From Martelella mediterranea (GTDB lineage: Bacteria > Pseudomonadota > Alphaproteobacteria > Rhizobiales > Rhizobiaceae): 64,000 nt of DNA. Shown here one piece after another: positions 1 through 64,000 of this stretch. Both the position numbers and the translations under genes were made by a program. The stretch is from NCBI GenBank assembly GCA_003001975.1, contig PVUG01000003.1, forward strand, positions 310,001-374,000. Reading direction: 5' to 3'. The notes beneath the pieces are model-generated. The model was not told the origin of the DNA and searched no databases. It saw only the letters and a list, made by a program, of their open reading frames with translations. Each line of letters opens with the position of its first letter. Positions within the stretch are counted from its first letter, which is position 1.

Positions 1-1406
1 GGCCTGTTGAAGAACATGGCCGGAAGCTGACCCGAGGCATTGCCGATCAGATAAGTCTGCACAAACCCCTGTTCGGCAATCGAACCCAGCACCAGGCCGA
101 GAACGATGGGCGAAGGCTGAAAGCCGTAATAATTCAGCATCCAGGCGATAATGCCGAGTGCAACCATCATCTGTGCGTCGTCGATATTCGAATGAATGGC
201 GAAGGACCCGATGATCGTCATCAGCGCCACTGTCGGGGCCAGAAGCGCCTTGGGTATCCGGATGATAGAGCCATAGGCATAACGGCCGATCAAAAGCCCC
301 ATCGGCAGCATCAGGACGGTCGCGATCAAAAGGCCCCAGATGAAGGTGTAGACAATATTGGCATCGGTGGTGAATAGCGTCGGGCCGATCTTGATGCCCT
401 GCACCAGAAGCGCGCCGAGAATGATCGCATCCGGCGGCGTGCCCGGAATGCCCAGCACCAGCGTCGGAATGAAACCGCCGCCCACCGTTGCGTTATTGGC
501 AGCTTCGGTGGCGACGACGCCATCCGGGTTGCCTTTTCCAAAACTGTCCCGGTCGTCGGAGGAGCGCCGCGCCTCGGAATAGGAAACCAGCCCCGCAATC
601 GAACCGCCCGCGCCGGGCAGAATGCCGACAACCGTGCCGATGACGGAGGATCGGACGACATTGAACTTGCGCTTCATCGCCAGCCGCGTTGCCTCACCCA
701 GACGCAGGCCACCGGTCTCGGGCGCTTTCAGGTGCGGATCGCGGGTCGCCACGAGATCAAGCAGCACGGGAATGCAGTAGAGCCCGATAATCGCCGATGT
801 CAGGTCGATGCCGCCGAGAAAGCGCTGCATCCCCATGGTGTAGCGCACATCGCCGCCGACCACGGCCACGCCGATCATTGAGAGAAAAAGACCGAGGCAC
901 GCGCCGATCAGACCTTTCAGCGTATTGCCCACCGAAAGCGCGGCAATCAACGTCAGGCCGAACATGGCCAGCCAGAAATATTCCGTCGGGCCGAAGGCCA
1001 GCGCCACTTTTGCCAGCGGCGGCGCAAGCAGCAACAGCGCAATGGCGCCGACAAAACCGCCGGCGACGGAAGCAATCGTTGCCAGAGAAACCGCCAGACC
1101 GCCATCGCCCCGTTTGGCCATGGGATAACCATCGAATGTGGTCGCGATGGCAGACGGCGTGCCCGGCGTATTGACCAGAATGGCGGCATAGGCGCCGCCA
1201 TAGATCGCGCCGGTATAGATCGCGCCGAGGGCGATAAGGCCCGCGGCGGGATCCATGGTGAATGTGAAGGGAACAAGCACGGCCACCGCCATGGTCGCCG
1301 AAAGTCCTGGCAAGGCGCCGATGATGGTGCCCAGCACGACGCCGGCCAGAGCCAATACCAGATTGAACGGCGTCAGCGCATCGAGAAGATAGCCGAGAAT
1401 GTCCAT
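1..1406 (-). CDS. tctA: Tripartite tricarboxylate transporter large permease TctA (partial)
   Basis: This is the large, roughly 12-helix membrane subunit of a TTT-family secondary carboxylate importer. It starts at ATG 1406-1404 (MDILGYLLDALTPF) and reads open to the window edge, about 468 residues. TctA proteins are near 500, so only the last few dozen residues are missing. The N-terminal signature GALPGLSATMAVAVLVPFTF and the long hydrophobic runs are typical. The start lies 12 bp downstream of the tctC stop, so the two are one operon. No small TctB subunit lies between them; it may be beyond the edge. With tartrate dehydratase 3.3 kb away, tartrate or a related dicarboxylate is the likely cargo (inference). 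Confidence 0.9.
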   Translation of the reverse strand, partial: MDILGYLLDALTPFNLVLALAGVVLGTIIGALPGLSATMAVAVLVPFTFTMDPAAGLIALGAIYTGAIYGGAYAAILVNTPGTPSAIATTFDGYPMAKRGDGGLAVSLATIASVAGGFVGAIALLLLAPPLAKVALAFGPTEYFWLAMFGLTLIAALSVGNTLKGLIGACLGLFLSMIGVAVVGGDVRYTMGMQRFLGGIDLTSAIIGLYCIPVLLDLVATRDPHLKAPETGGLRLGEATRLAMKRKFNVVRSSVIGTVVGILPGAGGSIAGLVSYSEARRSSDDRDSFGKGNPDGVVATEAANNATVGGGFIPTLVLGIPGTPPDAIILGALLVQGIKIGPTLFTTDANIVYTFIWGLLIATVLMLPMGLLIGRYAYGSIIRIPKALLAPTVALMTIIGSFAIHSNIDDAQMMVALGIIAWMLNYYGFQPSPIVLGLVLGSIAEQGFVQTYLIGNASGQLPAMFFNR

Positions 1407-1418
1407 TATGCTGCGGCC

Positions 1419-2381
1419 TTACTCGGTAATCCCGAGCGCCTTGGCGCCTTTGGTATATTCCTCCACTTTACCGGCAACGAAATCGTCCATTTCGGAATAG
1501 GGAATGTCCGTCAGCACGAAGCCGCCGTTTTCCATCTTCTCAATGAATGCCGGCTGCTCGTTGATACCGGCCACGATATCGGAAATGCGCTGGCGGGTCT
1601 CCTCTGACGTGGAATCGGGAACGGCGACGCCGCGATAGGCCCCGCCGACGAGGTCATAGCCCAGTTCCTTGAAGGTCGGCACATCCGGGAAAGCCGGCAT
1701 CCGCTCTTCGGAGGCCACAGCCAGCATGCGCAATTCATCGCCCTGATTGACCGCCGAGGTGGCATAGTTGAAACCGGCCGTCGTCTGGCCGCCGAGGATC
1801 GCCGTCAGCGACGGGCTGGTGCCCGAAAACGGAACATAGGTTGTCGTCACATCGGCAAGTTCGGCAAATTGCACAGCCCCGAGATTGTTGGCTGAATTCG
1901 ATCCGGACCCGGCAAAGGTCACGAGACCGGGATTTTCCTTGGCATACTCCACCAGTTGCTCGAGCGACTGAAATTCGCTGTCCTTGCGTACGAAAATCGC
2001 ATTCGGCGTGTAGTGGAAATAGTAGACGGGCGTCAGGTCCTCGGTCTTGTAACCGACAGAACCGGCAAGCGGCTGCAGGATCGTGTGGGGCAGGTTGATG
2101 CCCATGACGGTATAGCCGTCCCCTTCAATCGAATTCAGCTGCGACCATGCCTGCGCACCGCCGGCGCCGGGCTGATACTGGATGACGACCGGGTGTCCGG
2201 TAACGTTTTCCCATTCGCTCTGCTGAAAGCGCGCCGACACGTCGGATTCGCCGCCGGCATTGAAAGGAATAATGTAGGTCATCGGCTTGGACGGAAAGCT
2301 TTCCGCATCCTGCGCGGTGGCAGGCATTGCCATCGCCGCAACGCCGAGCGCCATCACGGCCGCGATTTTTGCAGTTTTCAT
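1419..2381 (-). CDS. tctC: TctC/Bug-type periplasmic carboxylate-binding protein
   Basis: Extracytoplasmic solute receptor of the TTT transporter, about 320 aa, the usual Bug-family length. The start is ATG 2381-2379 because a GAGGAGG Shine-Dalgarno sits just before it, and the first residues form a Sec signal (MKTAKIAAVMALGVAAMAMP, cleavage after ATAQ). An open frame continues upstream but lacks these features. The mature part begins with the family's SFPSKPMTYIIPFNAGG and holds the PGAGGAQAW loop that contacts the ligand's carboxylate. It is followed at once by tctA. The divergent LysR gene at 2652 is the likely regulator. Ligand specificity cannot be read from the sequence. Confidence 0.9.
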   Translation of the reverse strand: MKTAKIAAVMALGVAAMAMPATAQDAESFPSKPMTYIIPFNAGGESDVSARFQQSEWENVTGHPVVIQYQPGAGGAQAWSQLNSIEGDGYTVMGINLPHTILQPLAGSVGYKTEDLTPVYYFHYTPNAIFVRKDSEFQSLEQLVEYAKENPGLVTFAGSGSNSANNLGAVQFAELADVTTTYVPFSGTSPSLTAILGGQTTAGFNYATSAVNQGDELRMLAVASEERMPAFPDVPTFKELGYDLVGGAYRGVAVPDSTSEETRQRISDIVAGINEQPAFIEKMENGGFVLTDIPYSEMDDFVAGKVEEYTKGAKALGITE

Positions 2382-2651
2382 GAAATCCTCCTCAATTTCT
2401 GGCAGCCCGAGCGGTTTTCCGCTCCGACCGGTTTGCAGCGCGCTGCCTGTCATGCCTTCGAGGAAAAAGGGTATGAACCGGAAAACCCGATCCCGTGCTC
2501 TCCTCCCGCGCCGATACGACTGGCAAGACGTCACCGACAACAACCACCGGACGATCGCTCCCCACGACACGACCGGAAATTGGACGGTAGACTATTTATT
2601 TGCATTTGTTAATTTCATTGAAAGAACATCATTATTGCACTGGATTCAAAA

Positions 2652-3584
2652 ATGAACGAAGGCGATCTGGCGTTTTTCGTGCTTTTGGCCCGCCGGGAAA
2701 GTTTCAGCGAAACAGCCCGGGAACTCGGCCTTTCGGCTTCTGCCGTCAGCCGCCGGCTGGCAAGGCTGGAAGGCCGTCTGGGTGTGCGGCTGATGAACAG
2801 AACGACACGGCGCGTCAGCCTCACCGGCGAAGGCGAGGCCTATTTCGACAAGGCGGCCCGTATTCTCGGGCAGATCGAGGATCTCGAAAACAGTCTGACA
2901 TCGGCGCGCGACAAACCGTCGGGACTGTTGCGGATCAATTCCACCTTCGGTTTCAGCCGGGCCTATATCGCGCCTGCCATATCGGCCTTCACAAAAATCT
3001 ATCCGGATGTGGAGTTTCAGCTTGTTCTGTCAGATGCGCCGCTGAATATCGTCGAGCAAGGCTTCGATCTGAACATCCGCTTTGGCACGCCTCAGGCAAG
3101 CCAGATGGTGATGCGGATGCTCCACAGAAACCGCCGCTTCCTGTGCGCCACGCCATCCTATCTTGAAAAACACGGCGAACCGCAATCGCTGCGCGACCTG
3201 CGTCAGCATAATTGCATCGTCCTGCGTCAGGAACACGATATCTACGACGTATGGCGCTTCGACGCTCGCGGCGGTGAAAACCCCTCGGCCAAGGTCAATG
3301 GCATGCTCAGCACCAATGATGGCGAAACCGCGCGCGACTGGCTTCTCGGCGGTCACGGCATCATGCTGCGCTCGGAATGGGACATTGCCCGGCACGTGCG
3401 GGAAAATCGCCTGAAAATCATCCTGCCGCACTATATCCAGACCGCAAACATCACCGCCGTCTACCCGCAACGCCACCATTTGACGGCCAAGGTTCGCCTG
3501 TTCGTCGATTTTCTCGGCGAAGAGATCAGGGCCGTCAACAAGGTCACGCCGCTGCAGATCGACCGCGCAATGCTACAGGCTTGA
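2652..3584 (+). CDS. LysR-family transcriptional regulator (divergent from tctCA)
   Basis: 310-aa LTTR. An N-terminal winged helix-turn-helix (about residues 3-62, with SFSETARELGLSASAVSRRLARLEGRLGVRL) is followed by the periplasmic-binding-like effector domain (about 90-295), which contains the GLLRINSTFGFSRAYIAPAI core and a DLNIRFG strand. It is transcribed away from tctC across a 270-bp intergenic space, the classic arrangement of a LTTR and its target. It therefore probably controls the carboxylate transporter in response to a substrate such as tartrate (inference). The sequence type is close to the DmlR/TtdR-like branch, but the exact subfamily is uncertain. Confidence 0.85.
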   Translation: MNEGDLAFFVLLARRESFSETARELGLSASAVSRRLARLEGRLGVRLMNRTTRRVSLTGEGEAYFDKAARILGQIEDLENSLTSARDKPSGLLRINSTFGFSRAYIAPAISAFTKIYPDVEFQLVLSDAPLNIVEQGFDLNIRFGTPQASQMVMRMLHRNRRFLCATPSYLEKHGEPQSLRDLRQHNCIVLRQEHDIYDVWRFDARGGENPSAKVNGMLSTNDGETARDWLLGGHGIMLRSEWDIARHVRENRLKIILPHYIQTANITAVYPQRHHLTAKVRLFVDFLGEEIRAVNKVTPLQIDRAMLQA

Positions 3585-3619
3585 AATCCGCCCGCAAACA
3601 GGTCAACCTCCGGGCAAGC

Positions 3620-3634
3620 ATGCACAACATGCAT
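3620..3634. promoter_or_regulatory. Small dyad upstream of LysR gene
   Basis: ATGCA-CAACA-TGCAT, 5-bp arms, lies just upstream of the GGGAGGAG ribosome-binding site of the LysR gene at 3654. LysR regulators often bind such dyads for autoregulation. A related AT-rich TATGCAT...GCATAC sequence lies just upstream of tarD near 4556-4573. Short arms make this a weak call. Confidence 0.25.
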
Positions 3635-3653
3635 AGAAAGTCGGGAGGAGACC

Positions 3654-4553
3654 ATGGACCTCGCATTGTTGGAGGACTTTGTCGAGCTTGCCAAGGAAAA
3701 GAGTTTTTCGCGCGCCGCCGAAGCGCGCAACCTGACGCAGCCCGCCTTCAGCCGCCGCATAAAAACCCTCGAAGACGTCATAGGCACCCAACTTGTCCAG
3801 CGCACAAGCCGGTCCGTGTCGCTGACGCCGGCGGGAACGGCCTTTCAGCCGCGCGCCGACGCCATTGTGCGGCTTTTCGCCGAAGCCCGCAGTGAGGCGC
3901 TTGAAATCGCCGGCCTTGCCGAGACCGGCCTGAACCTCGCCGCGACCCACGCGCTCTCCTATACCTTCGTCCCCAAATGGCTGATGCAGGCCATCGGCCC
4001 GAGCGGGATCGGAACGCTCAACATGATATCGGACACGCAGGGGCCCTGCGTTCGCGCGATGCTGCGCGGGGAAGTCAATTTCCTTGTCTGTCATCGGGAC
4101 AGGTCCGCAGCCTTCGGGCTTTCCGAACGGCAGTTCCGTCACCATGTCATCGGCCATGACCGCCTGGTGCCGCTTTGCATGCCCGATACCGAGGACCGCC
4201 CACGATGGCATCTTGGCCAAGAGAAAGGTCCGGTTCCGTTCATCGCCTATGGCCACCCATCCGGTATCAGGAATATTCTGGAACACCATTGGTCCCTGCA
4301 CGGGCGGCCCGCGCTTTCAGTAAGCATGAGTTCGGTTCTGGCCGCGGCCAATCTGGAGCTGGCGAAGGAAGGCCACGGCGTCGCCTTTCTTCCGCTGTCA
4401 CTGGCCGAAGCGGCCGTGGCGCAGGGAGAACTCGTCCGTGCCGCCAATCCCGGTCAGGACATACCGGTCGAAATCGTCATCTACCGGCCACGCTCTAAAC
4501 TCTCCAAACATTCGGAAAGCTTCTGGGAAAAGGTTCAGGATTTCGCGCCTTGA
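3654..4553 (+). CDS. LysR-family transcriptional regulator (upstream of tarD)
   Basis: 299-aa LTTR with an N-terminal helix-turn-helix (residues 2-60: SFSRAAEARNLTQPAFSRRI, then the wing SRSVSLTPAGTAF) and a LysR substrate domain. The segment TLNMISDTQGPCVRAMLRGE followed by VNFLVCHRD resembles the HypT/YjiE-like branch of LTTRs. The start ATG has a strong GGGAGGAG ribosome-binding site. It lies 69 bp after the first LysR gene and 115 bp before tarD on the same strand, so it could be co-transcribed with tarD or control it. No effector can be assigned from the sequence. Confidence 0.85.
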   Translation: MDLALLEDFVELAKEKSFSRAAEARNLTQPAFSRRIKTLEDVIGTQLVQRTSRSVSLTPAGTAFQPRADAIVRLFAEARSEALEIAGLAETGLNLAATHALSYTFVPKWLMQAIGPSGIGTLNMISDTQGPCVRAMLRGEVNFLVCHRDRSAAFGLSERQFRHHVIGHDRLVPLCMPDTEDRPRWHLGQEKGPVPFIAYGHPSGIRNILEHHWSLHGRPALSVSMSSVLAAANLELAKEGHGVAFLPLSLAEAAVAQGELVRAANPGQDIPVEIVIYRPRSKLSKHSESFWEKVQDFAP

Positions 4554-4668
4554 TTTATGCATTTTTCGCATACATTGTTGAAGAACCGGCATTGGCGAAA
4601 CACGGTCCTACACGGCTATTCTTCCCGCACCTCGCCAATACGGGACACAGGAAGAAGGCCGCCATTCG

Positions 4669-5832
4669 ATGCGCATTGTCGATATCCGGGAAAACACCAA
4701 ATCAATCTCGTCTCCGATCCGCAACGCCTATATCGATTTCAGCAGGATGACGGCGAGCCTCGTGGCCGTGGTCACCGATGTGGATCGCGACGGCCGCCGC
4801 GTCGTCGGCTATGGCTTCAACTCCAACGGCCGTTACGGTCAGGGCGGGCTGATCCGCGAGCGCTTCCGCAGCCGTATCCTGGAAGCCGATCCCGAAAGCC
4901 TCGTCAATGACGCCGGCGACAATCTGGATCCCCACAGGATCTGGGATGCGATGATGAAAAACGAGAAGCCGGGCGGCCACGGCGAACGGTCCGTCGCCGT
5001 CGGCACGCTGGATATGGCCATATGGGATGCTGTTGCGAAGATCGCGGGCAAACCGCTGTTTCGCCTGCTTGCCGAGATGAAGGGCGTCGAGGCCGATCCG
5101 CGCGTCTTCGTCTATGCCGCCGGAGGGTACTACTATCCGGGTCGCGACAACACGGCGCTCCGCCGGGAAATGCGCGGCTATGTCGACCGCGGCTACACTG
5201 TCGTCAAGATGAAAATCGGCGGCGCGTCAATTGACGAGGACCGCCGCCGCATCGAAGCCGTTCTCGAAGAAATCGGCAGCGAGGCGCAGCTTGCCGTCGA
5301 TGCCAATGGTCGGTTCGATCTCGAAACCGCCATTGCCTACGCCAAGATGCTGAGAAACTATTCTCTCTTCTGGTATGAGGAGATCGGCGATCCGCTGGAT
5401 TATCAATTGCAGGCCGCGATGGCGGAATTCTATCCCGGCCCGATGGCCACAGGGGAAAACCTGTTTTCGCACCAGGACGCCCGCAACCTGCTGCGCTATG
5501 GCGGCATGCGCCCCGACCGGGATTGGCTGCAGTTCGACTGCGCGCTCTCTTACGGCCTCGTCGAATATCTGCGCACGCTCGATGTGCTGGAGCAGTCGGG
5601 CTGGTCGCCGTCACGCTGCATACCGCATGGCGGCCATCAGATGTCGCTCAATATCGCTGCCGGTCTTGGGCTGGGCGGTAATGAAAGCTATCCGGACCTG
5701 TTCCAGCCCTATGGCGGCTTTCCCGATGGGGTAAAAGTGGACAACGGCCACATCACCATGCCCGACCTGCCCGGCATCGGCTTTGAGGGCAAGTCGGACC
5801 TGATTTCCGTGATGCACGACCTCGCCGCCTGA
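4669..5832 (+). CDS. tarD: D(-)-tartrate dehydratase (enolase superfamily, MR subgroup)
   Basis: Predicted to dehydrate D-tartrate to oxaloacetate. The 387-aa protein matches, from memory, the Bradyrhizobium japonicum enzyme characterised by Gerlt and colleagues over nearly its full length (for example NAYIDFSRMTASLVAVVTDV near the N-terminus and the GGHQMSLNIAAGLGLGGNES tail). With a two-residue offset the catalytic set is intact: K182 in KMK, metal ligands D211, E237 and E263, and H320. It is preceded by two LysR genes and faces the tctCA transporter, giving a complete uptake-to-central-metabolism route. It converges with the alcohol dehydrogenase gene; the 244 bp between them show no clear terminator. 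Confidence 0.9.
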   Translation: MRIVDIRENTKSISSPIRNAYIDFSRMTASLVAVVTDVDRDGRRVVGYGFNSNGRYGQGGLIRERFRSRILEADPESLVNDAGDNLDPHRIWDAMMKNEKPGGHGERSVAVGTLDMAIWDAVAKIAGKPLFRLLAEMKGVEADPRVFVYAAGGYYYPGRDNTALRREMRGYVDRGYTVVKMKIGGASIDEDRRRIEAVLEEIGSEAQLAVDANGRFDLETAIAYAKMLRNYSLFWYEEIGDPLDYQLQAAMAEFYPGPMATGENLFSHQDARNLLRYGGMRPDRDWLQFDCALSYGLVEYLRTLDVLEQSGWSPSRCIPHGGHQMSLNIAAGLGLGGNESYPDLFQPYGGFPDGVKVDNGHITMPDLPGIGFEGKSDLISVMHDLAA

Positions 5833-6076
5833 CAGCGCATGACCACCGGCTTGAAGAAATGGAAGGACCTTCGCGACCTCTTTGCTGTTCTATTTCATTT
5901 TCATGGATGGGCATGATGATGAAACGCGAGCCGGACCTCGTCGCCCGCCGCTATACCGATCCTGCTACCGCCACCTGCAAATGGGCAGGGGGTTCCAACA
6001 CCCGAGTGAGAAAGTTCATACCCTTCCTGAGCAGTGTCATCCGATAGGACTTGTTGCTCCGCACGGAAAAAACAAC

Positions 6077-7138
6077 TTAAGGCGAAAGCACGATTCTGCC
6101 GACGACCTTCCCCTGCTTCAGCCGGGAGAGAGAGTCGCAAAGACATGACATTTCCCGATGCCAGACAGGCATTGCCGAAAGCTTGCCTTCACGCGCCAAT
6201 CCAACAAGCGCCTTAAGTTCGCCAAGCGTGCCGGTATATGTCCCGACCAACGAAAGTGCCTTGAATGGAAGGCTTGGCAGCGGCAACGGTATGCGTCCGC
6301 CCTGCAGGCCGATGAGGACAATCCTGGAGCCTTTCATCACGCTGGCGATTGCAAGGTTGGCCGTCGACGGCAGGCCAACCGTATCCAGAACGCCGTAAAG
6401 GCAGCCATCAGAGGCCTGCCTTAACATGGCAGGCCCATCTTCTGCCTTTGACGTATTGACGACAGCGTTCGCGCCAAGCTCAAGCGCCACTTTCAGCTTG
6501 TCATCGTCTATATCGCAGACAACGATCCGCTCAATGCCAAGTGCCCTGGCGACCGTCACCGCCATCAGGCCCAGACCACCGGCCCCGATGATCGCCACGC
6601 TGCTTCCCGGCTTGACAGGCATGAGCTGCTGCAAGGCACTGAAAACGGTTAGTCCGGAACAGGCAAGCGTGCTGGCCCAGGCCGGATCGATGTCACCAAT
6701 ATCGACAAGATAGCGGCTTTTCGGCACGACAACATGACGCCCGTAACCGCCCTGCGCGAAGATACCGAGCGTATGCGGTGTCTCGCAATGATTTTCGAAA
6801 CCCGCGTGGCATGATTGGCACTGACCACAGCCGATCCAGGGATAGATGAGACGCCGCTTTCCGATGAGTGCGGGATCGGCATCAGGCCCGGCGGAGACGA
6901 CGCGGCCGACAATTTCATGCCCCATGGTCAGCGGCATCGGCATCGTGGTTTCGGCAAAGTCGATCCGCTCGCCGTCCCCCAGATCCTGATAGCCCTCCTT
7001 GATATAGACGTCGGAGTGGCAAACACCTGCGAACTCCACTTCCAGAAGCAGTTCAGAACCTTCCGGAGAGCGCAATTTGTGGTCGACCGGTTCCGGTTCG
7101 GTTCCGTAGCAACGCAATTGATAGCTTGTTGTTTTCAC
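6077..7138 (-). CDS. Zinc-dependent alcohol dehydrogenase (MDR superfamily)
   Basis: 353-aa medium-chain dehydrogenase/reductase that oxidises a primary alcohol with NAD(P). It carries the catalytic-zinc residues GVCHSD and GHE, the four-cysteine structural zinc lobe (CGQCQSC, then C of FENHC) and the Rossmann GAGGLG. GTG 7138-7136 is chosen as start because GGGAGG lies 8 nt upstream; an open frame runs on upstream but overlaps the aldehyde dehydrogenase. The gene is the last of the amide operon, 16 bp behind the aldehyde dehydrogenase. Together they could convert an alcohol to an acid during breakdown of the amide's substituent (inference). Confidence 0.85.
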   Translation of the reverse strand: MKTTSYQLRCYGTEPEPVDHKLRSPEGSELLLEVEFAGVCHSDVYIKEGYQDLGDGERIDFAETTMPMPLTMGHEIVGRVVSAGPDADPALIGKRRLIYPWIGCGQCQSCHAGFENHCETPHTLGIFAQGGYGRHVVVPKSRYLVDIGDIDPAWASTLACSGLTVFSALQQLMPVKPGSSVAIIGAGGLGLMAVTVARALGIERIVVCDIDDDKLKVALELGANAVVNTSKAEDGPAMLRQASDGCLYGVLDTVGLPSTANLAIASVMKGSRIVLIGLQGGRIPLPLPSLPFKALSLVGTYTGTLGELKALVGLAREGKLSAMPVWHREMSCLCDSLSRLKQGKVVGRIVLSP

Positions 7139-7154
7139 GACCCGGACCTCCCTT

Positions 7155-8654
7155 TTAAAGCGCCACGCCGATGGACTTGACTTCGGTATAAAGCAGGATG
7201 GCTTCGTGCCCCTGCTCACGCCCCCAGCCGGATTGCTTGAAGCCGCCGAATGGCAAGGCAGGATCAACGACGTGGTGGGTATTGACCCCGATCGTCCCCG
7301 CCTTCAGTTTTGCGGCGGCACGATGGGCGCGGCTCACATCACGTGTGAAAATGCTGCCGGCCAGACCGTAGATCGAGTCATTGGCCTGCTTCAACACAGC
7401 GTCGACACCGTCATCATCGAAGATCGAGACGACCAGAACCGGCCCGAATATCTCCTCACGCACGACAGTCATGTCCTGCGTTGTTTCCGTAAGGATTGTC
7501 GGTTCAATGAAATACCCCGTGTCGCCAACCTGGCTCCCCCCGCAATAGAGTGTCGCCCCTTCCTTGACACCCGCCGAAATATAACCTGTGACACGCTCGA
7601 ACTGCTCCTCGGAGACGAGCGGGCCAATCTGGGTCGCGGGATCGAGGCCAACGCCGACAACGAGTGACTGCGCGAATGCTTTCAGCCCCTCCAGAACGGT
7701 TTCGGCAATATCCTTGTGCAGGTAAAGGCGGGTGCCTGCCGAGCAGGCCTGTCCCATATTGTAGAAAATCCCGTAACCGACGGCCGGGATAACAACCTCA
7801 GGGTCGGCATCGGCAAAGACGATCATCGGTGACTTGCCGCCAAGCTCCAGCGAAACCTTTTTCAGATTGCCCTTGGCTACATCCAGAATCTTGCGACCAA
7901 CTTCAGTCGATCCGGTAAACGTAATCTTGTCGACATCGGGATGGGCAGCAAGTGCGGCGCCGGCCGTTTCGCCATAACCGGTCACCACATTGAAAACACC
8001 CGGCGGAAATCCAGCCTCTTCTGCCAGCTCCGCCAGTCGAATGGCGGTCAAAGGTGTCTGCTCGGCCGGTTTGAGCACAACGGTACAGCCCGCCGCCAAG
8101 GCTGGGGCAACCTTCCAGACCGCCATCATCAACGAAAAGTTCCATGGCACGATCTGACCGCAGACCCCGACCGGCTGGCGCAATGTATAAGCATGAAACG
8201 GAGCTCCGGAAGACAGCGGAATGGTTTCACCGCAAATCTTCGTACTCCAGCCCGCCATATAGCGCAGCAATTCATAGCAGAAGGCGACATCGCCATTGCG
8301 GGCGTCGCCCACGGGCTTGCCATTGTCGAGCGCCTCGAGTTCGGCGAGTTCGTCGGCATGTTCTTCAACAAGATCGCCAAGTTTCCAGACCAGTTTTCCC
8401 CGCGCAGCCGGCGTCATCTCCGCCCACGGCCCTTCCTCGAAGGCGCGCCGCGCGGCGGCCACGGCGTGATCGATGTCGGCGGTATCGCCTGCGGGAACCT
8501 GATCGAAGACCATACCCGTTGCCGGATCGACGACCTCGATGACGCCGCCGTTTTCAGCGGCAACCCATTGGCCATCGATATAGAGTTTCTTTTCACTGGC
8601 AACGAAACGCGATGCGGCTTCACCGAGGCGGTTGAGTGTGACCGGTTTGTTCAT
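7155..8654 (-). CDS. NAD(P)-dependent aldehyde dehydrogenase
   Basis: 499 aa, full family length. The active site is complete: K195 in VLKPAEQT, E270 in LELGGKSP and nucleophile C304 in GQACSAGTR, plus the FTGSTEVG cofactor turn. It resembles the betaine/phenylacetaldehyde-type ALDH branch, but the substrate cannot be fixed. Translation begins at ATG 8654-8652. It lies between the small monooxygenase and the alcohol dehydrogenase in the amide operon. The 85-bp gap before it holds a perfect stem-loop that could set expression relative to the upstream genes. Confidence 0.9.
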   Translation of the reverse strand: MNKPVTLNRLGEAASRFVASEKKLYIDGQWVAAENGGVIEVVDPATGMVFDQVPAGDTADIDHAVAAARRAFEEGPWAEMTPAARGKLVWKLGDLVEEHADELAELEALDNGKPVGDARNGDVAFCYELLRYMAGWSTKICGETIPLSSGAPFHAYTLRQPVGVCGQIVPWNFSLMMAVWKVAPALAAGCTVVLKPAEQTPLTAIRLAELAEEAGFPPGVFNVVTGYGETAGAALAAHPDVDKITFTGSTEVGRKILDVAKGNLKKVSLELGGKSPMIVFADADPEVVIPAVGYGIFYNMGQACSAGTRLYLHKDIAETVLEGLKAFAQSLVVGVGLDPATQIGPLVSEEQFERVTGYISAGVKEGATLYCGGSQVGDTGYFIEPTILTETTQDMTVVREEIFGPVLVVSIFDDDGVDAVLKQANDSIYGLAGSIFTRDVSRAHRAAAKLKAGTIGVNTHHVVDPALPFGGFKQSGWGREQGHEAILLYTEVKSIGVAL

Positions 8655-8710
8655 GATTGGATTTCTCTCTGAGATGTGTTTTCCGCCATCGGCGTGACGG
8701 CAATCGAATG

Positions 8711-8733
8711 CCGCTGGCGTAAACCGCCAGCGG
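8711..8733 (-). other. Intercistronic stem-loop
   Basis: A perfect 9-bp inverted repeat, CCGCTGGCG and CGCCAGCGG with a 5-nt loop, lies between the monooxygenase stop and the ALDH start. No U-run follows on the minus strand, so a simple terminator is unlikely. It could act as an mRNA processing or stability element. Confidence 0.45.
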
Positions 8734-8739
8734 TCGGTT

Positions 8740-9039
8740 TCAGGCTTTGAAGGACGCTTCTTCCGCGGTGATCAACGTGACGGGACCGTCAAGGATCGGC
8801 TCGGCAATCGCGAAAAAGTCTGCGACCACATCAGAACCATTGTGTCGATCCATCGCCGCCTTGTTCGCAAAGCGCTCGTATGTGGTGAACACACACGGGT
8901 CCTCCATGCTCTGCGATATGAAGAAGCCGAGCGTTTCCGGCTCATGCGCGCGGACATGGTCTGCCACGACGAGCAAGGCGTCACGCATCGTGGTTGAGGC
9001 ATCCTTTTTTACCCGGATAATTGCGGTGATCGTGATCAT
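8740..9039 (-). CDS. Antibiotic biosynthesis monooxygenase (ABM)-domain protein
   Basis: 99-aa single-domain ferredoxin-like dimeric alpha-beta barrel protein of the ABM/YgiN type. Family marks are the [14 protein letters not shown] first strand, the ...LGFFISQSMEDPCVFTTYER middle and the DFFAIAEPILDGPV end. Such proteins act as quinol or aromatic monooxygenases, or protect or scavenge reactive intermediates. The ATG overlaps the amidase stop by one base (TGATG), so translation is coupled to the amidase. Its presence in an amidase/ADH/ALDH operon suggests the substrate carries an aromatic or quinone-like group (inference). Confidence 0.8.
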   Translation of the reverse strand: MITITAIIRVKKDASTTMRDALLVVADHVRAHEPETLGFFISQSMEDPCVFTTYERFANKAAMDRHNGSDVVADFFAIAEPILDGPVTLITAEEASFKA

Positions 9040-10553
9040 CAGAAGGTCTTCCAGTCACCGTCGGCTTCAAAGGCGCTTGCGGCCTGATAGATCGTCGATT
9101 CCGCATAATCCTTGCCAATCAGCATCAGACCAACGGGAAGACCGTCGGAAAGGCCGCAGGGAATGGACATGGCAGGATGACCGGTCACATCGGACGGGCT
9201 GGTCGTCGCCGTCATTTCAAAAGCGCGGGTGATAATCTCTTCCAGAGGCGCGTCCTTGCCGGGAAGTGGCGTTGCCACGCAGGGAAGCGTCGGCATCAGC
9301 AGAAGACCATACTCGTCGAAGACACGGTCATAGGCAGCCTTGGCCGCGATTGCGATATTGCGCGCCTTGGCGTGATAGCGACCACGATAGTGGGAAAGGC
9401 CCCACTGCCCGACAAGCATGGTCAGCTTCATCGTTTCAGAAAGATCGTCCGCCTTGTTCCGCCATGCCGAATGCGCGTCCACAAGACCGACATCGTAAAG
9501 CCCCTTCCAGTTGAAGCCCATGCCATTGCCATGCATCATCTGGGCGACAAAGCCTTCCAGCGTGATCGGGTTCCAGGCGGCCAGTGCAATATCATGCTCA
9601 GGTATCGAAACTTCGGCAATATCGGCACCAAGCGCGGCAAGCCGATCCGCACCGGCACGCACTTTCTCATTGACGCCGTCCTGAAGGTTCGGAACTGCAA
9701 AGCCTTCCTTCAACAGCCCGATCTTCATGCCTTTCACGCCCTTGCCGAGCGCTTCGGTGTAGGCGGAAACCTGCGGTGCATACTGGCGCGGATCAAGCCC
9801 GTCGGCACCGGCGAGAACTTCCAGCAACAGCGCGTTGTCAGCGACATTTCCGGTAATCGGGCCGGTATGGTCGATCGTGGATTCGATCGGCATGATGCCG
9901 GTATAGGGCACGAGGCCATGAGTCGGCTTCATGCCGTAGGTCCCGCAATAGGACGAGGGGATACGGATCGATCCGCCCTGGTCGCCGCCGATTGCCAGAT
10001 CAACTTCGCCTGCCGAAACCAGTGCAGCACTTCCGGATGACGAGCCGCCGGCTGAATAGCCGTGACGGTAAGGGTTATGAACCGGGCCCGGATCGGATGT
10101 ATGGCTGCCGCCGGAAAGGCAGAACTGTTCGCAGACGGCCTTGCCGGCAATGGTCGCACCGGCATCCAGCATGCGCGTCACAATGGTCGCATCGGCCACC
10201 GGAATAAAACCCTCAAGCGTCGCCGAGCCGTTCATCATCGGCACGCCGGCAAGAGCGACATTGTCCTTCAGGGCGACGGTTTTTCCGGCAAGCTTTCCTT
10301 CAGCCGCACCCTTGACCTCACTTTTGATTGCCCAGGCGCCGTACCGGTTTTCTTCCGGTGACGGCTTGGCGCCCGGCGTGCGGGGATAAAGAACCGGCGG
10401 CGTCGGGTTCGGCAGGGCGTCGATGACGTCGTAGGCATCGAACATGCCGCCCATCAGAGACTGATATTCAGCAGCTTCCTCAAGCGACATTTTGATGTGA
10501 AGCTGCGATGCAAGTTCGACGACATCGGCTGGCGTCGGGCGGGTAATAGACAT
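9039..10553 (-). CDS. Amidase, RhAmidase type (amidase signature family)
   Basis: 504 aa; hydrolyses a carboxamide to acid and ammonia in the cytoplasm. The Ser-cis-Ser-Lys triad is visible as K96 ([10 protein letters not shown]), S171 ([10 protein letters not shown]) and S195 ([10 protein letters not shown]). From memory these are the same residue numbers as in the Rhodococcus nitrile-hydratase-linked enantioselective amidase, which also has the helical N-terminal part seen here. The start ATG has an AGGA site. It sits between the ABC transporter and the oxidoreductases, so imported amide is hydrolysed here. No nitrile hydratase lies in the window. Confidence 0.9.
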
Positions 10554-10650
10554 GAGTCATCCTTTCCTGTGAAAACAAGATTCAAGAAAAACGAAATTTC
10601 GGGTTTGAGCCGCTCGCCGGAAATGTCTCCGGCAAAGCGCAGTGTGACGG

Positions 10651-11349
10651 CTAGATCAGCATTTCATAATCTCCGGCATGTATCCGGTCCTTGTCGAGTT
10701 CACCGGTAATTCGGCCCTTCTGAATGTTGAGGACGCGATCCGACAACGCGGCGATGAACTCCAGATTCTGCTCCACAACGATCAGTGAAAGCCCCCAGCG
10801 GCCTTTCAGCGTCAGCAAAGTCTCGATGATTTCCTCGATAATCGACGGCTGGATACCTTCCGTCGGCTCATCCAGCAAAATCAGGCGCGGCTTCGTGCAA
10901 AGGCAGCGCGCCAGCGCCAGAAGCTGCTGTTCGCCGCCGGAAAGCGCGCCGCCGCGGCGGTCGAGTAATCGCTTCAGCCGGGGGAAATCTTCAAGAACGG
11001 CATCAATAATGCTCTGATCTTCCTTCGGCGCGGCCGCGAGCCCCATACGGAGGTTTTCCAGCACACTGAGCGCCGGGAAGATTTCCCGTCCCTGTGGCAC
11101 AAGGCCAAGACCGTTTCTTGCCCGCTCATAGGGCTTGGCGCCGGTAATATCGCGCCCCAGAAAAGTTACCCGGCCGCCGGTCGTCGGAAGATGCCCCATG
11201 AGGGTGCGCATCAGTGTCGTCTTGCCCATGCCGTTATGGCCGAGAATACCGAGATATTCACCCTCCTGCATGGATAGGCTGACGCCCGCCAGAATCGGAA
11301 TCCGCCCATAGCCGGAGCGCAGATCGGAAACATCGAGAAAATCGCTCAT
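10651..11349 (-). CDS. ABC transporter ATPase, UrtE/LivF type
   Basis: 232-aa ATP-binding subunit with Walker A GHNGMGKTT, signature LSGGEQQLLALARCL, Walker B LILLDEP and the TEGIQPSIIEEI stretch found in UrtE, FmdF and LivF. Its ATG overlaps the preceding ATPase stop (ATGA). With the four upstream genes it forms a complete HAAT-type importer. The operon's amidase and AmiC-like protein favour an amide or urea cargo over branched-chain amino acids. The amidase starts 97 bp downstream. Confidence 0.9.
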   Translation of the reverse strand: MSDFLDVSDLRSGYGRIPILAGVSLSMQEGEYLGILGHNGMGKTTLMRTLMGHLPTTGGRVTFLGRDITGAKPYERARNGLGLVPQGREIFPALSVLENLRMGLAAAPKEDQSIIDAVLEDFPRLKRLLDRRGGALSGGEQQLLALARCLCTKPRLILLDEPTEGIQPSIIEEIIETLLTLKGRWGLSLIVVEQNLEFIAALSDRVLNIQKGRITGELDKDRIHAGDYEMLI

Positions 11350-12074
11350 GCGACCTCCTTCTTGCCAAGATAGACATCGCGAACCCGCTGATCGGCCAGA
11401 ACGCGATCGATCGTGTCTTCCATGAGCACGCGCCCCTGATGAAACACCGTCACTTTCTTCGCAATCTGTTTGATGAACTCCATATCGTGTTCGACGACGA
11501 TGATGGCGCGGGACTGATTGATGTCGCGGATGATCTTTGCCGTCAGCGCGGTTTCTTCATCCGTCATCCCCGCTGCCGGCTCATCCAGCAGGATGAGTTC
11601 CGGCTCTCCGGCCAGAACCATACCGATTTCCACCCACTGACGCTGCCCGTGGGACAGCGTATCGACCGTTTTGTCGGCCATCGTTTCGAGCCGGATGAGG
11701 TTCAGGACATCATCAACAGCAGAGGAGAGTTTTGATGGAACGGCCTTGCGCCGGGCCGCAAGCCAGATGTTCTCGCGCACGGAAAGCGCGTTGAACACAT
11801 TGGGAACCTGGGTCTTGATGCCAATCCCCATCCGGGCGATTTCATGCGGCAGCTTGCCGGCAATGGCCTGACCGCGAAAGGCAATCGTACCGGACGTTGG
11901 CTTTTGCTGACCGGTCAGCGACTTGAAGAATGTGCTCTTGCCTGCGCCATTCGGACCGATCAGGCAACGCAACTCCATTTCATCAAGGGTGAAGCTGATA
12001 TCGTCATTGGCGACGACGCCGCCGAAACGCATGGTCAGGTGTTCGGTTTTGAGCAGTGGAACGAGTTCTGCCAT
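11346..12074 (-). CDS. ABC transporter ATPase, UrtD/LivG type
   Basis: 242-aa second ATPase of the importer. Walker A is GPNGAGKST and Walker B LILLDEP. The segment LSHGQRQWVEIGMVLAGEPE with AGMTDEET is the form seen in urea/short-chain-amide transporters (UrtD, FmdE) rather than LivG. The C-terminal ending DVYLGKKEVA is typical of both groups. It begins directly after the permease stop (no gap) and overlaps the next ATPase by ATGA, so all subunits are translationally coupled. Confidence 0.9.
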   Translation of the reverse strand: MAELVPLLKTEHLTMRFGGVVANDDISFTLDEMELRCLIGPNGAGKSTFFKSLTGQQKPTSGTIAFRGQAIAGKLPHEIARMGIGIKTQVPNVFNALSVRENIWLAARRKAVPSKLSSAVDDVLNLIRLETMADKTVDTLSHGQRQWVEIGMVLAGEPELILLDEPAAGMTDEETALTAKIIRDINQSRAIIVVEHDMEFIKQIAKKVTVFHQGRVLMEDTIDRVLADQRVRDVYLGKKEVA

Positions 12075-13130
12075 CTATTCTGCTCCCGCCGGCTGGACAG
12101 ACATCGCTTCAGGTTCAGCTTTGTCTTTCTTCAATCGCGCACCCAGACCGCAGCCCAGATCCCGGACCGCCGGAACGATGCCCTTGGGCAGCAACAGGAC
12201 GAAACCAACGAGGATCGCGCCCAGAACGAGATTGGAATTCAGGGCCTGCTGCGAACCGATTTTCGAGATCAGATACTCGATCAGTATACTGCCGACGACG
12301 GGGCCGAGCAGGGTGCCCATGCCGCCAACCGTGATCCAGATGATGATTTCTGCTGAAAGCGACAACGAGAAGATCGTCGGAGAGACGAAAGCGCCCCAAT
12401 TGACATAGAACGCACCAGCAAGACCGGCAACGGCGCCACCAATCACGAAGGTCACCAGCTTGATCGCACGCGGATCATAACCGAGTAGCGACGCACGGGT
12501 TTCATTTTCCCGGACCGCGACAACGACCCGCCCGAATGAACTGGCGAGCAGTGCCCGCATCCCGAGATATATCGCCACGAGAGCGCCACCGGTCACCCAC
12601 CAGGACTGTTCCAGTGTCAGCGGCTGTGCGCCGGCGCCAAACCAGTTGAGCGTTGGAACCGCCGGAATCCCGTTGAAACCACCGATCAGCGCGGTTCCGA
12701 TCCTGTATTGCTCTCCCGAAGTGGAATTGACGATATTGAACAGGATCAGCGTTACGGTGAGCGTGATAACGCCCAGATAGACATCAGAAATGCGCCCGTA
12801 AAACACGAAATACCCAAGGATCAGCGCGAAGAATGACGGCACGGCGATGGCAAAGAACAGGCCGGGTGTCGAGTTTTGAAAATTGATTGCAGCAATCGCA
12901 TAGGCATAGGCGCCAAGGCCGAAAAACGATGTCTGACCAAAGCACAGTATTCCGCCAAAGCCCCAGATAAAGGCGAGGCTGAGGGAAAGAATTGCCATGG
13001 CAGCAAACAGAGTGAACTGCATCAGGGTGAAGATTTCGATCAGGAAGGGCGCAACGGCAATCGCGATGATTGCGAGTGCAACAGCAATCGACTGGGCGAC
13101 AAGGCTCTTGCTCAAACGTCTGGTCATCAA
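12075..13130 (-). CDS. ABC transporter permease, UrtC/LivM type
   Basis: 351-aa inner-membrane permease with about ten hydrophobic segments, the LSLAFIWGFGGILCFGQTSF motif that marks LivM/UrtC, and the WITVGGMGTLLGPVVGS loop contacting the ATPases. The C-terminus ends in a charged tail (LKKDKAEPEAMS). The ATG overlaps the stop of the partner permease by ATGA and the gene abuts the UrtD-like ATPase. It forms the translocation channel with the 13127-13993 product. Confidence 0.9.
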   Translation of the reverse strand: MMTRRLSKSLVAQSIAVALAIIAIAVAPFLIEIFTLMQFTLFAAMAILSLSLAFIWGFGGILCFGQTSFFGLGAYAYAIAAINFQNSTPGLFFAIAVPSFFALILGYFVFYGRISDVYLGVITLTVTLILFNIVNSTSGEQYRIGTALIGGFNGIPAVPTLNWFGAGAQPLTLEQSWWVTGGALVAIYLGMRALLASSFGRVVVAVRENETRASLLGYDPRAIKLVTFVIGGAVAGLAGAFYVNWGAFVSPTIFSLSLSAEIIIWITVGGMGTLLGPVVGSILIEYLISKIGSQQALNSNLVLGAILVGFVLLLPKGIVPAVRDLGCGLGARLKKDKAEPEAMSVQPAGAE

Positions 13131-13993
13131 AGCCTCCCTTTGAAGAAGCGGCCCGAAATACCTTGTGGCAGAAGCCGAATAAGAATGATCGCAGCCGTAA
13201 ACACGATCACTTCGCCATAAACAGGTGTCGTGAAATAGGCACCGATCTGGTTGATCGAGCCGAAGAGGGCGGACGCAGACAGAGTTCCGGAAAGGATTGC
13301 GGCTCCACCGCCGACAACGGTAATGAAGGCTTTAGCGATATAGGCACCGCCCATCACAGGCGTAATCCCGGAAACCGGAGCAAGGAGGCCGCCCGCGAGA
13401 CCGGAAATCGCCGAGCCAGCAGCAAATGTTCCCATATAGACATAGGCCGGATTGACGCCGAGCGTGCTGGCCATGGACGGGTTCTGCATGGTTGCCCGTG
13501 CAATCAGGCCGAAGCGGGTATAGCGCATCACCGCATAGACGATGGCCATCAGCAACAACGCCATGAAAAACAGAAATAGCGTGTAATAGCTGGACCGGTA
13601 CTCACCGATAGAGAAACCGCCAAGCGGCGTTGCGATACCCTTTTGAGTATTGCCGAAAATCGTCGTCACGACGCCGATGATCAGGAGACTGAGCCCCCAT
13701 GTGGCGAGCATCGAGTCGACCAGCCGGCCATAAAGAAAACGGATCAGGCACCGCTCGACGATCAGGCCGAAAAGACCGACGAAGACCGGTGCGATTACCA
13801 GCATCGCGATCCAGACATTGACGCCGGCATTGGCCGAAATGACCGTTGCATAAGCGCCGAGCATGATGAATTCACCATGCGCCAGATTGATGATCTTCAT
13901 CATGCCGAAAATGACGGCCAGGCCGAGGCAAAGCAGAAACAGCGACGACGCGCCATTTATGACGTCAAGCAGCAGAATGATATAAATATCCAT
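13127..13993 (-). CDS. ABC transporter permease, UrtB/LivH type
   Basis: 288-aa permease. Family signatures are FGMMKIINLAHGEFIMLGAY near the N-terminus and NPSMASTLGVNPAYVYMGTF in the cytoplasmic loop. ATG 13993-13991 is chosen because AAGG lies 6 nt before it and the protein then begins directly with its first membrane helix (MDIYIILLLDVINGASSLF). An extended reading from further upstream would add an arginine-rich stretch inside a stem-loop and is unlikely. It pairs with the LivM/UrtC-type permease, with ATGA overlap. Confidence 0.88.
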   Translation of the reverse strand: MDIYIILLLDVINGASSLFLLCLGLAVIFGMMKIINLAHGEFIMLGAYATVISANAGVNVWIAMLVIAPVFVGLFGLIVERCLIRFLYGRLVDSMLATWGLSLLIIGVVTTIFGNTQKGIATPLGGFSIGEYRSSYYTLFLFFMALLLMAIVYAVMRYTRFGLIARATMQNPSMASTLGVNPAYVYMGTFAAGSAISGLAGGLLAPVSGITPVMGGAYIAKAFITVVGGGAAILSGTLSASALFGSINQIGAYFTTPVYGEVIVFTAAIILIRLLPQGISGRFFKGRL

Positions 13994-14027
13994 GACAAAC
14001 CTTGTTGGGATGCGGGAACAGGAAGTG

Positions 14028-14049
14028 GCCGGCGGGATGGCCCGCCGGC
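14028..14049 (-). other. Stem-loop between binding-protein and permease genes
   Basis: GCCGGCGGG and CCCGCCGGC pair perfectly around an ATGG loop, 10 bp after the binding-protein stop, with no U-tract. In ABC operons such a hairpin often protects the upstream mRNA and raises binding protein over membrane subunits (inference). Confidence 0.5.
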
Positions 14050-14058
14050 GGCTACGCA

Positions 14059-15297
14059 TCAAAGGTTAATGACGTACTGCTTGTTGTCCGTGGGGTTGTC
14101 GATGAGATTGCAGACCTGGGCGGTGTCGCTCGGTGCCACACCGGGGAAGGTTTCCAGCACATCCCATTTCCGATCCTCGACTTCGGCGAGATAGGCATTG
14201 CGGATCGTGTGGTGCGTGGCATGGTCGATTGTTACCTTGCCGGTCGGACCATCGAAGCTGAGACCGGATTCAAGCGCCTCGATCACCTTCATCTGGTCGA
14301 CTGCCGCCGCCTGTTTGACGGCTTCTGCCCAAAGGTAGACCCCTTCATATGTCGTTGCGGCCATTTCGCTGATGTAAGGCGAATCCGGATGCGCTTCGCG
14401 GATCTTGGAGACGAAGCTCTTGCTGGCCGGCGTATCGAGCTCCTCGAAATAGCCATAGCACCCCATGATGCCGTTACTTTCCGCAGCATCGAGCGTTTCC
14501 GGCTCGTTGACGAGACCGAAAGTGGTCGATGCAATCGGAATTTCATCTTTCATGCCCGCCGACGTCCATTGGCGGTAGAACGCAGTGTGGTTGCCGCCGA
14601 CAAGCGCCGACAATATCAGATCAGGTTTGGCTGCCTGGATCTTGGAAATCGTCGGGCCGAAATTGGTTACATCGAGCGGGAAGAAGTCGGTCGCGATGAC
14701 TTCACCACCATTGTCCTTGGCAAACTTGGTCATCCATTTTGCGGTAATCTGACCGTAATTGTAGTCGGCGGCCAGAATATAGGCTTTCTTGCCGGTCTTG
14801 TTCATTGCATAGGGCACCAGCTTTTCAACAGTCTGTGCCGGCGTCGTTCCGGTGCAGAAAATATCCCGGTCGCAAACCCCGCCCTCGTAAAGCACGTTAT
14901 AGAAATAGAGCACCTTGAACCGGTCGAAGATCGGCCGGATGGCCTCGCGTGACGCCGAAGTGATGCCGCCATGGACAACGGCAACCTTGTCCTTCAGCGC
15001 CAGCTGCTGCGCATATTGCGAATACATCTGAATGTTCGACTGGGTGTCATACTGAACGATTTCGAGCGGACGCCCCAAAAGGCCGCCGGCTGCGTTGATC
15101 TCGTTCACGGCCAGTTCCAGCGCATAGACCATCGGCACGCCGGATGCCGCCAGGGGACCCGAAAGGTCATGCAGACTTCCGACCTTGATCGGCTTATCTG
15201 CAGCAAATGCACTTCTGTTGAGAATCGCCGGAGCGGCAATAAGAGATGCGGATGCGATCGCCGATTGCTGAAGAAGGCGGCGTCGGGAGATTTTCAT
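14059..15297 (-). CDS. Amide/urea-type ABC substrate-binding protein (TAT-exported)
   Basis: 412-aa type I periplasmic binding protein. The N-terminus MKISRRRLLQQSAIASASLI is a twin-arginine signal, with cleavage probable after SAFA. The mature part starts KPIKVGSLHDLSGPLAASGV and holds LLGRPLEIVQYDTQSN and PTGKVTIDHATHHT, which place it with UrtA, FmdD and AmiC rather than with leucine-binding proteins. It is the first transporter gene, followed by the two permeases and two ATPases. A 12-bp palindrome (15350-15361) lies about 50 bp upstream of its start. The amidase in the operon suggests that it binds an amide. Confidence 0.88.
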   Translation of the reverse strand: MKISRRRLLQQSAIASASLIAAPAILNRSAFAADKPIKVGSLHDLSGPLAASGVPMVYALELAVNEINAAGGLLGRPLEIVQYDTQSNIQMYSQYAQQLALKDKVAVVHGGITSASREAIRPIFDRFKVLYFYNVLYEGGVCDRDIFCTGTTPAQTVEKLVPYAMNKTGKKAYILAADYNYGQITAKWMTKFAKDNGGEVIATDFFPLDVTNFGPTISKIQAAKPDLILSALVGGNHTAFYRQWTSAGMKDEIPIASTTFGLVNEPETLDAAESNGIMGCYGYFEELDTPASKSFVSKIREAHPDSPYISEMAATTYEGVYLWAEAVKQAAAVDQMKVIEALESGLSFDGPTGKVTIDHATHHTIRNAYLAEVEDRKWDVLETFPGVAPSDTAQVCNLIDNPTDNKQYVINL

Positions 15298-15349
15298 GCT
15301 TATGTTCCCCTGATTTTGTTTTCAGTAATATTATTTAAATATACAATAT

Positions 15350-15361
15350 TTGAAAATTCAA
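15350..15361. promoter_or_regulatory. Candidate MarR operator upstream of the amide transporter operon
   Basis: TTGAAAATTCAA is a perfect 12-bp palindrome in the AT-rich gap between the AmiC-like gene and the binding-protein gene. An 11/12 copy, TTGAAAAATCAA, lies just ahead of the divergent MarR gene (16639-16650). Two matching dyads at both promoters suggest that one regulator binds both. Confidence 0.45.
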
Positions 15362-15369
15362 CTAAAAAA

Positions 15370-16419
15370 TCAGGAGGCGCTCAAAATCCTGAAATCGTAA
15401 CCGTCGAGCTCAGCAAGATGAACGGGATGACGGCTTCCGACGGCAGGCCTTGCCTCTGCTCCGCGTGCAGTGCGTGACTGCGGTATGCGCCCGAAATAGC
15501 GCTTCAGTTCACGTATATCGAAGCTACCTGCCTCCTGTACCATCGCCGCCAGAGAGTAGATTCCCTCGTAACAGGATTGACCAAACGCATTGACCGGCGG
15601 CGGGCTTTCACCAAATGCCATATGATAACGCTCGAGGAAGGCGCCATTGTTTGATGAGCGGATCGAGGAAAAATAGCCAGACGAGACAAGCATGTTCTCT
15701 GTCTCATCCTCATCCAGTCCGTACACAATCGTTTCATCAATCGCGGAAGAAAACCGCAGCACCTTGGAGGAGAGGTCCGCAGCGCAAAAGGCCCGGTTGA
15801 ACGTGATACTGTCGGAACCAAGGAAATAAGGCAGAACCGCATCGGATTTCGTCGCCTTGATATTCTCGATCATCCGGTCGTAATCGGGAATGCCAAGCGG
15901 AACGAACATCTCCCCGGTGACGACGCCTCCCATTGACTGGATAAGTTTCCTGGCCACACGCAGGCTGAAGCGCGGCCATACATAGTCATTGCCACAAAGG
16001 AAAAACCGCTTCGCGCCACGCTGTTCATGCAGCCACTCCAGGGCTGGCCGCATCAGCTCTTCAGCAGTTTCTCCCGTCGTCATGACATCGCGTTCAGCCG
16101 CGAAACCTTCATACTGCGGCGTATAGACAAATGGAACGCGGTTGTCTGTCAGCTGGGCGATCGGCGGCCTCGCATAACTTGGAATCATGCCGACGATACC
16201 ATCGACACCATGCCGGAAAATGGCATCTCCCGCGGCCCTGGCTCCGGTTTGTGCATTGGGTCCGGCATTGACCACGACAAGCTCGACGTCACGGTGAAGG
16301 ACACCGCTGTCCCGGTTGATCTCGTCAACGGCAAGGCGCGCGCAGGCCACACCCGATGGAGCCCACAAACCAGCAGCCCCCTCCTGAGCGATGAGCAAAC
16401 CGATCCTGATATTGCGCAT
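15370..16419 (-). CDS. AmiC-like cytoplasmic amide-sensing protein
   Basis: 349-aa periplasmic-binding-fold protein without any signal peptide. It begins MRNIRIGLLIAQEGAAGLWA right after a GGAGG site (ATG 16419-16417). Pseudomonas AmiC and rhodococcal NhlC/NhhC-type proteins have this same fold, stay in the cytoplasm and report amide presence. Recognisable parts are GPNAQTGARAAGDAIF, DGIVGMIPSYARPPIAQLTD and LCGNDYVWPR. It is first in the operon, 72 bp ahead of the exported binding protein. The usual partner, the antiterminator AmiR, is not in the window; a MarR gene is divergent instead. The partner and ligand are therefore open. Confidence 0.75.
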   Translation of the reverse strand: MRNIRIGLLIAQEGAAGLWAPSGVACARLAVDEINRDSGVLHRDVELVVVNAGPNAQTGARAAGDAIFRHGVDGIVGMIPSYARPPIAQLTDNRVPFVYTPQYEGFAAERDVMTTGETAEELMRPALEWLHEQRGAKRFFLCGNDYVWPRFSLRVARKLIQSMGGVVTGEMFVPLGIPDYDRMIENIKATKSDAVLPYFLGSDSITFNRAFCAADLSSKVLRFSSAIDETIVYGLDEDETENMLVSSGYFSSIRSSNNGAFLERYHMAFGESPPPVNAFGQSCYEGIYSLAAMVQEAGSFDIRELKRYFGRIPQSRTARGAEARPAVGSRHPVHLAELDGYDFRILSAS

Positions 16420-16638
16420 CAACCAACCTCCGACACGGACGAACATCATCCGGTTAAATCAACATGCAATTCACATACCAATTTCCGGAATCTGTTTTAC
16501 CGCTCGGTAATTCACGCTGTCTTTTCCGACCGTGCTTATTTTTGCAGCAACCCCTCGTGACAATGCATTTATATTTTGCAGTGAACTGTTCGATATTGCT
16601 TGATTCCGAGCGATATGAAATTATAGATCAACCAAATA

Positions 16639-16650
16639 TTGAAAAATCAA
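16639..16650. promoter_or_regulatory. Candidate MarR operator at the marR start
   Basis: TTGAAAAATCAA differs at one position from the perfect palindrome at 15350-15361. It lies 24 bp upstream of the TTG start of the MarR gene, where bound repressor would block its transcription. Confidence 0.4.
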
Positions 16651-16673
16651 ATTTGCCGGGGAGGCATACAGCT

Positions 16674-17153
16674 TTGCGCATACCTGACCTGATTTGTCGC
16701 GTTAATCATGCGCTTGAACATAGCGCCGAGACGCAGCTAAAGCAGCACTCCCTGACCATCGAGCAATTCCGCGTTTTGACAGTATTGAGCGAAACAAATG
16801 GCATTTCCATGGGTGCGCTCTCTGCGTCTATCTGCGTCGATTCTCCGACCCTCACCAAACTCATCGACCGAATGATCAACACCGCGGACGTCTATCGTGG
16901 GCCGGACCCTCGAGACCGCCGAAAGGTTCTGGTATTCATATCGAACAAGGGATTGAAGACCTACGAGGCGCTTGCAGACATCCATCGCCAGCAGCAAGAT
17001 ATGCTCTCCGAGGCCCTTGGAGAGCAGAGACTTGAAGTGTTGGAAACACTTCTCAACGACACCCTGCGGGCCATCAAAGTCGAATCCGGTCAATACCGAT
17101 CGACCCTGGAAAATGGCGAATTGAACGACGCGAAGCCGACCCGCCTTTCCTGA
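16674..17153 (+). CDS. MarR-family transcriptional regulator
   Basis: 159 aa if translation begins at TTG 16674, chosen because GGGGAGG lies 8-9 nt upstream and this gives the normal MarR length. Two in-frame ATGs upstream (16464, 16560) lack ribosome-binding sites and would add an atypical tail. The winged-helix core is clear: LTIEQFRVLTVLSETNGISM, then ICVDSPTLTKLIDRM and the wing GPDPRDRRKVLVFIS. It diverges from the AmiC-like gene across about 250 bp, so it is the likely local repressor or activator of the amide operon. Confidence 0.85.
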   Translation: MRIPDLICRVNHALEHSAETQLKQHSLTIEQFRVLTVLSETNGISMGALSASICVDSPTLTKLIDRMINTADVYRGPDPRDRRKVLVFISNKGLKTYEALADIHRQQQDMLSEALGEQRLEVLETLLNDTLRAIKVESGQYRSTLENGELNDAKPTRLS

Positions 17154-17216
17154 CCTCGATGACCGGCTCCCATGCCATCATTGCCTCCAGGTAAGCGACT
17201 GAAGCTGCAGGCAGAA

Positions 17217-18464
17217 CTATCCGTCTGGCATCGCCAGCTCATTCTTCGCCATCTTTCCGCCCTTCATGATGACCGGCATATTCACGCCGTCGCCGGCAAG
17301 AAGCGAAATGTCGGCAAGCGGGTTACCGTCGATGACGAGAAGATCGGCTTCGGCGCCTTCGGCGACCACACCGATCTCACCGTCCATCTGGCATAGTTCT
17401 GCGCCGATGATCGTCGCCGAACGGATGATGTCCGCAGGCGTCAGGACCCGGGCGAGGATCTCGAATTCCATGCAGTGATATTTTCTCAACTCGCCGAGAA
17501 GGTCGGAGCCGAAAGCCATTTTCAGCCCGGCATCGCGCATGATTTCGAGCGAGGCGAGCCCGCCTTCACGCACCGTCTCGATCTTGGCGAACTCGGCAGC
17601 GCCCAGGCCGAGCGCCTCACCCTCGAGCGCCAGCGCCTCGTAGGCAACCAGCGTCGGCACCGCAATACAGCCCTTCTCCGCCGCCTTTTTCGCCGTTTCG
17701 GCGGTGATCAGGTTGCAGTGTTCGAGCGAGCGCACGCCAAGCTCGACGCAGCGTGCGATCGCCTTGTCGGTGTAGAGATGCGCGGCCACGTAGAAGCCGG
17801 CATTTTCCGCTTCCTCGACCATGGCGGCAATTTCGTCGCGCGAATACTGGATCGAGTGAATCGGATCATTGGGTGAGGAGACGCCGCCATTCGCCATCAC
17901 CTTGATGAACTGCGCCCCTTCCTTGATCATCGTCCGGCAGGCGGCGCGGACATTGTCGACGCCATCGACGATCAGGCCCATGGAGCCGACGCGCTCGGAC
18001 AGGAGCCCCGGCCGGTTATCGCCGCGGGTGCGAAGATCCGAGTGGCCACCGGTGACGGTCAGTCCCTTGCCGCAGGTAATCAGCCGCGGCCCGTCAATGA
18101 GTCCGTCCTCGACCGCACGCGAAAGCCCGGCATCGGCGCCGCCGAGATCGCGCAGGGTGGTGAAACCACGCCCCAGCGCCTCTTCCATCACCTTTGCCGC
18201 CCGGATCGCGGCCAGCGAACCCGGCACGACCATATTGCCCCAGAGATCGAGTGACCACGCGCCGACATGGACGTGGCAATCGATAAGCCCCGGCATCAGC
18301 GTGCGGCCGTCGAGCGGGATCTCCACCGCATCGGCCGGCGCTTCGACCCCGGCACTGACGGCCTTGATCTTTCCCGCTTCCGTCAGGACGTTCAGCCCGT
18401 CGATAAGCGTTCCGGAACGGGGATCGAGAATGCGGCCGCCGGTAAAGAGATAGGACGTGGTCAT
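17217..18464 (-). CDS. Metal-dependent amidohydrolase, prolidase/imidazolonepropionase-like
   Basis: 415-aa TIM-barrel amidohydrolase of the subtype I binuclear kind. Ligands in order are HVHVGA after strand 1 (GLIDCHVH), a probable carboxylated lysine in IKVMANGGV, His in AAHLY, His in EHCN and Asp in FGSD. The closest known enzymes are Xaa-Arg/Xaa-Lys-type prolidases and related dipeptidases. No signal peptide. It lies 17 bp behind the dppF-like ATPase, so it is the last gene of the peptide-import operon and probably hydrolyses an imported dipeptide or N-acyl amino acid (inference). Confidence 0.8.
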   Translation of the reverse strand: MTTSYLFTGGRILDPRSGTLIDGLNVLTEAGKIKAVSAGVEAPADAVEIPLDGRTLMPGLIDCHVHVGAWSLDLWGNMVVPGSLAAIRAAKVMEEALGRGFTTLRDLGGADAGLSRAVEDGLIDGPRLITCGKGLTVTGGHSDLRTRGDNRPGLLSERVGSMGLIVDGVDNVRAACRTMIKEGAQFIKVMANGGVSSPNDPIHSIQYSRDEIAAMVEEAENAGFYVAAHLYTDKAIARCVELGVRSLEHCNLITAETAKKAAEKGCIAVPTLVAYEALALEGEALGLGAAEFAKIETVREGGLASLEIMRDAGLKMAFGSDLLGELRKYHCMEFEILARVLTPADIIRSATIIGAELCQMDGEIGVVAEGAEADLLVIDGNPLADISLLAGDGVNMPVIMKGGKMAKNELAMPDG

Positions 18465-18481
18465 GGAAATTGCCTCGTTGA

Positions 18482-19459
18482 TCAGCGATGGTGACAGGCG
18501 ACGCGGTGTTCGGACGTTCCCCGCTTCGTCAATACCGGGTCGTCGGTGCGGCAGAGATCGGTCGCCAGCGGACAGCGCGTGTGGAAAGCGCAGCCCTTCG
18601 GCCGGTTGGTGGCGCTCGGGATATCCTCGCTCGTTGTCGAGAACGTATGGCGATTGCGCGGGTCGAGCGACGGGGCCGAACCCATCAGCAGCTCGGTATA
18701 GGGATGGAGCGGGCGTGAGAACAGCTGCTCCCTGGAACCGATCTCGACGATCCGGCCGAGATACATCACCGCGACGCGCGAGGAGATATGCTCGACCACT
18801 CCGAGATCATGCGAGACCGAAAGGTAGGAGACCCCGAGGTCGCGCTGCAAGTCCATCAGAAGGTTCAGAATCTGCGCCTGGACGGAAACATCGAGCGCGG
18901 AGACCGGTTCGTCGCAGACGATGACATCGGGCTTCAGAGCAAGCGCCCTGGCGATGCCGATCCGCTGCCGCTGTCCGCCTGAAAACTGGTGCGGATAGTT
19001 CTCGGCCTGGTCGGGACGAAGGCCGACGCGGCGCATCAGTTCGGCAACCGTCGCTGTGCGTTCGGCCGGCGTACCGATCCGGTGAATGTCGAGCGGCGCG
19101 CGAATGATGTCCTTCACCTTGTGGCGCGGGTTCAGCGAGGAAAACGGGTCCTGAAAGACAATCTGCATGTGACGGCGGTATTGCTTCACCGCAGCCCGGT
19201 CGAAGCCTTCGATTTCCCTGCCTTCGAAACGCACGCGACCACCCGTCGGCTGAACGAGCCCCATCAGCGCAAGGCCGGTGGTGGATTTGCCGCAGCCGCT
19301 CTCCCCGACGAGGCTCAGCGTTTCGCCACGCCCCAACGTAAAGGAGACGCCGTCAACCGCCTTTACGGCGCCGACCTGCCGTTTGAACACCCCGGCGCGG
19401 ATCGGAAAATGCACCTCGAGATCCTGTACCTCGAGCAGTGGAACGTCAGGCTGCATCAT
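18482..19459 (-). CDS. Dipeptide/oligopeptide ABC transporter ATPase, DppF/OppF type
   Basis: 325 aa; Walker A GESGCGKST, signature FSGGQRQRIGIARAL, Walker B VIVCDEP, and the C-terminal oligo_HPY region with cysteines (GCAFHTRCPLATDLC) that is typical of Dpp/Opp ATPases and can hold an iron-sulfur cluster. The start ATG 19459 gives the normal length and follows GGGAG. It overlaps the end of the DppD-like gene by 14 bp. A longer open reading upstream would lie inside that gene and is rejected. Confidence 0.9.
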   Translation of the reverse strand: MMQPDVPLLEVQDLEVHFPIRAGVFKRQVGAVKAVDGVSFTLGRGETLSLVGESGCGKSTTGLALMGLVQPTGGRVRFEGREIEGFDRAAVKQYRRHMQIVFQDPFSSLNPRHKVKDIIRAPLDIHRIGTPAERTATVAELMRRVGLRPDQAENYPHQFSGGQRQRIGIARALALKPDVIVCDEPVSALDVSVQAQILNLLMDLQRDLGVSYLSVSHDLGVVEHISSRVAVMYLGRIVEIGSREQLFSRPLHPYTELLMGSAPSLDPRNRHTFSTTSEDIPSATNRPKGCAFHTRCPLATDLCRTDDPVLTKRGTSEHRVACHHR

Positions 19460-20447
19460 CGTGCTCCCAGCAGGCGGCCCAGTGACCGGGGGCCTTTTCC
19501 TCAAATGGCGGGCGTTCGGCGCGACAACGCTCCGAGGCGTTCGGGCATCGCGACGCAAAGGCGCAGCCCTTCGGCAGATCGAAGAGCGGCGGCACGGTGC
19601 CCGGAATATCGGTCAGCCTGCCATCGGCACGGGCGACAGTCTTCGCGCGCGGCATCGCGCCCAGCAGCCCGCGCGTATAGGGGTGGAGCGGCCGGTCGAA
19701 CAGATCGTAGACGCTTGCCTCCTCGACGCGGCGGCCGGCATACATGACGATGACCTTGTCCGCGACCTCGGCCACGACGCCGAGATCATGGGTGATCAGG
19801 ATTTGCGCCGTCCCGAGCCGCTTCTGCAACTCGGAGATCAGACCGAGGATCTGAGCCTGGATCGTCACGTCGAGCGCCGTTGTCGGTTCGTCGGCGACGA
19901 TGATCTTCGGGTCGCAGGCAATCGCCAGCGCGATCATCGCGCGCTGACGCATGCCACCGGAAAGCTCGTGCGGATACTGTTTCGCCCGACGTTCCGGGTC
20001 CGGCATCTGCACCAGTTTCAACACTTCGACCACTCGGGCAAAGGCCGCCTTGCGTGAACACTTGCGGTGCTGGCGCACGGCCTCGATAATCTGCTCGCCG
20101 ACCGTCAACACCGGGTTCAATGCCGTCAGCGGCTCCTGAAAGATCATCGCGATCTTCTCGCCCCGCCAATCTTCAACCGTGCGGCGGGGAAGTTTCCGGA
20201 AATCCGTGCCATCAATCTCGATCGAACCGGCGGTGACACGCGCGGCCTCGGGCAGAAGCTGCATCAGCGAAAGCGCCGTCATCGATTTGCCACAGCCGGA
20301 CTCGCCGACGATGCAGAGCGTTTCCCCGGCGGCGACCGAAAGGTTCATCTCGGAGACGACGGGAAAGCTTCCGTGATCGGACGCGATCTCGATGTCGAGA
20401 TCGGTAACGCGGATGGCCGGAGCACGTGTCTCTGCGGTCTCAATCAT
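19446..20447 (-). CDS. Dipeptide/oligopeptide ABC transporter ATPase, DppD/OppD type
   Basis: 333 aa; Walker A GESGCGKSM, signature LSGGMRQRAMIALAI, Walker B IIVADEP, and the oligo_HPY tail GCAFASRCPNASERC. ATG 20447 is preferred, with GGAGA 5 nt upstream; a longer reading would start inside the REP region. It is separated from the upstream deacylase by about 330 bp that contain two inverted REP-like palindromes, so transcription from the upstream part of the operon may be attenuated or processed here. Confidence 0.9.
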   Translation of the reverse strand: MIETAETRAPAIRVTDLDIEIASDHGSFPVVSEMNLSVAAGETLCIVGESGCGKSMTALSLMQLLPEAARVTAGSIEIDGTDFRKLPRRTVEDWRGEKIAMIFQEPLTALNPVLTVGEQIIEAVRQHRKCSRKAAFARVVEVLKLVQMPDPERRAKQYPHELSGGMRQRAMIALAIACDPKIIVADEPTTALDVTIQAQILGLISELQKRLGTAQILITHDLGVVAEVADKVIVMYAGRRVEEASVYDLFDRPLHPYTRGLLGAMPRAKTVARADGRLTDIPGTVPPLFDLPKGCAFASRCPNASERCRAERPPFEEKAPGHWAACWEHDDAA

Positions 20448-20518
20448 GTCGGTCTCCAGGTTTGTTGCCTGCGCATACATTGCCTTCGCCACCACGCTTT
20501 CCATCCCTCTCTGCGTCA

Positions 20519-20660
20519 TCCTCGGGCTTGACCCGAGGATCTAAGAACGTCGCCCCACGAGAGGAGTGAATGAAGGAAGATGTCGTCGTGTAACCAACTG
20601 CCAAAGCCATTGTCTCTTCTCGCGGCAACGGTGATTGGATCCTCGGGTCAAGCCCGAGGA
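20519..20660. repeat. Pair of inverted REP-like palindromes
   Basis: Two copies of a hairpin with arms TCCTCGGG and CCCGAGGA around a 5-nt centre lie at 20519-20539 (centre CTTGA) and 20640-20660 (centre TCAAG). The second is the reverse complement of the first, and identity extends a few bases on each side. The 100 bp between them have no gene. Elements of this sequence type are common between genes in Hyphomicrobiales. Here they sit inside the peptide-import operon. Confidence 0.8.
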
Positions 20661-20774
20661 TGACGCCCGCTGAAAGGAAAGGGGAGCAAGAACGGGATAG
20701 GGCGTACAACAATCCTGTCTCCTTCATTGGCATCGCCGGCCGCCTATCGCGGGGAAAGGTGGCCGGTAGCGGGG

Positions 20775-21719
20775 TCAATCGGTCGCGCCCTCAAGATTGC
20801 CGACCATGAAACCATAGTCGCCAGCCTCGACGAGGTTGCGGGTCAGATGCTGCATGATCATGATGCCGTTCTCGTAAGGGCTTTTGATTTCCTCCAGCAC
20901 CTCGAATGTGAAGGGGCTGATCACGCGGCCGAGCAGATCGCCGCCCTTGATGAATTCGCCATTGGCCGGGCAAAGCGGCTCCAGCCAGCCACCATGGGTC
21001 GGTCGGATGCCGGTCAGTTCGGTCACGACCGTCTGCTTCGGCGGGGCAACGGGCTCGCCCTCGATGGCGCCAAGCGTCTTCAGCATGTTGAGGAGGCCAT
21101 CGACGGTGCGCTTGATATAGGGGCGCTGATCGACGATGCCGCCGCCAAGTTCGATCACGGCGACAGGGATATTGCGCTCCTGCACGGTGACGGCCGTTGT
21201 GGTACCGCCGAAAACAGTGCCGCTTTTGCCTTGCGTGGGACGATAGAGCACCTTCGAGCCGAAAGCGCGCGAAAGCGCGTCATTGTTCCAGATATAGACG
21301 TAATCGACGGTCGGGCGGTCGGTGCCCGAATGCAGGTCGATGTGAACGTCTATCTTGCGCAGGAATTCATTGGCGAAGCAGTAGGCAAGCTGCTGGCTGT
21401 AGGTGCCCGTCGGCGAGCCCGGAAACTGTCGGTTGAGATCATTTTCGTCATTCGGCGCGAAACGGTGGTTGACGGCCATGGCATAGGGATTGACCACCGG
21501 GACAAGCACGACCTTTCCCTTCAAAGGCAGGTCCTTGATGATACGGTAGAGTTCGAGAATGGCCTGCGAGCCGGTATTCTCATTGCCGTGGATGGCGGCC
21601 GAAATGCCGATCGTCGGGCCATCCGTCTCGCCGGCAAGTTCATGCATCAGGATCGAGGCTTCATTGCCATTGGCGTGGGTGGTGAACACCTTGCGGATCG
21701 GAGTGATGGATTTGACCAT
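20775..21719 (-). CDS. Succinylglutamate desuccinylase/aspartoacylase-family deacylase
   Basis: 314-aa zinc-dependent carboxypeptidase-fold hydrolase. Zinc ligands are H44 and E47 in AAIHGNEN and the His of IDLHSG; the NDLNRQFPG motif binds the substrate carboxylate. Relatives (AspA, AstE, DoeB) remove an acyl group from an N-acyl amino acid. The C-terminal half has the usual beta-barrel lid (GGDLLGRVISPFTFEVLEEI). It lies 24 bp downstream of the dppC-like permease in the same operon, so the imported compound, or a product of the M24 enzyme, may be N-acylated. Confidence 0.85.
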   Translation of the reverse strand: MVKSITPIRKVFTTHANGNEASILMHELAGETDGPTIGISAAIHGNENTGSQAILELYRIIKDLPLKGKVVLVPVVNPYAMAVNHRFAPNDENDLNRQFPGSPTGTYSQQLAYCFANEFLRKIDVHIDLHSGTDRPTVDYVYIWNNDALSRAFGSKVLYRPTQGKSGTVFGGTTTAVTVQERNIPVAVIELGGGIVDQRPYIKRTVDGLLNMLKTLGAIEGEPVAPPKQTVVTELTGIRPTHGGWLEPLCPANGEFIKGGDLLGRVISPFTFEVLEEIKSPYENGIMIMQHLTRNLVEAGDYGFMVGNLEGATD

Positions 21720-21743
21720 GTTTTGGCAGTCCTTTTCTTGATG

Positions 21744-22595
21744 TTATCTGGTCTTGCCGCCGCCACGCGAAAGCTGGCGCGGATCAAGGATATCTCTCAG
21801 CCCGTCTCCGAGCAGGTTGAAGCCGAGCACCGAAATCATGATGGTTGCGCCGGCGATGATCGAAAGCCACGGTTCGTCGCGGATGAAGCGGGTGCCGTAG
21901 GCGAGCGTCCACCCCCAGGTCGGTGTCGGCGGCGGCAGGCCGAACCCCAGGAAGCTCAGCGCGGATTCCGAGATGATCGCCGTGCCGACGCCGAGCGAGG
22001 CCAGCACGATGATCGGCCCCCATGTGTTCGGCAGAAGTTCGCGGAAGATGATCCGGGCGGGACTGGCGCCGACGGCTTTTGCGGCCTGCACGTAATTCTG
22101 TTCGCGCAGCACCAGCGTCGCGGCCCGAACCACGCGGGCATATTCCGTCCAGTTGACCACGATGATGGCGAAGGCGATGTTGAAAATGCCCGGCCCCATG
22201 ACCGCGACAATGGCAAGTGCCAGGATCAGCGGCGGGAAGCCCAGGAACACATCCGTCACCCGCATCAGCACATTGTCGACCCAGCCGCCGAAATAGCCGG
22301 AGACAAGACCGACAATGGTGCCGACAACAGCGGCGACCACGACAGAAATCAGGGCAATCGTCATGGAAACCCGGGCGCCATAGACGAGACGGGACCAAAG
22401 GTCGCGGCCGAAATTGTCTGTGCCAAGGATGTGGCCGGTGCCGGGCCAGGCAAAACGGTGCAGCATGTCCATTTTCGCCACATCATGGGTGGCGATAAAC
22501 GGTGCAAAGATTGCCGCAAGCACGATTGAAAGCGAGATCAGGCCGCCGACGACGAGCGAGGAATTGCGAAGCGGTTTGGGAACTCTCATTGCCAT
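21744..22595 (-). CDS. Dipeptide ABC transporter permease, DppC type
   Basis: 283-aa permease with the DppC/OppC N-terminal helix, LGTDNFGRDLWSRLVYGARV and the EAA loop EQNYVQAAKAVGASPARIIF. The ATG at 22595 overlaps the DppB stop as TGATG, so the permeases are translationally coupled; a GTG one codon upstream is possible. It is followed by the AspA/AstE-like deacylase. Confidence 0.9.
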   Translation of the reverse strand: MAMRVPKPLRNSSLVVGGLISLSIVLAAIFAPFIATHDVAKMDMLHRFAWPGTGHILGTDNFGRDLWSRLVYGARVSMTIALISVVVAAVVGTIVGLVSGYFGGWVDNVLMRVTDVFLGFPPLILALAIVAVMGPGIFNIAFAIIVVNWTEYARVVRAATLVLREQNYVQAAKAVGASPARIIFRELLPNTWGPIIVLASLGVGTAIISESALSFLGFGLPPPTPTWGWTLAYGTRFIRDEPWLSIIAGATIMISVLGFNLLGDGLRDILDPRQLSRGGGKTR

Positions 22596-23575
22596 CACCC
22601 GAGCCTGATGCGCGGGTCGACCGCGGCATAGAGAAGATCAACGATCAGGTTCACCAGCGCGAACAGAAGCGCAAAAGTGAGCACGATCCCCTGAATCAGC
22701 GGCAGGTCGCGCTGCGAGATCGCGGTGATGGTCAGCTGACCGAGCCCGGGCCAGGCGAAGATGCTTTCCGTCAGCACCGCCCCGCCGAGCAGCGCCCCGA
22801 ACCTGAGACCGATGATCGACAGCACCGGCAGCAACGCATTGCGAAGCGCATGGCGGATCACCACCTGAGGGCGCCGCAAGCCCTTGGCATAGGCGGTGCG
22901 GACAAAGTCCTCGCGCATCACCTCCAGCATCGAAGCACGCACAAGGCGGGAAATGACGGCGGCGGAATTGGCAGCAAGCGCCAGCGCCGGAAGCGCGATA
23001 TGTTTCAGCGAATCCGACAGCGGCGTCAGATTGCCGGTGAAGGCGTAACCGAACGAGGGCACGATCCCCTCGCCGCGCCCCACCGCCGGAAGCCAGCCGA
23101 GCTGCACTGCAAAGGCCAGCATCAGCAGCAGGCCGAGCCAGTAGACCGGCATCGAAACGCCGAGCTGGGCAAACAGCATGGCGAAACTGTCGATCCACGA
23201 CCCCTGCCGCATGGCCGCCAGAACGCCGAGCACCATGCTGATAACAACCGCGATGATCAGCGATACGAAGGCCAGTTCAAGCGTTGCCGGAAGACGGTCG
23301 GCAATGATTTTCGCCACCGGCTCATTCTGAAAGATCGACATTCCCATGTCGCCTCTCAACAGATGGGCAAAATAGGAAAGCAGGCGCTGATACCACGGCA
23401 GATCAAGCCCAAGCGCAGAGCGCAGGCTTGCGATCCCTTCCGGACTGGCCTCCTGGCCCAGGAGAACGGCGGCCGGATCGCCGGGGATCAGCAACAACAG
23501 GCAGAAGGTGACGATGACGGTCCCGGTCGCCATCGGGATCAGCAACAACAGACGCCGGATCACATAGGCTGGCAT
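22595..23575 (-). CDS. Dipeptide ABC transporter permease, DppB type
   Basis: 326-aa permease beginning MPAYVIRRLLLLIPMATGTV, the standard DppB start, with the LGLDLPWYQRLLSYFAHLLR periplasmic segment and the EAA loop FVRTAYAKGLRRPQVVIRHA. Six membrane helices can be traced. It lies 30 bp behind the M24 gene and overlaps the DppC gene by one base. Confidence 0.9.
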   Translation of the reverse strand: MPAYVIRRLLLLIPMATGTVIVTFCLLLLIPGDPAAVLLGQEASPEGIASLRSALGLDLPWYQRLLSYFAHLLRGDMGMSIFQNEPVAKIIADRLPATLELAFVSLIIAVVISMVLGVLAAMRQGSWIDSFAMLFAQLGVSMPVYWLGLLLMLAFAVQLGWLPAVGRGEGIVPSFGYAFTGNLTPLSDSLKHIALPALALAANSAAVISRLVRASMLEVMREDFVRTAYAKGLRRPQVVIRHALRNALLPVLSIIGLRFGALLGGAVLTESIFAWPGLGQLTITAISQRDLPLIQGIVLTFALLFALVNLIVDLLYAAVDPRIRLG

Positions 23576-23605
23576 GGGCGACCTCCCGCTCGATTTCTGG
23601 TCACG

Positions 23606-24781
23606 TCAGGCAATGATCACGTCCTCAAGCGCACGCGGATAGTGCGTCATGCTGTCAGGGCCATCGGCGGTCACCAGCACGGTGTCGGCGATGCGATAGC
23701 CGGCAAAGTCGGGCACGAAGATCGCCGGTTCCGACGATGTGATCATGCCGGGCTCGAGGATGGTTTCGTCGCCCGCTTCCACCCATGGCGGTTCGTGAAA
23801 CATGATGCCCATGCCATGTCCGACGCGATGCAGAAGGTAGTCGTTCATGCCGGCGTCGCGAATATAGGCAAGCGCCCGGTTGTCGGCGGATGCGCAGGTT
23901 TCGCCCGCGACAAGTCCCGCCGTTCCGATACGCTGCGCCTCGGAGGCAACGGCATAATGCTGTTGCTGTATCTTCGTCGGCTCGCCGATAAACAGCGTCC
24001 GCTCGCTTTCGGCAGCACGGCCACCGACGCGACAGCCGAGCGAAAGGATGATGCTTTCACCGCGCTGGACCGGATTTCCGGACGGCATGCCATGCGGAAA
24101 GGCCGAACGCGCGCCGGAATAGACAAGACCGCTCGCAAGCCCCTGCACCAGCATCACGCTTTCATGGTCTTCATGCATGATCTTCATGGCATGGCGGGAA
24201 ACATAGGATTCGATCTCGATCTCGCTGGGCAGTGCTCCGCCCGAGGCCATGGCATCGGCAATCAGCGCCACGCCGGCCGTGACCATCTCGTCGGCAATCC
24301 GCGACGCCTCGCGGTGAAGCACAACCTCTTCGGGATACTTTCTCAGGCGCATTTTCTGGACGATATCGCTCGCCACAACGCGCGACGCATTCGGAAACGC
24401 GTGTTCGATGGGCGCGACGCGGGCAAGCGAGATCGCCGCGGAATAGGCGACCGTTCCCCGCACCTCCGGAAATGCCCTGCCAAGCACATCCGACCATTTG
24501 TCGACGCCGGGAAACTCGAAATAAACAATCGGTTCGGCGGCGATATTCTGATGCGCCGCGTGCGCTTCCTCAAGCTTCGGAATCAGGAGACAGGCACGAT
24601 CCCGCGTGATCGCGAAAACCACCGGCCGTTCCGTCGTGTAGTGGGAGAAGCCCGTCGTGTAGATCACATCGTCGTTGGAATCGAGCAGCAGCAGATCGAT
24701 GCCGGCCGCGTCCATCCTGGCGCGGATGTCGGCATGCACCTTTGCGTAAAAATCCGGTCCGAGAACCTGTCTGAAAGCCAT
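23606..24781 (-). CDS. M24-family creatinase/ectoine-hydrolase-like protein with atypical metal site
   Basis: 391-aa pita-bread fold protein (creatinase N-terminal domain about residues 15-150, M24 domain about 165-385). ATG 24781 is chosen, with AGGA upstream. The M24 histidines are present (FPHGMPSGN and VGHGMGIMFHEPPW) as is the SSEPAIFVPDFAGYRIADTV end. The segment that normally provides two Asp metal ligands reads SIILSLGCRVGGRAAESERT, so both Asp are missing. This is the pattern of metal-free creatinase and of DoeA-like hydrolases rather than of Xaa-Pro aminopeptidase. It lies between the binding protein and permease genes of the peptide importer, suggesting hydrolysis of the imported C-N bond. 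Confidence 0.8.
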   Translation of the reverse strand: MAFRQVLGPDFYAKVHADIRARMDAAGIDLLLLDSNDDVIYTTGFSHYTTERPVVFAITRDRACLLIPKLEEAHAAHQNIAAEPIVYFEFPGVDKWSDVLGRAFPEVRGTVAYSAAISLARVAPIEHAFPNASRVVASDIVQKMRLRKYPEEVVLHREASRIADEMVTAGVALIADAMASGGALPSEIEIESYVSRHAMKIMHEDHESVMLVQGLASGLVYSGARSAFPHGMPSGNPVQRGESIILSLGCRVGGRAAESERTLFIGEPTKIQQQHYAVASEAQRIGTAGLVAGETCASADNRALAYIRDAGMNDYLLHRVGHGMGIMFHEPPWVEAGDETILEPGMITSSEPAIFVPDFAGYRIADTVLVTADGPDSMTHYPRALEDVIIA

Positions 24782-24857
24782 GATTTGGTATCCTGTGAAG
24801 GGACGGATCCCATTCAAATTGTCTGAAAGAAGCAGAGCATGCGGCCTTGCCCCATCG

Positions 24858-24879
24858 ATCTCCCCCTCGAGGGGGAGAT
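24858..24879. repeat. 22-bp perfect palindrome in an intergenic gap
   Basis: ATCTCCCCCTC and its complement GAGGGGGAGAT form a perfect palindrome between the M24 gene and the binding-protein gene. It resembles short intergenic palindromes seen in rhizobial genomes and lies about 40 bp from a second one. Confidence 0.6.
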
Positions 24880-24916
24880 TCAGGTGTGTGCCGGGTCCGC
24901 CTCACGCGCTGCCGCT

Positions 24917-24937
24917 CCCTCGGGCTTGCCCCGAGGG
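24917..24937. repeat. REP-like palindrome, third copy of the type
   Basis: CCCTCGGG, CTTGC, CCCGAGGG is a close relative of the two palindromes at 20519-20660; the flank GTGACGCC also resembles GATGACGCC there. It lies 60 bp downstream of the binding-protein stop, where it may protect or terminate that transcript. Confidence 0.7.
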
Positions 24938-24995
24938 TGACGCCAGCGAAAAAGGCCGGCGCCGTCTGCAACCTTCGTCGCCCGGGAGCAGAACG

Positions 24996-26534
24996 TTACT
25001 GCCCAAGCCCGATCAGGCCACGGAAGGTTCCGCGCGGACTGGCGACGACCTCGAAGGGAATGTCCTGCGCATAAAACAGCTGATAGCCCTGATCGGAGAT
25101 GATGTAGTAGGGCAGATCTTCGGCAAGGATCGCCGCAGCCTTCTGGTAGGCCGCCGTGCGTTCGGCCTGATCCAGGCTGGAACGGCCTTCCTTCAGCGCG
25201 GCATCGACATCCGGATTGGAATATCCGCCCCAGTTCGTCGAACCGCCCGTCGTGAGCTGGGCAAAGAGCAGGCGATCCGGGTCGACGATATTCAGCCAGC
25301 CAAGCAGCGCGATTTGATGCTCGCCCTTCTGGACATAATTGGTCGAAAAGGTCGGCCAGTCGGATATCTTCACCTCGGCATTGACGCCGGCCTGCTGCAT
25401 CATGGCCTGAATGAATTCGACAGACTGGATTCGGTTCGGATCCTCGCTGTGGGTCGAAAGCATCACCGTCAGCGGCTTGCCGTCCTTGTCGAGGATGCCG
25501 TCGCCATCCGTGTCGCTCCAGCCCATGTCATTGAGCTTGGCAATCGCGCCCTCAAGGTCAAATCCGGGCTGCGTCACATCCGGCGTATAGGCCCACGATG
25601 TCGGCATCAGAACCGATGTCGCGACCTCATCCACGCCCTGATAGATCTGGTTCACGATCGTGTCCTGATCGACCAGCATGGCAAGTGCCTGACGCATTTC
25701 CGGATCGGACAACAGCGGATCGGAGACATTGAAATTCAGGTAGGTCACGCCAAGACCGGGCATGATGGCATTATCGAACCGGTCATCACTTTCCAGACGC
25801 TTGATATCCTGCGGCGAAAGCGGAGACTGGATCGCATCGAGATCACCGGCTTCCAGCGCCTGCGCGCGCGACGTGTTGTCGGCGATGATCTGGATGGTGG
25901 CATCCTCGACCTTGGGCGCTGCACCCCAATAGTTTTCGTTGACGGCAAGCTCGATATTGCTGCCGCGGTTCCAGGCGGAAAGCGTCATCGGGCCGGCGCC
26001 GAGCGGGTCGGTGGCGAGGTCGCGCCCGCCCTCGACGGCAGCCTTCGAGACAATGCCCATATCGAGGTAGGACAATAGCGGCGCATAGGGTGCCGAAAGC
26101 GTGAACTTCACGGTCTGCGGATCGATCGCCTCGACCATCTCGATCGGAGTGTAGAGTGTGCGCTGCGGCGCATTGAAGTCGGGATCGAGGATCGTTTCAA
26201 ATGTGTACACGACATCATCGGCCGTCAGCGGCGAACCGTCGGAAAAGGTCAGGTCCGGGCGAAGCTTGAAGATGATGGTGGTCGGGTCCGGGCTTTCCCA
26301 GCTTTCGGCAAGCTCGGGCTGCGGCTCGAGCGATGAAGACAGGTCAACGAGGCCGGAATAGATCAGGTTTGCGGTGCGCTGCGCCGTGGTGTCACGGGTC
26401 AGTCTCGGGTCCAGCGTGCCGGCATCGACATCGGTGCCGATAACGATTGTTTCCATATCAGCCGCAAGGCTGACGTTAGCGGGCCCGAACGCCATGACGA
26501 CAGCGAGCGAAGCGGAAAGAAGAAGCGGTTTCAT
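24996..26534 (-). CDS. Peptide-type ABC transporter substrate-binding protein (family 5)
   Basis: 512-aa SBP_bac_5 protein. A Sec signal (MKPLLLSASLAVVMAFGP, cleavage probable after SLAA) precedes the typical start IVIGTDVDAGTLDPRLTRDT and the LAESWESPDPTTIIFKLRP strand pair. ATG 26534 with GAGGG 7 nt upstream is preferred to the TTG one codon earlier. It is followed by 214 bp with two palindromes and then by the M24 and permease genes. It sits 29 bp behind gntR, so promoter control at gntR probably extends to the importer. One short stretch, DTDGDGILDKDGK, resembles a calcium-binding loop. Confidence 0.9.
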   Translation of the reverse strand: MKPLLLSASLAVVMAFGPANVSLAADMETIVIGTDVDAGTLDPRLTRDTTAQRTANLIYSGLVDLSSSLEPQPELAESWESPDPTTIIFKLRPDLTFSDGSPLTADDVVYTFETILDPDFNAPQRTLYTPIEMVEAIDPQTVKFTLSAPYAPLLSYLDMGIVSKAAVEGGRDLATDPLGAGPMTLSAWNRGSNIELAVNENYWGAAPKVEDATIQIIADNTSRAQALEAGDLDAIQSPLSPQDIKRLESDDRFDNAIMPGLGVTYLNFNVSDPLLSDPEMRQALAMLVDQDTIVNQIYQGVDEVATSVLMPTSWAYTPDVTQPGFDLEGAIAKLNDMGWSDTDGDGILDKDGKPLTVMLSTHSEDPNRIQSVEFIQAMMQQAGVNAEVKISDWPTFSTNYVQKGEHQIALLGWLNIVDPDRLLFAQLTTGGSTNWGGYSNPDVDAALKEGRSSLDQAERTAAYQKAAAILAEDLPYYIISDQGYQLFYAQDIPFEVVASPRGTFRGLIGLGQ

Positions 26535-26563
26535 CAAGTTTCCCTCTGGTTAGGTTATTGCGC

Positions 26564-27589
26564 TTATCCTGCGGCCTTCTTTGGCGAGCCTTTGAGGTCA
26601 GCGGTTTTGGGTAGGCTGCTCTTGCGGCGAAGCTGAGCGAGCCGGGGCACGAGAATGCTTTCGACATGCCCGTGATCGGGAGCATGCCGGTATTCGAAAC
26701 AGAACGTTCCCGGAGCCGTGCGGTCGGCCACCTCGTCCGCGCCCGATGCGTAGACAACGGCATCGCAGCGCGACAGCGTTTCCTCAAGATCCGGCGCCGT
26801 CGACCACGTGACCGTGATGTCGGAGACATGCGGCGCGAACTCGCGCACGCTCGGGCGCATGATGGCGATGTATTCCTGGAAATGCGTGACGGCAGCCACC
26901 CGCGTGCGCGGGTCGAGCCCGGCAAGGTTCTGTCGCGTCTTTTGCGACGGGATGAACTGGAGCCCCAGCACATCGGCGTTCGGCGCCAGCCCCTGAACCT
27001 CGGCTTCCCGGTGCAGGAAGGTCAGCACCAGATCGGCATTTTCGCAGTTTTCCTGCCATTCGGCGCTCCGCTTGAGCGTTTCAAGCGTTACCAGCCGCAC
27101 ATGATCGCGTTGCGAGAACACCGGTCTCAGCTCTTCGATATAGTCGCGTCCCGGGCCTTCAAAGATGCAGACGAAGATAACCTCCAGCGCGGCCTCGTCC
27201 CTGGGCATGCTCGCCTGCGCATTGATCATCGAGACAAGCGACATGGTCGAAAGACCGAGCCTGTCCGCCTTCCCGATCAACCGGGCGATATCGCCCTGCA
27301 GATCCTCGATGGGAAGTGCGTCGCGGTTGCGGTGATGGGCGCCGAGCACCGAATAGGCGCCGAGACCGGGCCGCATCTCCACAAGACCGGCGTCGCGAAG
27401 CTTCTTGTAAACCTCGGCGACCGTCATCGGCGCGATACCGAGATCGCCGGCCAGTTGCCGCACCGAGGGCAATTTGGTGCCGTTCGGAATATTGCCGAAA
27501 GCCAGAGTGTAGCTCATCAGCCCGTGCAGCTGCGTGCCGACCGGGACCGGAAGCGATTTATCAATACTCGTGGCATCGATCCGAAACAT
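26564..27589 (-). CDS. GntR-type transcriptional regulator
   Basis: 341 aa from ATG 27589, which follows GGAAAG. The N-terminal winged helix (about residues 12-80, GNIPNGTKLPSVRQLAGDLG then MTVAEVYKKLRDAGLVEMRP) is of GntR type. The long C-terminal part is neither FCD nor UTRA by eye and looks like a periplasmic-binding or receiver-like alpha/beta fold (LVLTFLHREAEVQGLAPNAD). It heads the peptide-import operon and diverges from the aldo/keto reductase. Two identical inverted ATTAGTACACC sequences, with a GT-AC core as in GntR operators, flank the shared promoter region, so it probably controls both directions. Confidence 0.85.
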   Translation of the reverse strand: MFRIDATSIDKSLPVPVGTQLHGLMSYTLAFGNIPNGTKLPSVRQLAGDLGIAPMTVAEVYKKLRDAGLVEMRPGLGAYSVLGAHHRNRDALPIEDLQGDIARLIGKADRLGLSTMSLVSMINAQASMPRDEAALEVIFVCIFEGPGRDYIEELRPVFSQRDHVRLVTLETLKRSAEWQENCENADLVLTFLHREAEVQGLAPNADVLGLQFIPSQKTRQNLAGLDPRTRVAAVTHFQEYIAIMRPSVREFAPHVSDITVTWSTAPDLEETLSRCDAVVYASGADEVADRTAPGTFCFEYRHAPDHGHVESILVPRLAQLRRKSSLPKTADLKGSPKKAAG

Positions 27590-27601
27590 GTGTTCTTTCC
27601 A

Positions 27602-27612
27602 ATTAGTACACC
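27602..27612 (-). promoter_or_regulatory. Candidate GntR operator, gntR side
   Basis: ATTAGTACACC lies 12 bp upstream of the gntR start codon, overlapping the region of its ribosome-binding site. It is an exact reverse complement of 27787-27797 on the other side of the divergent promoter region. GT..AC centres are typical for GntR operators. Confidence 0.55.
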
Positions 27613-27786
27613 TGTAGCCTAGCAAGCATTTTTCAATTGGCAAGAGCGTCTGCCTATTTTTTGAATACAATTTGCATGCGGCGAAATTTTATGCAGTTAT
27701 AGGCGCGAATGAGCCTTCAATACCGGTAAAACGGCGGTTTCACCGATAGGACTGGCACTGAAGGCCGCACGCAATACGCATGGAAT

Positions 27787-27797
27787 GGTGTACTAAT
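27787..27797 (+). promoter_or_regulatory. Candidate GntR operator, aldo/keto reductase side
   Basis: GGTGTACTAAT is the exact inverted copy of 27602-27612 and runs into the ATG of the aldo/keto reductase gene, so repressor bound here would block the start of that gene. Confidence 0.55.
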
Positions 27798-28761
27798 GGA
27801 TTATATCTCCCTGGGAAAAACCGGCCTGAAGATCTCGAAGCTCGGCCTTGGCTGCATGACCTTCGGATCTCCGGACTGGGCTCCCTGGGTACTGGACGAA
27901 AACGGTTCGCGACCGATTGTCGAAAAGGCGCTCGATCTCGGCATCAACTTCTTCGATACGGCGGACATGTATTCGCGTGGCGCCGGCGAAACCGTTGTCG
28001 GCAATCTTCTCAGGGGTTTGCCGCGCCACAAGCTGGTGATCGCAAGTAAGCTCTACAATCCGATGAGTGACGACCCGAACGATCGCGGCCTGTCGCGCAA
28101 GCACGTTTTCGAATCGATTGACGGCAGTCTGAAGCGTCTCGGCACGGACTATCTCGACCTCTGGCAGCTTCATCGGTTCGACTATGAAACGCCGCTCGAG
28201 GAAACCCTTGATGCGCTGAACGATGTCGTTCGCTCCGGCAAGGTGCGCTATCTCGGCGCCTCCTCCATGTTTGCCTGGCAGTTCATGAAGGCGCTCGGCC
28301 TGCAGCGTGCCAATGGCTGGGCACCGTTTGTTTCTATGCAGCCGCATTACAACCTGATCTACCGCGAGGAAGAGCGCGAAATGCTGCCGCTCTGCCGCGC
28401 GGAGGGTATCGGCGTCATCCCATGGAGCCCGCTGGCGCGCGGCAGGCTGGCCGGTCGCGGAGAGACCACCCGTTCAAAGACCGACGGCACTGCCGGCGCG
28501 CTCTACGATCGCTCCGCCGAACAGGATGCTGCCGTCACCGAGGCCGTGCGCACCGTCGCTGCGCGGCATGGCAGGCCCATGGCCCAGATTGCCTATGCCT
28601 GGGTCGCCACAAGGCCGGGGATCACCGCGCCGCTCGTCGGCATATCGAAACTCCACCAGTTTGACGACGCCGTCGCCGCACTCGAAGTCGAACTCACCGA
28701 CGACGACGTGGCACTGATGGAAGCCCCCTATCACCCCAAGCCCGTCGCCGGGCATGTGTGA
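27796..28761 (+). CDS. Aldo/keto reductase
   Basis: 321-aa NADPH-dependent oxidoreductase of the YajO/potassium-channel-beta-like AKR branch. The tetrad is complete: D54 and Y59 (NFFDTADMYSRG), K85 (IASKLY) and H126 (WQLHRFD); the cofactor end GITAPLVGISKLHQFDDAVA is present. The start ATG overlaps the candidate GntR operator and no strong ribosome-binding site is seen, so translation could be weak or leaderless. It is co-directional with the DUF885 gene 15 bp downstream. Confidence 0.88.
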   Translation: MDYISLGKTGLKISKLGLGCMTFGSPDWAPWVLDENGSRPIVEKALDLGINFFDTADMYSRGAGETVVGNLLRGLPRHKLVIASKLYNPMSDDPNDRGLSRKHVFESIDGSLKRLGTDYLDLWQLHRFDYETPLEETLDALNDVVRSGKVRYLGASSMFAWQFMKALGLQRANGWAPFVSMQPHYNLIYREEEREMLPLCRAEGIGVIPWSPLARGRLAGRGETTRSKTDGTAGALYDRSAEQDAAVTEAVRTVAARHGRPMAQIAYAWVATRPGITAPLVGISKLHQFDDAVAALEVELTDDDVALMEAPYHPKPVAGHV

Positions 28762-28776
28762 GACAGGAGACCAACC

Positions 28777-29949
28777 TTGGAATTGGGTAAACAGCTGGCG
28801 GAAATCACCGCTGGACTTGACCAGCTCTACCGCAGCAAGACCAGTGCGGACGGTTTTCTGAACGCCGAAGGGCTGATTCCGGTCTCCGTTGCCGCGGTCA
28901 GCCCGCGCGTCTTCAAGAGTTACGCCGCCGTCCGCGACGACCTGTCCGCCTTTGACGCGCGGACCCGAACCGCCGACATCACGCCTCTTCGGCGTGATTA
29001 TCTTCTCGAAATGAGCGATTCTCTCTGCGCCCTGATGGACACCTTCGAGGATCATCCAATCAGCTTTACCGACAGGCTTCGCCGTCAAATCCGGATCGAG
29101 CCGGGGCCGGTTCAGGAAAAAATCCTTGAGGAATACCGCATTGCGATGCGCGAGGCCCTGGATGAACTCGGCTATCGCGATGGCGACCTCGCCTCCGACA
29201 CCGCCCGCTGGGAAGCTGACCGACGGGTTGCGCCGGAGCACGTCATTGAGGCGCTCACCGGCCTGATGCATGAGGCGCGCGCCCGAACCGGGCGTTTCAT
29301 GTATGATTTTTCAGAGGAATGGATCGAGCCGGTCGGCGTTTCCGACAAACCGTTTTCGGCCTATTGCGACTATCTGGGCCGCAAAGTCCTCCTCAATCTC
29401 GACTTTCCCTATACGACCTATGACCTCAAGCACCTCGCAACACATGAAGCCTTTCCCGGGCATCTGGCTCATCTTGGCCTGCGCGAAGCCTATGTGCGCG
29501 ATGGCATCATGCCGCTTGATGGCGCGCAGGTGGTGACGTCCTCGGCATCGAGCGCGCTGTTCGAAGGGATCGCCGACAATGGCATGGCCTTCCTGGACTG
29601 GGCGGACACGCCGGACGATCAGATGGCCATCAACCTTCAGCGTCTGCGCAGCGCGCTTCGCTGCAATGCCGCCTGGATGCGGCACGCCGAGGGAAAGCCG
29701 ATGGAAGAAATCGTCCCGGTCATCGCCGCCGCCAGCTTCCAGTCCGAGCAAACGGTTCGCGGCCGCCTCGCCTTCCTGAATCACGACCTGCGCGCGCCTT
29801 TCGTTTATGCCTATTGGGCCGGAGAACGCGTGGTCGACGCTGTCTGGAAAACCGTCGACAGCGCAGAACGCAAATCCTTCTGGTCCGCGCTTTACGGCCA
29901 GATGCACACGCCCTCAACGCTTACCCGTTTTCGAGAGCAAGACGGCTGA
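28777..29949 (+). CDS. DUF885-family predicted metallopeptidase
   Basis: 390 aa. The start is TTG 28777, fixed by AGGAGA 6 nt upstream. The HEAFPGH motif (near residue 226) is the zinc-binding HExxPGH signature of DUF885 proteins; the downstream glutamate ligand is probably in SALFEGIADNGMAF. No signal peptide is visible, so it acts in the cytoplasm. DUF885 proteins are little characterised but are often peptidases or amide hydrolases. Its place in a GntR regulon with a peptide importer, an M24 protein, a deacylase and a prolidase-like enzyme supports peptide or amide breakdown. Confidence 0.8.
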   Translation: MELGKQLAEITAGLDQLYRSKTSADGFLNAEGLIPVSVAAVSPRVFKSYAAVRDDLSAFDARTRTADITPLRRDYLLEMSDSLCALMDTFEDHPISFTDRLRRQIRIEPGPVQEKILEEYRIAMREALDELGYRDGDLASDTARWEADRRVAPEHVIEALTGLMHEARARTGRFMYDFSEEWIEPVGVSDKPFSAYCDYLGRKVLLNLDFPYTTYDLKHLATHEAFPGHLAHLGLREAYVRDGIMPLDGAQVVTSSASSALFEGIADNGMAFLDWADTPDDQMAINLQRLRSALRCNAAWMRHAEGKPMEEIVPVIAAASFQSEQTVRGRLAFLNHDLRAPFVYAYWAGERVVDAVWKTVDSAERKSFWSALYGQMHTPSTLTRFREQDG

Positions 29950-30093
29950 TCAGGACATAATGCGCAGCGCAATTTTCATCTCTGGGTGATTTCCAGCCTC
30001 GCTTATCCGCACGACGCGGCAACTTCCGATTTCCGGCGAGACAGCTCGCCTGCATCCGAGGACGGGGACCGGTCAACGGTTGCACCCTTATAC

Positions 30094-30141
30094 AAGCAAG
30101 TACATGCTTTATAGTCATATAAGAAAACCATGTACTTGCTT
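30094..30141. promoter_or_regulatory. 13-bp inverted repeat upstream of an ACP remnant
   Basis: AAGCAAGTACATG (30094-30106) and its exact reverse complement (30129-30141) are separated by 22 bp of AT-rich sequence. The right arm overlaps the ATG of the acyl carrier protein remnant. It could be a split operator or a hairpin in the leader. Each arm carries a GTAC centre. Confidence 0.5.
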
Positions 30142-30383
30142 TCAATCGAAAAGAAATACCATGAGCTTCAGAGAAGACATAAAAAAGTGATGGTCGATGC
30201 GATTTCGCCGAACCTGAACATCCCACCCGAAAAGCTCACCGAGGATGTGAAACTGATGATGACCTGGGCGCCAAGTCCGTGGATTTCGCGCGGATTATCG
30301 GCGATGTCGAGGATGAGTTCGAGTTCACCATCCCCTTCATGCAATTCCGCAAGAAAGAAACGCTGGGCGAATGCACCGAGCAA
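30130..30383 (+). pseudogene. Acyl carrier protein remnant (frameshifted)
   Basis: The first frame reads MYLLSIEKKYHELQRRHKKV, continuing to LTEDVKLM. A single missing base near 30258-30262 moves the rest into the next frame, where it resumes as DLGAKSVDFARIIGDVEDEF and FTIPFMQFRKKETLGECTE. The Ser of AKSVDF is the phosphopantetheine site of an acyl carrier protein. The last helix is lost where the TniB remnant begins. With the base restored it would be an ACP of about 85-90 residues. No fatty-acid or polyketide genes lie nearby. Confidence 0.75.
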
Positions 30384-30394
30384 AACACGGATTC

Positions 30395-30890
30395 GTACTA
30401 TTCGATCCAATCGTTGGGTCGGCTTTGTTCGCGCTCGCCGGGTGCCGCCACATCTCGATGGACATTGCGCCCGCCATCAACCCAACCGCCAGGCCTCGCT
30501 ATTTATGGCCACAGCGGCATGAGCAAGACGATGCTCGTAGAAAGTTCAAACGTGATCATCCACCATTTGTTGATCACAGTTCCGGTGTGGAAAGCATGCC
30601 GATCCTGGCAATCACCTGACATCACGCCCGACTGGCCATGGGAGTCAGCATCAATGAAAGCCTGACACTCATGGAACTTGAGATCAGGACCATCCTCCTT
30701 CTGAAAAGCAACAACGTACGCGTTCTCGTATTTGACGAGGTACAATCTTCCTGCCGGAGCCCCGAGAGAGCAGCGCGTTATCCTGCGGCTACTGCGTTAT
30801 CTCAGCAATGAAATCAAAGCTTCGCGAGTCTGCCTTGGCCTGCCCGAAGCGCGCGATGCGATTGCTGGCGACACTCCAAACGCCCTTCCT
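30395..30890 (+). pseudogene. TniB/TnsC-type transposition ATPase remnant
   Basis: Pieces of one AAA ATPase occur in order across three frames: RWVGFVRARRVPPHLDG, LAIYGHSGMSKTMLVE (Walker A, with Ser for Gly), RKFKRDHPPFVDHSSGVE with SMPILAIT, then VRVLVFDEVQ (Walker B) and REQRVILRLLRYLSNEIKAS with GLPEARDAIAGD. This is the core of TniB of Tn402/Tn5053-type transposons. Several frameshifts and the missing C-terminus show it is dead. No TniA or TniQ is nearby. Confidence 0.8.
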
Positions 30891-30981
30891 GCCTGCCTAC
30901 TGCCTAGAACCAGACCCGCCATCTCCCGGCAAGCAACTCCTGGGAAACCGGGCAAACCCGTCCGGCCGGCTTCGATCGCGA

Positions 30982-31989
30982 TCAGATCGTCAAGCAAATC
31001 TTGCCGAAATGCGTCCCGCTTTCCTGATAGCGAAAGGCCTCGGCCAGATCGGCCAGCGCAAAGCTGCGGTCGATCACCGGACGCAGGTTCAGTGCATTGA
31101 GACCGCGCACGAAATCCAGCTGGTGCTGGCGTGATCCGACGATCAGACCCTGCAGGCGCTGCTGCTTCGCCATCAGCGCCGCCGTCGGTACTTCGCCCGC
31201 CCGACCGGTCAGCACGCCGATCAGTGCGATATGCGCACCGGGGCGACCTGCGACGATGGATTGCGCCAGGGTCGCAGGACCGCCGACCTCGACCACGATG
31301 TCGACGCCCCGGCCGTCAGTCAGGCGCTGCATTTCCGCCCCCCATTCGGGCGTCGTGCGGTAATTGATGACGTGATCGGCGCCAAGCGCAGTGAGCCGTT
31401 CCAGCTTCGCGTCCGACGACGACGTGGCGATGACCGTCGCCCCCATCGCCTTGGCAAGTTGCAGGGCGTAGATGGATACCCCTCCAGTCCCCAGCACGGC
31501 CACGACGTCGCCCGCCTTGATGCCGGCGTCCACCACCAGTGCACGCCAGGCCGTCAGGCCGGCGGTGGTGATCGTCGCTGCCTCTTCATGGCTCCAGCCC
31601 TCGGGGGCATGGGTGAACCAGCTTGCCGGCAGCGTGACCGCCTCCCGCGCATAACCGTCGCGTCCATCACCGGGGGTGGTGGAAAAATTGAAGGGCCGAT
31701 CGTCCCCGGTCTGCCAGTCGGGAAAGAAGACGGATACGACATTGTCACCGGGCGCGAAGGCTGTAACGCCCGGCCCCACGGCTTCAACCACGCCCGCACC
31801 GTCAGCCATCGGGATACGCCCATCCGGCAACGCCCCTTCCACCGCGCAGACACGATAGTCATGATAGTTGAGCGAACTGGCGCGAAGACGCACGGTGATA
31901 TAGCCAGCGCCCGGCTCTGCCGGGGGCGCGACATCCTCAAGGGCCAAATTGTCCAGCCCGCCGGGAGCGCGAAGTACGATCTGTTTCAA
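30982..31989 (-). CDS. Zinc-free MDR oxidoreductase (quinone oxidoreductase-like)
   Basis: 335 aa if started at TTG 31989, where AAAGG lies 7 nt upstream and the product begins LKQIVLRAPGGLDNLALEDV; an earlier in-frame TTG at 32025 has no such site. The MDR fold is shown by SSLNYHDYRVCAVEGALPDG, the Rossmann VAVLGTGGVSIYALQLAKAM and the end HFGKICLTI. The structural-zinc cysteine lobe is absent, so it is probably an NADPH quinone/enone reductase. It stands alone between the TniB remnant and a MITE-like repeat. Confidence 0.85.
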   Translation of the reverse strand: MKQIVLRAPGGLDNLALEDVAPPAEPGAGYITVRLRASSLNYHDYRVCAVEGALPDGRIPMADGAGVVEAVGPGVTAFAPGDNVVSVFFPDWQTGDDRPFNFSTTPGDGRDGYAREAVTLPASWFTHAPEGWSHEEAATITTAGLTAWRALVVDAGIKAGDVVAVLGTGGVSIYALQLAKAMGATVIATSSSDAKLERLTALGADHVINYRTTPEWGAEMQRLTDGRGVDIVVEVGGPATLAQSIVAGRPGAHIALIGVLTGRAGEVPTAALMAKQQRLQGLIVGSRQHQLDFVRGLNALNLRPVIDRSFALADLAEAFRYQESGTHFGKICLTI

Positions 31990-32026
31990 GGAAAGACCTT
32001 TCTTCTGTCGTGTTATGGATGACAAG

Positions 32027-32300
32027 CTAGAGCGTTTCAGACTGAAATGGAATCGTTCTGCGGCAAGGAATTTGCGCCAGAACCAAGGGCTTTGGCGCAG
32101 GACATAGCTGAAGCTATGTCCAAGACGAAGACCGCCGGTAATGGCGCATATTCATGCCGCCCTGCGGGTTTGCCGAAACCGGCCATCCACTTTGTCGAAG
32201 CCCTTCGACATAGCTATGGCTATGCCGCGCGGGCTTCTTCGCGTGGAATGACCGGTTTGGGCAAACAGAACTGTTTCCATTTCAGTCTGAAACGCTCTAG
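32027..32300. mobile_element. MITE-like element with perfect 26-bp terminal inverted repeats
   Basis: The left end begins CTAGAGCGTTTCAGACTGAA (32027-32052 in full) and the right end is its exact reverse complement (32275-32300). Imperfect pairing continues inward over GGAATCGTTCTG. The 274-bp element holds no gene but has an internal hairpin, GACATAGCT/AGCTATGTC near 32101, and a related GACATAGCTATGGCTATG near 32207. It looks like a non-autonomous palindromic element of the kind scattered in Hyphomicrobiales genomes. CTAG at both ends could be the target duplication or part of the repeat. Confidence 0.8.
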
Positions 32301-32426
32301 GCCCGCGCCTGGCCGCGTCAAGACGGCGCGCCACGCGGGAGGCATCTTTTTCCGGTTCGGCTGACCACATCGTCGGATATCGGGCCGGGGACGCCCCTCG
32401 CCATTCCGCCCCTTACCCACTCCTGA

Positions 32427-33161
32427 TCAGCCGCGGTAATCCGAGCCCAGCCCTTCGATCGACCGCAGATGCGCATCCCATTCCAGGGCCAGATCGCCAT
32501 CTTCCTCGTTCATCTGCACGTACTGGCCGTGGACCCGCGCCGCGATCTCGTCATCGACCAGACGCAGCGGACGGCCGGTCGAGGTGGCCGCCACCTGGAT
32601 CTCGCAGGCCCGCTCCAGATAGAACATGTTGTTGAACATCTCCGCGGCCGAGCGTCCCGTCGCGATCAAGCCGTGGTTGCGCAGAACCAGAACTGGATGG
32701 GTGCCGAAGTCTTCGACGATGCGTTCACGCTCCTCCAGGTCCAGGGCGATCCCCTCAAAGTCATGATAGGCGATGCGGTTGTGAAACTGCAGCGAGATCT
32801 GGTTGAGCGGCATGAGCCCCTCTTCCATGCAGGAGACCGCAACGCCCGCGCGGGTGTGGGTATGCATGATCCAGGCCGCGTCGTGCCGATTCATATGCAC
32901 GGCGGAGTGAATGGTAAAACCGGCCGGGTTTACCCGATGCGGGCTGCCGTCCACCTTGTTGCCGTTCACATCGATCTTCACCAGCGAGGAAGCGGTGATC
33001 TCTTCCCATCGCCAGCCGTAGGGGTTGATCAGAAAATGCCCGTCCTCGCCCGGTACACGGGCGGTGATGTGGGTGTAGATCAGATCGGTGAAGCGATGCA
33101 GCGCCGCCAGGCGATAGCAAGCGGCCAACTCTTCGCGCATCTTCTGCTCTTCGGGGGACAT
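32427..33161 (-). CDS. Class II aldolase/adducin-fold protein (carnitine cluster, distal end)
   Basis: 244-aa protein of the L-fuculose-phosphate aldolase/RhaD fold. The zinc histidines are seen as MHTHTRAGVA (HxH) and the VLRNHGLIATG loop that supplies the third His; LQFHNRIAYHDFEG is typical of the adducin-like group. The normal acid/base Glu position (before the HTHT strand) has no obvious Glu, so aldol cleavage is not certain. It is the last gene of the run, 15 bp behind the carnitine dehydrogenase. No such enzyme is required in the known carnitine route, so its job is unknown. Confidence 0.85.
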   Translation of the reverse strand: MSPEEQKMREELAACYRLAALHRFTDLIYTHITARVPGEDGHFLINPYGWRWEEITASSLVKIDVNGNKVDGSPHRVNPAGFTIHSAVHMNRHDAAWIMHTHTRAGVAVSCMEEGLMPLNQISLQFHNRIAYHDFEGIALDLEERERIVEDFGTHPVLVLRNHGLIATGRSAAEMFNNMFYLERACEIQVAATSTGRPLRLVDDEIAARVHGQYVQMNEEDGDLALEWDAHLRSIEGLGSDYRG

Positions 33162-33176
33162 GGTGTTCTCCTATGG

Positions 33177-34610
33177 TCAGTTGCGTTGGCCGACGGCGCC
33201 GCCGGCACCGGGGGCTTCCCGGTCGGCATGCGCCTCGGCCAGAGATTCCAGCGCCTGCGCCACAGCAGGCTCCGGCGGACAGGCCCGGCGGGAGGTCAGA
33301 TCGGTATGCAAAAGCAGGGTTTCGAGAGTGGCCGCAAGAGTACCGTCCTCTTTCAGCACCCTGTGAAAAAGTTTCATCTTCTTGCCTGCGCCGTCCAGCA
33401 CCTGGGTGGTGACCGTCAACACGGCGCCCCGGTGCACCTCATCGAGGTAGCGGATACGGGTGTCGACGGTGAAGTAGCTCTTTCCGCTGGCCACATAGTC
33501 GGCATCGGCCCCCACGCACTGCATCAACCCGTCGGTGGCCCAAGTCCCCAGTTCCAGGTAGGCGGCTTCATTCATGTGACCGTTATAGTCGGTCCAGGTG
33601 ACGGGCACCGCGCGGCGCAAGGTCACGGGCAGACTGTCGACTTCCCCGCCCGCTGCCAGGGTTTCCTCGTGCGACAGGATCATGCCGCCGGCCCCGCTGC
33701 CGGTGCGGCGCAGGCTACGCATTATGGCGACGAGGTTGTCGTCGCGCAGCCGTTCCAGTTCACGGATCGACAGATGCCCCGATTGCGCGTCCGACTGTTC
33801 GCTGATCTTTGCGATCAGATCGTCATCCAGCTCGGGCACGTTCATCAGCTTGGTCCAGGGCCATTTCAGCGAGGGGCCGAACTGCGCCAGGAAATTGGCA
33901 TAGCCCGTTTCACCGCCGGCGATACGGTAGGTCTCGAAAATACCCATCTGCGCCCAGCGAAGGCCGAACGACATGCGGATGGATTCGTCGATCTCCGCTG
34001 TGGTGGCAATGCCGTCCTTCAGCATCCACAGCGCCTCCCGCCAGACGGCCTCCTGAAAGCGATTGCCGATGAAGGCATCGATTTCCGTTTTCAGAACGAG
34101 GGGATACATACCGATTTTGGTGACCACCGGCAGGGCTTTCCCGCGCAGTGCTTCCTCGCCGGAAATCTCGACCAGCGGCAGAAGATAGACCGGATTGAAC
34201 GGATGCACGACCACCACCGGCGCACCCTCGGACGCCAGATCGGAAGCCTTGAATCCGGAGGTGGAAGAGGCGATAAAGCCGCCTTCGGGCAGATGTTCGG
34301 CGATCTCCGCATAAACCTTTTGCTTCAGTTCCAGCCTTTCGGACACGCTTTCCTGAACCCAGTCGGCCCCCGTCACAGCCTCGGACAGGGTCTCGCAGAA
34401 GGTTAACGTACCCTCGGGCGGCAGGGGCCGGTCATAGAGCGCGGGCACAGAAGCGCGGGCATTGTCCAGCACCGCGCCGATCTTGCGCGCGGCCTCAGGG
34501 TCGGGGTCGAACACCGCTACGTCCCAGCCGTTCAGCAGGAAGCGGGCTGCCCAGCCGCCCCCGATGACGCCACCGCCGATGATGGCGGCCTTGTTCGCCG
34601 CCGGGCTCAT
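33177..34610 (-). CDS. lcdH: L-carnitine dehydrogenase fused to a hotdog thioesterase
   Basis: 477 aa. Residues 1-320 form a 3-hydroxyacyl-CoA-dehydrogenase-like L-carnitine dehydrogenase: Rossmann IIGGGVIGGGWAARFLLNGW, catalytic H136 in VVHPFNPVYLLPLVEI and the C-terminal helical dimer domain. It oxidises L-carnitine to 3-dehydrocarnitine with NAD. Residues about 325-455 form a 4HBT hotdog domain with VTWTDYNGHMNEAAYLELG (D341), the place of betainyl-CoA thioesterase CdhC. The fusion joins the first and last steps around the BKACE enzyme, which is the gene just upstream (ATGA overlap). A basic, proline-rich tail follows. Confidence 0.92.
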   Translation of the reverse strand: MSPAANKAAIIGGGVIGGGWAARFLLNGWDVAVFDPDPEAARKIGAVLDNARASVPALYDRPLPPEGTLTFCETLSEAVTGADWVQESVSERLELKQKVYAEIAEHLPEGGFIASSTSGFKASDLASEGAPVVVVHPFNPVYLLPLVEISGEEALRGKALPVVTKIGMYPLVLKTEIDAFIGNRFQEAVWREALWMLKDGIATTAEIDESIRMSFGLRWAQMGIFETYRIAGGETGYANFLAQFGPSLKWPWTKLMNVPELDDDLIAKISEQSDAQSGHLSIRELERLRDDNLVAIMRSLRRTGSGAGGMILSHEETLAAGGEVDSLPVTLRRAVPVTWTDYNGHMNEAAYLELGTWATDGLMQCVGADADYVASGKSYFTVDTRIRYLDEVHRGAVLTVTTQVLDGAGKKMKLFHRVLKEDGTLAATLETLLLHTDLTSRRACPPEPAVAQALESLAEAHADREAPGAGGAVGQRN

Positions 34611-35527
34611 GTCGTCACCGGCATTTCGCGCTTCACCAGGCCCAACTGGTCGCGCACCTCCTGCGGGCCCATCGGCGCAGCACCCAGGTTGTTCAGGATC
34701 GTCACGGCCTTCTCGACCAGTTGCGCGTTGGTCGCCATGACGCCGCGTTCAAGGTAGAGGTTGTCTTCAAGCCCTACGCGAACATTGCCGCCAGCAAGTG
34801 CGGCCGCGGCGACATAAGGCATTTCATCCCGGCCGAGACTGAAGGCCGACCAGGTCCATCCGGCAGGCACATTGTTGACCATCGCCATGAAGGTATTCAG
34901 ATCGTTGGGCGCACCCCAGGGGATTCCCATGCACAGCTGCACCAGCGCCGGGCTTTCCAGCACACCTTCCTTCACAAGCTGGCTGGCAAACAACAGATGC
35001 CCGGTGTCGAAGGCCTCGATCTCGGGCTTCACACCCAGCTCGGTCATCATCCGGCCCATGGCGCGCAGCATGTTGGTGGTGTTGGTCATGACGTAATCGC
35101 CGTCACCGAAGTTCATCGACCCGCAATCGAGCGTGCAGATCTCCGGCAGGCAGTCGCGGATATGCGCCATGCGGTCGGTCGCGCCGATCATGTCGGTTTC
35201 CGCGTCCACCAGCGTCAATGGCGTTTCCGGCTCGCCCAGCGTCAGGTCCCCCCCGGTCCCGGCGGTGAGGTTCAGCACCACGTCCACGTCGGACGATCGA
35301 ATCCGGTCCGTCACCTCACGGAAAAGCGCCCGGTCGCGACAGGGCGTGCCGGTTTCAGGGTCGCGCACGTGGCAATGCACGATCGCCGCGCCGGCCCTGG
35401 CCGCGTCAATGGCGGCCTCGGCGATCTCGGCAGGCGAGCGGGGCACAAGGCGGCTCTTGTCCTGCGTGGCCCCCGCACCGGTGATGGCGGCGGTGATGAA
35501 AGGCTTGCGGTTCATCTGCAAAGGCAT
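34607..35527 (-). CDS. cdhB: 3-dehydrocarnitine:acetyl-CoA cleavage enzyme (BKACE/DUF849)
   Basis: 306-aa TIM-barrel beta-keto acid cleavage enzyme. The zinc ligands H51 and H53 lie in AAIVHCHVRDPETG; the CTLDCGSMNFG and EAFDTGHLLFASQLV strands and the GGNVRVGLEDNLYLERG end are typical. In the carnitine route CdhB converts 3-dehydrocarnitine plus acetyl-CoA into acetoacetate and betainyl-CoA. ATG 35527, with GGGAG 6 nt upstream, is chosen over a longer open frame that overlaps CaiD. The overlap with the dehydrogenase-thioesterase fits one functional unit. Confidence 0.92.
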   Translation of the reverse strand: MPLQMNRKPFITAAITGAGATQDKSRLVPRSPAEIAEAAIDAARAGAAIVHCHVRDPETGTPCRDRALFREVTDRIRSSDVDVVLNLTAGTGGDLTLGEPETPLTLVDAETDMIGATDRMAHIRDCLPEICTLDCGSMNFGDGDYVMTNTTNMLRAMGRMMTELGVKPEIEAFDTGHLLFASQLVKEGVLESPALVQLCMGIPWGAPNDLNTFMAMVNNVPAGWTWSAFSLGRDEMPYVAAAALAGGNVRVGLEDNLYLERGVMATNAQLVEKAVTILNNLGAAPMGPQEVRDQLGLVKREMPVTT

Positions 35528-35540
35528 CGTCGTCTCCCTG

Positions 35541-36323
35541 TTACCGGCCTCTCCAGACCGGGTCGCGTTTTTCGGCGAAGGCGCGGGCGCCTTCCTTCTG
35601 GTCCTCCGACCGATACAACCGCTCGACCGTTTCGAACTGGCTGCCATTGATCCGGTTCAGGGCGTCCTGGAACTTCATGTCCTCGGCCTCGCGAACGACT
35701 TCCTTGATGGCCGCGAACACCAGCGGCGGGCCCGAAGCCAGTTCGTCTGCCATCTGACGCGCCTGGATCATCAGATCGGCCGCCGGGACCACCCGGTTCA
35801 CCAGGCCCCAGCGATGAGCTTCCTCGACATCGAACCAGCGTCCGGTCAACAGCAACTCCATCGCGATATGATAGGGGATGCGCTTCGGCAGCTTGATCGT
35901 GGCGGCATCGGCAACGGTACCCGACCGGATTTCCGGCAAGGCGAAACTGGCGTGGTCGGCGGCCAGGATGATGTCGGCGGCAATCGCCAGCTCCAGCCCG
36001 CCCCCGCAGGCAATACCGTTGACGGCGGCGATAACGGGCTTGTTCAGCCCCCGCAGCTCCTGCAGGCCGCCAAAGCCGCCCGGCCCGTAATCGGCATCCG
36101 CCGCTTCTCCTGCGGCCGCCGCCTTCAGGTCCCAGCCCGGGCAGAAGAACTTCTGCCCCTGGCCTGTGATGATGGCGACCCGCAGCTCCGGATCGTCGCG
36201 GAAAGTGGTGAAAATCTCACCCAGTTCGCGCGAGGTTGCCATGTCGATGGCATTGGCCTTGGGGCGGTTCAGCGTGACTTCCAGGACCGCGCCACGGCGT
36301 TCGGTCAAAACGTTGTCGGTCAT
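35541..36323 (-). CDS. caiD: Carnitinyl-CoA dehydratase / crotonobetainyl-CoA hydratase
   Basis: 260-aa crotonase. The similarity to E. coli CaiD is strong throughout (LTLNRPKANAID-type start, FRDDPELRVAIITGQGQKFF, GWDLKAAAAGEAADADYGPG, end FAEKRDPVWRGR). Both proposed catalytic residues are kept at the same numbers, E111 in GGGLELA and E131 in FALPEIRSG. It reversibly hydrates crotonobetainyl-CoA to carnitinyl-CoA, which links a CoA-dependent branch to the carnitine dehydrogenase branch. Its ATG overlaps the CoA ligase stop (ATGA), and it lies 13 bp before cdhB. Confidence 0.92.
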   Translation of the reverse strand: MTDNVLTERRGAVLEVTLNRPKANAIDMATSRELGEIFTTFRDDPELRVAIITGQGQKFFCPGWDLKAAAAGEAADADYGPGGFGGLQELRGLNKPVIAAVNGIACGGGLELAIAADIILAADHASFALPEIRSGTVADAATIKLPKRIPYHIAMELLLTGRWFDVEEAHRWGLVNRVVPAADLMIQARQMADELASGPPLVFAAIKEVVREAEDMKFQDALNRINGSQFETVERLYRSEDQKEGARAFAEKRDPVWRGR

Positions 36324-38371
36324 TCTTCCATCCTGATAAGAGCATCAGCTGCCACGGCGCTGTCGGCACGGCAGATCAGCGGGTTGATTTCGATCTCGTG
36401 CAGGGAACCTGCGTGGTCCTGCACCAGTGTCTGTAGGGCCATGACCGTGTCAATCACGGCCTCGATGTCGGCCGCCGGGCGCCCTCTGTAGCCCGCCAGA
36501 AGCGGCGCGGTGCGCAGGCTGTCCAGCGCCGCACGCACCTCGTCGCGCGAGGCGGGAATGAGGACGGAGGCGGTGTCGCGGATCAACTCCGTCAGAATGC
36601 CGCCCAGGCCAAGCGTCAGCACAAAACCATGGGCGGGATCGCGGGTGACCCCCAGGATCAGCTCGGCAAGGGCGCCAGTGATCATCTGCTCGACCAGAAA
36701 GCTATCGGCGGGCATGGCCCCCGCCGCATCGGCAACCGCCGCCGCATCGGCAAGGTTCAGCACCACGGCGCCAGCTTCCGTCTTGTGCGCGATCCCCTCG
36801 CCCTTCAAAACGACCGGGAAACCGATCCGCGCGGCAGAGCTGGCAGCGTCGGCGGCGGTTGCGGCGCGTGCCGCACCCGGCACGCGCACCCCGACGCGCG
36901 ACAGCAGTGCCTTGGCCTCAGCCTCGGAAAAGACGCGCGCCACGCCCTGCCCGTTTCGCGGCAGCGTCACCGGCGCGGGGCGGGTGTTGGCGCCCCCCTT
37001 GCGCCCTGACTGCGCCGCGGCCCGGATCGCTTTCAATGCATCACCCATACCGCAAAGGGGCACGATGCCCATGGCCAGTGCGCGCTGCGCGACCGCCTCT
37101 GACAGTCCTTCCGACATCAGCGATACCAGCGCCATCGGCGTCCCCGTAGCCGCGCGCGTCGCCGCGACGGCGCGCATGACCTGATCGTAATCGGGCGCGT
37201 CGAAGCGTTCATCGCACGGGTAATCCACCACGACACAGCCCATCCCGAGATCCGCCTCAGCGCCGCAGAGCGCGGTGAAGGTGGCAGTCAGCGCCTCTTC
37301 GTCACCCCAGATATAGGTGTTGTAATCCAACGGATTGGCCAGCGCGACCTTGGGGCCGAGCACGGCCCGCAGGCCCGTCCGCTGGGTTTCGATCAGAGAG
37401 GGATAGCTGATCCCGGCCCCCTCGCCCATGTCGGCCATCAGCGAGGCCTCTCCGCCCGAACAGGAGGCCGAGGCGATCCGGGTCGAGACGAGACCGCCGG
37501 TCACATGCAGGATTTTCAGCGTCTCGACCAGTTCGGTCGGCGTGTCGACCTGCGCGATGCCCAGGCGCTTCAACAGCGCCACAGCGCCCGCATTGCTGCC
37601 CGTCAGCGAGGCGGTGTGCGACACCGCCGCGGCCTGCGCCTGTTTCGAGGTGCCCACGCGCAACGCCACGATGGGCTTGCCCAGTTCTGTCGCCCGTGCT
37701 GCCAGCGCCTCGAAGGCCGGCAGATCGCTGATGCCTTCGATATGCAGACCAAGCGCGGTGATGCGCGGATCTTCCAGCAGCGCGATCCCGAGGTCTGACA
37801 TCGAGGTTTGCGCCTGGTTCCCGGCCGCCACCACGGCGGCCAGCGGCAGGCCGCGGCGCTGCATGGTCAGGTTGATCAGCACATTGGACGACTGACCGAT
37901 CACGGCAACGCCACTCTCGACCCGGTTCATCCCGTGCCGGTCGGGCCAGAGCGCCACGCCGTCCAGCGCGTTGACGATGCCGTAGCAATTCGGCCCCAGC
38001 ACGCGCATATCGCCTGCCGCCTCGACCAGTTTCGCCTGAATCTCGGCCCCGTCGGAGAGTTCCGACACCGCTTCGCTGAAACCGGCTGCAAAGCAGACCG
38101 CCCCGGCGCAATCCATGTCCGAAAGCGCGCCGGCGACTTCTACTGTCAGCTCACGGTTGACGCCGATGAAGGCCGCATCGGGCACGCCCGGCAGCGCATC
38201 AAGGCTGGCGTAAGCGGGCAGCCCGCCGACCTCCGCTTTCTTCGGGTGCACGGGCCAGATCGGCCCGGCAAAGCCGGTGGCGCGGCACTGGCGCACCACT
38301 GCCTCGCACCAGGTGCCGCCGCCGATCACGGCGATGGCTCTGGGGTGCAGGAAACGGCTCAACGGCTCCAT
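36320..38371 (-). CDS. Acyl-CoA synthetase, ADP-forming (probable betaine-acid:CoA ligase)
   Basis: 683-aa fused alpha-beta NDP-forming ligase. The CoA-binding Rossmann domain starts FLHPRAIAVIGGGTW; the phosphorylated His is in VSHTASLTGSNAG; the ATP-grasp domain begins FSEAEAKALLSRVGVRVPGA and holds FPVVLKGEGIAHKTEAGAVV and the EINPLI end. It probably activates gamma-butyrobetaine, crotonobetaine or carnitine as the CoA ester. Known cai clusters use CaiC (AMP-forming) and CaiB (transferase), neither of which is in the window, so this would be a non-homologous stand-in (inference). Confidence 0.88.
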   Translation of the reverse strand: MEPLSRFLHPRAIAVIGGGTWCEAVVRQCRATGFAGPIWPVHPKKAEVGGLPAYASLDALPGVPDAAFIGVNRELTVEVAGALSDMDCAGAVCFAAGFSEAVSELSDGAEIQAKLVEAAGDMRVLGPNCYGIVNALDGVALWPDRHGMNRVESGVAVIGQSSNVLINLTMQRRGLPLAAVVAAGNQAQTSMSDLGIALLEDPRITALGLHIEGISDLPAFEALAARATELGKPIVALRVGTSKQAQAAAVSHTASLTGSNAGAVALLKRLGIAQVDTPTELVETLKILHVTGGLVSTRIASASCSGGEASLMADMGEGAGISYPSLIETQRTGLRAVLGPKVALANPLDYNTYIWGDEEALTATFTALCGAEADLGMGCVVVDYPCDERFDAPDYDQVMRAVAATRAATGTPMALVSLMSEGLSEAVAQRALAMGIVPLCGMGDALKAIRAAAQSGRKGGANTRPAPVTLPRNGQGVARVFSEAEAKALLSRVGVRVPGAARAATAADAASSAARIGFPVVLKGEGIAHKTEAGAVVLNLADAAAVADAAGAMPADSFLVEQMITGALAELILGVTRDPAHGFVLTLGLGGILTELIRDTASVLIPASRDEVRAALDSLRTAPLLAGYRGRPAADIEAVIDTVMALQTLVQDHAGSLHEIEINPLICRADSAVAADALIRMEE

Positions 38372-38374
38372 CGG

Positions 38375-39535
38375 TCAGGCTCCCAGCGGCCGGAAGAGTT
38401 CGCGGCTGATGATGTGCCGCTGGATTTCCGAAGTGCCGTCCCAGATGCGTTCGACTCGCGCATCCCGCCAGAAGCGTTCGATGGGCAGCTCGTCCATCAG
38501 GCCCATGCCCCCATGAATCTGCAGGGCCGCGTCGGTCACGCGGGCCAGCATTTCCGATGCATAGACCTTGGCCGAGGCGATCTCGCGGTTGGCAGGCAGG
38601 TTCTGATCCAGGCGCCAGGCGGCGGCCAGGGTCAGCCAGTCAGCGGCATCGATCTCGGTGATCATGTCCGCGATCTGGAAGCCGACGCCCTGAAACTTGC
38701 CGATCGGCTGGCCAAACTGCTTGCGTTCTGCCGCGTAGGACAGCGCGTGGTCGAAGACCCGGCGCGCCCGGCCGACCGAGTTGGTGGCAACCGTGATCCG
38801 CGTGGCATAAAGCCATTCGTTCATCACGTCGAAACCACCACCGACCTCGCCCAGCACCTGCGCGTCCGACAGGCGGCAATTATCGAAGTAGAGGAGCGAG
38901 TTCAGGTAACCGCGGTGCGAGACGGAGTTGTACCCCCGCGCGATCTCGAATCCCGGCGTGCCGCGATCCACAAGGAAGCAGGTGATCTGCTTCTTCGGAC
39001 CGCGGGGCGTTTCATCGACGCCGGTAGCAACAAAAACAATCACGAAATCGGCATGCTCCGCGCCGGAGATGAAGTGCTTTGAGCCGTTCACCACCCAGTC
39101 ACCGCCATCCCGCACGGCGGTGCATTTCATGCCGCGCACGTCAGAGCCGGCATCGGGTTCGGTCATCGCCAGTGCATCCATCTTCTCCCCGCGCACGGCG
39201 GGCATCAGGTATTTCTCGACCTGCTCGCCCTCGCAGGCCATCAGAATATTCTGAGGCCGCCCGAAGAAGTGGGTCAGCGCCATGGAGCCGCGCCCCAGTT
39301 CGCGTTCCACCAGCGCGAAATCGACATGGGACAAGCCGGGGCCGCCCACGCTTTCCGGGAAGTTCGAGGCGTAAAAGCCCAGGTCGAGGCATTTCTGCTT
39401 GATCTCCTGGCCGATCTCGGCGGGCACTTCGCCCAGGCGCTCGATCTCGGCCTCGTGGGGATAGATCTCGTTCTCGACGAAGTTGCGGACGGTGGAGACG
39501 ATCATCTCCTGTTCTTCGGTCAGTCCAAAGTGCAT
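38375..39535 (-). CDS. Acyl-CoA dehydrogenase (CaiA-like, gamma-butyrobetainyl-CoA type)
   Basis: 386-aa flavoprotein. MHFGLTEEQEMIVSTVRNFV opens the family N-domain; AMTEPDAGSDVRG is the FAD/substrate strand; RKQFGQPIGKFQGVGFQIAD and QIHGGMGLMDELPIERFWRD complete the fold. ATG 39535 follows AAGG; an open frame further upstream encodes no family sequence. The place of the catalytic Glu in the YEGT motif reads WDGT, so the base would be D366. Between CaiD and the transporter, it probably interconverts gamma-butyrobetainyl-CoA and crotonobetainyl-CoA. Confidence 0.9.
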   Translation of the reverse strand: MHFGLTEEQEMIVSTVRNFVENEIYPHEAEIERLGEVPAEIGQEIKQKCLDLGFYASNFPESVGGPGLSHVDFALVERELGRGSMALTHFFGRPQNILMACEGEQVEKYLMPAVRGEKMDALAMTEPDAGSDVRGMKCTAVRDGGDWVVNGSKHFISGAEHADFVIVFVATGVDETPRGPKKQITCFLVDRGTPGFEIARGYNSVSHRGYLNSLLYFDNCRLSDAQVLGEVGGGFDVMNEWLYATRITVATNSVGRARRVFDHALSYAAERKQFGQPIGKFQGVGFQIADMITEIDAADWLTLAAAWRLDQNLPANREIASAKVYASEMLARVTDAALQIHGGMGLMDELPIERFWRDARVERIWDGTSEIQRHIISRELFRPLGA

Positions 39536-39618
39536 CGGAACACCTTCGTAGTTCGTTAAAGTGATGGAATTGGAGGAGAAGGCGGTCGGGCGGCACGCCG
39601 CGCGACCGGCATTCGGGA

Positions 39619-40431
39619 TCAGCCGGAGCGGCGCGCCTTGCGCAGCAGCAAGGCGGCACGGGCCAGCATGGCCACGGTGACGACGCAGATCAGCACGACG
39701 GACAGGGCGGCAATGGCGGGATCGACATTGTCGCGAAGGCCCATCCACATGCGGCGGGGCAGCGTGATGGTTTCCACCGAAGTGACGAACAGGGTCACGC
39801 CGATCTCGTCCCACGACAGGAGGAAACACAGGAAGAATGCGCCCAGCAGGCCGAAGCGGATGTTGGGCAGGATCACCCCGAAGATACGGGTGGCGACCGA
39901 AGCGCCCATGGATTGCGCCGCCAGGTCCATGCGCCGGTCAAGCTGCGACAGAGAGACCATGACGACAACCACAGCATAGGGAACGACCACGACCATATGC
40001 GCCAGCACCACGCCGCCCAGCTTGTCATAGGCGACCACCCCGTTCCAGCGCGACAGCGTGGTCAGGAAGAAGTAGAGCGTCAGCGAAGTTACCACGGGCG
40101 GCGCCACCATCGGCAGCAGCACGAAGCCGGTCATCAGCCCGGAAAAGCGCGGGCGCAACATCCACAGGCCGATGCAGAAGGCCGCAGCCAGGATCACCGC
40201 CAGCAGACTGGCGAGCCCCCCGACCTGGACCGAAGTCCACAGGCTGCTGCCCCAGTCGGGGTCCTGCAGCAGCGAAAGATAGTGGCGCCAGGACCAGTCA
40301 CCATCAGGCAGCGAAAGATAGCGTTTCGAGGTGAAGCTGACGGGTACGACGGCGATCAGCGGCATCAACAGGAACACCGCGACCAGGGCGGATAGAAGCG
40401 TGGCAATCACGCCGGGACGAAGTCGGGTCAT
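39619..40431 (-). CDS. ABC transporter permease, PotC type (carnitine/betaine uptake candidate)
   Basis: 270-aa inner-membrane permease with six helices, start MTRLRPGVIATLLSALVAVF at ATG 40431, overlapping the partner permease by ATGA. The EAA loop reads AAQSMGASVATRIFGVILPN. The C-terminus ends in an arginine-rich cytoplasmic tail (LLLRKARRSG). An unbroken open frame upstream, in another register of the partner gene, is not coding. Together with the PotB, PotD and PotA-like products it forms a complete importer placed directly before the acyl-CoA dehydrogenase. Confidence 0.9.
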   Translation of the reverse strand: MTRLRPGVIATLLSALVAVFLLMPLIAVVPVSFTSKRYLSLPDGDWSWRHYLSLLQDPDWGSSLWTSVQVGGLASLLAVILAAAFCIGLWMLRPRFSGLMTGFVLLPMVAPPVVTSLTLYFFLTTLSRWNGVVAYDKLGGVVLAHMVVVVPYAVVVVMVSLSQLDRRMDLAAQSMGASVATRIFGVILPNIRFGLLGAFFLCFLLSWDEIGVTLFVTSVETITLPRRMWMGLRDNVDPAIAALSVVLICVVTVAMLARAALLLRKARRSG

Positions 40432-41237
40432 TTGGCCATCTCCCCATAGCGACGCATGAGAAGGTAGAGAATCCCGCCGACCGCGATCATCAGCACCATG
40501 CTCATGGCGGCAGCGACACCCCATTGCGGGATCTGGAAGATCCAGAGGTAGATCAGTTCGGCGATCAGCACCGACTGGCCTCCGCCCAGAAGCGCGGGCG
40601 TGACGTAGAAACCGATAGAGAAGACGAATACCAGCAGCGTGGCTCCCATGATCCCGCTCGATGTCATCGGCAGGAAGATCTGCCAGAATATCCGAAGGCG
40701 AGAGGCCCCCATGCCGTCGGCCGCCGTCAGGACGCGCTCGTCCACATTGCGTATAGCCGTGGCCAGCGGGAAGACCGCGAAGGGAATGAGGTAGTGGGAC
40801 ATGCCAACGACCACGGCGAACTCGCTCCGCGTCATCTGGATAGCGCTGTCGATAACGCCGAGCTCCTGCAGCCAGGTGTTCAGCAGCCCCCGGTTCGACA
40901 GCATCGACAGCCAGCCGAAGGCGCGGCTGAGAACGGAGATCCAGAAAGGTATCATGATGCAAAGCTCGGTCAGCAACCGCACCACCGGACTGCCGCGCAC
41001 CCAAAGAAGGGTGATCACGTAAGCGCTGCTGACGGACACCACGGTGACAATCACGCAGATGCGGATCGTGCGCCAGATGACCGAGAGGGTCAGCGGATCG
41101 GTCAGAACCTGACGGTACTGGGCCAACCCCGGTTCCGGGTCGGTGAAGCTGAGCTGCATGATCCCGAGGAAGGGCAGCAGGTAACTGCACCCAAGAAACA
41201 GCAGGACGGGGCCTATGAGGACGAGCGACGCGCGCAT
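40428..41237 (-). CDS. ABC transporter permease, PotB type
   Basis: 269-aa permease: MRASLVLIGPVLLFLGCSYL first helix, PFWISVLSRAFGWLSMLSN periplasmic turn, and EAA loop AADGMGASRLRIFWQIFLPM. It is of the spermidine/putrescine/Fbp class that also moves betaines and other quaternary amines. It overlaps the next permease by ATGA and lies 58 bp behind the binding-protein gene. Confidence 0.9.
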   Translation of the reverse strand: MRASLVLIGPVLLFLGCSYLLPFLGIMQLSFTDPEPGLAQYRQVLTDPLTLSVIWRTIRICVIVTVVSVSSAYVITLLWVRGSPVVRLLTELCIMIPFWISVLSRAFGWLSMLSNRGLLNTWLQELGVIDSAIQMTRSEFAVVVGMSHYLIPFAVFPLATAIRNVDERVLTAADGMGASRLRIFWQIFLPMTSSGIMGATLLVFVFSIGFYVTPALLGGGQSVLIAELIYLWIFQIPQWGVAAAMSMVLMIAVGGILYLLMRRYGEMAK

Positions 41238-41295
41238 GAGATCTCCTTTTGAGTTCCCCCGCGCGGGGCGCGCGGAGGAAACGGCAATGGCAGGC

Positions 41296-42408
41296 TCAGG
41301 CGGAGATGATCTGCAGGTAGGCGTCTAGCGCCGCCCCGTAGTTTTCCTCGTACCAGTCCGTATCCAGCGCATGCTGTTTGGGCAGGTTTTCCGGGTCCAT
41401 CGCATTGTAGCGGCGCTGGTCCTCGGGGATCAGCGCGTCGGCGGCCGGGTTCGAGGGGCCGTTGCCCAGCATCTCGAACAGCACCACCTGGCGCTCCGGT
41501 GCCTGGGTGGCGGCGATGTATTGCATCGCGGCCTCTGTGCCGCCGGGATTGTCCTTCAGCACGCCGATGCCGCCCGGGCCGATGATTCCGTCATTCCAGA
41601 TGAAGCTGATGTCGCCCTCGGTGTCCTTGTCCAGCAGGCCTGCGCGGGTGTTCCAGATCAGCGCCATAGACACGTCGCCGTTCAGCAGCAGCGACTGGCT
41701 TTCCGCGCCGCCGCCCCAGAAGGCGCCGATGTGTTCCTTGAAGGCCCCGATCTTGGCATGCGCCCGGTCGAGGTCCAGCGGGTACAGGTCTTCAGGCGCG
41801 ACGCCGTCGGCCAGCAACGCCGCTTCCCACATACCCGCACCCCACTTGTACATGGACCGCTTGCCGGGGAATTTTTCGACGTCGAAGAAGTCCGCGATAG
41901 AGGTCGGCGGCGTGTCGAACTTCGTTGCGTCGTAGGCGATGACGTAGGAATAGAAATAACAGGAGGAGGAGTATTTCCAGCCGAAGCCCTCACGCTGCTT
42001 GGAGCGATCGACGATGCCGTAGTCGATCGGCTCCATCATGCCCTTGCGGCCAAGCGCCTGGCTGGAAAAGGGATCTGCATCCACAAGGTCCCAGGTCGGC
42101 CGACCGCTCTGCACCTGTGCGGTGATCGCGCCCTCGGTCGGGCCAGAACCATCATAGAGCACGCGGATACCGGTTTCCTCGGTGAAGGGCCGGCCGAAAG
42201 CTGCATCCATCGCGTCCAGCGCGTCACCGCCCCAGTTCACGAAGACCAGGCGGCCTTCCTGCGCATTTGCCTGTCTAGCGCCCGAACCCACGGCCGCAGT
42301 ACCCATGAGAGCGGCGAGGCCATACATCAGCTGACGGCGTGAAATCTGGCCCTTGGCGGCACGCTCCTTCAGGATCTCAACGAGGTCGTTCTGGAAATGA
42401 TTGGTCAT
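41296..42408 (-). CDS. Extracellular solute-binding protein, PotD/spermidine-putrescine type
   Basis: 370-aa periplasmic protein. Its N-terminus carries a twin-arginine-like signal further in than usual (SRRQLMYGLAALMGTAAVGS after 22 cytoplasmic residues), followed by the mature RLVFVNWGGDALDAMDAAFG, the opening strand of the family. Cleavage is probable after ANAQ. Aromatic residues in GFGWKYSSSCYFYSYVIAYD could form a cation-pi cage for a trimethylammonium group, which fits carnitine or gamma-butyrobetaine as ligand (inference). It is placed between the ATPase and permease genes. Confidence 0.88.
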   Translation of the reverse strand: MTNHFQNDLVEILKERAAKGQISRRQLMYGLAALMGTAAVGSGARQANAQEGRLVFVNWGGDALDAMDAAFGRPFTEETGIRVLYDGSGPTEGAITAQVQSGRPTWDLVDADPFSSQALGRKGMMEPIDYGIVDRSKQREGFGWKYSSSCYFYSYVIAYDATKFDTPPTSIADFFDVEKFPGKRSMYKWGAGMWEAALLADGVAPEDLYPLDLDRAHAKIGAFKEHIGAFWGGGAESQSLLLNGDVSMALIWNTRAGLLDKDTEGDISFIWNDGIIGPGGIGVLKDNPGGTEAAMQYIAATQAPERQVVLFEMLGNGPSNPAADALIPEDQRRYNAMDPENLPKQHALDTDWYEENYGAALDAYLQIISA

Positions 42409-42498
42409 TTTCTCACCTGTGGTTTCTGGATCAGTGGGACCCGGCCCCGGACCGCATTGGCGTTCCGGGTTGGGGGCTTTCGGAAATTTCGGGCGGGA

Positions 42499-43533
42499 TC
42501 AGAGGGCGAAGCTGTCGCCGGTGTCCCATGCGATGCTCAGGTCGGTGCCCGGCGCGGGCGTCGGGACCCCGGTGCCATTGTCGAGATAGAGCATCAGCTC
42601 TTCCCCGGCACGTGTCTCCAACAGCAACCGCGACTTGGAACCAAGGTAGACACTGTCGCACACCCTGGCGGGCAGCTGGTTGCCGTCGCCTTCCTCGGCC
42701 AGCCGCATGTGCTCGGGGCGGATCGCGACGTGCCGGAACGCGTCGGCGTTCGGCGGCAGGTCCAGTCGGGTGCCGGCAATGCCCCCGGCGGCGGGGTCCA
42801 GCGAAAGGATGTTGATGTCGCCCAGAAATTCCGCGGTGAAACGGTTTGCCGGGCGCTCGTAGACCTCTTCCGGGGTGCCCAGCTGTTGCATCTCGCCATG
42901 GTTGAAGATCGCGACCCGCGAGGACAGCGCCAGCGCCTCTTCCTGATCGTGGGTCACAAAGACGAAAGTGGTCCCCAGATCCCTGTGCAGGCGTCGTAGC
43001 TCCTCCTGCATCTGGCCGCGCAGGTTCTTGTCCAGCGCAGAGAAAGGCTCGTCCAGCAGCAGAACCGTGGGCTCGTAGGCTAGGGCGCGCGCCAGGGCGA
43101 CACGCTGCTGCTGCCCCCCCGAAAGAGCGCGCGGCCTCTTGTTCTCATGGCCGGAGAGGCCGACCATATCGATCATCTGTGCAACGCGGTCCGCGATCTG
43201 CGCCTTGCCGCGCTTCTGTACCTTCAGCGGGAAGGCGATATTCTCGGCCACTGTCAGATGCGGGAACAGTGCATATCCCTGGAAAACCATGCCGAAGCCG
43301 CGCTGGTTCGCGGACCAGCCGGTCATGTCCTGTCCCTCCAGCAGCAACGCACCCGAGGTCACATCCTCATAGCCGCCCAGAAGGGTCAGGAAGGTCGTCT
43401 TGCCGGACCCCGATGGTCCCAGCAGGGAGAGGAACTCGCCCTCGGCAATTTCCAGGGAAATGTCACGCAAGGCATGAAACTTCCCGAACTTCTTTCCGAC
43501 CGAACGTGCTTCGATCTGCGTTGTGCTGGCCAC
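42499..43533 (-). CDS. ABC transporter ATPase, PotA type
   Basis: 344-aa ATPase with Walker [10 protein letters not shown], signature [15 protein letters not shown], Walker B VLLLDEP, switch His VFVTHDQ and a C-terminal TOBE_2 regulatory domain ([20 protein letters not shown]). The start is GTG 43533, preceded by AGAGGGG at a 5-nt spacing; an ATG further upstream has no site. It is the first transporter gene, 102 bp downstream of the LysR gene, and probably begins the transport-catabolism transcript. Confidence 0.9.
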
Positions 43534-43635
43534 AATCGCCCCTCTTTTCAATCCTGTCTGTTGTGGCCCAAGGGTGAGAGAGGCGAAGATGAACTGCAAA
43601 TGAAACTTATTCAGACGATCGACAAACCATATTTG

Positions 43636-44544
43636 TCACGACTTCTCATTTGGACGAATACGGCTCACTTCCAGTCGTGTTTTCAACCAGTTATGAAATT
43701 CAAGCACAATCTGATTTTCGAGATTTTCTTCGGGCGTACAGAGGAAATATCCTGTATCGGAGTGCAGGGAACGGGCAAATGGACGCATCAACCGTCCCTC
43801 CCGCAGGTCCTTTCTCCACAGGACCGTGTCCCCGATCGCGATTCCCTCGCCCGCCATCACCGCCGTATGGACAATGTTCATGTCCGAGTAGCAGATGCCC
43901 CGCTGGGCATTTTCCGGCGGCAGGCCCGACAGGCGCATCCAGTTTTCCCAGTCGGTGAAATCGCTCATGTGCAACAGGGTCGCCCCCTTCAGGAGGCTTG
44001 GATCATTATAGTTCTTGAAGCGACTGAGATAGGCCGGGCTGCAAAGCGGCGTGAATTCGACCGAAAGAAGCGGCTCGATGGCGACATGTGCGCGGCCGTC
44101 ATATCCGAAGGTGATGAAGGTATCGACCCCGGGATTGGTCGTATCGGCCAGGCCATGAGAGCTGACGACATTCAGGACCACCTCGGGGTTTTCGGCCAAG
44201 AAATCCCCCATGTTCAGACACAGCCAGGCGGCGGCGAACCCGGGCGGTGCGCTGACGGTCAACCGGCCGCTGAGCCCGTGCTGCGCCACCCGCGCGGTGG
44301 AACTGGCGATCATGTTCAGCGCGCGGCGCACGTCCTCCGCATAGGCCCGGGCCCGCGGCGTGATCTCCGTCCGGTTGCCGCTGCGTTCAAGAATCTTGAA
44401 GCCCAGGTCGCGTTCCAGCAGGCGCAACTGGTGACTGATTGCGCTGCGGGTGACATTCAACTCGGTCGCGGCACGCCAGAGCGCACCGTTGCGCGCGACG
44501 CTTTCAATGGCGCGCAAGGCCTGAATGGACGGGTAACGGTTGAT
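43636..44544 (-). CDS. LysR-family regulator with apparent non-canonical ATC start
   Basis: About 302 aa. The GcvA-like helix-turn-helix (SIQALRAIESVARNGALWRA, TELNVTRSAISHQLRLLERD) is complete only if translation starts immediately before NRYPSIQAL. A perfect GGAGG lies 6 nt ahead, but the codon there is ATC (44544-44542), not ATG/GTG/TTG. The next in-frame candidate is a TTG at L of QALRAIE, which would cut into the first helix. Upstream open frame reads through a terminator and encodes no family sequence. It lies between the BBOX unit and the ABC genes and probably senses carnitine-related ligands. Confidence 0.75.
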   Translation of the reverse strand: MNRYPSIQALRAIESVARNGALWRAATELNVTRSAISHQLRLLERDLGFKILERSGNRTEITPRARAYAEDVRRALNMIASSTARVAQHGLSGRLTVSAPPGFAAAWLCLNMGDFLAENPEVVLNVVSSHGLADTTNPGVDTFITFGYDGRAHVAIEPLLSVEFTPLCSPAYLSRFKNYNDPSLLKGATLLHMSDFTDWENWMRLSGLPPENAQRGICYSDMNIVHTAVMAGEGIAIGDTVLWRKDLREGRLMRPFARSLHSDTGYFLCTPEENLENQIVLEFHNWLKTRLEVSRIRPNEKS

Positions 44545-44568
44545 GGCGGACCTCCGGGATTGCGGGCG

Positions 44569-44607
44569 GAAAAACGAAAAGCCCCCGCTGCATATCGCAG
44601 CGAGGGC
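44569..44607 (-). terminator. Rho-independent terminator after the second class II aldolase
   Basis: On the minus strand CCCTCGCTGC, loop GATAT, GCAGCGGGGG is followed by CTTTTCGTTTTT. It lies 24 bp after the aldolase stop and upstream of the LysR start, so BBOX plus aldolase form their own transcription unit. Confidence 0.8.
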
Positions 44608-44630
44608 GCGGAATCGAGTGGCGCTGCCGT

Positions 44631-45365
44631 CTACAGCACCGGAAGCTGCGATTTCAGATAGGCGAAATGCCTGTCGGCCATACCCGCATAAGCCCCCCAA
44701 CCGTCCGCGGTATTTTGCGCCACGGCATCCGACAGGACAGCAAGCGACTGCCCGGAGGAACGCGCCAGGATCAACGTCCGGGCCGCCTTTTCGAAGAAGT
44801 AGAGATCCTCGAAGGCCGCCGCGACAGTCTCGCCGACGATGGTGACGCCGTGATTGCCCATGACCAGCACCGTCTTGCCGCCCAGGCATTCCGCCAGCCG
44901 TTCGCCCTCTTCCTCGGCATCGGCGATGCCGCCGAAGTCGAAGTCATAGGCCGTGCGCCCGTAAAAGCGTGCCGTGTTGTTGTCGATGGGCACCACTGTC
45001 GGGTCCTTCAGACAGGCAAGCGCCGTGGCGTAGGGCGAATGGGCATGCAAGACCACCTTCGCCTCCGGCTTCTTGCGATGCAGCGTGCCATGGACGCACC
45101 AGGCCGATGCGTCGGGCCTCCCCTGCCCCTCGATCACGCGACCGTCGCGGGCGTCGATACGCAACAGGTCCTCGGGACGGATCGTGGCGAAGTGCTGCCA
45201 GCAGGCGTTCAACAGGAACTCGGCCCCGTCGTCGGATACGGCAGCGCTGAAATGGTTGCCCACGGATTCGCTCCAGCCCATTTGGTGGCAGATCCGGAAG
45301 GCGGCGGACAGATCCCGCCGCAACACGGCAGGATCGAGGGTTTCGGAATGGACGGGCGCGTTCAT
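44631..45365 (-). CDS. Class II aldolase/adducin-fold protein coupled to BBOX
   Basis: 244 aa from ATG 45365, overlapping the BBOX stop by ATGA. Metal histidines are in VVLHAHSPYATALA (HxH) and VMGNHGVTIVG; the first part MGWSESVGNHFSAAVSDDGA is the phosphate/substrate loop of the fold. It is distinct in sequence from the other class II protein at 32427. Close coupling to a dioxygenase suggests that it acts on the hydroxylated product or prevents a side product. Its reaction is not known; some members of the fold are epimerases, decarboxylases or dehydratases. Confidence 0.85.
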   Translation of the reverse strand: MNAPVHSETLDPAVLRRDLSAAFRICHQMGWSESVGNHFSAAVSDDGAEFLLNACWQHFATIRPEDLLRIDARDGRVIEGQGRPDASAWCVHGTLHRKKPEAKVVLHAHSPYATALACLKDPTVVPIDNNTARFYGRTAYDFDFGGIADAEEEGERLAECLGGKTVLVMGNHGVTIVGETVAAAFEDLYFFEKAARTLILARSSGQSLAVLSDAVAQNTADGWGAYAGMADRHFAYLKSQLPVL

Positions 45366-46501
45366 GCCTTGAACCGTCCTTCGCTGACCAGCGCCCGGTA
45401 GGTCGAGCGCATCTCGGCCCGGTCCACATAGGTCCCGCGCAGGTAGCGGTCGCCGCTTTCGGCGGTGTAGGCAGCCCGGCCATGCACGATGCGGTGGTTG
45501 TCGAACACCATGCATTCGCCGGCCTTCATCAGGAAGGTCATCATGTACTGCTCTTCCTGCAGCATTTTCCCGAAGCGGCAGAAAGCCGGGTAGTAATCAT
45601 CCAGCAGCGCCTGATCCAGATCGAGAAAATCCAGCATGTGCTGGCTGATCGTCAGACCCGACACTTCGCCGTGCTGATCCAGTTCGATCACCGTTTGGCG
45701 CGAGCGCATGTCGTAGGTGTCATGTTCGCAGAAGAAGGGCACCGGCGTTTCCGACAGGAGCCTGAACCCTTCCGGGTCACGATGGCGAAAGGCGTTGGCC
45801 ACGGCCACCCCGTCGGCATAGAGGCTTTCGCCTCCGTCCACCGTGTTGGCCCGGCAATGCAGGAACTGGACGCCGGGGGCGTTTTCTTCGGCCGGCGTGT
45901 CGGTATGCAGTTCCAGCGCGGCGGCGGTATAGGCGGTATTGGTCGGGTTGATATGGGTCTTCACGTCGAAATAGTCGCCGAAGAAGGTGGGCCGGATCTT
46001 GCCCAGCAGTTCCGCCGTCTCGGTCAGTCCCGCATCGCTGTCGGGCATGTCGGTGATGATGGTGAAGCCCTCGACCAGAAGCGCCTCGATCCACCTGGCG
46101 CGGGTGGCCGGATCGGCCATCAGCTCGGGCTGGCTGAACCGGGGCACATCCGGATAGTGATCGCCATACCAGGCTTCCCGCGGCAGGTCCGCCGGATCGG
46201 GGCGCGGGCCGGCGGCACCATAGGTTTCCAGCCAGGCGAGCGGAAAACGGGTCACATGATCCTCACCCGCCCAGACGATCTCCAGCGTGTCGCCGGTCAC
46301 CTCAGCGCTGGCCGCGACAGACGCAGCATCGAGGTGGAAGATGTCGAAACTGCGTTCGCGCGTGGCGCTGCTAAACGAGGTCGGGCAGTTGTCGCGCAGC
46401 CAGTAATAATTGAAGTAGTGCGGCTTGCCGTCCGACAGGACGATCTCCAGCCCCTTGTCCTTCAGAACCGGGTTGGAAACAGGGGGTGTCATCAGGTTCA
46501 T
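45362..46501 (-). CDS. Gamma-butyrobetaine dioxygenase-like Fe(II)/2-oxoglutarate oxygenase
   Basis: 379 aa from ATG 46501 with GAG upstream. The N-terminal GBBH-like domain has YFNYYWLRDNCPTSFSS; only the first of the cysteines that bind zinc in animal BBOX is kept. The catalytic double-stranded helix has HTD (ALELHTDTPAEEN) and the distal His in NHRIVHGRAAY, with the 2-oxoglutarate Arg probably in DRYLRGTYVD. It would hydroxylate gamma-butyrobetaine to L-carnitine, feeding the dehydrogenase; trimethyllysine dioxygenase is a close paralogue that cannot be excluded by eye. It diverges from the LysR at 46617. Confidence 0.85.
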   Translation of the reverse strand: MNLMTPPVSNPVLKDKGLEIVLSDGKPHYFNYYWLRDNCPTSFSSATRERSFDIFHLDAASVAASAEVTGDTLEIVWAGEDHVTRFPLAWLETYGAAGPRPDPADLPREAWYGDHYPDVPRFSQPELMADPATRARWIEALLVEGFTIITDMPDSDAGLTETAELLGKIRPTFFGDYFDVKTHINPTNTAYTAAALELHTDTPAEENAPGVQFLHCRANTVDGGESLYADGVAVANAFRHRDPEGFRLLSETPVPFFCEHDTYDMRSRQTVIELDQHGEVSGLTISQHMLDFLDLDQALLDDYYPAFCRFGKMLQEEQYMMTFLMKAGECMVFDNHRIVHGRAAYTAESGDRYLRGTYVDRAEMRSTYRALVSEGRFKA

Positions 46502-46600
46502 ATTATATCTCAATGCTTTGGAGGATTTTTGAGCGTTTTCTGAAAAGAAGCATCTCACGCCTTCCAAAAACGGAACAGCCGGATTATCCTGAACCTAACT

Positions 46601-46614
46601 TAACCTTGAGGTTA
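46601..46614. promoter_or_regulatory. Perfect dyad between BBOX and divergent LysR genes
   Basis: TAACCT-TG-AGGTTA covers the ribosome-binding site of the LysR gene at 46617; a further half-site AACCTAACTT lies just left of it. LysR autoregulatory sites often lie like this in divergent intergenic regions, so both genes may be controlled from here. Confidence 0.45.
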
Positions 46615-46616
46615 TC

Positions 46617-47516
46617 TTGGATCGTTTCCCTCCCCTCCGCCTTCTGACCACCTTCGAGGCCGTCGCCCGTCATGGTTCAATGCGTCTGGCGGCAGCCCGA
46701 TTGAACGTGACTCAACCGGCGGTCAGCCAGGCACTGAAGACCCTGGAGGCGCATGTGGGCGCGCCCCTGATCGACCGCGCCACGCGGCCCGCCCGGCTAA
46801 CTGCGGCCGGAGAACTGCTGGCCCGCGCGGTGCGTGACGGGCTGGGCCAGATTTCGGCCGCCCTTGAGGATATCCGCACCCTCAGCGGCCAGGATGGCGC
46901 GCAGGTCACCGTCTCCTGCACACTCGGGATGGCCACCTATTGGCTGATGCCCCGCCTGCCCGACTTTTACGCCCGTCACCCGAAGATCACGGTCAACGTT
47001 CAGGCGCCGTCCACCGATCTGCCACACCTGTCGCCCGGGATCGACATCGCCATCCGCTATGGCACCGGTAGCTGGCACGAAGGCACAACGGTCAAGCTTT
47101 TCGATGAGCGCGTCTGCCCGGTGGCGGCCCCGTCCTTGCTGGAGCAGTTGCAAGCCCAGGGGATCGATCTGGATCGCGCCCCGCTTATCCATGTGCGCAG
47201 CCCCTACAACCAGCACTGGGCCGGCTGGGAGGACTACCTCAAGGCACGCGGGATCCAGCGGTCTCGCCTGTCGGGGCAGACATTCAACAACTATGTCCAG
47301 GCGGCCCAGGCGGTGCTGGACGGGCGCGGCGTGATGCTGGGATGGCATTCCATCGCCAATGGCGCGGTCCGCGACGGCGCCCTGCGCCAATGGCCCGCCG
47401 CCGAAGTTGACCTCGGCACGGCCTACTACGTGACCGCCAGCACCCCACGCGCCCAGACCACACAGACCTTTCTCGACTGGCTACTGGAAACAGTGGCCGC
47501 CGCCGCGAGCGACTAA
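46617..47516 (+). CDS. LysR-family regulator, GcvA-like (divergent from BBOX)
   Basis: 299 aa; start TTG 46617 with GAGG 5 nt upstream, so translation may be modest. Helix-turn-helix: HGSMRLAAARLNVTQPAVSQ, then ALKTLEAHVGAPLI. The effector part contains VTVSCTLGMATYWLMPRLPD and the GcvA-type DIAIRYGTG. It is next to the BBOX gene and at the edge of the catabolic cluster, so gamma-butyrobetaine or carnitine is the probable inducer (inference). It ends 170 bp before an IS21 remnant. Confidence 0.88.
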   Translation: MDRFPPLRLLTTFEAVARHGSMRLAAARLNVTQPAVSQALKTLEAHVGAPLIDRATRPARLTAAGELLARAVRDGLGQISAALEDIRTLSGQDGAQVTVSCTLGMATYWLMPRLPDFYARHPKITVNVQAPSTDLPHLSPGIDIAIRYGTGSWHEGTTVKLFDERVCPVAAPSLLEQLQAQGIDLDRAPLIHVRSPYNQHWAGWEDYLKARGIQRSRLSGQTFNNYVQAAQAVLDGRGVMLGWHSIANGAVRDGALRQWPAAEVDLGTAYYVTASTPRAQTTQTFLDWLLETVAAAASD

Positions 47517-47688
47517 CACCCTCTCCGTCAGACGAACCTTCAGATAAAGTTCCACGGTCTAGATCCTCTGTCCCTCCTGCGCTCATTGCAGAAGGAAACA
47601 GGTGGCCGGATTTTACTCCGCCCGCGACCGAATTATTCCACCACTTCCGCGGCCGGCTTGTGCACCGCCGATCTCAACCCTCGAACGC

Positions 47689-48054
47689 GTCAATGCGTTG
47701 GAACAGGAAAAGGCGCTCTGGAAGGCTGACAAGTTGGCTGAAATGCTGACCAAGATCGACTTGGTCATCCTCGATGAACTCGGCTACCTGCCGTTCAGTT
47801 CATCCGGCCGCGCGCTACTCTTCCGTCTGTTGAGCAAACTTTACGAGCGCACCAGCGTGATCATCACCACGAACCTCAGCTTTTCCGAATGGGCCCAGAT
47901 ATTCGGGAACGCCAAGATGACAACCGCACTGCTGGACCGGCTCGCACACCCTGCCACATCCTCGAAACCGGCAATGACAGCTATCGATAAAAAGCCAGCT
48001 CAGAGGCCGCAAAGAAAAGAGAAAGGAGACGCCTGCATTGACCAAAACATAACC
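47689..48054 (+). pseudogene. IS21-family istB helper ATPase remnant
   Basis: [40 protein letters not shown] (Walker B), then [20 protein letters not shown] and [11 protein letters not shown] are the C-terminal half of IstB. The N-terminal Walker A half is gone. After LDRLAH the family end ([12 protein letters not shown]) continues in another frame near 47950 and then meets a TAA, so there is both a frameshift and a stop. GGTGGGTCAAATCTCGGTG just behind it (48072) resembles an IS21 right end. No istA is present. Confidence 0.85.
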
Positions 48055-48120
48055 GCGGACACATAATCAAAGGTGGGTCAAATCTCGGTGAAAATACCGG
48101 ACCACTTCTCAGCAAAAACC

Positions 48121-48234
48121 AACAGCCGCCGTATCGTCAAGACGTTGGTCGAGGACATCGTGCTGACACCGCTGGATAGCGAGGTCGAGATCGACGTTTG
48201 CGGCGATCTCTCTGGAGTCCTTACGTTTTACTGA
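48121..48234 (+). pseudogene. Serine recombinase C-terminal remnant, copy 1
   Basis: RRIVKTLVEDIVLTPLDSEV followed by EIDVCGDLSGVLTFY then stop is the C-terminal end of a large serine recombinase. The same block occurs at 59876-59970 with about nine residues in ten alike. Only about 38 codons survive; the catalytic domain is absent. Confidence 0.7.
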
Positions 48235-48245
48235 GCAGAACGCCG

Positions 48246-48274
48246 AAAGCCCTTGCGGTTATGCGAGGGCTTTT
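48246..48274 (+). terminator. Terminator-like hairpin behind recombinase remnant
   Basis: AAAGCCCTTGC and GCGAGGGCTTTT pair across a 6-nt loop with a short T-run. It lies directly after the recombinase remnant's stop and before the tRNA-like sequence. Confidence 0.55.
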
Positions 48275-48296
48275 GATCTGTTTGATGGCAGGAATT

Positions 48297-48314
48297 TGGT
48301 TGCGGGGGCAGGAT
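48297..48314 (-). repeat. tRNA 3'-end-like fragment (possible att remnant)
   Basis: On the minus strand ATCCTGCCCCCGCAACCA matches the 3' side of a T-stem, an acceptor strand and CCA of a bacterial tRNA (initiator-tRNA-like, from memory). The upstream part of a tRNA is not present. Next to recombinase debris, this is the kind of sequence left at an attachment site. Confidence 0.4.
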
Positions 48315-49087
48315 CTGATCACAACTTGCGCCCCGAGCAAGTAAAGATGGTTGCGGGGACGCGCACACATCTTAGCTGGCTTTTCAGACAGGGGCATAGC
48401 CCTCCAAACCCTTCCTGAGTTCGCCAAGGCTCTGATGATGTGACCGCTCTCCTTTGTGGATCGTTGCAGACCCACCTTGGTATCCAGATACCATCTGGGG
48501 ACGGTCTCATCATCAGATGTCGGACGACCATGCTCTGGTGCGGGTTACCTCCGGCGTATCGCGAGGCTAATTCGCGGGCTTGCTGGCCCATCTGCTGCGG
48601 CCAAAAGTCAGGTCCACATCTGCGCGGTGGCCTGTTGACGACGATAGTTGCGCTGTCCTGCGCGACCGACAGGATCGGCTTGCCGTGCCAAGCCCTCATC
48701 CTGCGTCTTGGCAGCAGCACCCTCAACGCTCATCACACCTCCACATCCGCGCCTTGCCCTCCCCACCATGTTCGTCAAACCGACGGTCTTCACTCGGAGA
48801 CATCAGATCCGGCAACATCCGACCTCACCTCGTTCCGATGAAGGCCGCAGCCACATCACCCGATCACTGCTGACCTGGAATTCCACCGGGCCGGGCGATC
48901 GCTGCCCTCACCAACACTCTCGAGGAAAGAGGCAACTCCTCCCGAAGGCGACGTCCCCAGCACGACACCCCGCCATTCGCCATCCGTGCCCCTTGCGGCA
49001 ATGCACAAGTTTCGGCCTTGCTGATGTTCCGCGCCAGGTTACAAAAGACGGCAAACGGGCAAAGTCGGCCCCCCGAACCCGGCTCCT
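48315..49087. other. Region without recognisable gene
   Basis: About 770 bp of sequence with short open frames only, none with a family motif or good ribosome-binding site. GTAAAGATGGTTGCGGG near 48341 repeats the tail of the second recombinase remnant (60019 onward). The rest looks like decayed DNA between the mobile-element debris and the LysR gene. Confidence 0.6.
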
Positions 49088-49987
49088 CTACCATCTGTTT
49101 TCCTGAACATAATCGATGAAGGCCCGCAAAGGTGCGGGCACATGCTCGCGCCCATGGTAATAGAGCGACGGTCCCTTGAAGCTTTGCCACCACGGTTGCA
49201 GAACCGGTTCCAGAGCACCGCTGTCGATCACGGGTCGCAGCCAGTCCTCGAACAGATGGACAATGCCGCAGCCCTCGACCGCCGTTGCAACGGCCAGGTC
49301 GACTGCGGTGACGTCCACGGTGATAGGTCCGGTTGTTTCGACCCTGATGATCTCGCCATCCCGTTCGAACTCCCATGGCAGGGCCGCGCTTGCACCGGCG
49401 TGGGCGCTCAGACAGGCATGGTCCAGCAGATCGTGCGGATGCTGCGGCGTGCCGTGTCGCGCGAGATAAGCAGGCGAGGCGGCGGTGGCGAACCTCTGAC
49501 GCGCAGGCCCGATCAGCACGGCCACCATGTTCTTGGTCAGCCGCTCGTCATAGCGGATGCCCGCGTCGCATCCCGCGGCCAGGATATCCACGACCTCATG
49601 CTCGGCGACGATCTCGACCCGCACCTCCGGAAAGGCCCGGGAAAAGCCGGGCAGGATGCGCGGCAATACGAGACGCGCCACGCCCAGGGGCACGTTCAGG
49701 CGGATCGTTCCACGGGGCGTAGCGCGGTAGTCGTTTGCACGCTCCAGTGCCGCTTCCATGTCGGCCATTGCCGTCTGTAGCCGCTCCAGCAGATGGGCTC
49801 CAGCCTCGGTCGGGACGACGCTGCGGGTCGTGCGATTGAGCAGGCGGAGACCCAGTTGATCCTCAAGCCGCTTTACGGCGCCGCTAAGGCTCGATGCGCT
49901 TATGCCGGTCGTCTTGGCGGCTTCGCGGAAGCCCCCTGCGGACGCCACCGCCACAAAAGCGCGCGCCGCGGAAAAATCAGCACGCAT
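49088..49987 (-). CDS. LysR-family regulator (divergent from SDR)
   Basis: 299-aa LTTR of the CrgA/PecT-like group (helix-turn-helix GGFREAAKTTGISASSLSGA, VKRLEDQLGLRLLNRTTRSV). The effector domain shows GTIRLNVPLGVARLVLPRIL and CDAGIRYDERL. It diverges from the SDR gene at 50077 across 89 bp, with the usual LTTR-plus-target layout, and is the first gene of the oxidoreductase-rich module behind the IS debris. Confidence 0.88.
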   Translation of the reverse strand: MRADFSAARAFVAVASAGGFREAAKTTGISASSLSGAVKRLEDQLGLRLLNRTTRSVVPTEAGAHLLERLQTAMADMEAALERANDYRATPRGTIRLNVPLGVARLVLPRILPGFSRAFPEVRVEIVAEHEVVDILAAGCDAGIRYDERLTKNMVAVLIGPARQRFATAASPAYLARHGTPQHPHDLLDHACLSAHAGASAALPWEFERDGEIIRVETTGPITVDVTAVDLAVATAVEGCGIVHLFEDWLRPVIDSGALEPVLQPWWQSFKGPSLYYHGREHVPAPLRAFIDYVQENRW

Positions 49988-50076
49988 TGTTGAAATATCC
50001 GTACATCATGTAAGTTAATAGGCGTCTTATCTAGCACAATGAAGACGCTTATGTCTCCTGTATAAGGAGACCAGTC

Positions 50077-50838
50077 ATGACCAACGAAACACGTATCGCA
50101 ATTATCACCGGTGGAAGCAGAGGCATGGGGCGCGACGCTGCCCTGCGCCTTGCCCGGCGCGGCATATCCTCGATCATCACCTACAACGAACGACGGGACG
50201 CGGCGGACAATGTGGTCTCGGCCATCCGCGAGGCCGGCGCTGACGCCGTCGCCCTGCAACTCGACGTCGGCAAAGCGGCCGGCTTCGGCGATTTCGCCGC
50301 GCACGCCCGTGAGGCGTTGACCACGCTGGGCGCGGAGCGGTTCGACTATCTGGTGAACAACGCCGGGACGTCCTCCACCGCGACGCTCGCGGATGGCACG
50401 AAAGCGGAACTTGACGCGCAATTCGCCGTGCATTTCAAGGGACCCTATCTGCTGACGCAAACATTGTTGCCGCTGATGAACGACGGCGGACGTATCGTGA
50501 ATATCTCATCCGGGCTGGCGCGCGTCGCATTTCCGGGGCGGACGGTCTACGGGCCGATGAAGGCGGCTGTGGAGGCGCTTACCCGCTATATGGCGCTGGA
50601 ACTGGGACCGCGCGGCATTGCGGTCAACGTGGTCGCGCCGGGGGCCATTGCCACCGATTTCAGCGGCGGCGTCGTGCGCGACAATCCGGACGTGAACAAG
50701 GCGCTGGCGTCACAGACCGCGCTTGGCCGCGTGGGTGGACCGGAAGATGTCGGTCCGGTCATTGCCGGCCTGCTCTCCGATGATTTCGGCTGGGTCAACG
50801 CCCAGCGGATCGAAGTGGCTGGCGGCGTCCAGATCTGA
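50077..50838 (+). CDS. Short-chain dehydrogenase/reductase (classical SDR)
   Basis: 253 aa; cofactor loop TGGSRGMG near residue 12, NNAG motif, catalytic Ser in NISSGLARVAFPGR and YGPMK as the YxxxK pair; end DDFGWVNAQRIEVAGGVQI is typical for FabG-like enzymes. A basic pair early in strand 2 (NERRDA) suggests NADPH. The ATG follows AAGGAG. Divergent LysR control is likely; the substrate is unknown. Confidence 0.9.
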   Translation: MTNETRIAIITGGSRGMGRDAALRLARRGISSIITYNERRDAADNVVSAIREAGADAVALQLDVGKAAGFGDFAAHAREALTTLGAERFDYLVNNAGTSSTATLADGTKAELDAQFAVHFKGPYLLTQTLLPLMNDGGRIVNISSGLARVAFPGRTVYGPMKAAVEALTRYMALELGPRGIAVNVVAPGAIATDFSGGVVRDNPDVNKALASQTALGRVGGPEDVGPVIAGLLSDDFGWVNAQRIEVAGGVQI

Positions 50839-50927
50839 CTGTTGCTCACCCTGCCGCCAACCAACGCGTCCTTACGGCGTGTAGGGTGGATTGACGGGAA
50901 TCGCACTCTGCCCGCGACGCCCCAGCC

Positions 50928-51821
50928 TTACGAAAGCGGCTTGGCCTCTTCTGCGCCGGCCTTCGGGAGATAGCGGCGCAGGACGGCGGTGAGCAGCCAG
51001 TCGATGACCTTGTCGGGAAGCAGGCTCATCAAACCAAGCAATGCGGCTTCCCGGCCTACCCCGTAACGGGTGCGCGGCCTGCGGGACGTGATGGCCCTGA
51101 CGACGACATTGGCCGCGACCGAGGCCTTCGCTCCCGTCTTGTCCGCGGCCGCCGCCTGCGCCGTCACCGCATGGATAAGCGCGCCGTAACGTTCGGTCTG
51201 TTCCGGGGTCATTGCGGCGGCGACGTTATTGGCGACGGCAATCGCCCGGCCCGATATCTTTGTCTGGACCGCGCCCGGCTCGATGACGACGACGTCAACG
51301 CCCGAAGGGGCCAGTTCCCGCCGCAGGGAATCGCTCAACGCCTCGAGTGCAAACTTCGCGCCGGCATACGGGCCGTAGGTGGCCATGGCGATCCTGCCGC
51401 CCACCGAACTGATGTTGATCACCCTGCCCTTGCTGCGCAGAAGCGCCGGCAGAAGCTTTTGCGTCACCGCGATATGGCCGAAGTAGTTCACCTCGAACAG
51501 CTTGCGCCATGCATCGAGGTCGAAAACCTCGACCGGGGCATTGGTCCCGATCCCGGCATTGTTCACCACCGCCCTGAGCGCTCGCCCCGGCGGATCGGTG
51601 TCGATGCGCTGTGCCAGCGCCGCGATATCGTCCGGATGCGTTATGTCGATGAGGACCGGTTCGATGTTTGGTCCCTGAATGTCACGCGCATCCTGTTCGC
51701 GCCGGACACCGGCCAGAACGTGGTAGCCCCGCCGGGCCATTTCCTGCGCCGTCGCCGCGCCGATGCCGCTGGACGCTCCGGTGACAACGATGAGTTCCTG
51801 CACGTCGGGCGACTTGGTCAT
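50928..51821 (-). CDS. SDR-family oxidoreductase with C-terminal extension
   Basis: 297 aa from ATG 51821, with AAGGA 7 nt upstream; an open reading frame continuing upstream overlaps the TetR gene in another frame and is not coding. TGASSGIG, NNAGIGTNAPVEVF, NISSVGGRIAMATYGPYAGA (active-site Ser, and YAGAK) are present. The extra C-terminal helices (LLPDKVIDWLLTAVLRRYLP) suggest membrane association, as in retinol-dehydrogenase-like SDRs. It lies 4 bp behind the tetR gene and is probably its target. Confidence 0.9.
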   Translation of the reverse strand: MTKSPDVQELIVVTGASSGIGAATAQEMARRGYHVLAGVRREQDARDIQGPNIEPVLIDITHPDDIAALAQRIDTDPPGRALRAVVNNAGIGTNAPVEVFDLDAWRKLFEVNYFGHIAVTQKLLPALLRSKGRVINISSVGGRIAMATYGPYAGAKFALEALSDSLRRELAPSGVDVVVIEPGAVQTKISGRAIAVANNVAAAMTPEQTERYGALIHAVTAQAAAADKTGAKASVAANVVVRAITSRRPRTRYGVGREAALLGLMSLLPDKVIDWLLTAVLRRYLPKAGAEEAKPLS

Positions 51822-51825
51822 GCTC

Positions 51826-52383
51826 TTATCCTTGTGTCGGCATGTTTGGAGCGAAGCGATCGACCAGAATCTCGATGCGCCCCTCCAGAACCGCCATTGA
51901 GGGCTGGTCTGACAGCAGTCCGTCCAAAGCGAGAAGGAAAACTTCGGCGCTGGCCTCATCGCCGAGAATGGTCGTGACACTGCCGAGCACGACCTCGCGG
52001 TAAAACGCTTCGCTCTCCGGCGCGATCTGCGCGCAGGCTTCGAGAAACGCGCCGCCCATCGGGGCGCTGACCATTTCCGCCCAAGGCTCCAGAACCATGG
52101 CACGGCAGACGCTGAGCAGGCGGTCGCCAGCAGGCCCCGGATCAGCAGCCGCTTCTTCCGCCCTGGGCCGCCTGGAGATGAGCCAGTCGACAAAGACCGC
52201 GTCGTAGATTTCGGCCTTGTCCCTGAATGTCCGATACAAAAGCGTTCGGGACATGTTCGCCCGTTTGGCGATGTCCTCCAGCGAAGTCTTGGCAAAACCG
52301 AAATTCAGGAAGCACCAGCGCGCGACCTCCAGAATTCTGGTCCGGCGGGCAGTGGCTTCAATATCAGAAATTGGGGCTGGCAT
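51826..52383 (-). CDS. TetR-family transcriptional regulator
   Basis: 185 aa. N-terminal helix-turn-helix TRILEVARWCFLNFGFAKTS then LEDIAKRANMSRTLLYRTFR with DKAEIYDAV, followed by an all-helical ligand domain. The gene is directly ahead of the SDR gene on the same strand. A dyad at 52394-52417 in its promoter region is a likely autoregulatory operator. Confidence 0.9.
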   Translation of the reverse strand: MPAPISDIEATARRTRILEVARWCFLNFGFAKTSLEDIAKRANMSRTLLYRTFRDKAEIYDAVFVDWLISRRPRAEEAAADPGPAGDRLLSVCRAMVLEPWAEMVSAPMGGAFLEACAQIAPESEAFYREVVLGSVTTILGDEASAEVFLLALDGLLSDQPSMAVLEGRIEILVDRFAPNMPTQG

Positions 52384-52393
52384 ATTTTCATTA

Positions 52394-52417
52394 TGACAAT
52401 AATTGTATCTAATGTCA
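52394..52417. promoter_or_regulatory. Candidate TetR operator
   Basis: TGACA and TGTCA arms lie 14 bp apart, and inside the left part ACAAT-A-ATTGT is a perfect 11-bp palindrome. It begins 11 bp upstream of the tetR start, in very AT-rich DNA. Confidence 0.4.
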
Positions 52418-52441
52418 AAACGTTATTCCAAGACTGATTCC

Positions 52442-52540
52442 ATGTCAGCATTCCGCATGGCCGCAATCGACGCGCTCGACAAAGGCCTGCGTCCCGAAAC
52501 GACGACGGCGGATACCTTCGACATCAAGATTGAAGACTGA
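52442..52540 (+). CDS. Short open frame of unknown nature
   Basis: 32 codons, MSAFRMAAIDALDKGLRPET and TTADTFDIKIED. It has no clear ribosome-binding site and no family is recognised. It could be the C-terminal stump of an older gene, as the ending looks like a protein tail rather than a chance frame. Weak call. Confidence 0.25.
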   Translation: MSAFRMAAIDALDKGLRPETTTADTFDIKIED

Positions 52541-52594
52541 CAGCCCTGCCCGGCCGGCGAGCAAGCCATGTTGCCGCCATAGGCAGCCGCATGG

Positions 52595-53500
52595 CTATTC
52601 GAGATAGGGCGTCAGCACCTCTTCGATCCATTTCATGAAGATGCGAACGCGGCGCGACAGATTGCGGCGATGGGCGACGACAAGGGACACGTCGAGTGGC
52701 TCGGGGCGGAAATCCGGCAGGATCTCGACCAGGGCGCCGCTTTCCAGATGCCGGTGTATGCCGGTGAAGGCGGCCTGGATCAGGCCGATGCCGGCAAGAC
52801 CGGCGGCCTCGTAGGTCTGGACGCTGTTCACATGCAAGGCGCCGGGCAGCGGCAACGTGGCGTAATCATCGCCGCCGGGGTATTCCCAGCCATAGGGTCG
52901 GGTGCCAAGGGTTCGGCTGTAGTGGATCGTGCGGTGATCCTGTAGCCGCAGGTCCTCCAGCGATTGAGGAGTGCCGCGCCGTGCGAGATATGCCGGGCTG
53001 GCGGCATTCACCATGCGTAGCCGGCCCAGCGAACGGGCGATCAGCGTTTCGTCTCCGATTGGCCCGAGCCGCAACACGCAATCGAACCCTTCCTCGACCA
53101 GATCCACCTGCCGGTCCGTGCTCGATACCTCCAGTTCCAACGCGGGATGTGCGGCCATGAACGCCGGCAAGGCCGGCACGATGGTGGTGCGCGCCAATTC
53201 GGTCGGCAGATCGACCCGAAGACGCCCCCGTAGAGCCACGCCATCCTCGGCGAACATTGATTGCAGATCGTCGAAATCACTCAGCAGTTCCCGCGCGCGC
53301 TCCTGAAAGCTTCGCCCGTCCTCGGTCAACTGCACGCTGCGCGTCGTCCGATGCAGAAGCCGGACGCCCAGGTCTTCCTCAAGCTGCCGCACGACCGTCG
53401 AGGCTCGACCCTTCTGGATGCCCATGCTTTCGGCCGCGCGGCTGAAACTGTGCATCTCGGCGACCCGGATGAAGATGAGGAAATGCTCGAGATTGTGCAT
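52595..53500 (-). CDS. LysR-family regulator (divergent from DoxX-flavodoxin-ALDH genes)
   Basis: 301-aa LTTR: HSFSRAAESMGIQKGRASTV then VRQLEEDLGVRLLHRTTRSV, with the effector domain RGRLRVDLPTELARTTIVPA and FDCVLRLGPIGDE. It is of the same broad group as the LTTRs at 49088. It diverges from the three-gene set 53618-56168 across 117 bp and is its probable regulator. Confidence 0.88.
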   Translation of the reverse strand: MHNLEHFLIFIRVAEMHSFSRAAESMGIQKGRASTVVRQLEEDLGVRLLHRTTRSVQLTEDGRSFQERARELLSDFDDLQSMFAEDGVALRGRLRVDLPTELARTTIVPALPAFMAAHPALELEVSSTDRQVDLVEEGFDCVLRLGPIGDETLIARSLGRLRMVNAASPAYLARRGTPQSLEDLRLQDHRTIHYSRTLGTRPYGWEYPGGDDYATLPLPGALHVNSVQTYEAAGLAGIGLIQAAFTGIHRHLESGALVEILPDFRPEPLDVSLVVAHRRNLSRRVRIFMKWIEEVLTPYLE

Positions 53501-53617
53501 GGCATGCCTCTAACTGTTACCTTCAAAAAGAACAATGCGTTCCATTTGGCATTATTTATCACCCCAATATGGCACGATAGACAGGAGGCAGGAAAGGCAC
53601 TTCAGACGAGGACAAGC

Positions 53618-54013
53618 ATGATGAAAAGACAAAGGCCGGATCGCCTGCATTGGATCGGACGGGTCGCAAGCACCCTGGTCGTCGCGGCGCTGCTCATGGA
53701 CGCTTCGATACAATTCTTCGTCCCGGAACTGGCCACGAGCATGTTGCGGGACGCGGGGTTCACCCCGGCCATCGCCCCGGTTCTGGGCATGATCATGGCC
53801 GCCTGCGCACTCCTCTATGCCCTCCCGGCGACCGCTTTCCTCGGCGCGATCCTCGCAACGGGATTTCTGGGCGGGGCGATCTGCGCGCATGCCCGGCTGG
53901 GCGAGATCGGGTCGCCGCCGGAACTCATCTCGTTGCTTCTGGGCCTGCTGGCCTGGGGCGGTCTTTATTTGCGCGACCGACGCCTCCGCCCCCTTCTGGC
54001 GATCCGCCGGTAA
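53618..54013 (+). CDS. DoxX-like membrane protein
   Basis: 131 aa, start ATG 53618 with GAGG 6 nt upstream. Four hydrophobic segments: VASTLVVAALLMDASIQFFV, IAPVLGMIMAACALLYALPA, TAFLGAILATGFLGGAICAH and LISLLLGLLAWGGLYLRDRR. This size and pattern fit the DoxX_2/DoxX-like family of small inner-membrane proteins that accompany redox enzymes. It precedes the flavodoxin gene by 72 bp. Confidence 0.75.
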   Translation: MMKRQRPDRLHWIGRVASTLVVAALLMDASIQFFVPELATSMLRDAGFTPAIAPVLGMIMAACALLYALPATAFLGAILATGFLGGAICAHARLGEIGSPPELISLLLGLLAWGGLYLRDRRLRPLLAIRR

Positions 54014-54085
54014 GCCGACCGGGCGGGCATCCACCGGCCGCGTGCAACCTCAATGCAACCAGACCTCAAACATCAGGATATCTAA

Positions 54086-54664
54086 ATGACTCAGGAAACC
54101 ATCACCACCGCCGTTGTCTATCACTCGGGCTATGGCCACACCCATCGCGTCGCCGAGGCGGTCGCCAACGGGGCGTCGGGCACGCTCATCGCGATCGACC
54201 CCGAGGGCAACATCCCCGAAAGCGCGTGGGAAACCCTTCTCGCCGCGGATGCCATCGTCTTCGGCTCGCCGACCTACATGGGCGGGCCGAGCTGGCAGTT
54301 CAAAAAGTTCGCCGACGAAAGCTCGAAACCCTGGTTCGCCGAGAAGTGGAAGGACAAGATTTTCGGCGGCTTCACCAACAGCGCCACCCTCAACGGCGAC
54401 AAGCTCAACACGCTCCAATATTTCGTTCTGCTCGCCGGGCAGCATGGCGGCATCTGGGTGAGCCTCGCAATCAAGCCGTCGAACGTGAAAGCTTCCAAGC
54501 GCGACGACCCGAACCGGATCGGCTCCTATATCGGCCCGATGGCGCAGTCGGATGCGGACGCCGCCCCCGAGGAGATGTCGGTGGGCGACCTTGAAACCGC
54601 GCGACTCTACGGCGTTCGCGTTGCGGAAATCGCCGGCCGTTTCGCGGCGACACGCTCTGCTTGA
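54086..54664 (+). CDS. Flavodoxin-family NAD(P)H:quinone oxidoreductase (WrbA-like)
   Basis: 192 aa. The FMN-phosphate loop is VVYHSGYGHTHRVAEAVANG, the isoalloxazine loop FGSPTYMGGPSWQFKKFADE, and LLAGQHGGIWVSL is the third FMN-contact region. WrbA-type enzymes reduce quinones by two electrons, avoiding radical semiquinones. With DoxX-like and ALDH neighbours on the same strand it forms a short redox operon. Confidence 0.85.
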   Translation: MTQETITTAVVYHSGYGHTHRVAEAVANGASGTLIAIDPEGNIPESAWETLLAADAIVFGSPTYMGGPSWQFKKFADESSKPWFAEKWKDKIFGGFTNSATLNGDKLNTLQYFVLLAGQHGGIWVSLAIKPSNVKASKRDDPNRIGSYIGPMAQSDADAAPEEMSVGDLETARLYGVRVAEIAGRFAATRSA

Positions 54665-54698
54665 ACCGGAAATCCCACATGAGAACGAGGAGCGATCC

Positions 54699-56168
54699 AT
54701 GACCATCGCTGAGCAATCTCTCTTCATCGGAGGGCGCTGGACGCCCTCCGAAAGCGGAGCAACCTACCAGTCCACCAATCCCTTCACGGGCGGTATCGCG
54801 ACCCGGGCGGCCGCGGCGACGGGGGGCGACGTTCACCGCGCTGTCGAGGCCGCACAAAATGCTTTCGATCTTTGGGCGGCGTTTCCGCCCCATGTAAGGC
54901 GTCACTACATGCTGGCCACGGCCGATGCCGTCGAGGTGCGCGCATCGGAACTGGCCGCCGCGATTACGGCCGAGATGGGCGGCCCCGCCGGCTGGGGCGC
55001 CTACAACGTCAAGATGCTCTGTGAAAAGCTCCGCTTCGCGGCGGGCGCGGCCTATCAGGGGCTGACCGGAGAGGCGATCCCTTCGGATAACCCGGAACGC
55101 ACGATGATGGCGATCCGCAAGCCCGCCGGCGTGGTTTTAAGCCTGGTGCCGTGGAACGCGCCGGCCCTGCTAGTCGGAGCCTCGGTGCCCGCAGCGCTGG
55201 TGCTGGGCAATACCGTGGTCATCAAGGCCTCGGAACAAACGCCGTGGACGCATGGGCTGGTGGCGCAATGCTTTGCCGACGCCGGCATCCCCGAAGGGGT
55301 CGTCAACCTGATCACCAACGCGCCCGAAAACGCCGCCGAGGTGGTCGACGCCTTGATCGCGCATCCCCATGTCCGGCGCATCCACTTCACGGGTTCGACC
55401 CGTGTGGGACGCATCATAGCGGAAAAGGCGGGCGCCCATCTCAAGCGGGCGGTGCTCGAACTCGGCGGCAAGGCCCCCTGCATCGTGTTGGCGGATGCCG
55501 ATCTCGACCGGGCTGTCAGCGCGGCGGCCTTCGGCTCTTTCGCCAATGCCGGCCAGGGCTGCCTGTCGACGGAACGCATCATCGTGGACCGCGAGATCGC
55601 CGATGAATTCTGCGACCGCCTTGCCGCCGTGGCGGGGAACATTCCCTATGGCGATCCGAACGCGGAGGGCACCGTGCTGGGGCCGGTCATCAACGATGCC
55701 GCCATGGCCCAGTTGCAGGAGCTGGTCGATGACGCCGTCACCATGGGCGCTGACCTTCTGTCCGGTGGCACCGCCGAAGGACGCTGCTTCGCGCCGACCG
55801 TGCTCAAGGGCGTCACCCCGGCGATGCGCGTCTACAAGGAGGAATCCTTCGGCCCTCTGGCCACCGTCGTCATCGTCGACGGCCGCGAAGAAGCCCTGCG
55901 CGTCGCCAACGACAATGACTACGGCCTGTCCTCGGCAATCTTCAGCCGTGACGTGACACGCGCACTCGATCTGGCAAAGCGCCTGAACGCGGGAATGTCG
56001 CATATCAACGGCACCACGCTCGACGACGAGGCCCAGATCCCCTTCGGCGGCGTCAAGGACAGCGGCTACGGCCGGTCGGGCGGCATGGTCGGGCTCGAGG
56101 AGTTCACCGAACTTCAGTGGATTACGATCGAAGGCCCGAGCGCGCCGCTCTACCCGATCTCCGAGTAG
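54699..56168 (+). CDS. Aldehyde dehydrogenase (salicylaldehyde/vanillin-dehydrogenase-like)
   Basis: 489 aa from ATG 54699 with GAGGAG 7 nt upstream. Catalytic residues K176, E254 (LELGGKAP) and C288 (NAGQGCLST) are in place. The PWNAPALLVGASVPAALVLG segment and the HINGTTLDDEAQIPFGGVKD end are those of aromatic-aldehyde dehydrogenases such as SaliADH and Vdh. An aromatic aldehyde is the likely substrate (inference). A terminator hairpin follows 10 bp after the stop. Confidence 0.9.
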   Translation: MTIAEQSLFIGGRWTPSESGATYQSTNPFTGGIATRAAAATGGDVHRAVEAAQNAFDLWAAFPPHVRRHYMLATADAVEVRASELAAAITAEMGGPAGWGAYNVKMLCEKLRFAAGAAYQGLTGEAIPSDNPERTMMAIRKPAGVVLSLVPWNAPALLVGASVPAALVLGNTVVIKASEQTPWTHGLVAQCFADAGIPEGVVNLITNAPENAAEVVDALIAHPHVRRIHFTGSTRVGRIIAEKAGAHLKRAVLELGGKAPCIVLADADLDRAVSAAAFGSFANAGQGCLSTERIIVDREIADEFCDRLAAVAGNIPYGDPNAEGTVLGPVINDAAMAQLQELVDDAVTMGADLLSGGTAEGRCFAPTVLKGVTPAMRVYKEESFGPLATVVIVDGREEALRVANDNDYGLSSAIFSRDVTRALDLAKRLNAGMSHINGTTLDDEAQIPFGGVKDSGYGRSGGMVGLEEFTELQWITIEGPSAPLYPISE

Positions 56169-56178
56169 TGCAGGACGA

Positions 56179-56194
56179 AGGGCGCTTTCGCCCT
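56179..56194 (+). terminator. Short terminator hairpin after ALDH
   Basis: AGGGCG-CTTT-CGCCCT followed by CATTT, 10 bp behind the ALDH stop. The T-run is weak, so termination may be partial. Confidence 0.45.
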
Positions 56195-56585
56195 CATTTC
56201 ACGAGTGTGGCGTGGCGCTCTTGGCATCGGACTCCAGAAGATGGCGACCCAGAAGGGAACGTAAACGTGGAACTGAGGGATAAAAACCGTCCTGAGCATC
56301 TCGTTCATCATCCATGTTCGCCCATCAGTCATGTCGAGGGAGCGGAGGCCATTGCAGCTACGGCACTCCATATGGCTATCTTGATGCGCAATATCAGGAT
56401 CACCGGATTTCGTCATAGAGTGCAAAGCAATCGGCAATGGGAGGCTGGCAAAAGCTCACGCAACTGACGGTATGATCCGCTGTTTCGACGGGCGATATGC
56501 ACCGCGGCCAACCCGTCCCCCCAATGGGCTTTCGACGCCTGCGAAGGCCGCGATGGGCGCGGTCTCCAGACCTGTGAGCCACCCG

Positions 56586-56777
56586 ATGGCTCACGAAGAC
56601 GACGATACAGGCTTTGAACCCGTTCACACCTCATCCCCGACCGATCACGTTCTCACCGAACTCCAGCTCTACGGCTGGCGACCCTTCCAGGACGAAGCCG
56701 ATCCGAGGCCGCTTCCCGAAGGCACCTCTACCGACAAAGCCTGCGAAATTTTCGTCAAGCCGTTTTCATATCGCTAA
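56586..56777 (+). pseudogene. N-terminal fragment of a DUF2493/SLOG-family plasmid protein
   Basis: MAHEDDDTGFEPVHTSSPTD then HVLTELQLYGWRPFQDEADP and RPLPEG match, from memory, the N-terminus of DUF2493-domain proteins common on alphaproteobacterial plasmids (about 300 aa). After PLPEG the sequence departs and stops within 20 codons. Its stop overlaps that of the converging LysR gene by 2 bp. The 390 bp before it, from the ALDH terminator, hold no gene I recognise. Confidence 0.5.
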
Positions 56778-57673
56778 TGACCCGCGGCTTCGACAGTGTG
56801 AACCGTTTCGAAAACGGTCGCGCGAAACCATTTTTGTTCGGGATCGACATCGAACCTCGGATGCCACATGGCGGATACGGAAATGCCCGGCACTGGGACC
56901 GGTAAATCGATCCCGACCAGGTCTGGACTCAGGACGGAGCGCGGTATCTGTGCGACCAGGTCCGACCGGCGCGCGATCTCCATTGCATCGGGAAATCCCG
57001 GTACGACGGCCGCTACTCTGCGAGAAAGGCCCATATCGGCCAGCGCCTCATCGACCGGTCCCGCAAGCTGACCGCGACGTGACGCAACCACATGCAGAGC
57101 CCGGGCGAAGCTTTCGGGCGTGACGGGGCCTTCCAGCAGAGGGTGGCCGGGTCGCACGGCGGCGATAAACTGGTCCTCAAAAAGTCGTCGGGTGCGAATC
57201 TCCGGGGCGAATTCTCCCAACACTCCGATTTCCAGGTCGACCGCGCCCTCGCGCAGCGGCGTTGCATCCTTGATGGTTTTGGGGGCCAGCCGCAGCCGGG
57301 TCAGCGGCGCCGCCCGCAGCATGGCAGGGATCAACGCAGCACCGAAGCGATGGATGAACCCCTCATTGGCGCGCAACGAGAAGGTACGGTCGAGTGTCGT
57401 GAGGTCCAGTCCACCCTCCTCCGGCGCGAGCGCGGCCTCTACCTGGACCAGAAGATCGGGCACACGCGTGGCAAGGGCTGTGGCATGGGGCGTGGGCACC
57501 AGCCGCGATCCGGCCCGCACGAACAGCGGATCACCCGTGGCCGTCCGTAACCGGGTCAGGGTGCGGCTCATCGCCGAGACACTGAGGCCAAGACGCGCTG
57601 CGGCCCCCGTGACGCTGCCGGTGTCGAGCAGCGCACCGAGCGCGCGCAGGAGGTTGAGGTCCGTTTCGGTCAT
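56774..57673 (-). CDS. LysR-family regulator, PcpR/NodD-like group
   Basis: 299 aa from ATG 57673 with AGGAG 7 nt upstream. The helix-turn-helix TGSVTGAAARLGLSVSAMSR then TLTRLRTATGDPLFVRAGSR with LVPTPHA belongs to the NahR/NodD/PcpR type of LTTRs that regulate aromatic degradation or symbiosis genes. VDLEIGVLGEFAPEIRTRRL is the corresponding effector strand. It diverges from the SDR-amidohydrolase pair across 126 bp. Confidence 0.88.
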   Translation of the reverse strand: MTETDLNLLRALGALLDTGSVTGAAARLGLSVSAMSRTLTRLRTATGDPLFVRAGSRLVPTPHATALATRVPDLLVQVEAALAPEEGGLDLTTLDRTFSLRANEGFIHRFGAALIPAMLRAAPLTRLRLAPKTIKDATPLREGAVDLEIGVLGEFAPEIRTRRLFEDQFIAAVRPGHPLLEGPVTPESFARALHVVASRRGQLAGPVDEALADMGLSRRVAAVVPGFPDAMEIARRSDLVAQIPRSVLSPDLVGIDLPVPVPGISVSAMWHPRFDVDPEQKWFRATVFETVHTVEAAGH

Positions 57674-57799
57674 CGCAGGGCTCCTGTTGCCGGATTGCGC
57701 TTGATGCAAGTAGTCATTGAAGCGCATGCGTCTGGCACAATCAAGTGTGACCTCCTACCTCGGTCCTGCCAAAGCTCGAAACAGGAACGGAGAGATTCC

Positions 57800-58486
57800 A
57801 TGAAACGCATTCTCATCATCGGTGCCTCGCGCGGGATCGGTCACGCCATGGCGAGCGAGTTCGTGACGCGTGGCTGGCATGTGACCGGCACTGTCCGCGG
57901 CAGCGCGGAAACGCCGCTGCACGCCTTGCGGGCAAACCATCCGAAGGCAGTCGAGATCGCCTCTATTGACATCAACGAGCCCACACAGATTGCCGCGCTG
58001 CATGACCGGCTCAAGGACCGACGCTATGACATCCTGCTGGTGAATGCCGGAACCGCGAACGCCAACCAAAACGAGACGATCGCCGAGACCACGACCGAAG
58101 AGTTCACGCGCGTGATGATCACCAACGCGCTCAGCCCGATGCGGGTGGTGGAGGCGCTAGCCGATCTGGTGACGCCTGAAGGCACGATTTCGGTCATGTC
58201 CTCGGGCCAGGGCAGCATCGCCGGGAATACGCGCGGCGGACACGAGGTCTATCGCGGTTCGAAGGCGGCGCTGAACCAGTATATGCGCAGCTATGCGATC
58301 CGCGAGGGCGAAACCCGCGCAATGCTGCTGATCGCGCCCGGCTGGATTCAGACAGAGCTGGGCGGCATGGACGCGCGCTATACGCTCGCGGAATCGGCCC
58401 CCAAGCTCGTGGATCTTCTTCTCTCGCAGGAAGGCAAGCCGGGCCTGCGATATGAGGATCGCGACGGCCGCACGGTCATGTGGTAA
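57800..58486 (+). CDS. SDR-family oxidoreductase (short form)
   Basis: 228 aa. IGASRGIG cofactor loop, NAGTANANQNETIAETTTEE, active-site Ser in SVMSSGQGSIAGNT and YRGSK (YxxxK). There is no C-terminal extension, as in the csgA/sniffer-like short SDRs. The ATG follows GGAGAG. It is 4 bp ahead of the amidohydrolase and so in one operon, probably under the divergent LysR. Confidence 0.88.
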   Translation: MKRILIIGASRGIGHAMASEFVTRGWHVTGTVRGSAETPLHALRANHPKAVEIASIDINEPTQIAALHDRLKDRRYDILLVNAGTANANQNETIAETTTEEFTRVMITNALSPMRVVEALADLVTPEGTISVMSSGQGSIAGNTRGGHEVYRGSKAALNQYMRSYAIREGETRAMLLIAPGWIQTELGGMDARYTLAESAPKLVDLLLSQEGKPGLRYEDRDGRTVMW

Positions 58487-58490
58487 TATT

Positions 58491-59480
58491 ATGAAGATCA
58501 TTGCTACCGAAGAGCATATGATGACCGCCGAGGTCGCCGAGGCCTGGCATGCGCTGGGGCTCGAAAGCCGTGATCCGGGCATTGCCTATCATCAGGTCGG
58601 CGATATCGGGACGCAGCTGCTTGACCTTTCCGAGGGCCGGATTGCGCTTATGGAAGAGGCAGGTGTTGACGTACAGGTCCTGTCGCTGACCACACCGGCG
58701 TTGCACGATCTTGGGGCCGAAAGCGTCGAGATCGCGCGCCGGGTGAACGATGCGCTTGCCGACGCGGTCGCGCGTCATCCCGACCGGTTCGAGGCGATGG
58801 CGACGCTGCCCGTCGCCCGGCCCGAAGCGGCCGCCATGGAGCTGGAGCGCTGCATTGTCGAACTGGGTTTCTCCGGCGCGATACTGGCCGGACGGGTGGA
58901 CGAGCGTAACCTCGATCATCCCGATTTCGCTCCGCTCTTCAAGGTCGCGGGCAAACGCCGTGTGCCGCTGCTCCTGCATCCGCGCGTCGCACCGGACGGC
59001 GTGCGAGAAGCCTGGTTCTCGGGGCTCGACGCCGAGGTTGAGGCGGCACTGGCCGGCTATGCGATCGGCTGGCATCTCGATGCCGGGTTCCAGTTCATTC
59101 GGCTCCTTCTGTCGGGTCTGTTCGACCGTTACCCGGAGCTGCCGGTTATTTTGGGCCACTGGGGTGAGCTCGTTCTGTATTACGTCGATCGCCTTCGGGC
59201 GCTCGACCGCGTCTCCGGGCTGAAGCGGCCACTGGAGGACTATCTGCGCCGGAACGTTTATATCGGGGTGAGCGGGATGTTCTCGGATGAGCATCTACGC
59301 CGGGCCCTGGGCGTGGTAAGGGCGGATCAGTTGCTTTTTTCTACAGATTTCCCCTACCAGTACCGCCCAGGCAGAGAGGCTCGAAGTTTCCTCGAAAATT
59401 GCGGGGTTTCCGGACCGGAGCTCGAAGGCTTTGCCTCTGGAAACTGGTGTCGGTTGAGAGAGGCGATCCTTCGGCATTGA
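58491..59480 (+). CDS. Amidohydrolase_2 (ACMSD/gamma-resorcylate decarboxylase-like)
   Basis: 329 aa from ATG 58491, 4 bp after the SDR stop, so probably translated by coupling. The metal set of nonoxidative aromatic acid decarboxylases is complete: E7 and H9 in ATEEHM, H163 in LLLHPR, H223 in LGHWGE and D286 in FSTDFPY. These positions are close to those of gamma-resorcylate decarboxylase. It may decarboxylate a hydroxybenzoate-like acid. With the SDR and an aromatic-type LysR it suggests a small aromatic degradation unit. Confidence 0.85.
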   Translation: MKIIATEEHMMTAEVAEAWHALGLESRDPGIAYHQVGDIGTQLLDLSEGRIALMEEAGVDVQVLSLTTPALHDLGAESVEIARRVNDALADAVARHPDRFEAMATLPVARPEAAAMELERCIVELGFSGAILAGRVDERNLDHPDFAPLFKVAGKRRVPLLLHPRVAPDGVREAWFSGLDAEVEAALAGYAIGWHLDAGFQFIRLLLSGLFDRYPELPVILGHWGELVLYYVDRLRALDRVSGLKRPLEDYLRRNVYIGVSGMFSDEHLRRALGVVRADQLLFSTDFPYQYRPGREARSFLENCGVSGPELEGFASGNWCRLREAILRH

Positions 59481-59793
59481 CCGGGCGCTTGCTCCACTTC
59501 GGCTACGAAATGAATGTTTGCGTAGAAGCGAGCGGCAACTTTGGCGTCGCCATCGGATTTTCGAACGCCCCGCGTCGAACGCATGGATCGTGTCAGGAAT
59601 GCCTGATGGCCGGACCGATAATACGTGAGGCGGTCGGTTGACAGGAGCCAGCGAAATCCTTCGCATTGAGCAAAGAACATGCAACATTCTGCAACTATCA
59701 ACCGGGCGGCCGTGACCGTCGGGTCATGACGTCAGGCGCGCGCGAATAGGTCGTTCGAGGGCGTGTGCGTTTTCTCAGTGATTGCTCGGCTCG
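59481..59793. other. Region without recognisable gene
   Basis: About 310 bp between the amidohydrolase and the second recombinase remnant. Open frames occur on both strands but none has a motif or ribosome-binding site I recognise. Confidence 0.55.
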
Positions 59794-60051
59794 ATGGCGC
59801 AACTCTACCGCTCCCGCGTTCAGGGCCTCTACGACGCCCCGCAGGGCGAGGACGAGGAAAAGCGCACTGAGGCGGCGGATATCATCAGGACGCTGGTCGA
59901 GGACATCGTGCTGACGCTGGTTGATGGCAAGGTGGAGATCGACGTTTGCGGCGATCTCGCTGAAATCCTTACGTTTTCGGTGCAAACGAAAAACCCCGCC
60001 GGAGGGGCGGGGTTATCGCAAGTAAAGATGGTTGCGGGAGGGCGCACCCAT
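59794..60051 (+). pseudogene. Serine recombinase C-terminal remnant, copy 2
   Basis: MAQLYRSRVQGLYDAPQGED then EEKRTEAADIIRTLVEDIVL, DGKVEIDVCGDLAEILTFSV and NPAGGAGLSQVKMVAGGR form the C-terminal ~85 residues of a large serine recombinase. It is longer than the copy at 48121 and in the same orientation. The palindrome AACCCCGCC/GGCGGGGTT (59992-60014) lies within the reading frame. No catalytic N-terminal domain is present, so it is dead. Confidence 0.75.
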
Positions 60052-60450
60052 CGTAACTTGCAATCGCCCTGCCCTCTTCTCCCCATGCTACTCCAGTTGG
60101 ACACAGTGCTCCTTGACGAGATTATTTCGCACAGCAGCGTAGAACCTTGTGCATCTGTCCGCGCCGCCCATTTGCTGGCGCAGTAGCTGCCGACCATAGA
60201 GTTTGGGCAAGCGACGAAAGCTTTCAGGCAGCCGCAGGCAAAGGATCGCCGTTCAAGAAATGCCTTGCAAATCCCCAAGAGGGGCTATTCAGCGCTGCAA
60301 ACAATGTCGACCTTGCGCCAAATTGCGTGGCTCGCCTCGCGACCTTTGATATGCCGAGCGGCTTCACAAAGGGTGTGGGTACGCGTTATTTGTTGAGGGC
60401 ATGCATCGAAGCGCTGCCCGCCGGCAGTGTGCCGGCGGATCTTGGTTCGG
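60052..60450. other. Region without recognisable gene
   Basis: About 400 bp behind the recombinase remnant with no supported gene. The frame of the remnant continues without family similarity. The hairpin GCCCGCCGGC/GTGCCGGCGGAT near 60418-60440 lies just before the converging SDR stop and may help end transcripts. Confidence 0.5.
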
Positions 60451-61206
60451 TTACCAAGGGTAGGTTTCGTTGACCGACCCCGTGAAGGTGCCCGTTGGGT
60501 CTTCACTGCTGAGGGCAACGCGAACAGCTTCGGCAGCCCCTTGCTGGACGGTCTCGGTGCCTTCGTAATTGTTGAGCGCAGTTCTGGTGAAACCCGGGGT
60601 CACGGCATTGACCTTTATCCCTTCGGATTCAAGATCGATGGCAAAAGCCAGCGTGATGGCATTGAGCGCGGTTTTGGAAGCGCCATAGCCGGGGTTGAAT
60701 ATCGCACGATAGGGATTGGGCGTGGAATTGACGGTGAGCGAGCCGAGGCCGCTCGAAACGTTGACAATGCGCGCGGCTTCCGATTTGCGCAGCAGGGGGA
60801 CGAAGGCCTGGGTGACGACGAGGACGCCGAAGACATTGGTCTCCCATATGGCGCGCACCTCATCGACCGAAATCAGCGTCGCTCGCGAACGCTGGGCATA
60901 GTCGTCTACGGCCTCGCTTTCCTGACGGTTGGCCCGGGAAATTGCGGCATTGTTGATGAGAATATCGAGGCGGCCGAACTGTTGCTCGACCTGTGCGGCG
61001 GCGGCGCGGATCGAAGCCTCGTCGGTGACATCAAGCTGGATGGGATGGACATCCCCGTCGATGGTTTGAGCTGCTGCCTTGCCGCGGTCGAGATTACGCG
61101 AGGCGAGCAGCACCGTGAGGCCGCTCGCGGCGAGGTCGGTGGCGATCTGCAGCCCGATGCCCTGATTGGCCCCGGTCACGAGTGCAATACGTGAATTTTC
61201 AGTCAT
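60451..61206 (-). CDS. Short-chain dehydrogenase/reductase
   Basis: 251 aa from ATG 61206, with AGGA upstream. TGANQGIG cofactor loop, NNAAISRANRQ, VSSGLGSLTVNS, YGASK (YxxxK), and the end TGTFTGSVNETYPW. It resembles carbonyl-reductase-like SDRs frequently found beside AraC genes. It diverges from the AraC gene at 61304, which is its probable activator. Substrate unknown. Confidence 0.9.
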   Translation of the reverse strand: MTENSRIALVTGANQGIGLQIATDLAASGLTVLLASRNLDRGKAAAQTIDGDVHPIQLDVTDEASIRAAAAQVEQQFGRLDILINNAAISRANRQESEAVDDYAQRSRATLISVDEVRAIWETNVFGVLVVTQAFVPLLRKSEAARIVNVSSGLGSLTVNSTPNPYRAIFNPGYGASKTALNAITLAFAIDLESEGIKVNAVTPGFTRTALNNYEGTETVQQGAAEAVRVALSSEDPTGTFTGSVNETYPW

Positions 61207-61303
61207 GGCATGATCCTGTTCTTGATTGACCGAACAGGAGATGGTCACAGACGACTGGACATTCTATATTCAAAAATCCAAAGAAATTTCGAATGAGTCC
61301 AGA

Positions 61304-62248
61304 ATGACTGACCCCCTTACCCAGATTGTCGGTTTGCTGCAGCCGGGCGCACCATTTTCCAAATGTGTCACCGGCTCGGGATCATGGCGAGTGCGGCGGA
61401 CGCAGTCACCCAATCCTTATTATGTCGCCGTGCTCGAGGGCAGCCTGCGCTATTGGGATCATCAGAGCGGCGAGGTCATCGTTAATGCAGGCGACTTCTT
61501 CCTCATTCCATCGGCGCAGGACTTCATGATGTGGAGTGAGGCGCCCAGCAAAGACAGCGACATGGTGATCAAACCGGTCATCGTGCCGGGAGAGGGATAT
61601 CGCGTCGGCAACGTCGATGGTCCGATCGATATGCGGGCGCTGGTCGGTTACTGTATCTTCCAGTCCGATGATGCGGTGCTGTTGTCCTCGCTGCTGCCCA
61701 AACTTGTGATCGTGCGTGGCGAACACCGGCTGGCCATGCTGATGCAGTTGCTGGGCGACGAAGCTGGAGGGAAGAAGCTTGGGCGGGAGGTGGTGTTGCA
61801 GCATCTTCTTGAAGTGCTGCTGATCGAGGCGCTGCGGACGACAGCCGAACCGGGCAATTCCCCAGGATTGCTGCGCGGACTGTTGGACGAGCGACTGGCC
61901 GTGGCGATAAGGAGTATGCATACAAAGCCAAACCACTTCTGGACTGTCGCCGAACTTGCGCGGGAGTCGGCCTTGTCGCGATCGGGTTTCCATGAGCGGT
62001 TCCTAAGGGCGGTGGGTATGGCGCCTATGGAATATCTGACGGCTTGGCGGCTGGCATTGGCCAAGGACCTGTTGCGCAAGCGAGAGGCGAGTGTGGGGAA
62101 AATAGCCGGACAAGTGGGATACCGCTCCGCCAGCGCTTTCAGCGTTGCGTTCACGCGTGAGGTGGGAATGTCGCCGGCACGCTATGCGCGCGAGGCCGCC
62201 GCATTGTCCGACACTGCAGCAGAGGAATTTGAGGGTGCCATCGCCTGA
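61304..62248 (+). CDS. AraC-family regulator with N-terminal cupin_6 domain
   Basis: 314 aa from ATG 61304; the open frame begins upstream at 61226 (TTG) but that extension shows no family sequence. The N-terminal cupin (VAVLEGSLRYWDHQSGEVIV, GDFFLIPSAQDFMM) is the AraC ligand-binding form called cupin_6. The C-terminal double helix-turn-helix is clear: WTVAELARESALSRSGFHER, and GKIAGQVGYRSASAFSVAFT. It is divergent from the SDR gene. These regulators often control the adjacent oxidoreductase. Confidence 0.9.
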   Translation: MTDPLTQIVGLLQPGAPFSKCVTGSGSWRVRRTQSPNPYYVAVLEGSLRYWDHQSGEVIVNAGDFFLIPSAQDFMMWSEAPSKDSDMVIKPVIVPGEGYRVGNVDGPIDMRALVGYCIFQSDDAVLLSSLLPKLVIVRGEHRLAMLMQLLGDEAGGKKLGREVVLQHLLEVLLIEALRTTAEPGNSPGLLRGLLDERLAVAIRSMHTKPNHFWTVAELARESALSRSGFHERFLRAVGMAPMEYLTAWRLALAKDLLRKREASVGKIAGQVGYRSASAFSVAFTREVGMSPARYAREAAALSDTAAEEFEGAIA

Positions 62249-62483
62249 ACGGGACATGCGTTGCTGTGAGCATCGACTCTGACAATGTTCCCGCCAAAAG
62301 CAGACGGTCGTTACCGTTGGCAGGGGGCTTCTCCCGATGGCAGCCCTTGGAAAATCGCCAGCGCAACCTGAACGACCGGGATGGGGCGGACGCGTAGACG
62401 AAGCGACCTGTGACGACCGCCGTCATGGCGCGCCGATATCCGCCCACATGACGAGCGTTAATCTTCGGCGCGCCGGGGACAGG

Positions 62484-63140
62484 TCACCGAGCCTTGAAAT
62501 GCTCCGCCTTCGCATCCCGCGCCACACGATCCGGCGCCATGAAGGAACGGGCAATATCGGCCGCAAGCTCCAGTCCTTCCGCACGCTTGGGCGCATTGTG
62601 GTCGCCTTCCACATCGAAGATGAGATGGCTTTGAACGTCCTTGATGCCACAATAGGCGAACGTGCCCACGTCGATCTGCGTACGCATTGCCTCGGCGTAT
62701 CCATACTTGTCGTAGGTTGCCCGGCTCGACCCGCCAATGCCGATCAGCACCGTCGGAACGTTACCGAGAAGCGCATTCAGCGGCGCCTTGCCCCGGTCTT
62801 CGACTCCCTTGCCGTACTGATAGGCCCATCCACCCGTGAAAACCCGTTCGATCCATCCCTTCATCAGGGCCGGCATACCCCACCAGTAGACCGGGAAGAC
62901 GAAGGCAAGCCGGTCTGCCCGTTCGACCCGCCGATGCATCGCCGCAATCTCCGACGGCGCCGGGCCGCCCCAGAAATGCGCGTGATCGGCTTCGGTGAAG
63001 CGTGGGTCAAAGTTCTCGGCATGCAGGTCGAGGATTTCGACCGAGTGCGAGGCGGCACGAAAAGGAGCGACGAAGCACTCAAGGACGGCGGCCGGGTAGC
63101 TGTTCGGAAGCGGATGGGCAAAGACGGTCAGGAGGTTCAT
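62484..63140 (-). CDS. NAD(P)H dehydrogenase (quinone), flavodoxin-2 family (KefF/MdaB-like)
   Basis: 218 aa from ATG 63140 with AGGGG 8 nt upstream; an ATG at 63170 overlapping the TetR stop (ATGA) would add ten residues and cannot be excluded. MNLLTVFAHPLPNSYPAAVL is the FMN loop, VFPVYWWGMPALMKGWIERV the family signature, and GIGGSSRATYDKYG a later FMN-contact loop. It lies directly behind tetR, so it is probably derepressed by a quinone or electrophile. Confidence 0.88.
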   Translation of the reverse strand: MNLLTVFAHPLPNSYPAAVLECFVAPFRAASHSVEILDLHAENFDPRFTEADHAHFWGGPAPSEIAAMHRRVERADRLAFVFPVYWWGMPALMKGWIERVFTGGWAYQYGKGVEDRGKAPLNALLGNVPTVLIGIGGSSRATYDKYGYAEAMRTQIDVGTFAYCGIKDVQSHLIFDVEGDHNAPKRAEGLELAADIARSFMAPDRVARDAKAEHFKAR

Positions 63141-63166
63141 GCGGGCAGCCCCTTCGGTTCGGTGTG

Positions 63167-63691
63167 TCATGTCTTGGGCGGCATCAGTCGCGCTGCAGCA
63201 CGGCGCGCGGCGGCAAAGGTCGCCGGGCCGCGATAGCTTGCCACCGACGTCGCGCCTTCGAAGAGAAGGAGGACCTCGTCGGCGAGGTCGGCATCGGCAT
63301 CCCGGCCGAGATCGTGCGCGACGGCGCGCTCCACCAGATCCCGCAGGTCCCGGCGATAGATCGCCACCTGATCGGCGACAGAGGGTTCATCGGTGCCCAT
63401 CTCGCCCTGAGCACGCAGGAACAGGCATCCGCGTGCGCCCTCAGTCGCCACCCACGTCTCCAGCGTCGCGAAGAGGCAGTCGACGCCGTGATCTTCGAAC
63501 TGCTCGAAGAAGCGGCGGCGGCGCGCGTCCAGCACCGCGCAGATCAACCCGGTCTTTCCATCGAGATGCTTGTAGAGCGTCCGTGTGGAAACCTGGGCGG
63601 CATGCGTGAGCCGGTCCATCCCGGTGCCTGCGAAGCCGTTCGCGTCAAAAACGGGCTCAACCCGCGCGATGATGTGATCTTTGATGTTCAT
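63167..63691 (-). CDS. TetR-family transcriptional regulator
   Basis: 174 aa: helix-turn-helix DRLTHAAQVSTRTLYKHLDG preceded by ANGFAGTGM, and a C-terminal ligand domain (TetR_C_like, GARGCLFLRAQGEMG). A perfect 18-bp palindrome lies 9 bp upstream of the start codon, so it represses itself and the quinone reductase downstream. The product resembles the AcrR-like group that reacts to quinones and electrophiles. Confidence 0.9.
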   Translation of the reverse strand: MNIKDHIIARVEPVFDANGFAGTGMDRLTHAAQVSTRTLYKHLDGKTGLICAVLDARRRRFFEQFEDHGVDCLFATLETWVATEGARGCLFLRAQGEMGTDEPSVADQVAIYRRDLRDLVERAVAHDLGRDADADLADEVLLLFEGATSVASYRGPATFAAARRAAARLMPPKT

Positions 63692-63700
63692 ATGCGGGAT

Positions 63701-63718
63701 GTAAAACGATCGTTTTAC
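63701..63718. promoter_or_regulatory. TetR operator, perfect 18-bp palindrome
   Basis: GTAAAACGATCGTTTTAC reads the same on both strands and lies 9 bp upstream of the tetR start codon. AAACGATCGTTT-type palindromes are usual TetR targets. Bound repressor would cover the promoter of the tetR-quinone reductase operon. Confidence 0.75.
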
Positions 63719-63771
63719 TGCGTCAAGAGGCTAAAGTTGCCACGTCCCGGACGGCAGTGCCGGCTGCGGGT

Positions 63772-64000
63772 CTATATGCCGGCATACCAGGCATAGCCGC
63801 GGTCCTCCCAGTATCCGCCTTTCCCGCCCCAGACATCGGCAAAGCTGTCGACGAGCTGGATCCGCATGACGTATTTCGCCTGCTTGTAGCCCAGTTGCCG
63901 TTCGACCCGAAGGCGCAGCGGCGCGCCGTGCCCGACCGGCAGCGCCTGATCGTTCATGCCGTAGGCGAGGATGGTCTGCGGATGAAAGGCGTCGGTCATA
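63772..64000 (-). CDS. Molybdopterin-dependent oxidoreductase (MsrP/sulfite-oxidase-like), C-terminal part
   Basis: Only the last 75 residues are in the window: HPQTILAYGMNDQALPVGHG then PLRLRVERQLGYKQAKYVMR and WGGKGGYWEDRGYAWYAGI. This is the end of an oxidoreductase_molyb protein (YedY/MsrP or sulfite oxidase fold); the metal-cofactor Cys and the start lie beyond the right edge. It reads toward the tetR operon, so its promoter is outside the window. Confidence 0.8.
   Translation of the reverse strand, partial: MTDAFHPQTILAYGMNDQALPVGHGAPLRLRVERQLGYKQAKYVMRIQLVDSFADVWGGKGGYWEDRGYAWYAGI

Follow-up and report, generated by a model that had tools for sequence, protein, structure and literature searches.

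Two adjacent apparent transcription units for carnitine-like compounds in Martelella mediterranea: a proposed CoA-dependent carnitine operon and a probably separate dioxygenase and aldolase-fold pair

A catabolic gene block of Martelella mediterranea was found to hold two apparent transcription units, the second of which is probably for another, related compound and not an additional way into carnitine. In the preferred reading, to which we give a probability of roughly 55%, the two units lie side by side on a horizontally exchanged island, with a carnitine route encoded by Unit 1 and a separate hydroxylate-then-cleave pair for a related quaternary-ammonium acid encoded by Unit 2. The window analysed was a stretch of 64,000 nucleotides. 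A preliminary description had listed the genes as one minus-strand run with two entries into carnitine. All of its genes are present at the coordinates it gave, but the dioxygenase and the crotonase missed the cut-offs of the families named for them, two class II aldolase-like and two LysR genes had been omitted, and a hairpin breaks the run. The features are as follows.

30982..32025, minus strand: zinc-type MDR oxidoreductase, a flanking gene outside the claimed pathway
32427..33161, minus strand: second class II aldolase-fold protein (PRK07044 family; 354 bits, cut-off 207)
33177..34610, minus strand: L-carnitine dehydrogenase-thioesterase fusion, CdhA-CdhC (PRK07531, 665.5 bits, cut-off 592)
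34607..35527, minus strand: BKACE, proposed 3-dehydrocarnitine cleavage enzyme, CdhB (PF05853, 321.7 bits, cut-off 24.8)
35541..36323, minus strand: CaiD-like crotonase, proposed crotonobetainyl-CoA hydratase (best match NF002936, 340 bits, cut-off 500)
36320..38371, minus strand: NDP-forming acyl-CoA ligase (ATP-grasp), proposed gamma-butyrobetaine:CoA ligase (PF13549/PF13607/PF13380)
38375..39535, minus strand: acyl-CoA dehydrogenase, proposed gamma-butyrobetainyl-CoA dehydrogenase (PF00441/02770/02771)
39619..40431, minus strand: PotC-type permease (start 40431 chosen)
40428..41237, minus strand: PotB-type permease (family-model and Pfam matches)
41296..42408, minus strand: PotD-type solute-binding protein, SBP_bac_8 (PF13416; just 26 bits against the PotD equivalog, cut-off 582)
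42499..43533, minus strand: PotA-type ABC importer ATPase (potA subfamily, 327.7 bits, cut-off 355.6)
43636..44544, minus strand: LysR1, first gene of Unit 1 (PF00126/PF03466; apparent ATC start, the start region being compared across 7 sequences)
44581..44607, minus strand: Rho-independent terminator-like hairpin closing Unit 2 (12-pair stem, then TTTTCGTTTT)
44631..45365, minus strand: AldB, class II aldolase-fold protein (PRK07490 family), second gene of Unit 2 (PF00596; NF005689, 337.1 bits, cut-off 260)
45362..46492, minus strand: Fe/2OG dioxygenase of the BBOX superfamily (T-x-S-Q-H clade), first gene of Unit 2 (TauD, PF02668)
46617..47516, plus strand: LysR2, divergent regulator of Unit 2 (Pfam HTH_1 and LysR_substrate)

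Unit 1 comprises LysR1, the PotABCD-type importer, the acyl-CoA dehydrogenase, the NDP-forming CoA ligase, the crotonase, BKACE, the dehydrogenase-thioesterase fusion and a class II aldolase-like protein. Unit 2 consists of the dioxygenase gene, previously labelled BBOX, and the AldB gene, transcribed away from their own divergent LysR2. The region from 32427 to 47485 aligns with Maritimibacter alkaliphilus DNA at 80-83% identity, and because the ends of this alignment nearly match the limits of the cluster, the cluster is taken as a real evolutionary unit and not a chance assembly. The whole looks like a horizontally exchanged catabolic gene block for carnitine-like compounds. An 83% identical relative of the zinc-type MDR oxidoreductase adjoins the block in Maritimibacter; no match to it with E up to 1e-20 was found in 80 named loci carrying dioxygenase orthologues, few of which reach that far.

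Unit 1 reads convincingly as a CoA-dependent operon for gamma-butyrobetaine and carnitine; operons of this type are common in the order. The oxidative exit described earlier was borne out by the fusion protein, which has both 3HCDH and 4HBT_2 domains and falls within PRK07531, and the importer genes were found at 39619-43533. The proposed CoA-dependent entry gained support from the order sample, where a carnitine dehydrogenase match lay within 10 kb of a relative of the CoA ligase in 34 of the 42 genomes having both. Profile searches against cai, cdh and BBOX families gave a mixed outcome, the fusion passing and the BBOX, CaiD and CaiA cut-offs being missed. The crotonase stayed below the CaiD cut-off, though CaiD was its top family, and the acyl-CoA dehydrogenase reached 187.2 bits against 540 for crotonobetainyl-CoA dehydrogenase (CaiA). 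CaiC is an AMP-forming ligase; the ligase here, with CoA-binding, succinyl-CoA ligase-like and ATP-grasp domains, is not of that type. The BKACE gene overlaps the fusion gene by 4 bases, and its product had four family-model matches, all under their cut-offs and none dehydrocarnitine-specific. A 93% relative of the PRK07044-family protein also lies inside the cluster of locus L115. In the proposed route, the importer would take up a carnitine-type betaine, and gamma-butyrobetaine would pass through its CoA ester, crotonobetainyl-CoA, carnitinyl-CoA and L-carnitine to 3-dehydrocarnitine, which BKACE would cleave, with thioesterase release giving glycine betaine. In Unit 2 the dioxygenase would hydroxylate another quaternary-ammonium acid, related to those of Unit 1, and AldB, as a metal enzyme, would cleave the hydroxylated product, carbon from which would join the same betaine pool. 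We infer every substrate named here, the order of the CoA route and the reaction of AldB.

The hairpin lies between AldB and LysR1. It is regarded as terminator-like because one hairpin covaries in five of seven sequences with the full gene order (that of L055 is shorter by eye, and L058 was left out). Drawn as 11 pairs, it has four pairs changed on both sides, and so compensated, among five species; the number of pair types was reached by 100 of 500 shuffles and the other covariation measures by none. The fold of the region was moderately stronger than that of shuffles (z -1.95), and a terminator scan gave seven sites, fewer than in shuffles (mean 11.7).

The dioxygenase failed the cut-offs of three families, scoring 277.3 bits against the BBOX equivalog TIGR02409 (cut-off 414.75), 278 against TmpA (400) and 172.9 against trimethyllysine dioxygenase, TMLD (TIGR02410; 268.3). 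Two orthologues, L003 and L007, were likewise below these cut-offs (260.8 and 283.8 bits for BBOX), whereas four of ten relatives tested (L018, L021, L028 and L029) passed both BBOX and TmpA. An alignment of 86 orthologue rows was examined, omitting L015 (truncated, with one internal stop); L003 and L093 are duplicates from a single Lutibaculum record, so that at most 85 sequences are distinct. In human BBOX numbering, the positions that we take to be the H-D-H iron ligands (202/204/347) and the 2OG arginine (360) were invariant, and the presumed aromatic cage was kept (177 F or W, 181 F, 194 Y or F, 366 Y). Within what is presumably the zinc site of human BBOX (C38, C40, C43 and H82), C38 was kept in 80 rows and H82 in 85, and C40 and C43 in none. 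All 86 rows carry T-x-S-Q-H, with S-Q-H at positions 292-294, versus R-F-N-N/S-R, with N-N-R or N-S-R, in 15 bacterial rows of BBOX/TmpA type. Human BBOX itself reads N-F-N-N-A, without the bacterial R-F-N-N-R. The acid-binding pair of human BBOX, N191 and N293 (PMC9296572, from the passages available), is half kept, N191 being present and N293 replaced by Gln in 86 of 86 rows; Asn to Gln at 293 is a conservative change. At the TmpA positions of the dioxygenase, N187 is kept, N287 is Gln and R288 is His. In a tree of 57 rows, including 32 of the 86 orthologue rows (the window's among them) and carrying a long-branch warning, the clade formed one side of a branch with support 100/100.

The second gene of Unit 2 is closely paired with the first. 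The two overlap by ATGA, AldB adjoins the dioxygenase in 74 of the 80 orthologue loci (six lack an adjacent AldB), and a divergent LysR2 stands beside the dioxygenase in 68. Fifteen regions (L037-L051), each taken around another BBOX-family gene, gave no aldB match with E up to 1e-8. AldB is without a close characterised relative; its relatives in the PDB include the decarboxylase NovR, at only 84 bits, and TqaM. H107, H109 and H172, which we take to bind the metal, are invariant in 23 rows and aligned with NovR histidines.

Neighbouring genes were counted independently of a gene clustering that had mixed in shadow frames. Carnitine-core genes lie beside the dioxygenase in 12 of the 80 loci, the other 68 having none in the fetched DNA, where some flanks are short; in a thirteenth, L056, LysR1 and importer genes stand by the dioxygenase and the contig then ends. 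Although such loci are few, the linkage occurs in about seven arrangements, as read by eye, so some functional link between the dioxygenase and carnitine genes is likely. A carnitine dehydrogenase match was present in 60 of the 80 orthologue genomes, compared with 57 of 297 genomes in the order sample, which differs in taxonomic mix. None was detected, with E up to 1e-70, in the remaining 20, which include drafts and MAGs that may be incomplete and in which that threshold may miss distant members. Five orthologue genomes fell within the order sample: four had a carnitine dehydrogenase match (one doubtful, at 47% identity), three had the ligase pair and one had neither, and carnitine genes were absent from the 20 kb around the dioxygenase in all five. 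To look for functional replacement of BBOX, 47 of the 80 genomes were chosen for spread, and in three of them a BBOX/TmpA-type gene closely related to L018 (E up to 1e-80) was present as well. The claim that bacteria usually show only one branch is doubtful, since the CoA ligase-carnitine dehydrogenase pair is also present in 20 of the 42 other genomes sampled that have a gene of the BBOX family, the family being taken broadly; the two kinds of genes commonly occur within one genome.

The dioxygenase had previously been read as an O2-dependent second entry to the same carnitine pool, that is, as a divergent gamma-butyrobetaine hydroxylase. We now consider this unlikely, though it accounts for much: BBOX and TmpA are the two best family matches, the iron triad, aromatic cage and N191 are retained, carnitine-core genes adjoin in several arrangements, and carnitine dehydrogenase matches are frequent in orthologue genomes. 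With the iron ligands, 2OG arginine and four cage aromatics kept, gamma-butyrobetaine could still fit, and a second carnitine entry would give the same physical linkage to carnitine genes. Against it stand scores below cut-offs that other relatives pass, a clade of its own with S-Q-H invariant in place of N-N-R, a separate unit with its own LysR and hairpin, and the 20 genomes in which carnitine dehydrogenase was not detected; it also leaves AldB without a role.

It is quite improbable, in our estimate, that Unit 2 is the carboxylate counterpart of TmpA/TmpB, in which the dioxygenase would hydroxylate beside the carboxylate and AldB, as a CloR/NovR-like three-histidine iron oxygenase, would remove CO2 to leave an acid one carbon shorter, for example turning delta-valerobetaine into gamma-butyrobetaine, or beta-alanine betaine into glycine betaine. 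If true, betaines would undergo a new kind of alpha-oxidation, by two enzymes, that feeds carnitine and betaine pathways. TmpA (PDB 6npb) is the best PDB sequence match of the dioxygenase (203 bits), but the substitutions at N287 and R288 and the score below the TmpA cut-off set them apart, and AldB has a class II aldolase fold, whereas TmpB is presumably an HD-domain enzyme. In the 2-trimethylaminoethylphosphonate pathway, as outlined in the available part of PMC10574752, a BBOX-family hydroxylase is encoded together with a partner that splits its hydroxylated product, giving glycine betaine; in the preferred reading too, Unit 2, with its proposed product-cleaving partner, is formally like that pair. 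CloR and NovR are described in excerpts of PMC13111500 as 3-His iron oxygenases for oxidative decarboxylation of alpha-hydroxy acids. The histidines of NovR (PDB 9ryg) that align with those of AldB belong to its H-x-H and N-H-G motifs; the two proteins are distant, and CloR/NovR-type use of iron and O2 by AldB is hypothetical.

We find it very doubtful that Unit 2 yields a beta-hydroxy acid for a dehydrogenase to oxidise, with AldB then decarboxylating the resulting beta-keto acid non-oxidatively, as in tetronate breakdown, and a 3-hydroxyisobutyrate-dehydrogenase-type enzyme doing the middle step in lineages where carnitine genes do not adjoin. Members of that dehydrogenase family lie close to the pair in 20 of the 80 loci, directly downstream of aldB in L124, for example, and no such gene adjoins the pair in the window. 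The member in L064 scored 133.6 bits with the L-threonate dehydrogenase model (cut-off 350) and AldB 42.9 bits with that for 3-oxo-tetronate 4-phosphate decarboxylase (cut-off 250), matches that favour the idea in kind and fall far under the cut-offs.

Little credence is given to the view that the pair merely travels with carnitine genes and serves an unrelated compound, against which speak the several distinct arrangements joining them and the similar gene list, as far as given, of an Arctic SAR11 island (PMC12421898). The 68 loci without a carnitine-core gene in the fetched DNA would agree with it. Bacterial carnitine synthesis by trimethyllysine dioxygenase and an aldolase was rejected as the main reading because TMLD gave the lowest of the three family scores and because, without PLP, a class II aldolase would not be expected to split a beta-hydroxy-alpha-amino acid. 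The idea that the substrate is the headgroup of a betaine lipid (DGTS, DGTA), prompted by a glycerophosphodiesterase in the SAR11 island (PMC12421898, as far as described) and by the 3-hydroxyisobutyrate-type dehydrogenase, was set aside, the window holding nothing that bears on it.

Unit 1 resembles the aerobic Pseudomonas Cdh pathway, in which cdhA/B/C products convert carnitine to glycine betaine (PMC5806209, in the sections available), and differs in the fusion of dehydrogenase and thioesterase and in having LysR and PotABCD-type genes in place of CdhR and CaiX. A family of AraC regulators accompanies carnitine genes in five orthologue loci; in the one member checked, GATase/DJ-1-like and AraC domains are combined as they are in CdhR. 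Strain HK4, another of the closest known systems, likened by description and not sequence, has a beta-oxidation-like gamma-butyrobetaine route, though a table of the same paper lists its activity as gamma-butyrobetaine hydroxylase (PMC2131755, available part). For Unit 2, the BBOX enzymes (TIGR02409; human BBOX1 and the Pseudomonas sp. AK1 enzyme) share sequence family, active-site metal and 2OG residues, cage and N191 with the dioxygenase, and differ in Gln for N293, the AldB partner, the separate clade and the score. The Arctic SAR11 glycine-betaine island holds carnitine dehydrogenase, BKACE, thioesterase, class II aldolase and two BBOX-labelled genes, all with counterparts in the window by gene list only, and its list, as far as given, is without CoA ligase or acyl-CoA dehydrogenase (PMC12421898). 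Among the matches listed, with subscription papers outside the scope, only the text of that paper had both "class II aldolase" and "gamma-butyrobetaine dioxygenase".

Dioxygenases with T-x-S-Q-H can easily be annotated as gamma-butyrobetaine dioxygenase and taken to produce carnitine or betaine. The BBOX-labelled genes beside a class II aldolase in the SAR11 island, compared here by gene list and not by sequence, were interpreted in this way in print, according to the portion of PMC12421898 available. The T-x-S-Q-H signature separates the clade from true BBOX candidates. The dioxygenase and AldB are an uncharacterised two-enzyme unit, and the regular partner of the clade, together with its altered acid-binding stretch, suggests that quaternary-amine breakdown includes a step not yet described, one that would concern Rhodobacterales, Hyphomicrobiales and Sphingomonadales.

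The genes of the minus-strand run, and the gene at 46617-47516 that diverges from them, were searched against NCBIfam and Pfam, with gene starts refined by hand. The gene assignments of the preliminary description agreed well with these searches. Its pathway reading was half right: the CoA branch and the oxidative exit stood, and the dioxygenase, which scored below the relevant cut-offs, did not stand as a standard gamma-butyrobetaine dioxygenase (BBOX). The genes are treated here as unit 1, which runs on the minus strand from the regulator gene LysR1 through the importer and CoA-route genes, and unit 2, which comprises the dioxygenase, AldB and LysR2:

32427-33161, minus strand: a second class II aldolase-like gene (PRK07044 family), last in the carnitine operon
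44631-45365, minus strand: AldB, of the class II aldolase family (NCBIfam/Pfam)
45362-46492, minus strand: the dioxygenase
46617-47516, plus strand: LysR2, divergent from the dioxygenase

Identification of the oxidative exit is solid, because the dehydrogenase-thioesterase fusion passed the NCBIfam carnitine 3-dehydrogenase cut-off (665.5 bits against 592) and its gene overlaps by four bases that of BKACE, the proposed 3-dehydrocarnitine cleavage enzyme. The CoA branch is real, yet distinct from the enterobacterial cai set, since the crotonase resembles CaiD but did not reach its cut-off (340 of 500 bits, NCBIfam), the acyl-CoA dehydrogenase fell far short of the CaiA cut-off (187 of 540 bits, NCBIfam), and the CoA ligase belongs to the NDP-forming ATP-grasp class. 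The importer is PotABCD-like, with a binding protein far from PotD (26 of 582 bits).

In the host's order the CoA branch is commonplace. Among 297 genomes of that order, own genome included, 57 held a carnitine dehydrogenase match (E up to 1e-70; some of these matches are limited to the fusion's dehydrogenase half), and 57 held a ligase match (E up to 1e-120). The two occurred together in 42 genomes, and in 34 of these, own genome included, they lay within 10 kb of each other. The presence of both branches in one genome had been considered unusual; it is not rare, as the ligase-dehydrogenase pair was also found in 20 of the 42 other order-sample genomes that carry a BBOX-family gene (E up to 1e-20), a count that pools every BBOX-family group, beyond proven BBOX. 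PMC2131755 describes a beta-oxidation-like gamma-butyrobetaine route in strain HK4; a table in that paper lists the HK4 activity as a hydroxylase. Unit 1 is an already known kind of system.

The dioxygenase is not the standard BBOX that it had been taken for. It scored 277.3 bits against the BBOX cut-off of 414.75, and also failed the models for TmpA (278 bits, cut-off 400) and trimethyllysine dioxygenase (172.9 bits, cut-off 268.3). Ten relatives were scored with the BBOX and TmpA models: both cut-offs were passed by four (L018, L021, L028 and L029), neither was passed by the orthologues L003 and L007, and the other four (L008, L009, L011 and L012), which belong to a third group, fell below both. 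The acid end is described as held by N191 and N293 in human BBOX and by N187, N287 and R288 in TmpA (PMC9296572). In human BBOX numbering, all 86 orthologue rows, which form the T-x-S-Q-H clade, have Asn at 191, Gln at 293 and His at 294; positions 290-294 read R-F-N-N-R in 15 BBOX/TmpA-type rows (one R-F-N-S-R). The third BBOX-family group (L008-L014, seven rows) has N-A-H at 292-294. In a tree of 57 rows, the 32 orthologue rows all lay on one side of a branch with support 100/100, and the placement of human BBOX and the relative L030 was unsure because of long branches. In the alignment the orthologues retain iron ligands, 2OG arginine and four cage aromatics, so the dioxygenase is likely to be a 2OG hydroxylase whose substrate is cationic and probably a quaternary-ammonium compound.

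The dioxygenase and AldB genes share an ATGA overlap. A hairpin at 44581-44607, GCCCTCGCTGC-loop-GCAGCGGGGGC with TTTTCGTTTT after it, separates the AldB gene from LysR1, and four further species that share this gene order have a hairpin of equal length at the matching site. Across these five sequences, a set without L058 and without L055 (whose hairpin is shorter by eye), all 11 pairs were kept and four were changed on both sides. None of 500 shuffles reached either 11 kept pairs or four two-sided changes, a figure that is not a probability. With this hairpin between them and AldB, LysR1 and the genes after it therefore look like a predicted operon separate from dioxygenase-AldB. Additional promoters could fit in the intergenic gaps of the LysR1-potA-potD-potB part (58 to 102 bases) and in the 83 bases ahead of the acyl-CoA dehydrogenase. 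LysR1 itself seems to start with ATC at 44544 (minus strand), preceded by a GGAGG site. Among loci with the window's gene order, ATC stands at this position in the window and in L053, L055, L056 and L058, with ATA at the aligned position of L054 and ATG at that of L052; the L056 stretch from the upstream stop to the ATC contains no ATG, GTG or TTG. For a regulator gene, such conservation of a rare start codon is unusual.

Named genomes were scanned for orthologous loci, and the best 80 of 132 confirmed relatives were kept (60-92% identity; Rhodobacterales, Rhizobium and relatives, Novosphingobium and others). Within these 80, AldB directly follows the dioxygenase in 74 and LysR2 lies divergently beside it in 68; no AldB gene adjoins the dioxygenase in L071, L114, L116, L117, L120 and L121. 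The surroundings of other BBOX-family genes (fifteen regions, L037-L051) yielded no aldB match (E up to 1e-8). Of the best 80 loci, 12 contain carnitine-core genes; one more, L056, has LysR1 plus importer genes and stops at a contig edge. Unit 2 and carnitine genes occur in about seven arrangements (the window order in L052-L056 and L058; L060 and L079; L061; L062; L067; L105; L115), and their repeated coming together speaks for a functional link. An obligatory link is disfavoured by the carnitine dehydrogenase matches (E up to 1e-70), which were found in 60 and not found in 20 of the best 80 orthologue genomes, whose completeness is not given. Among the matches listed, genes of 3-hydroxyisobutyrate-dehydrogenase type (20 loci) and genes resembling betaine-aldehyde dehydrogenase (14), choline dehydrogenase (10) and galactonate dehydratase of the enolase superfamily (9) lay within 10 kb of the pair; these counts include many close relatives, and family names come from one member each, two for the 3-hydroxyisobutyrate-dehydrogenase type. 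An AraC regulator family lies beside the carnitine genes in L060, L061, L067, L079 and L115; the member checked, from L115, has AraC HTH and DJ-1/PfpI domains, like CdhR. No regulator of this type was found among the window genes scanned with NCBIfam/Pfam. An Arctic SAR11 island is described as having a comparable set of genes: carnitine dehydrogenase, BKACE, a class II aldolase and two genes labelled BBOX (PMC12421898).

The best two PDB matches of AldB were 3ocr (90 bits) and 4xxf (88 bits), and others included NovR (84 bits), TqaM (75 bits) and structures labelled aldolase. All 23 AldB sequences compared share the histidines of the H-x-H and N-H-G motifs, which line up with those of NovR. 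CloR/NovR are described as holding iron on three histidines and oxidatively decarboxylating alpha-hydroxy acids with O2 (PMC13111500). In the TmpA/TmpB system, as described, trimethylaminoethylphosphonate is hydroxylated and then cleaved to phosphate and glycine betaine (PMC10574752). With that system as a model, we infer by analogy that unit 2 may hydroxylate and then cleave a carboxylate.

The host belongs to the Hyphomicrobiales (Rhizobiales), and Maritimibacter is rhodobacteracean. Window positions 32427-47485 matched Maritimibacter alkaliphilus at 80-83% DNA identity, with no blastn match beyond them within the 46 kb of the Maritimibacter contig compared; at the protein level the match extends to the gene at 30982-32025 (83%, among the tblastx matches listed, which cover the window up to about 39.5 kb). 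The dioxygenase is 92% identical to its Maritimibacter relative, occurs in five of 120 other family genomes examined at 66-74% identity, and has no match (E up to 1e-60) in a same-genus genome. The Maritimibacter DNA match and the missing same-genus dioxygenase make it probable that the block 30982-47516 was horizontally transferred between orders. Unit 2 comprises an uncharacterised dioxygenase clade and its regular partner, linked to carnitine breakdown and apparently not dependent on it.
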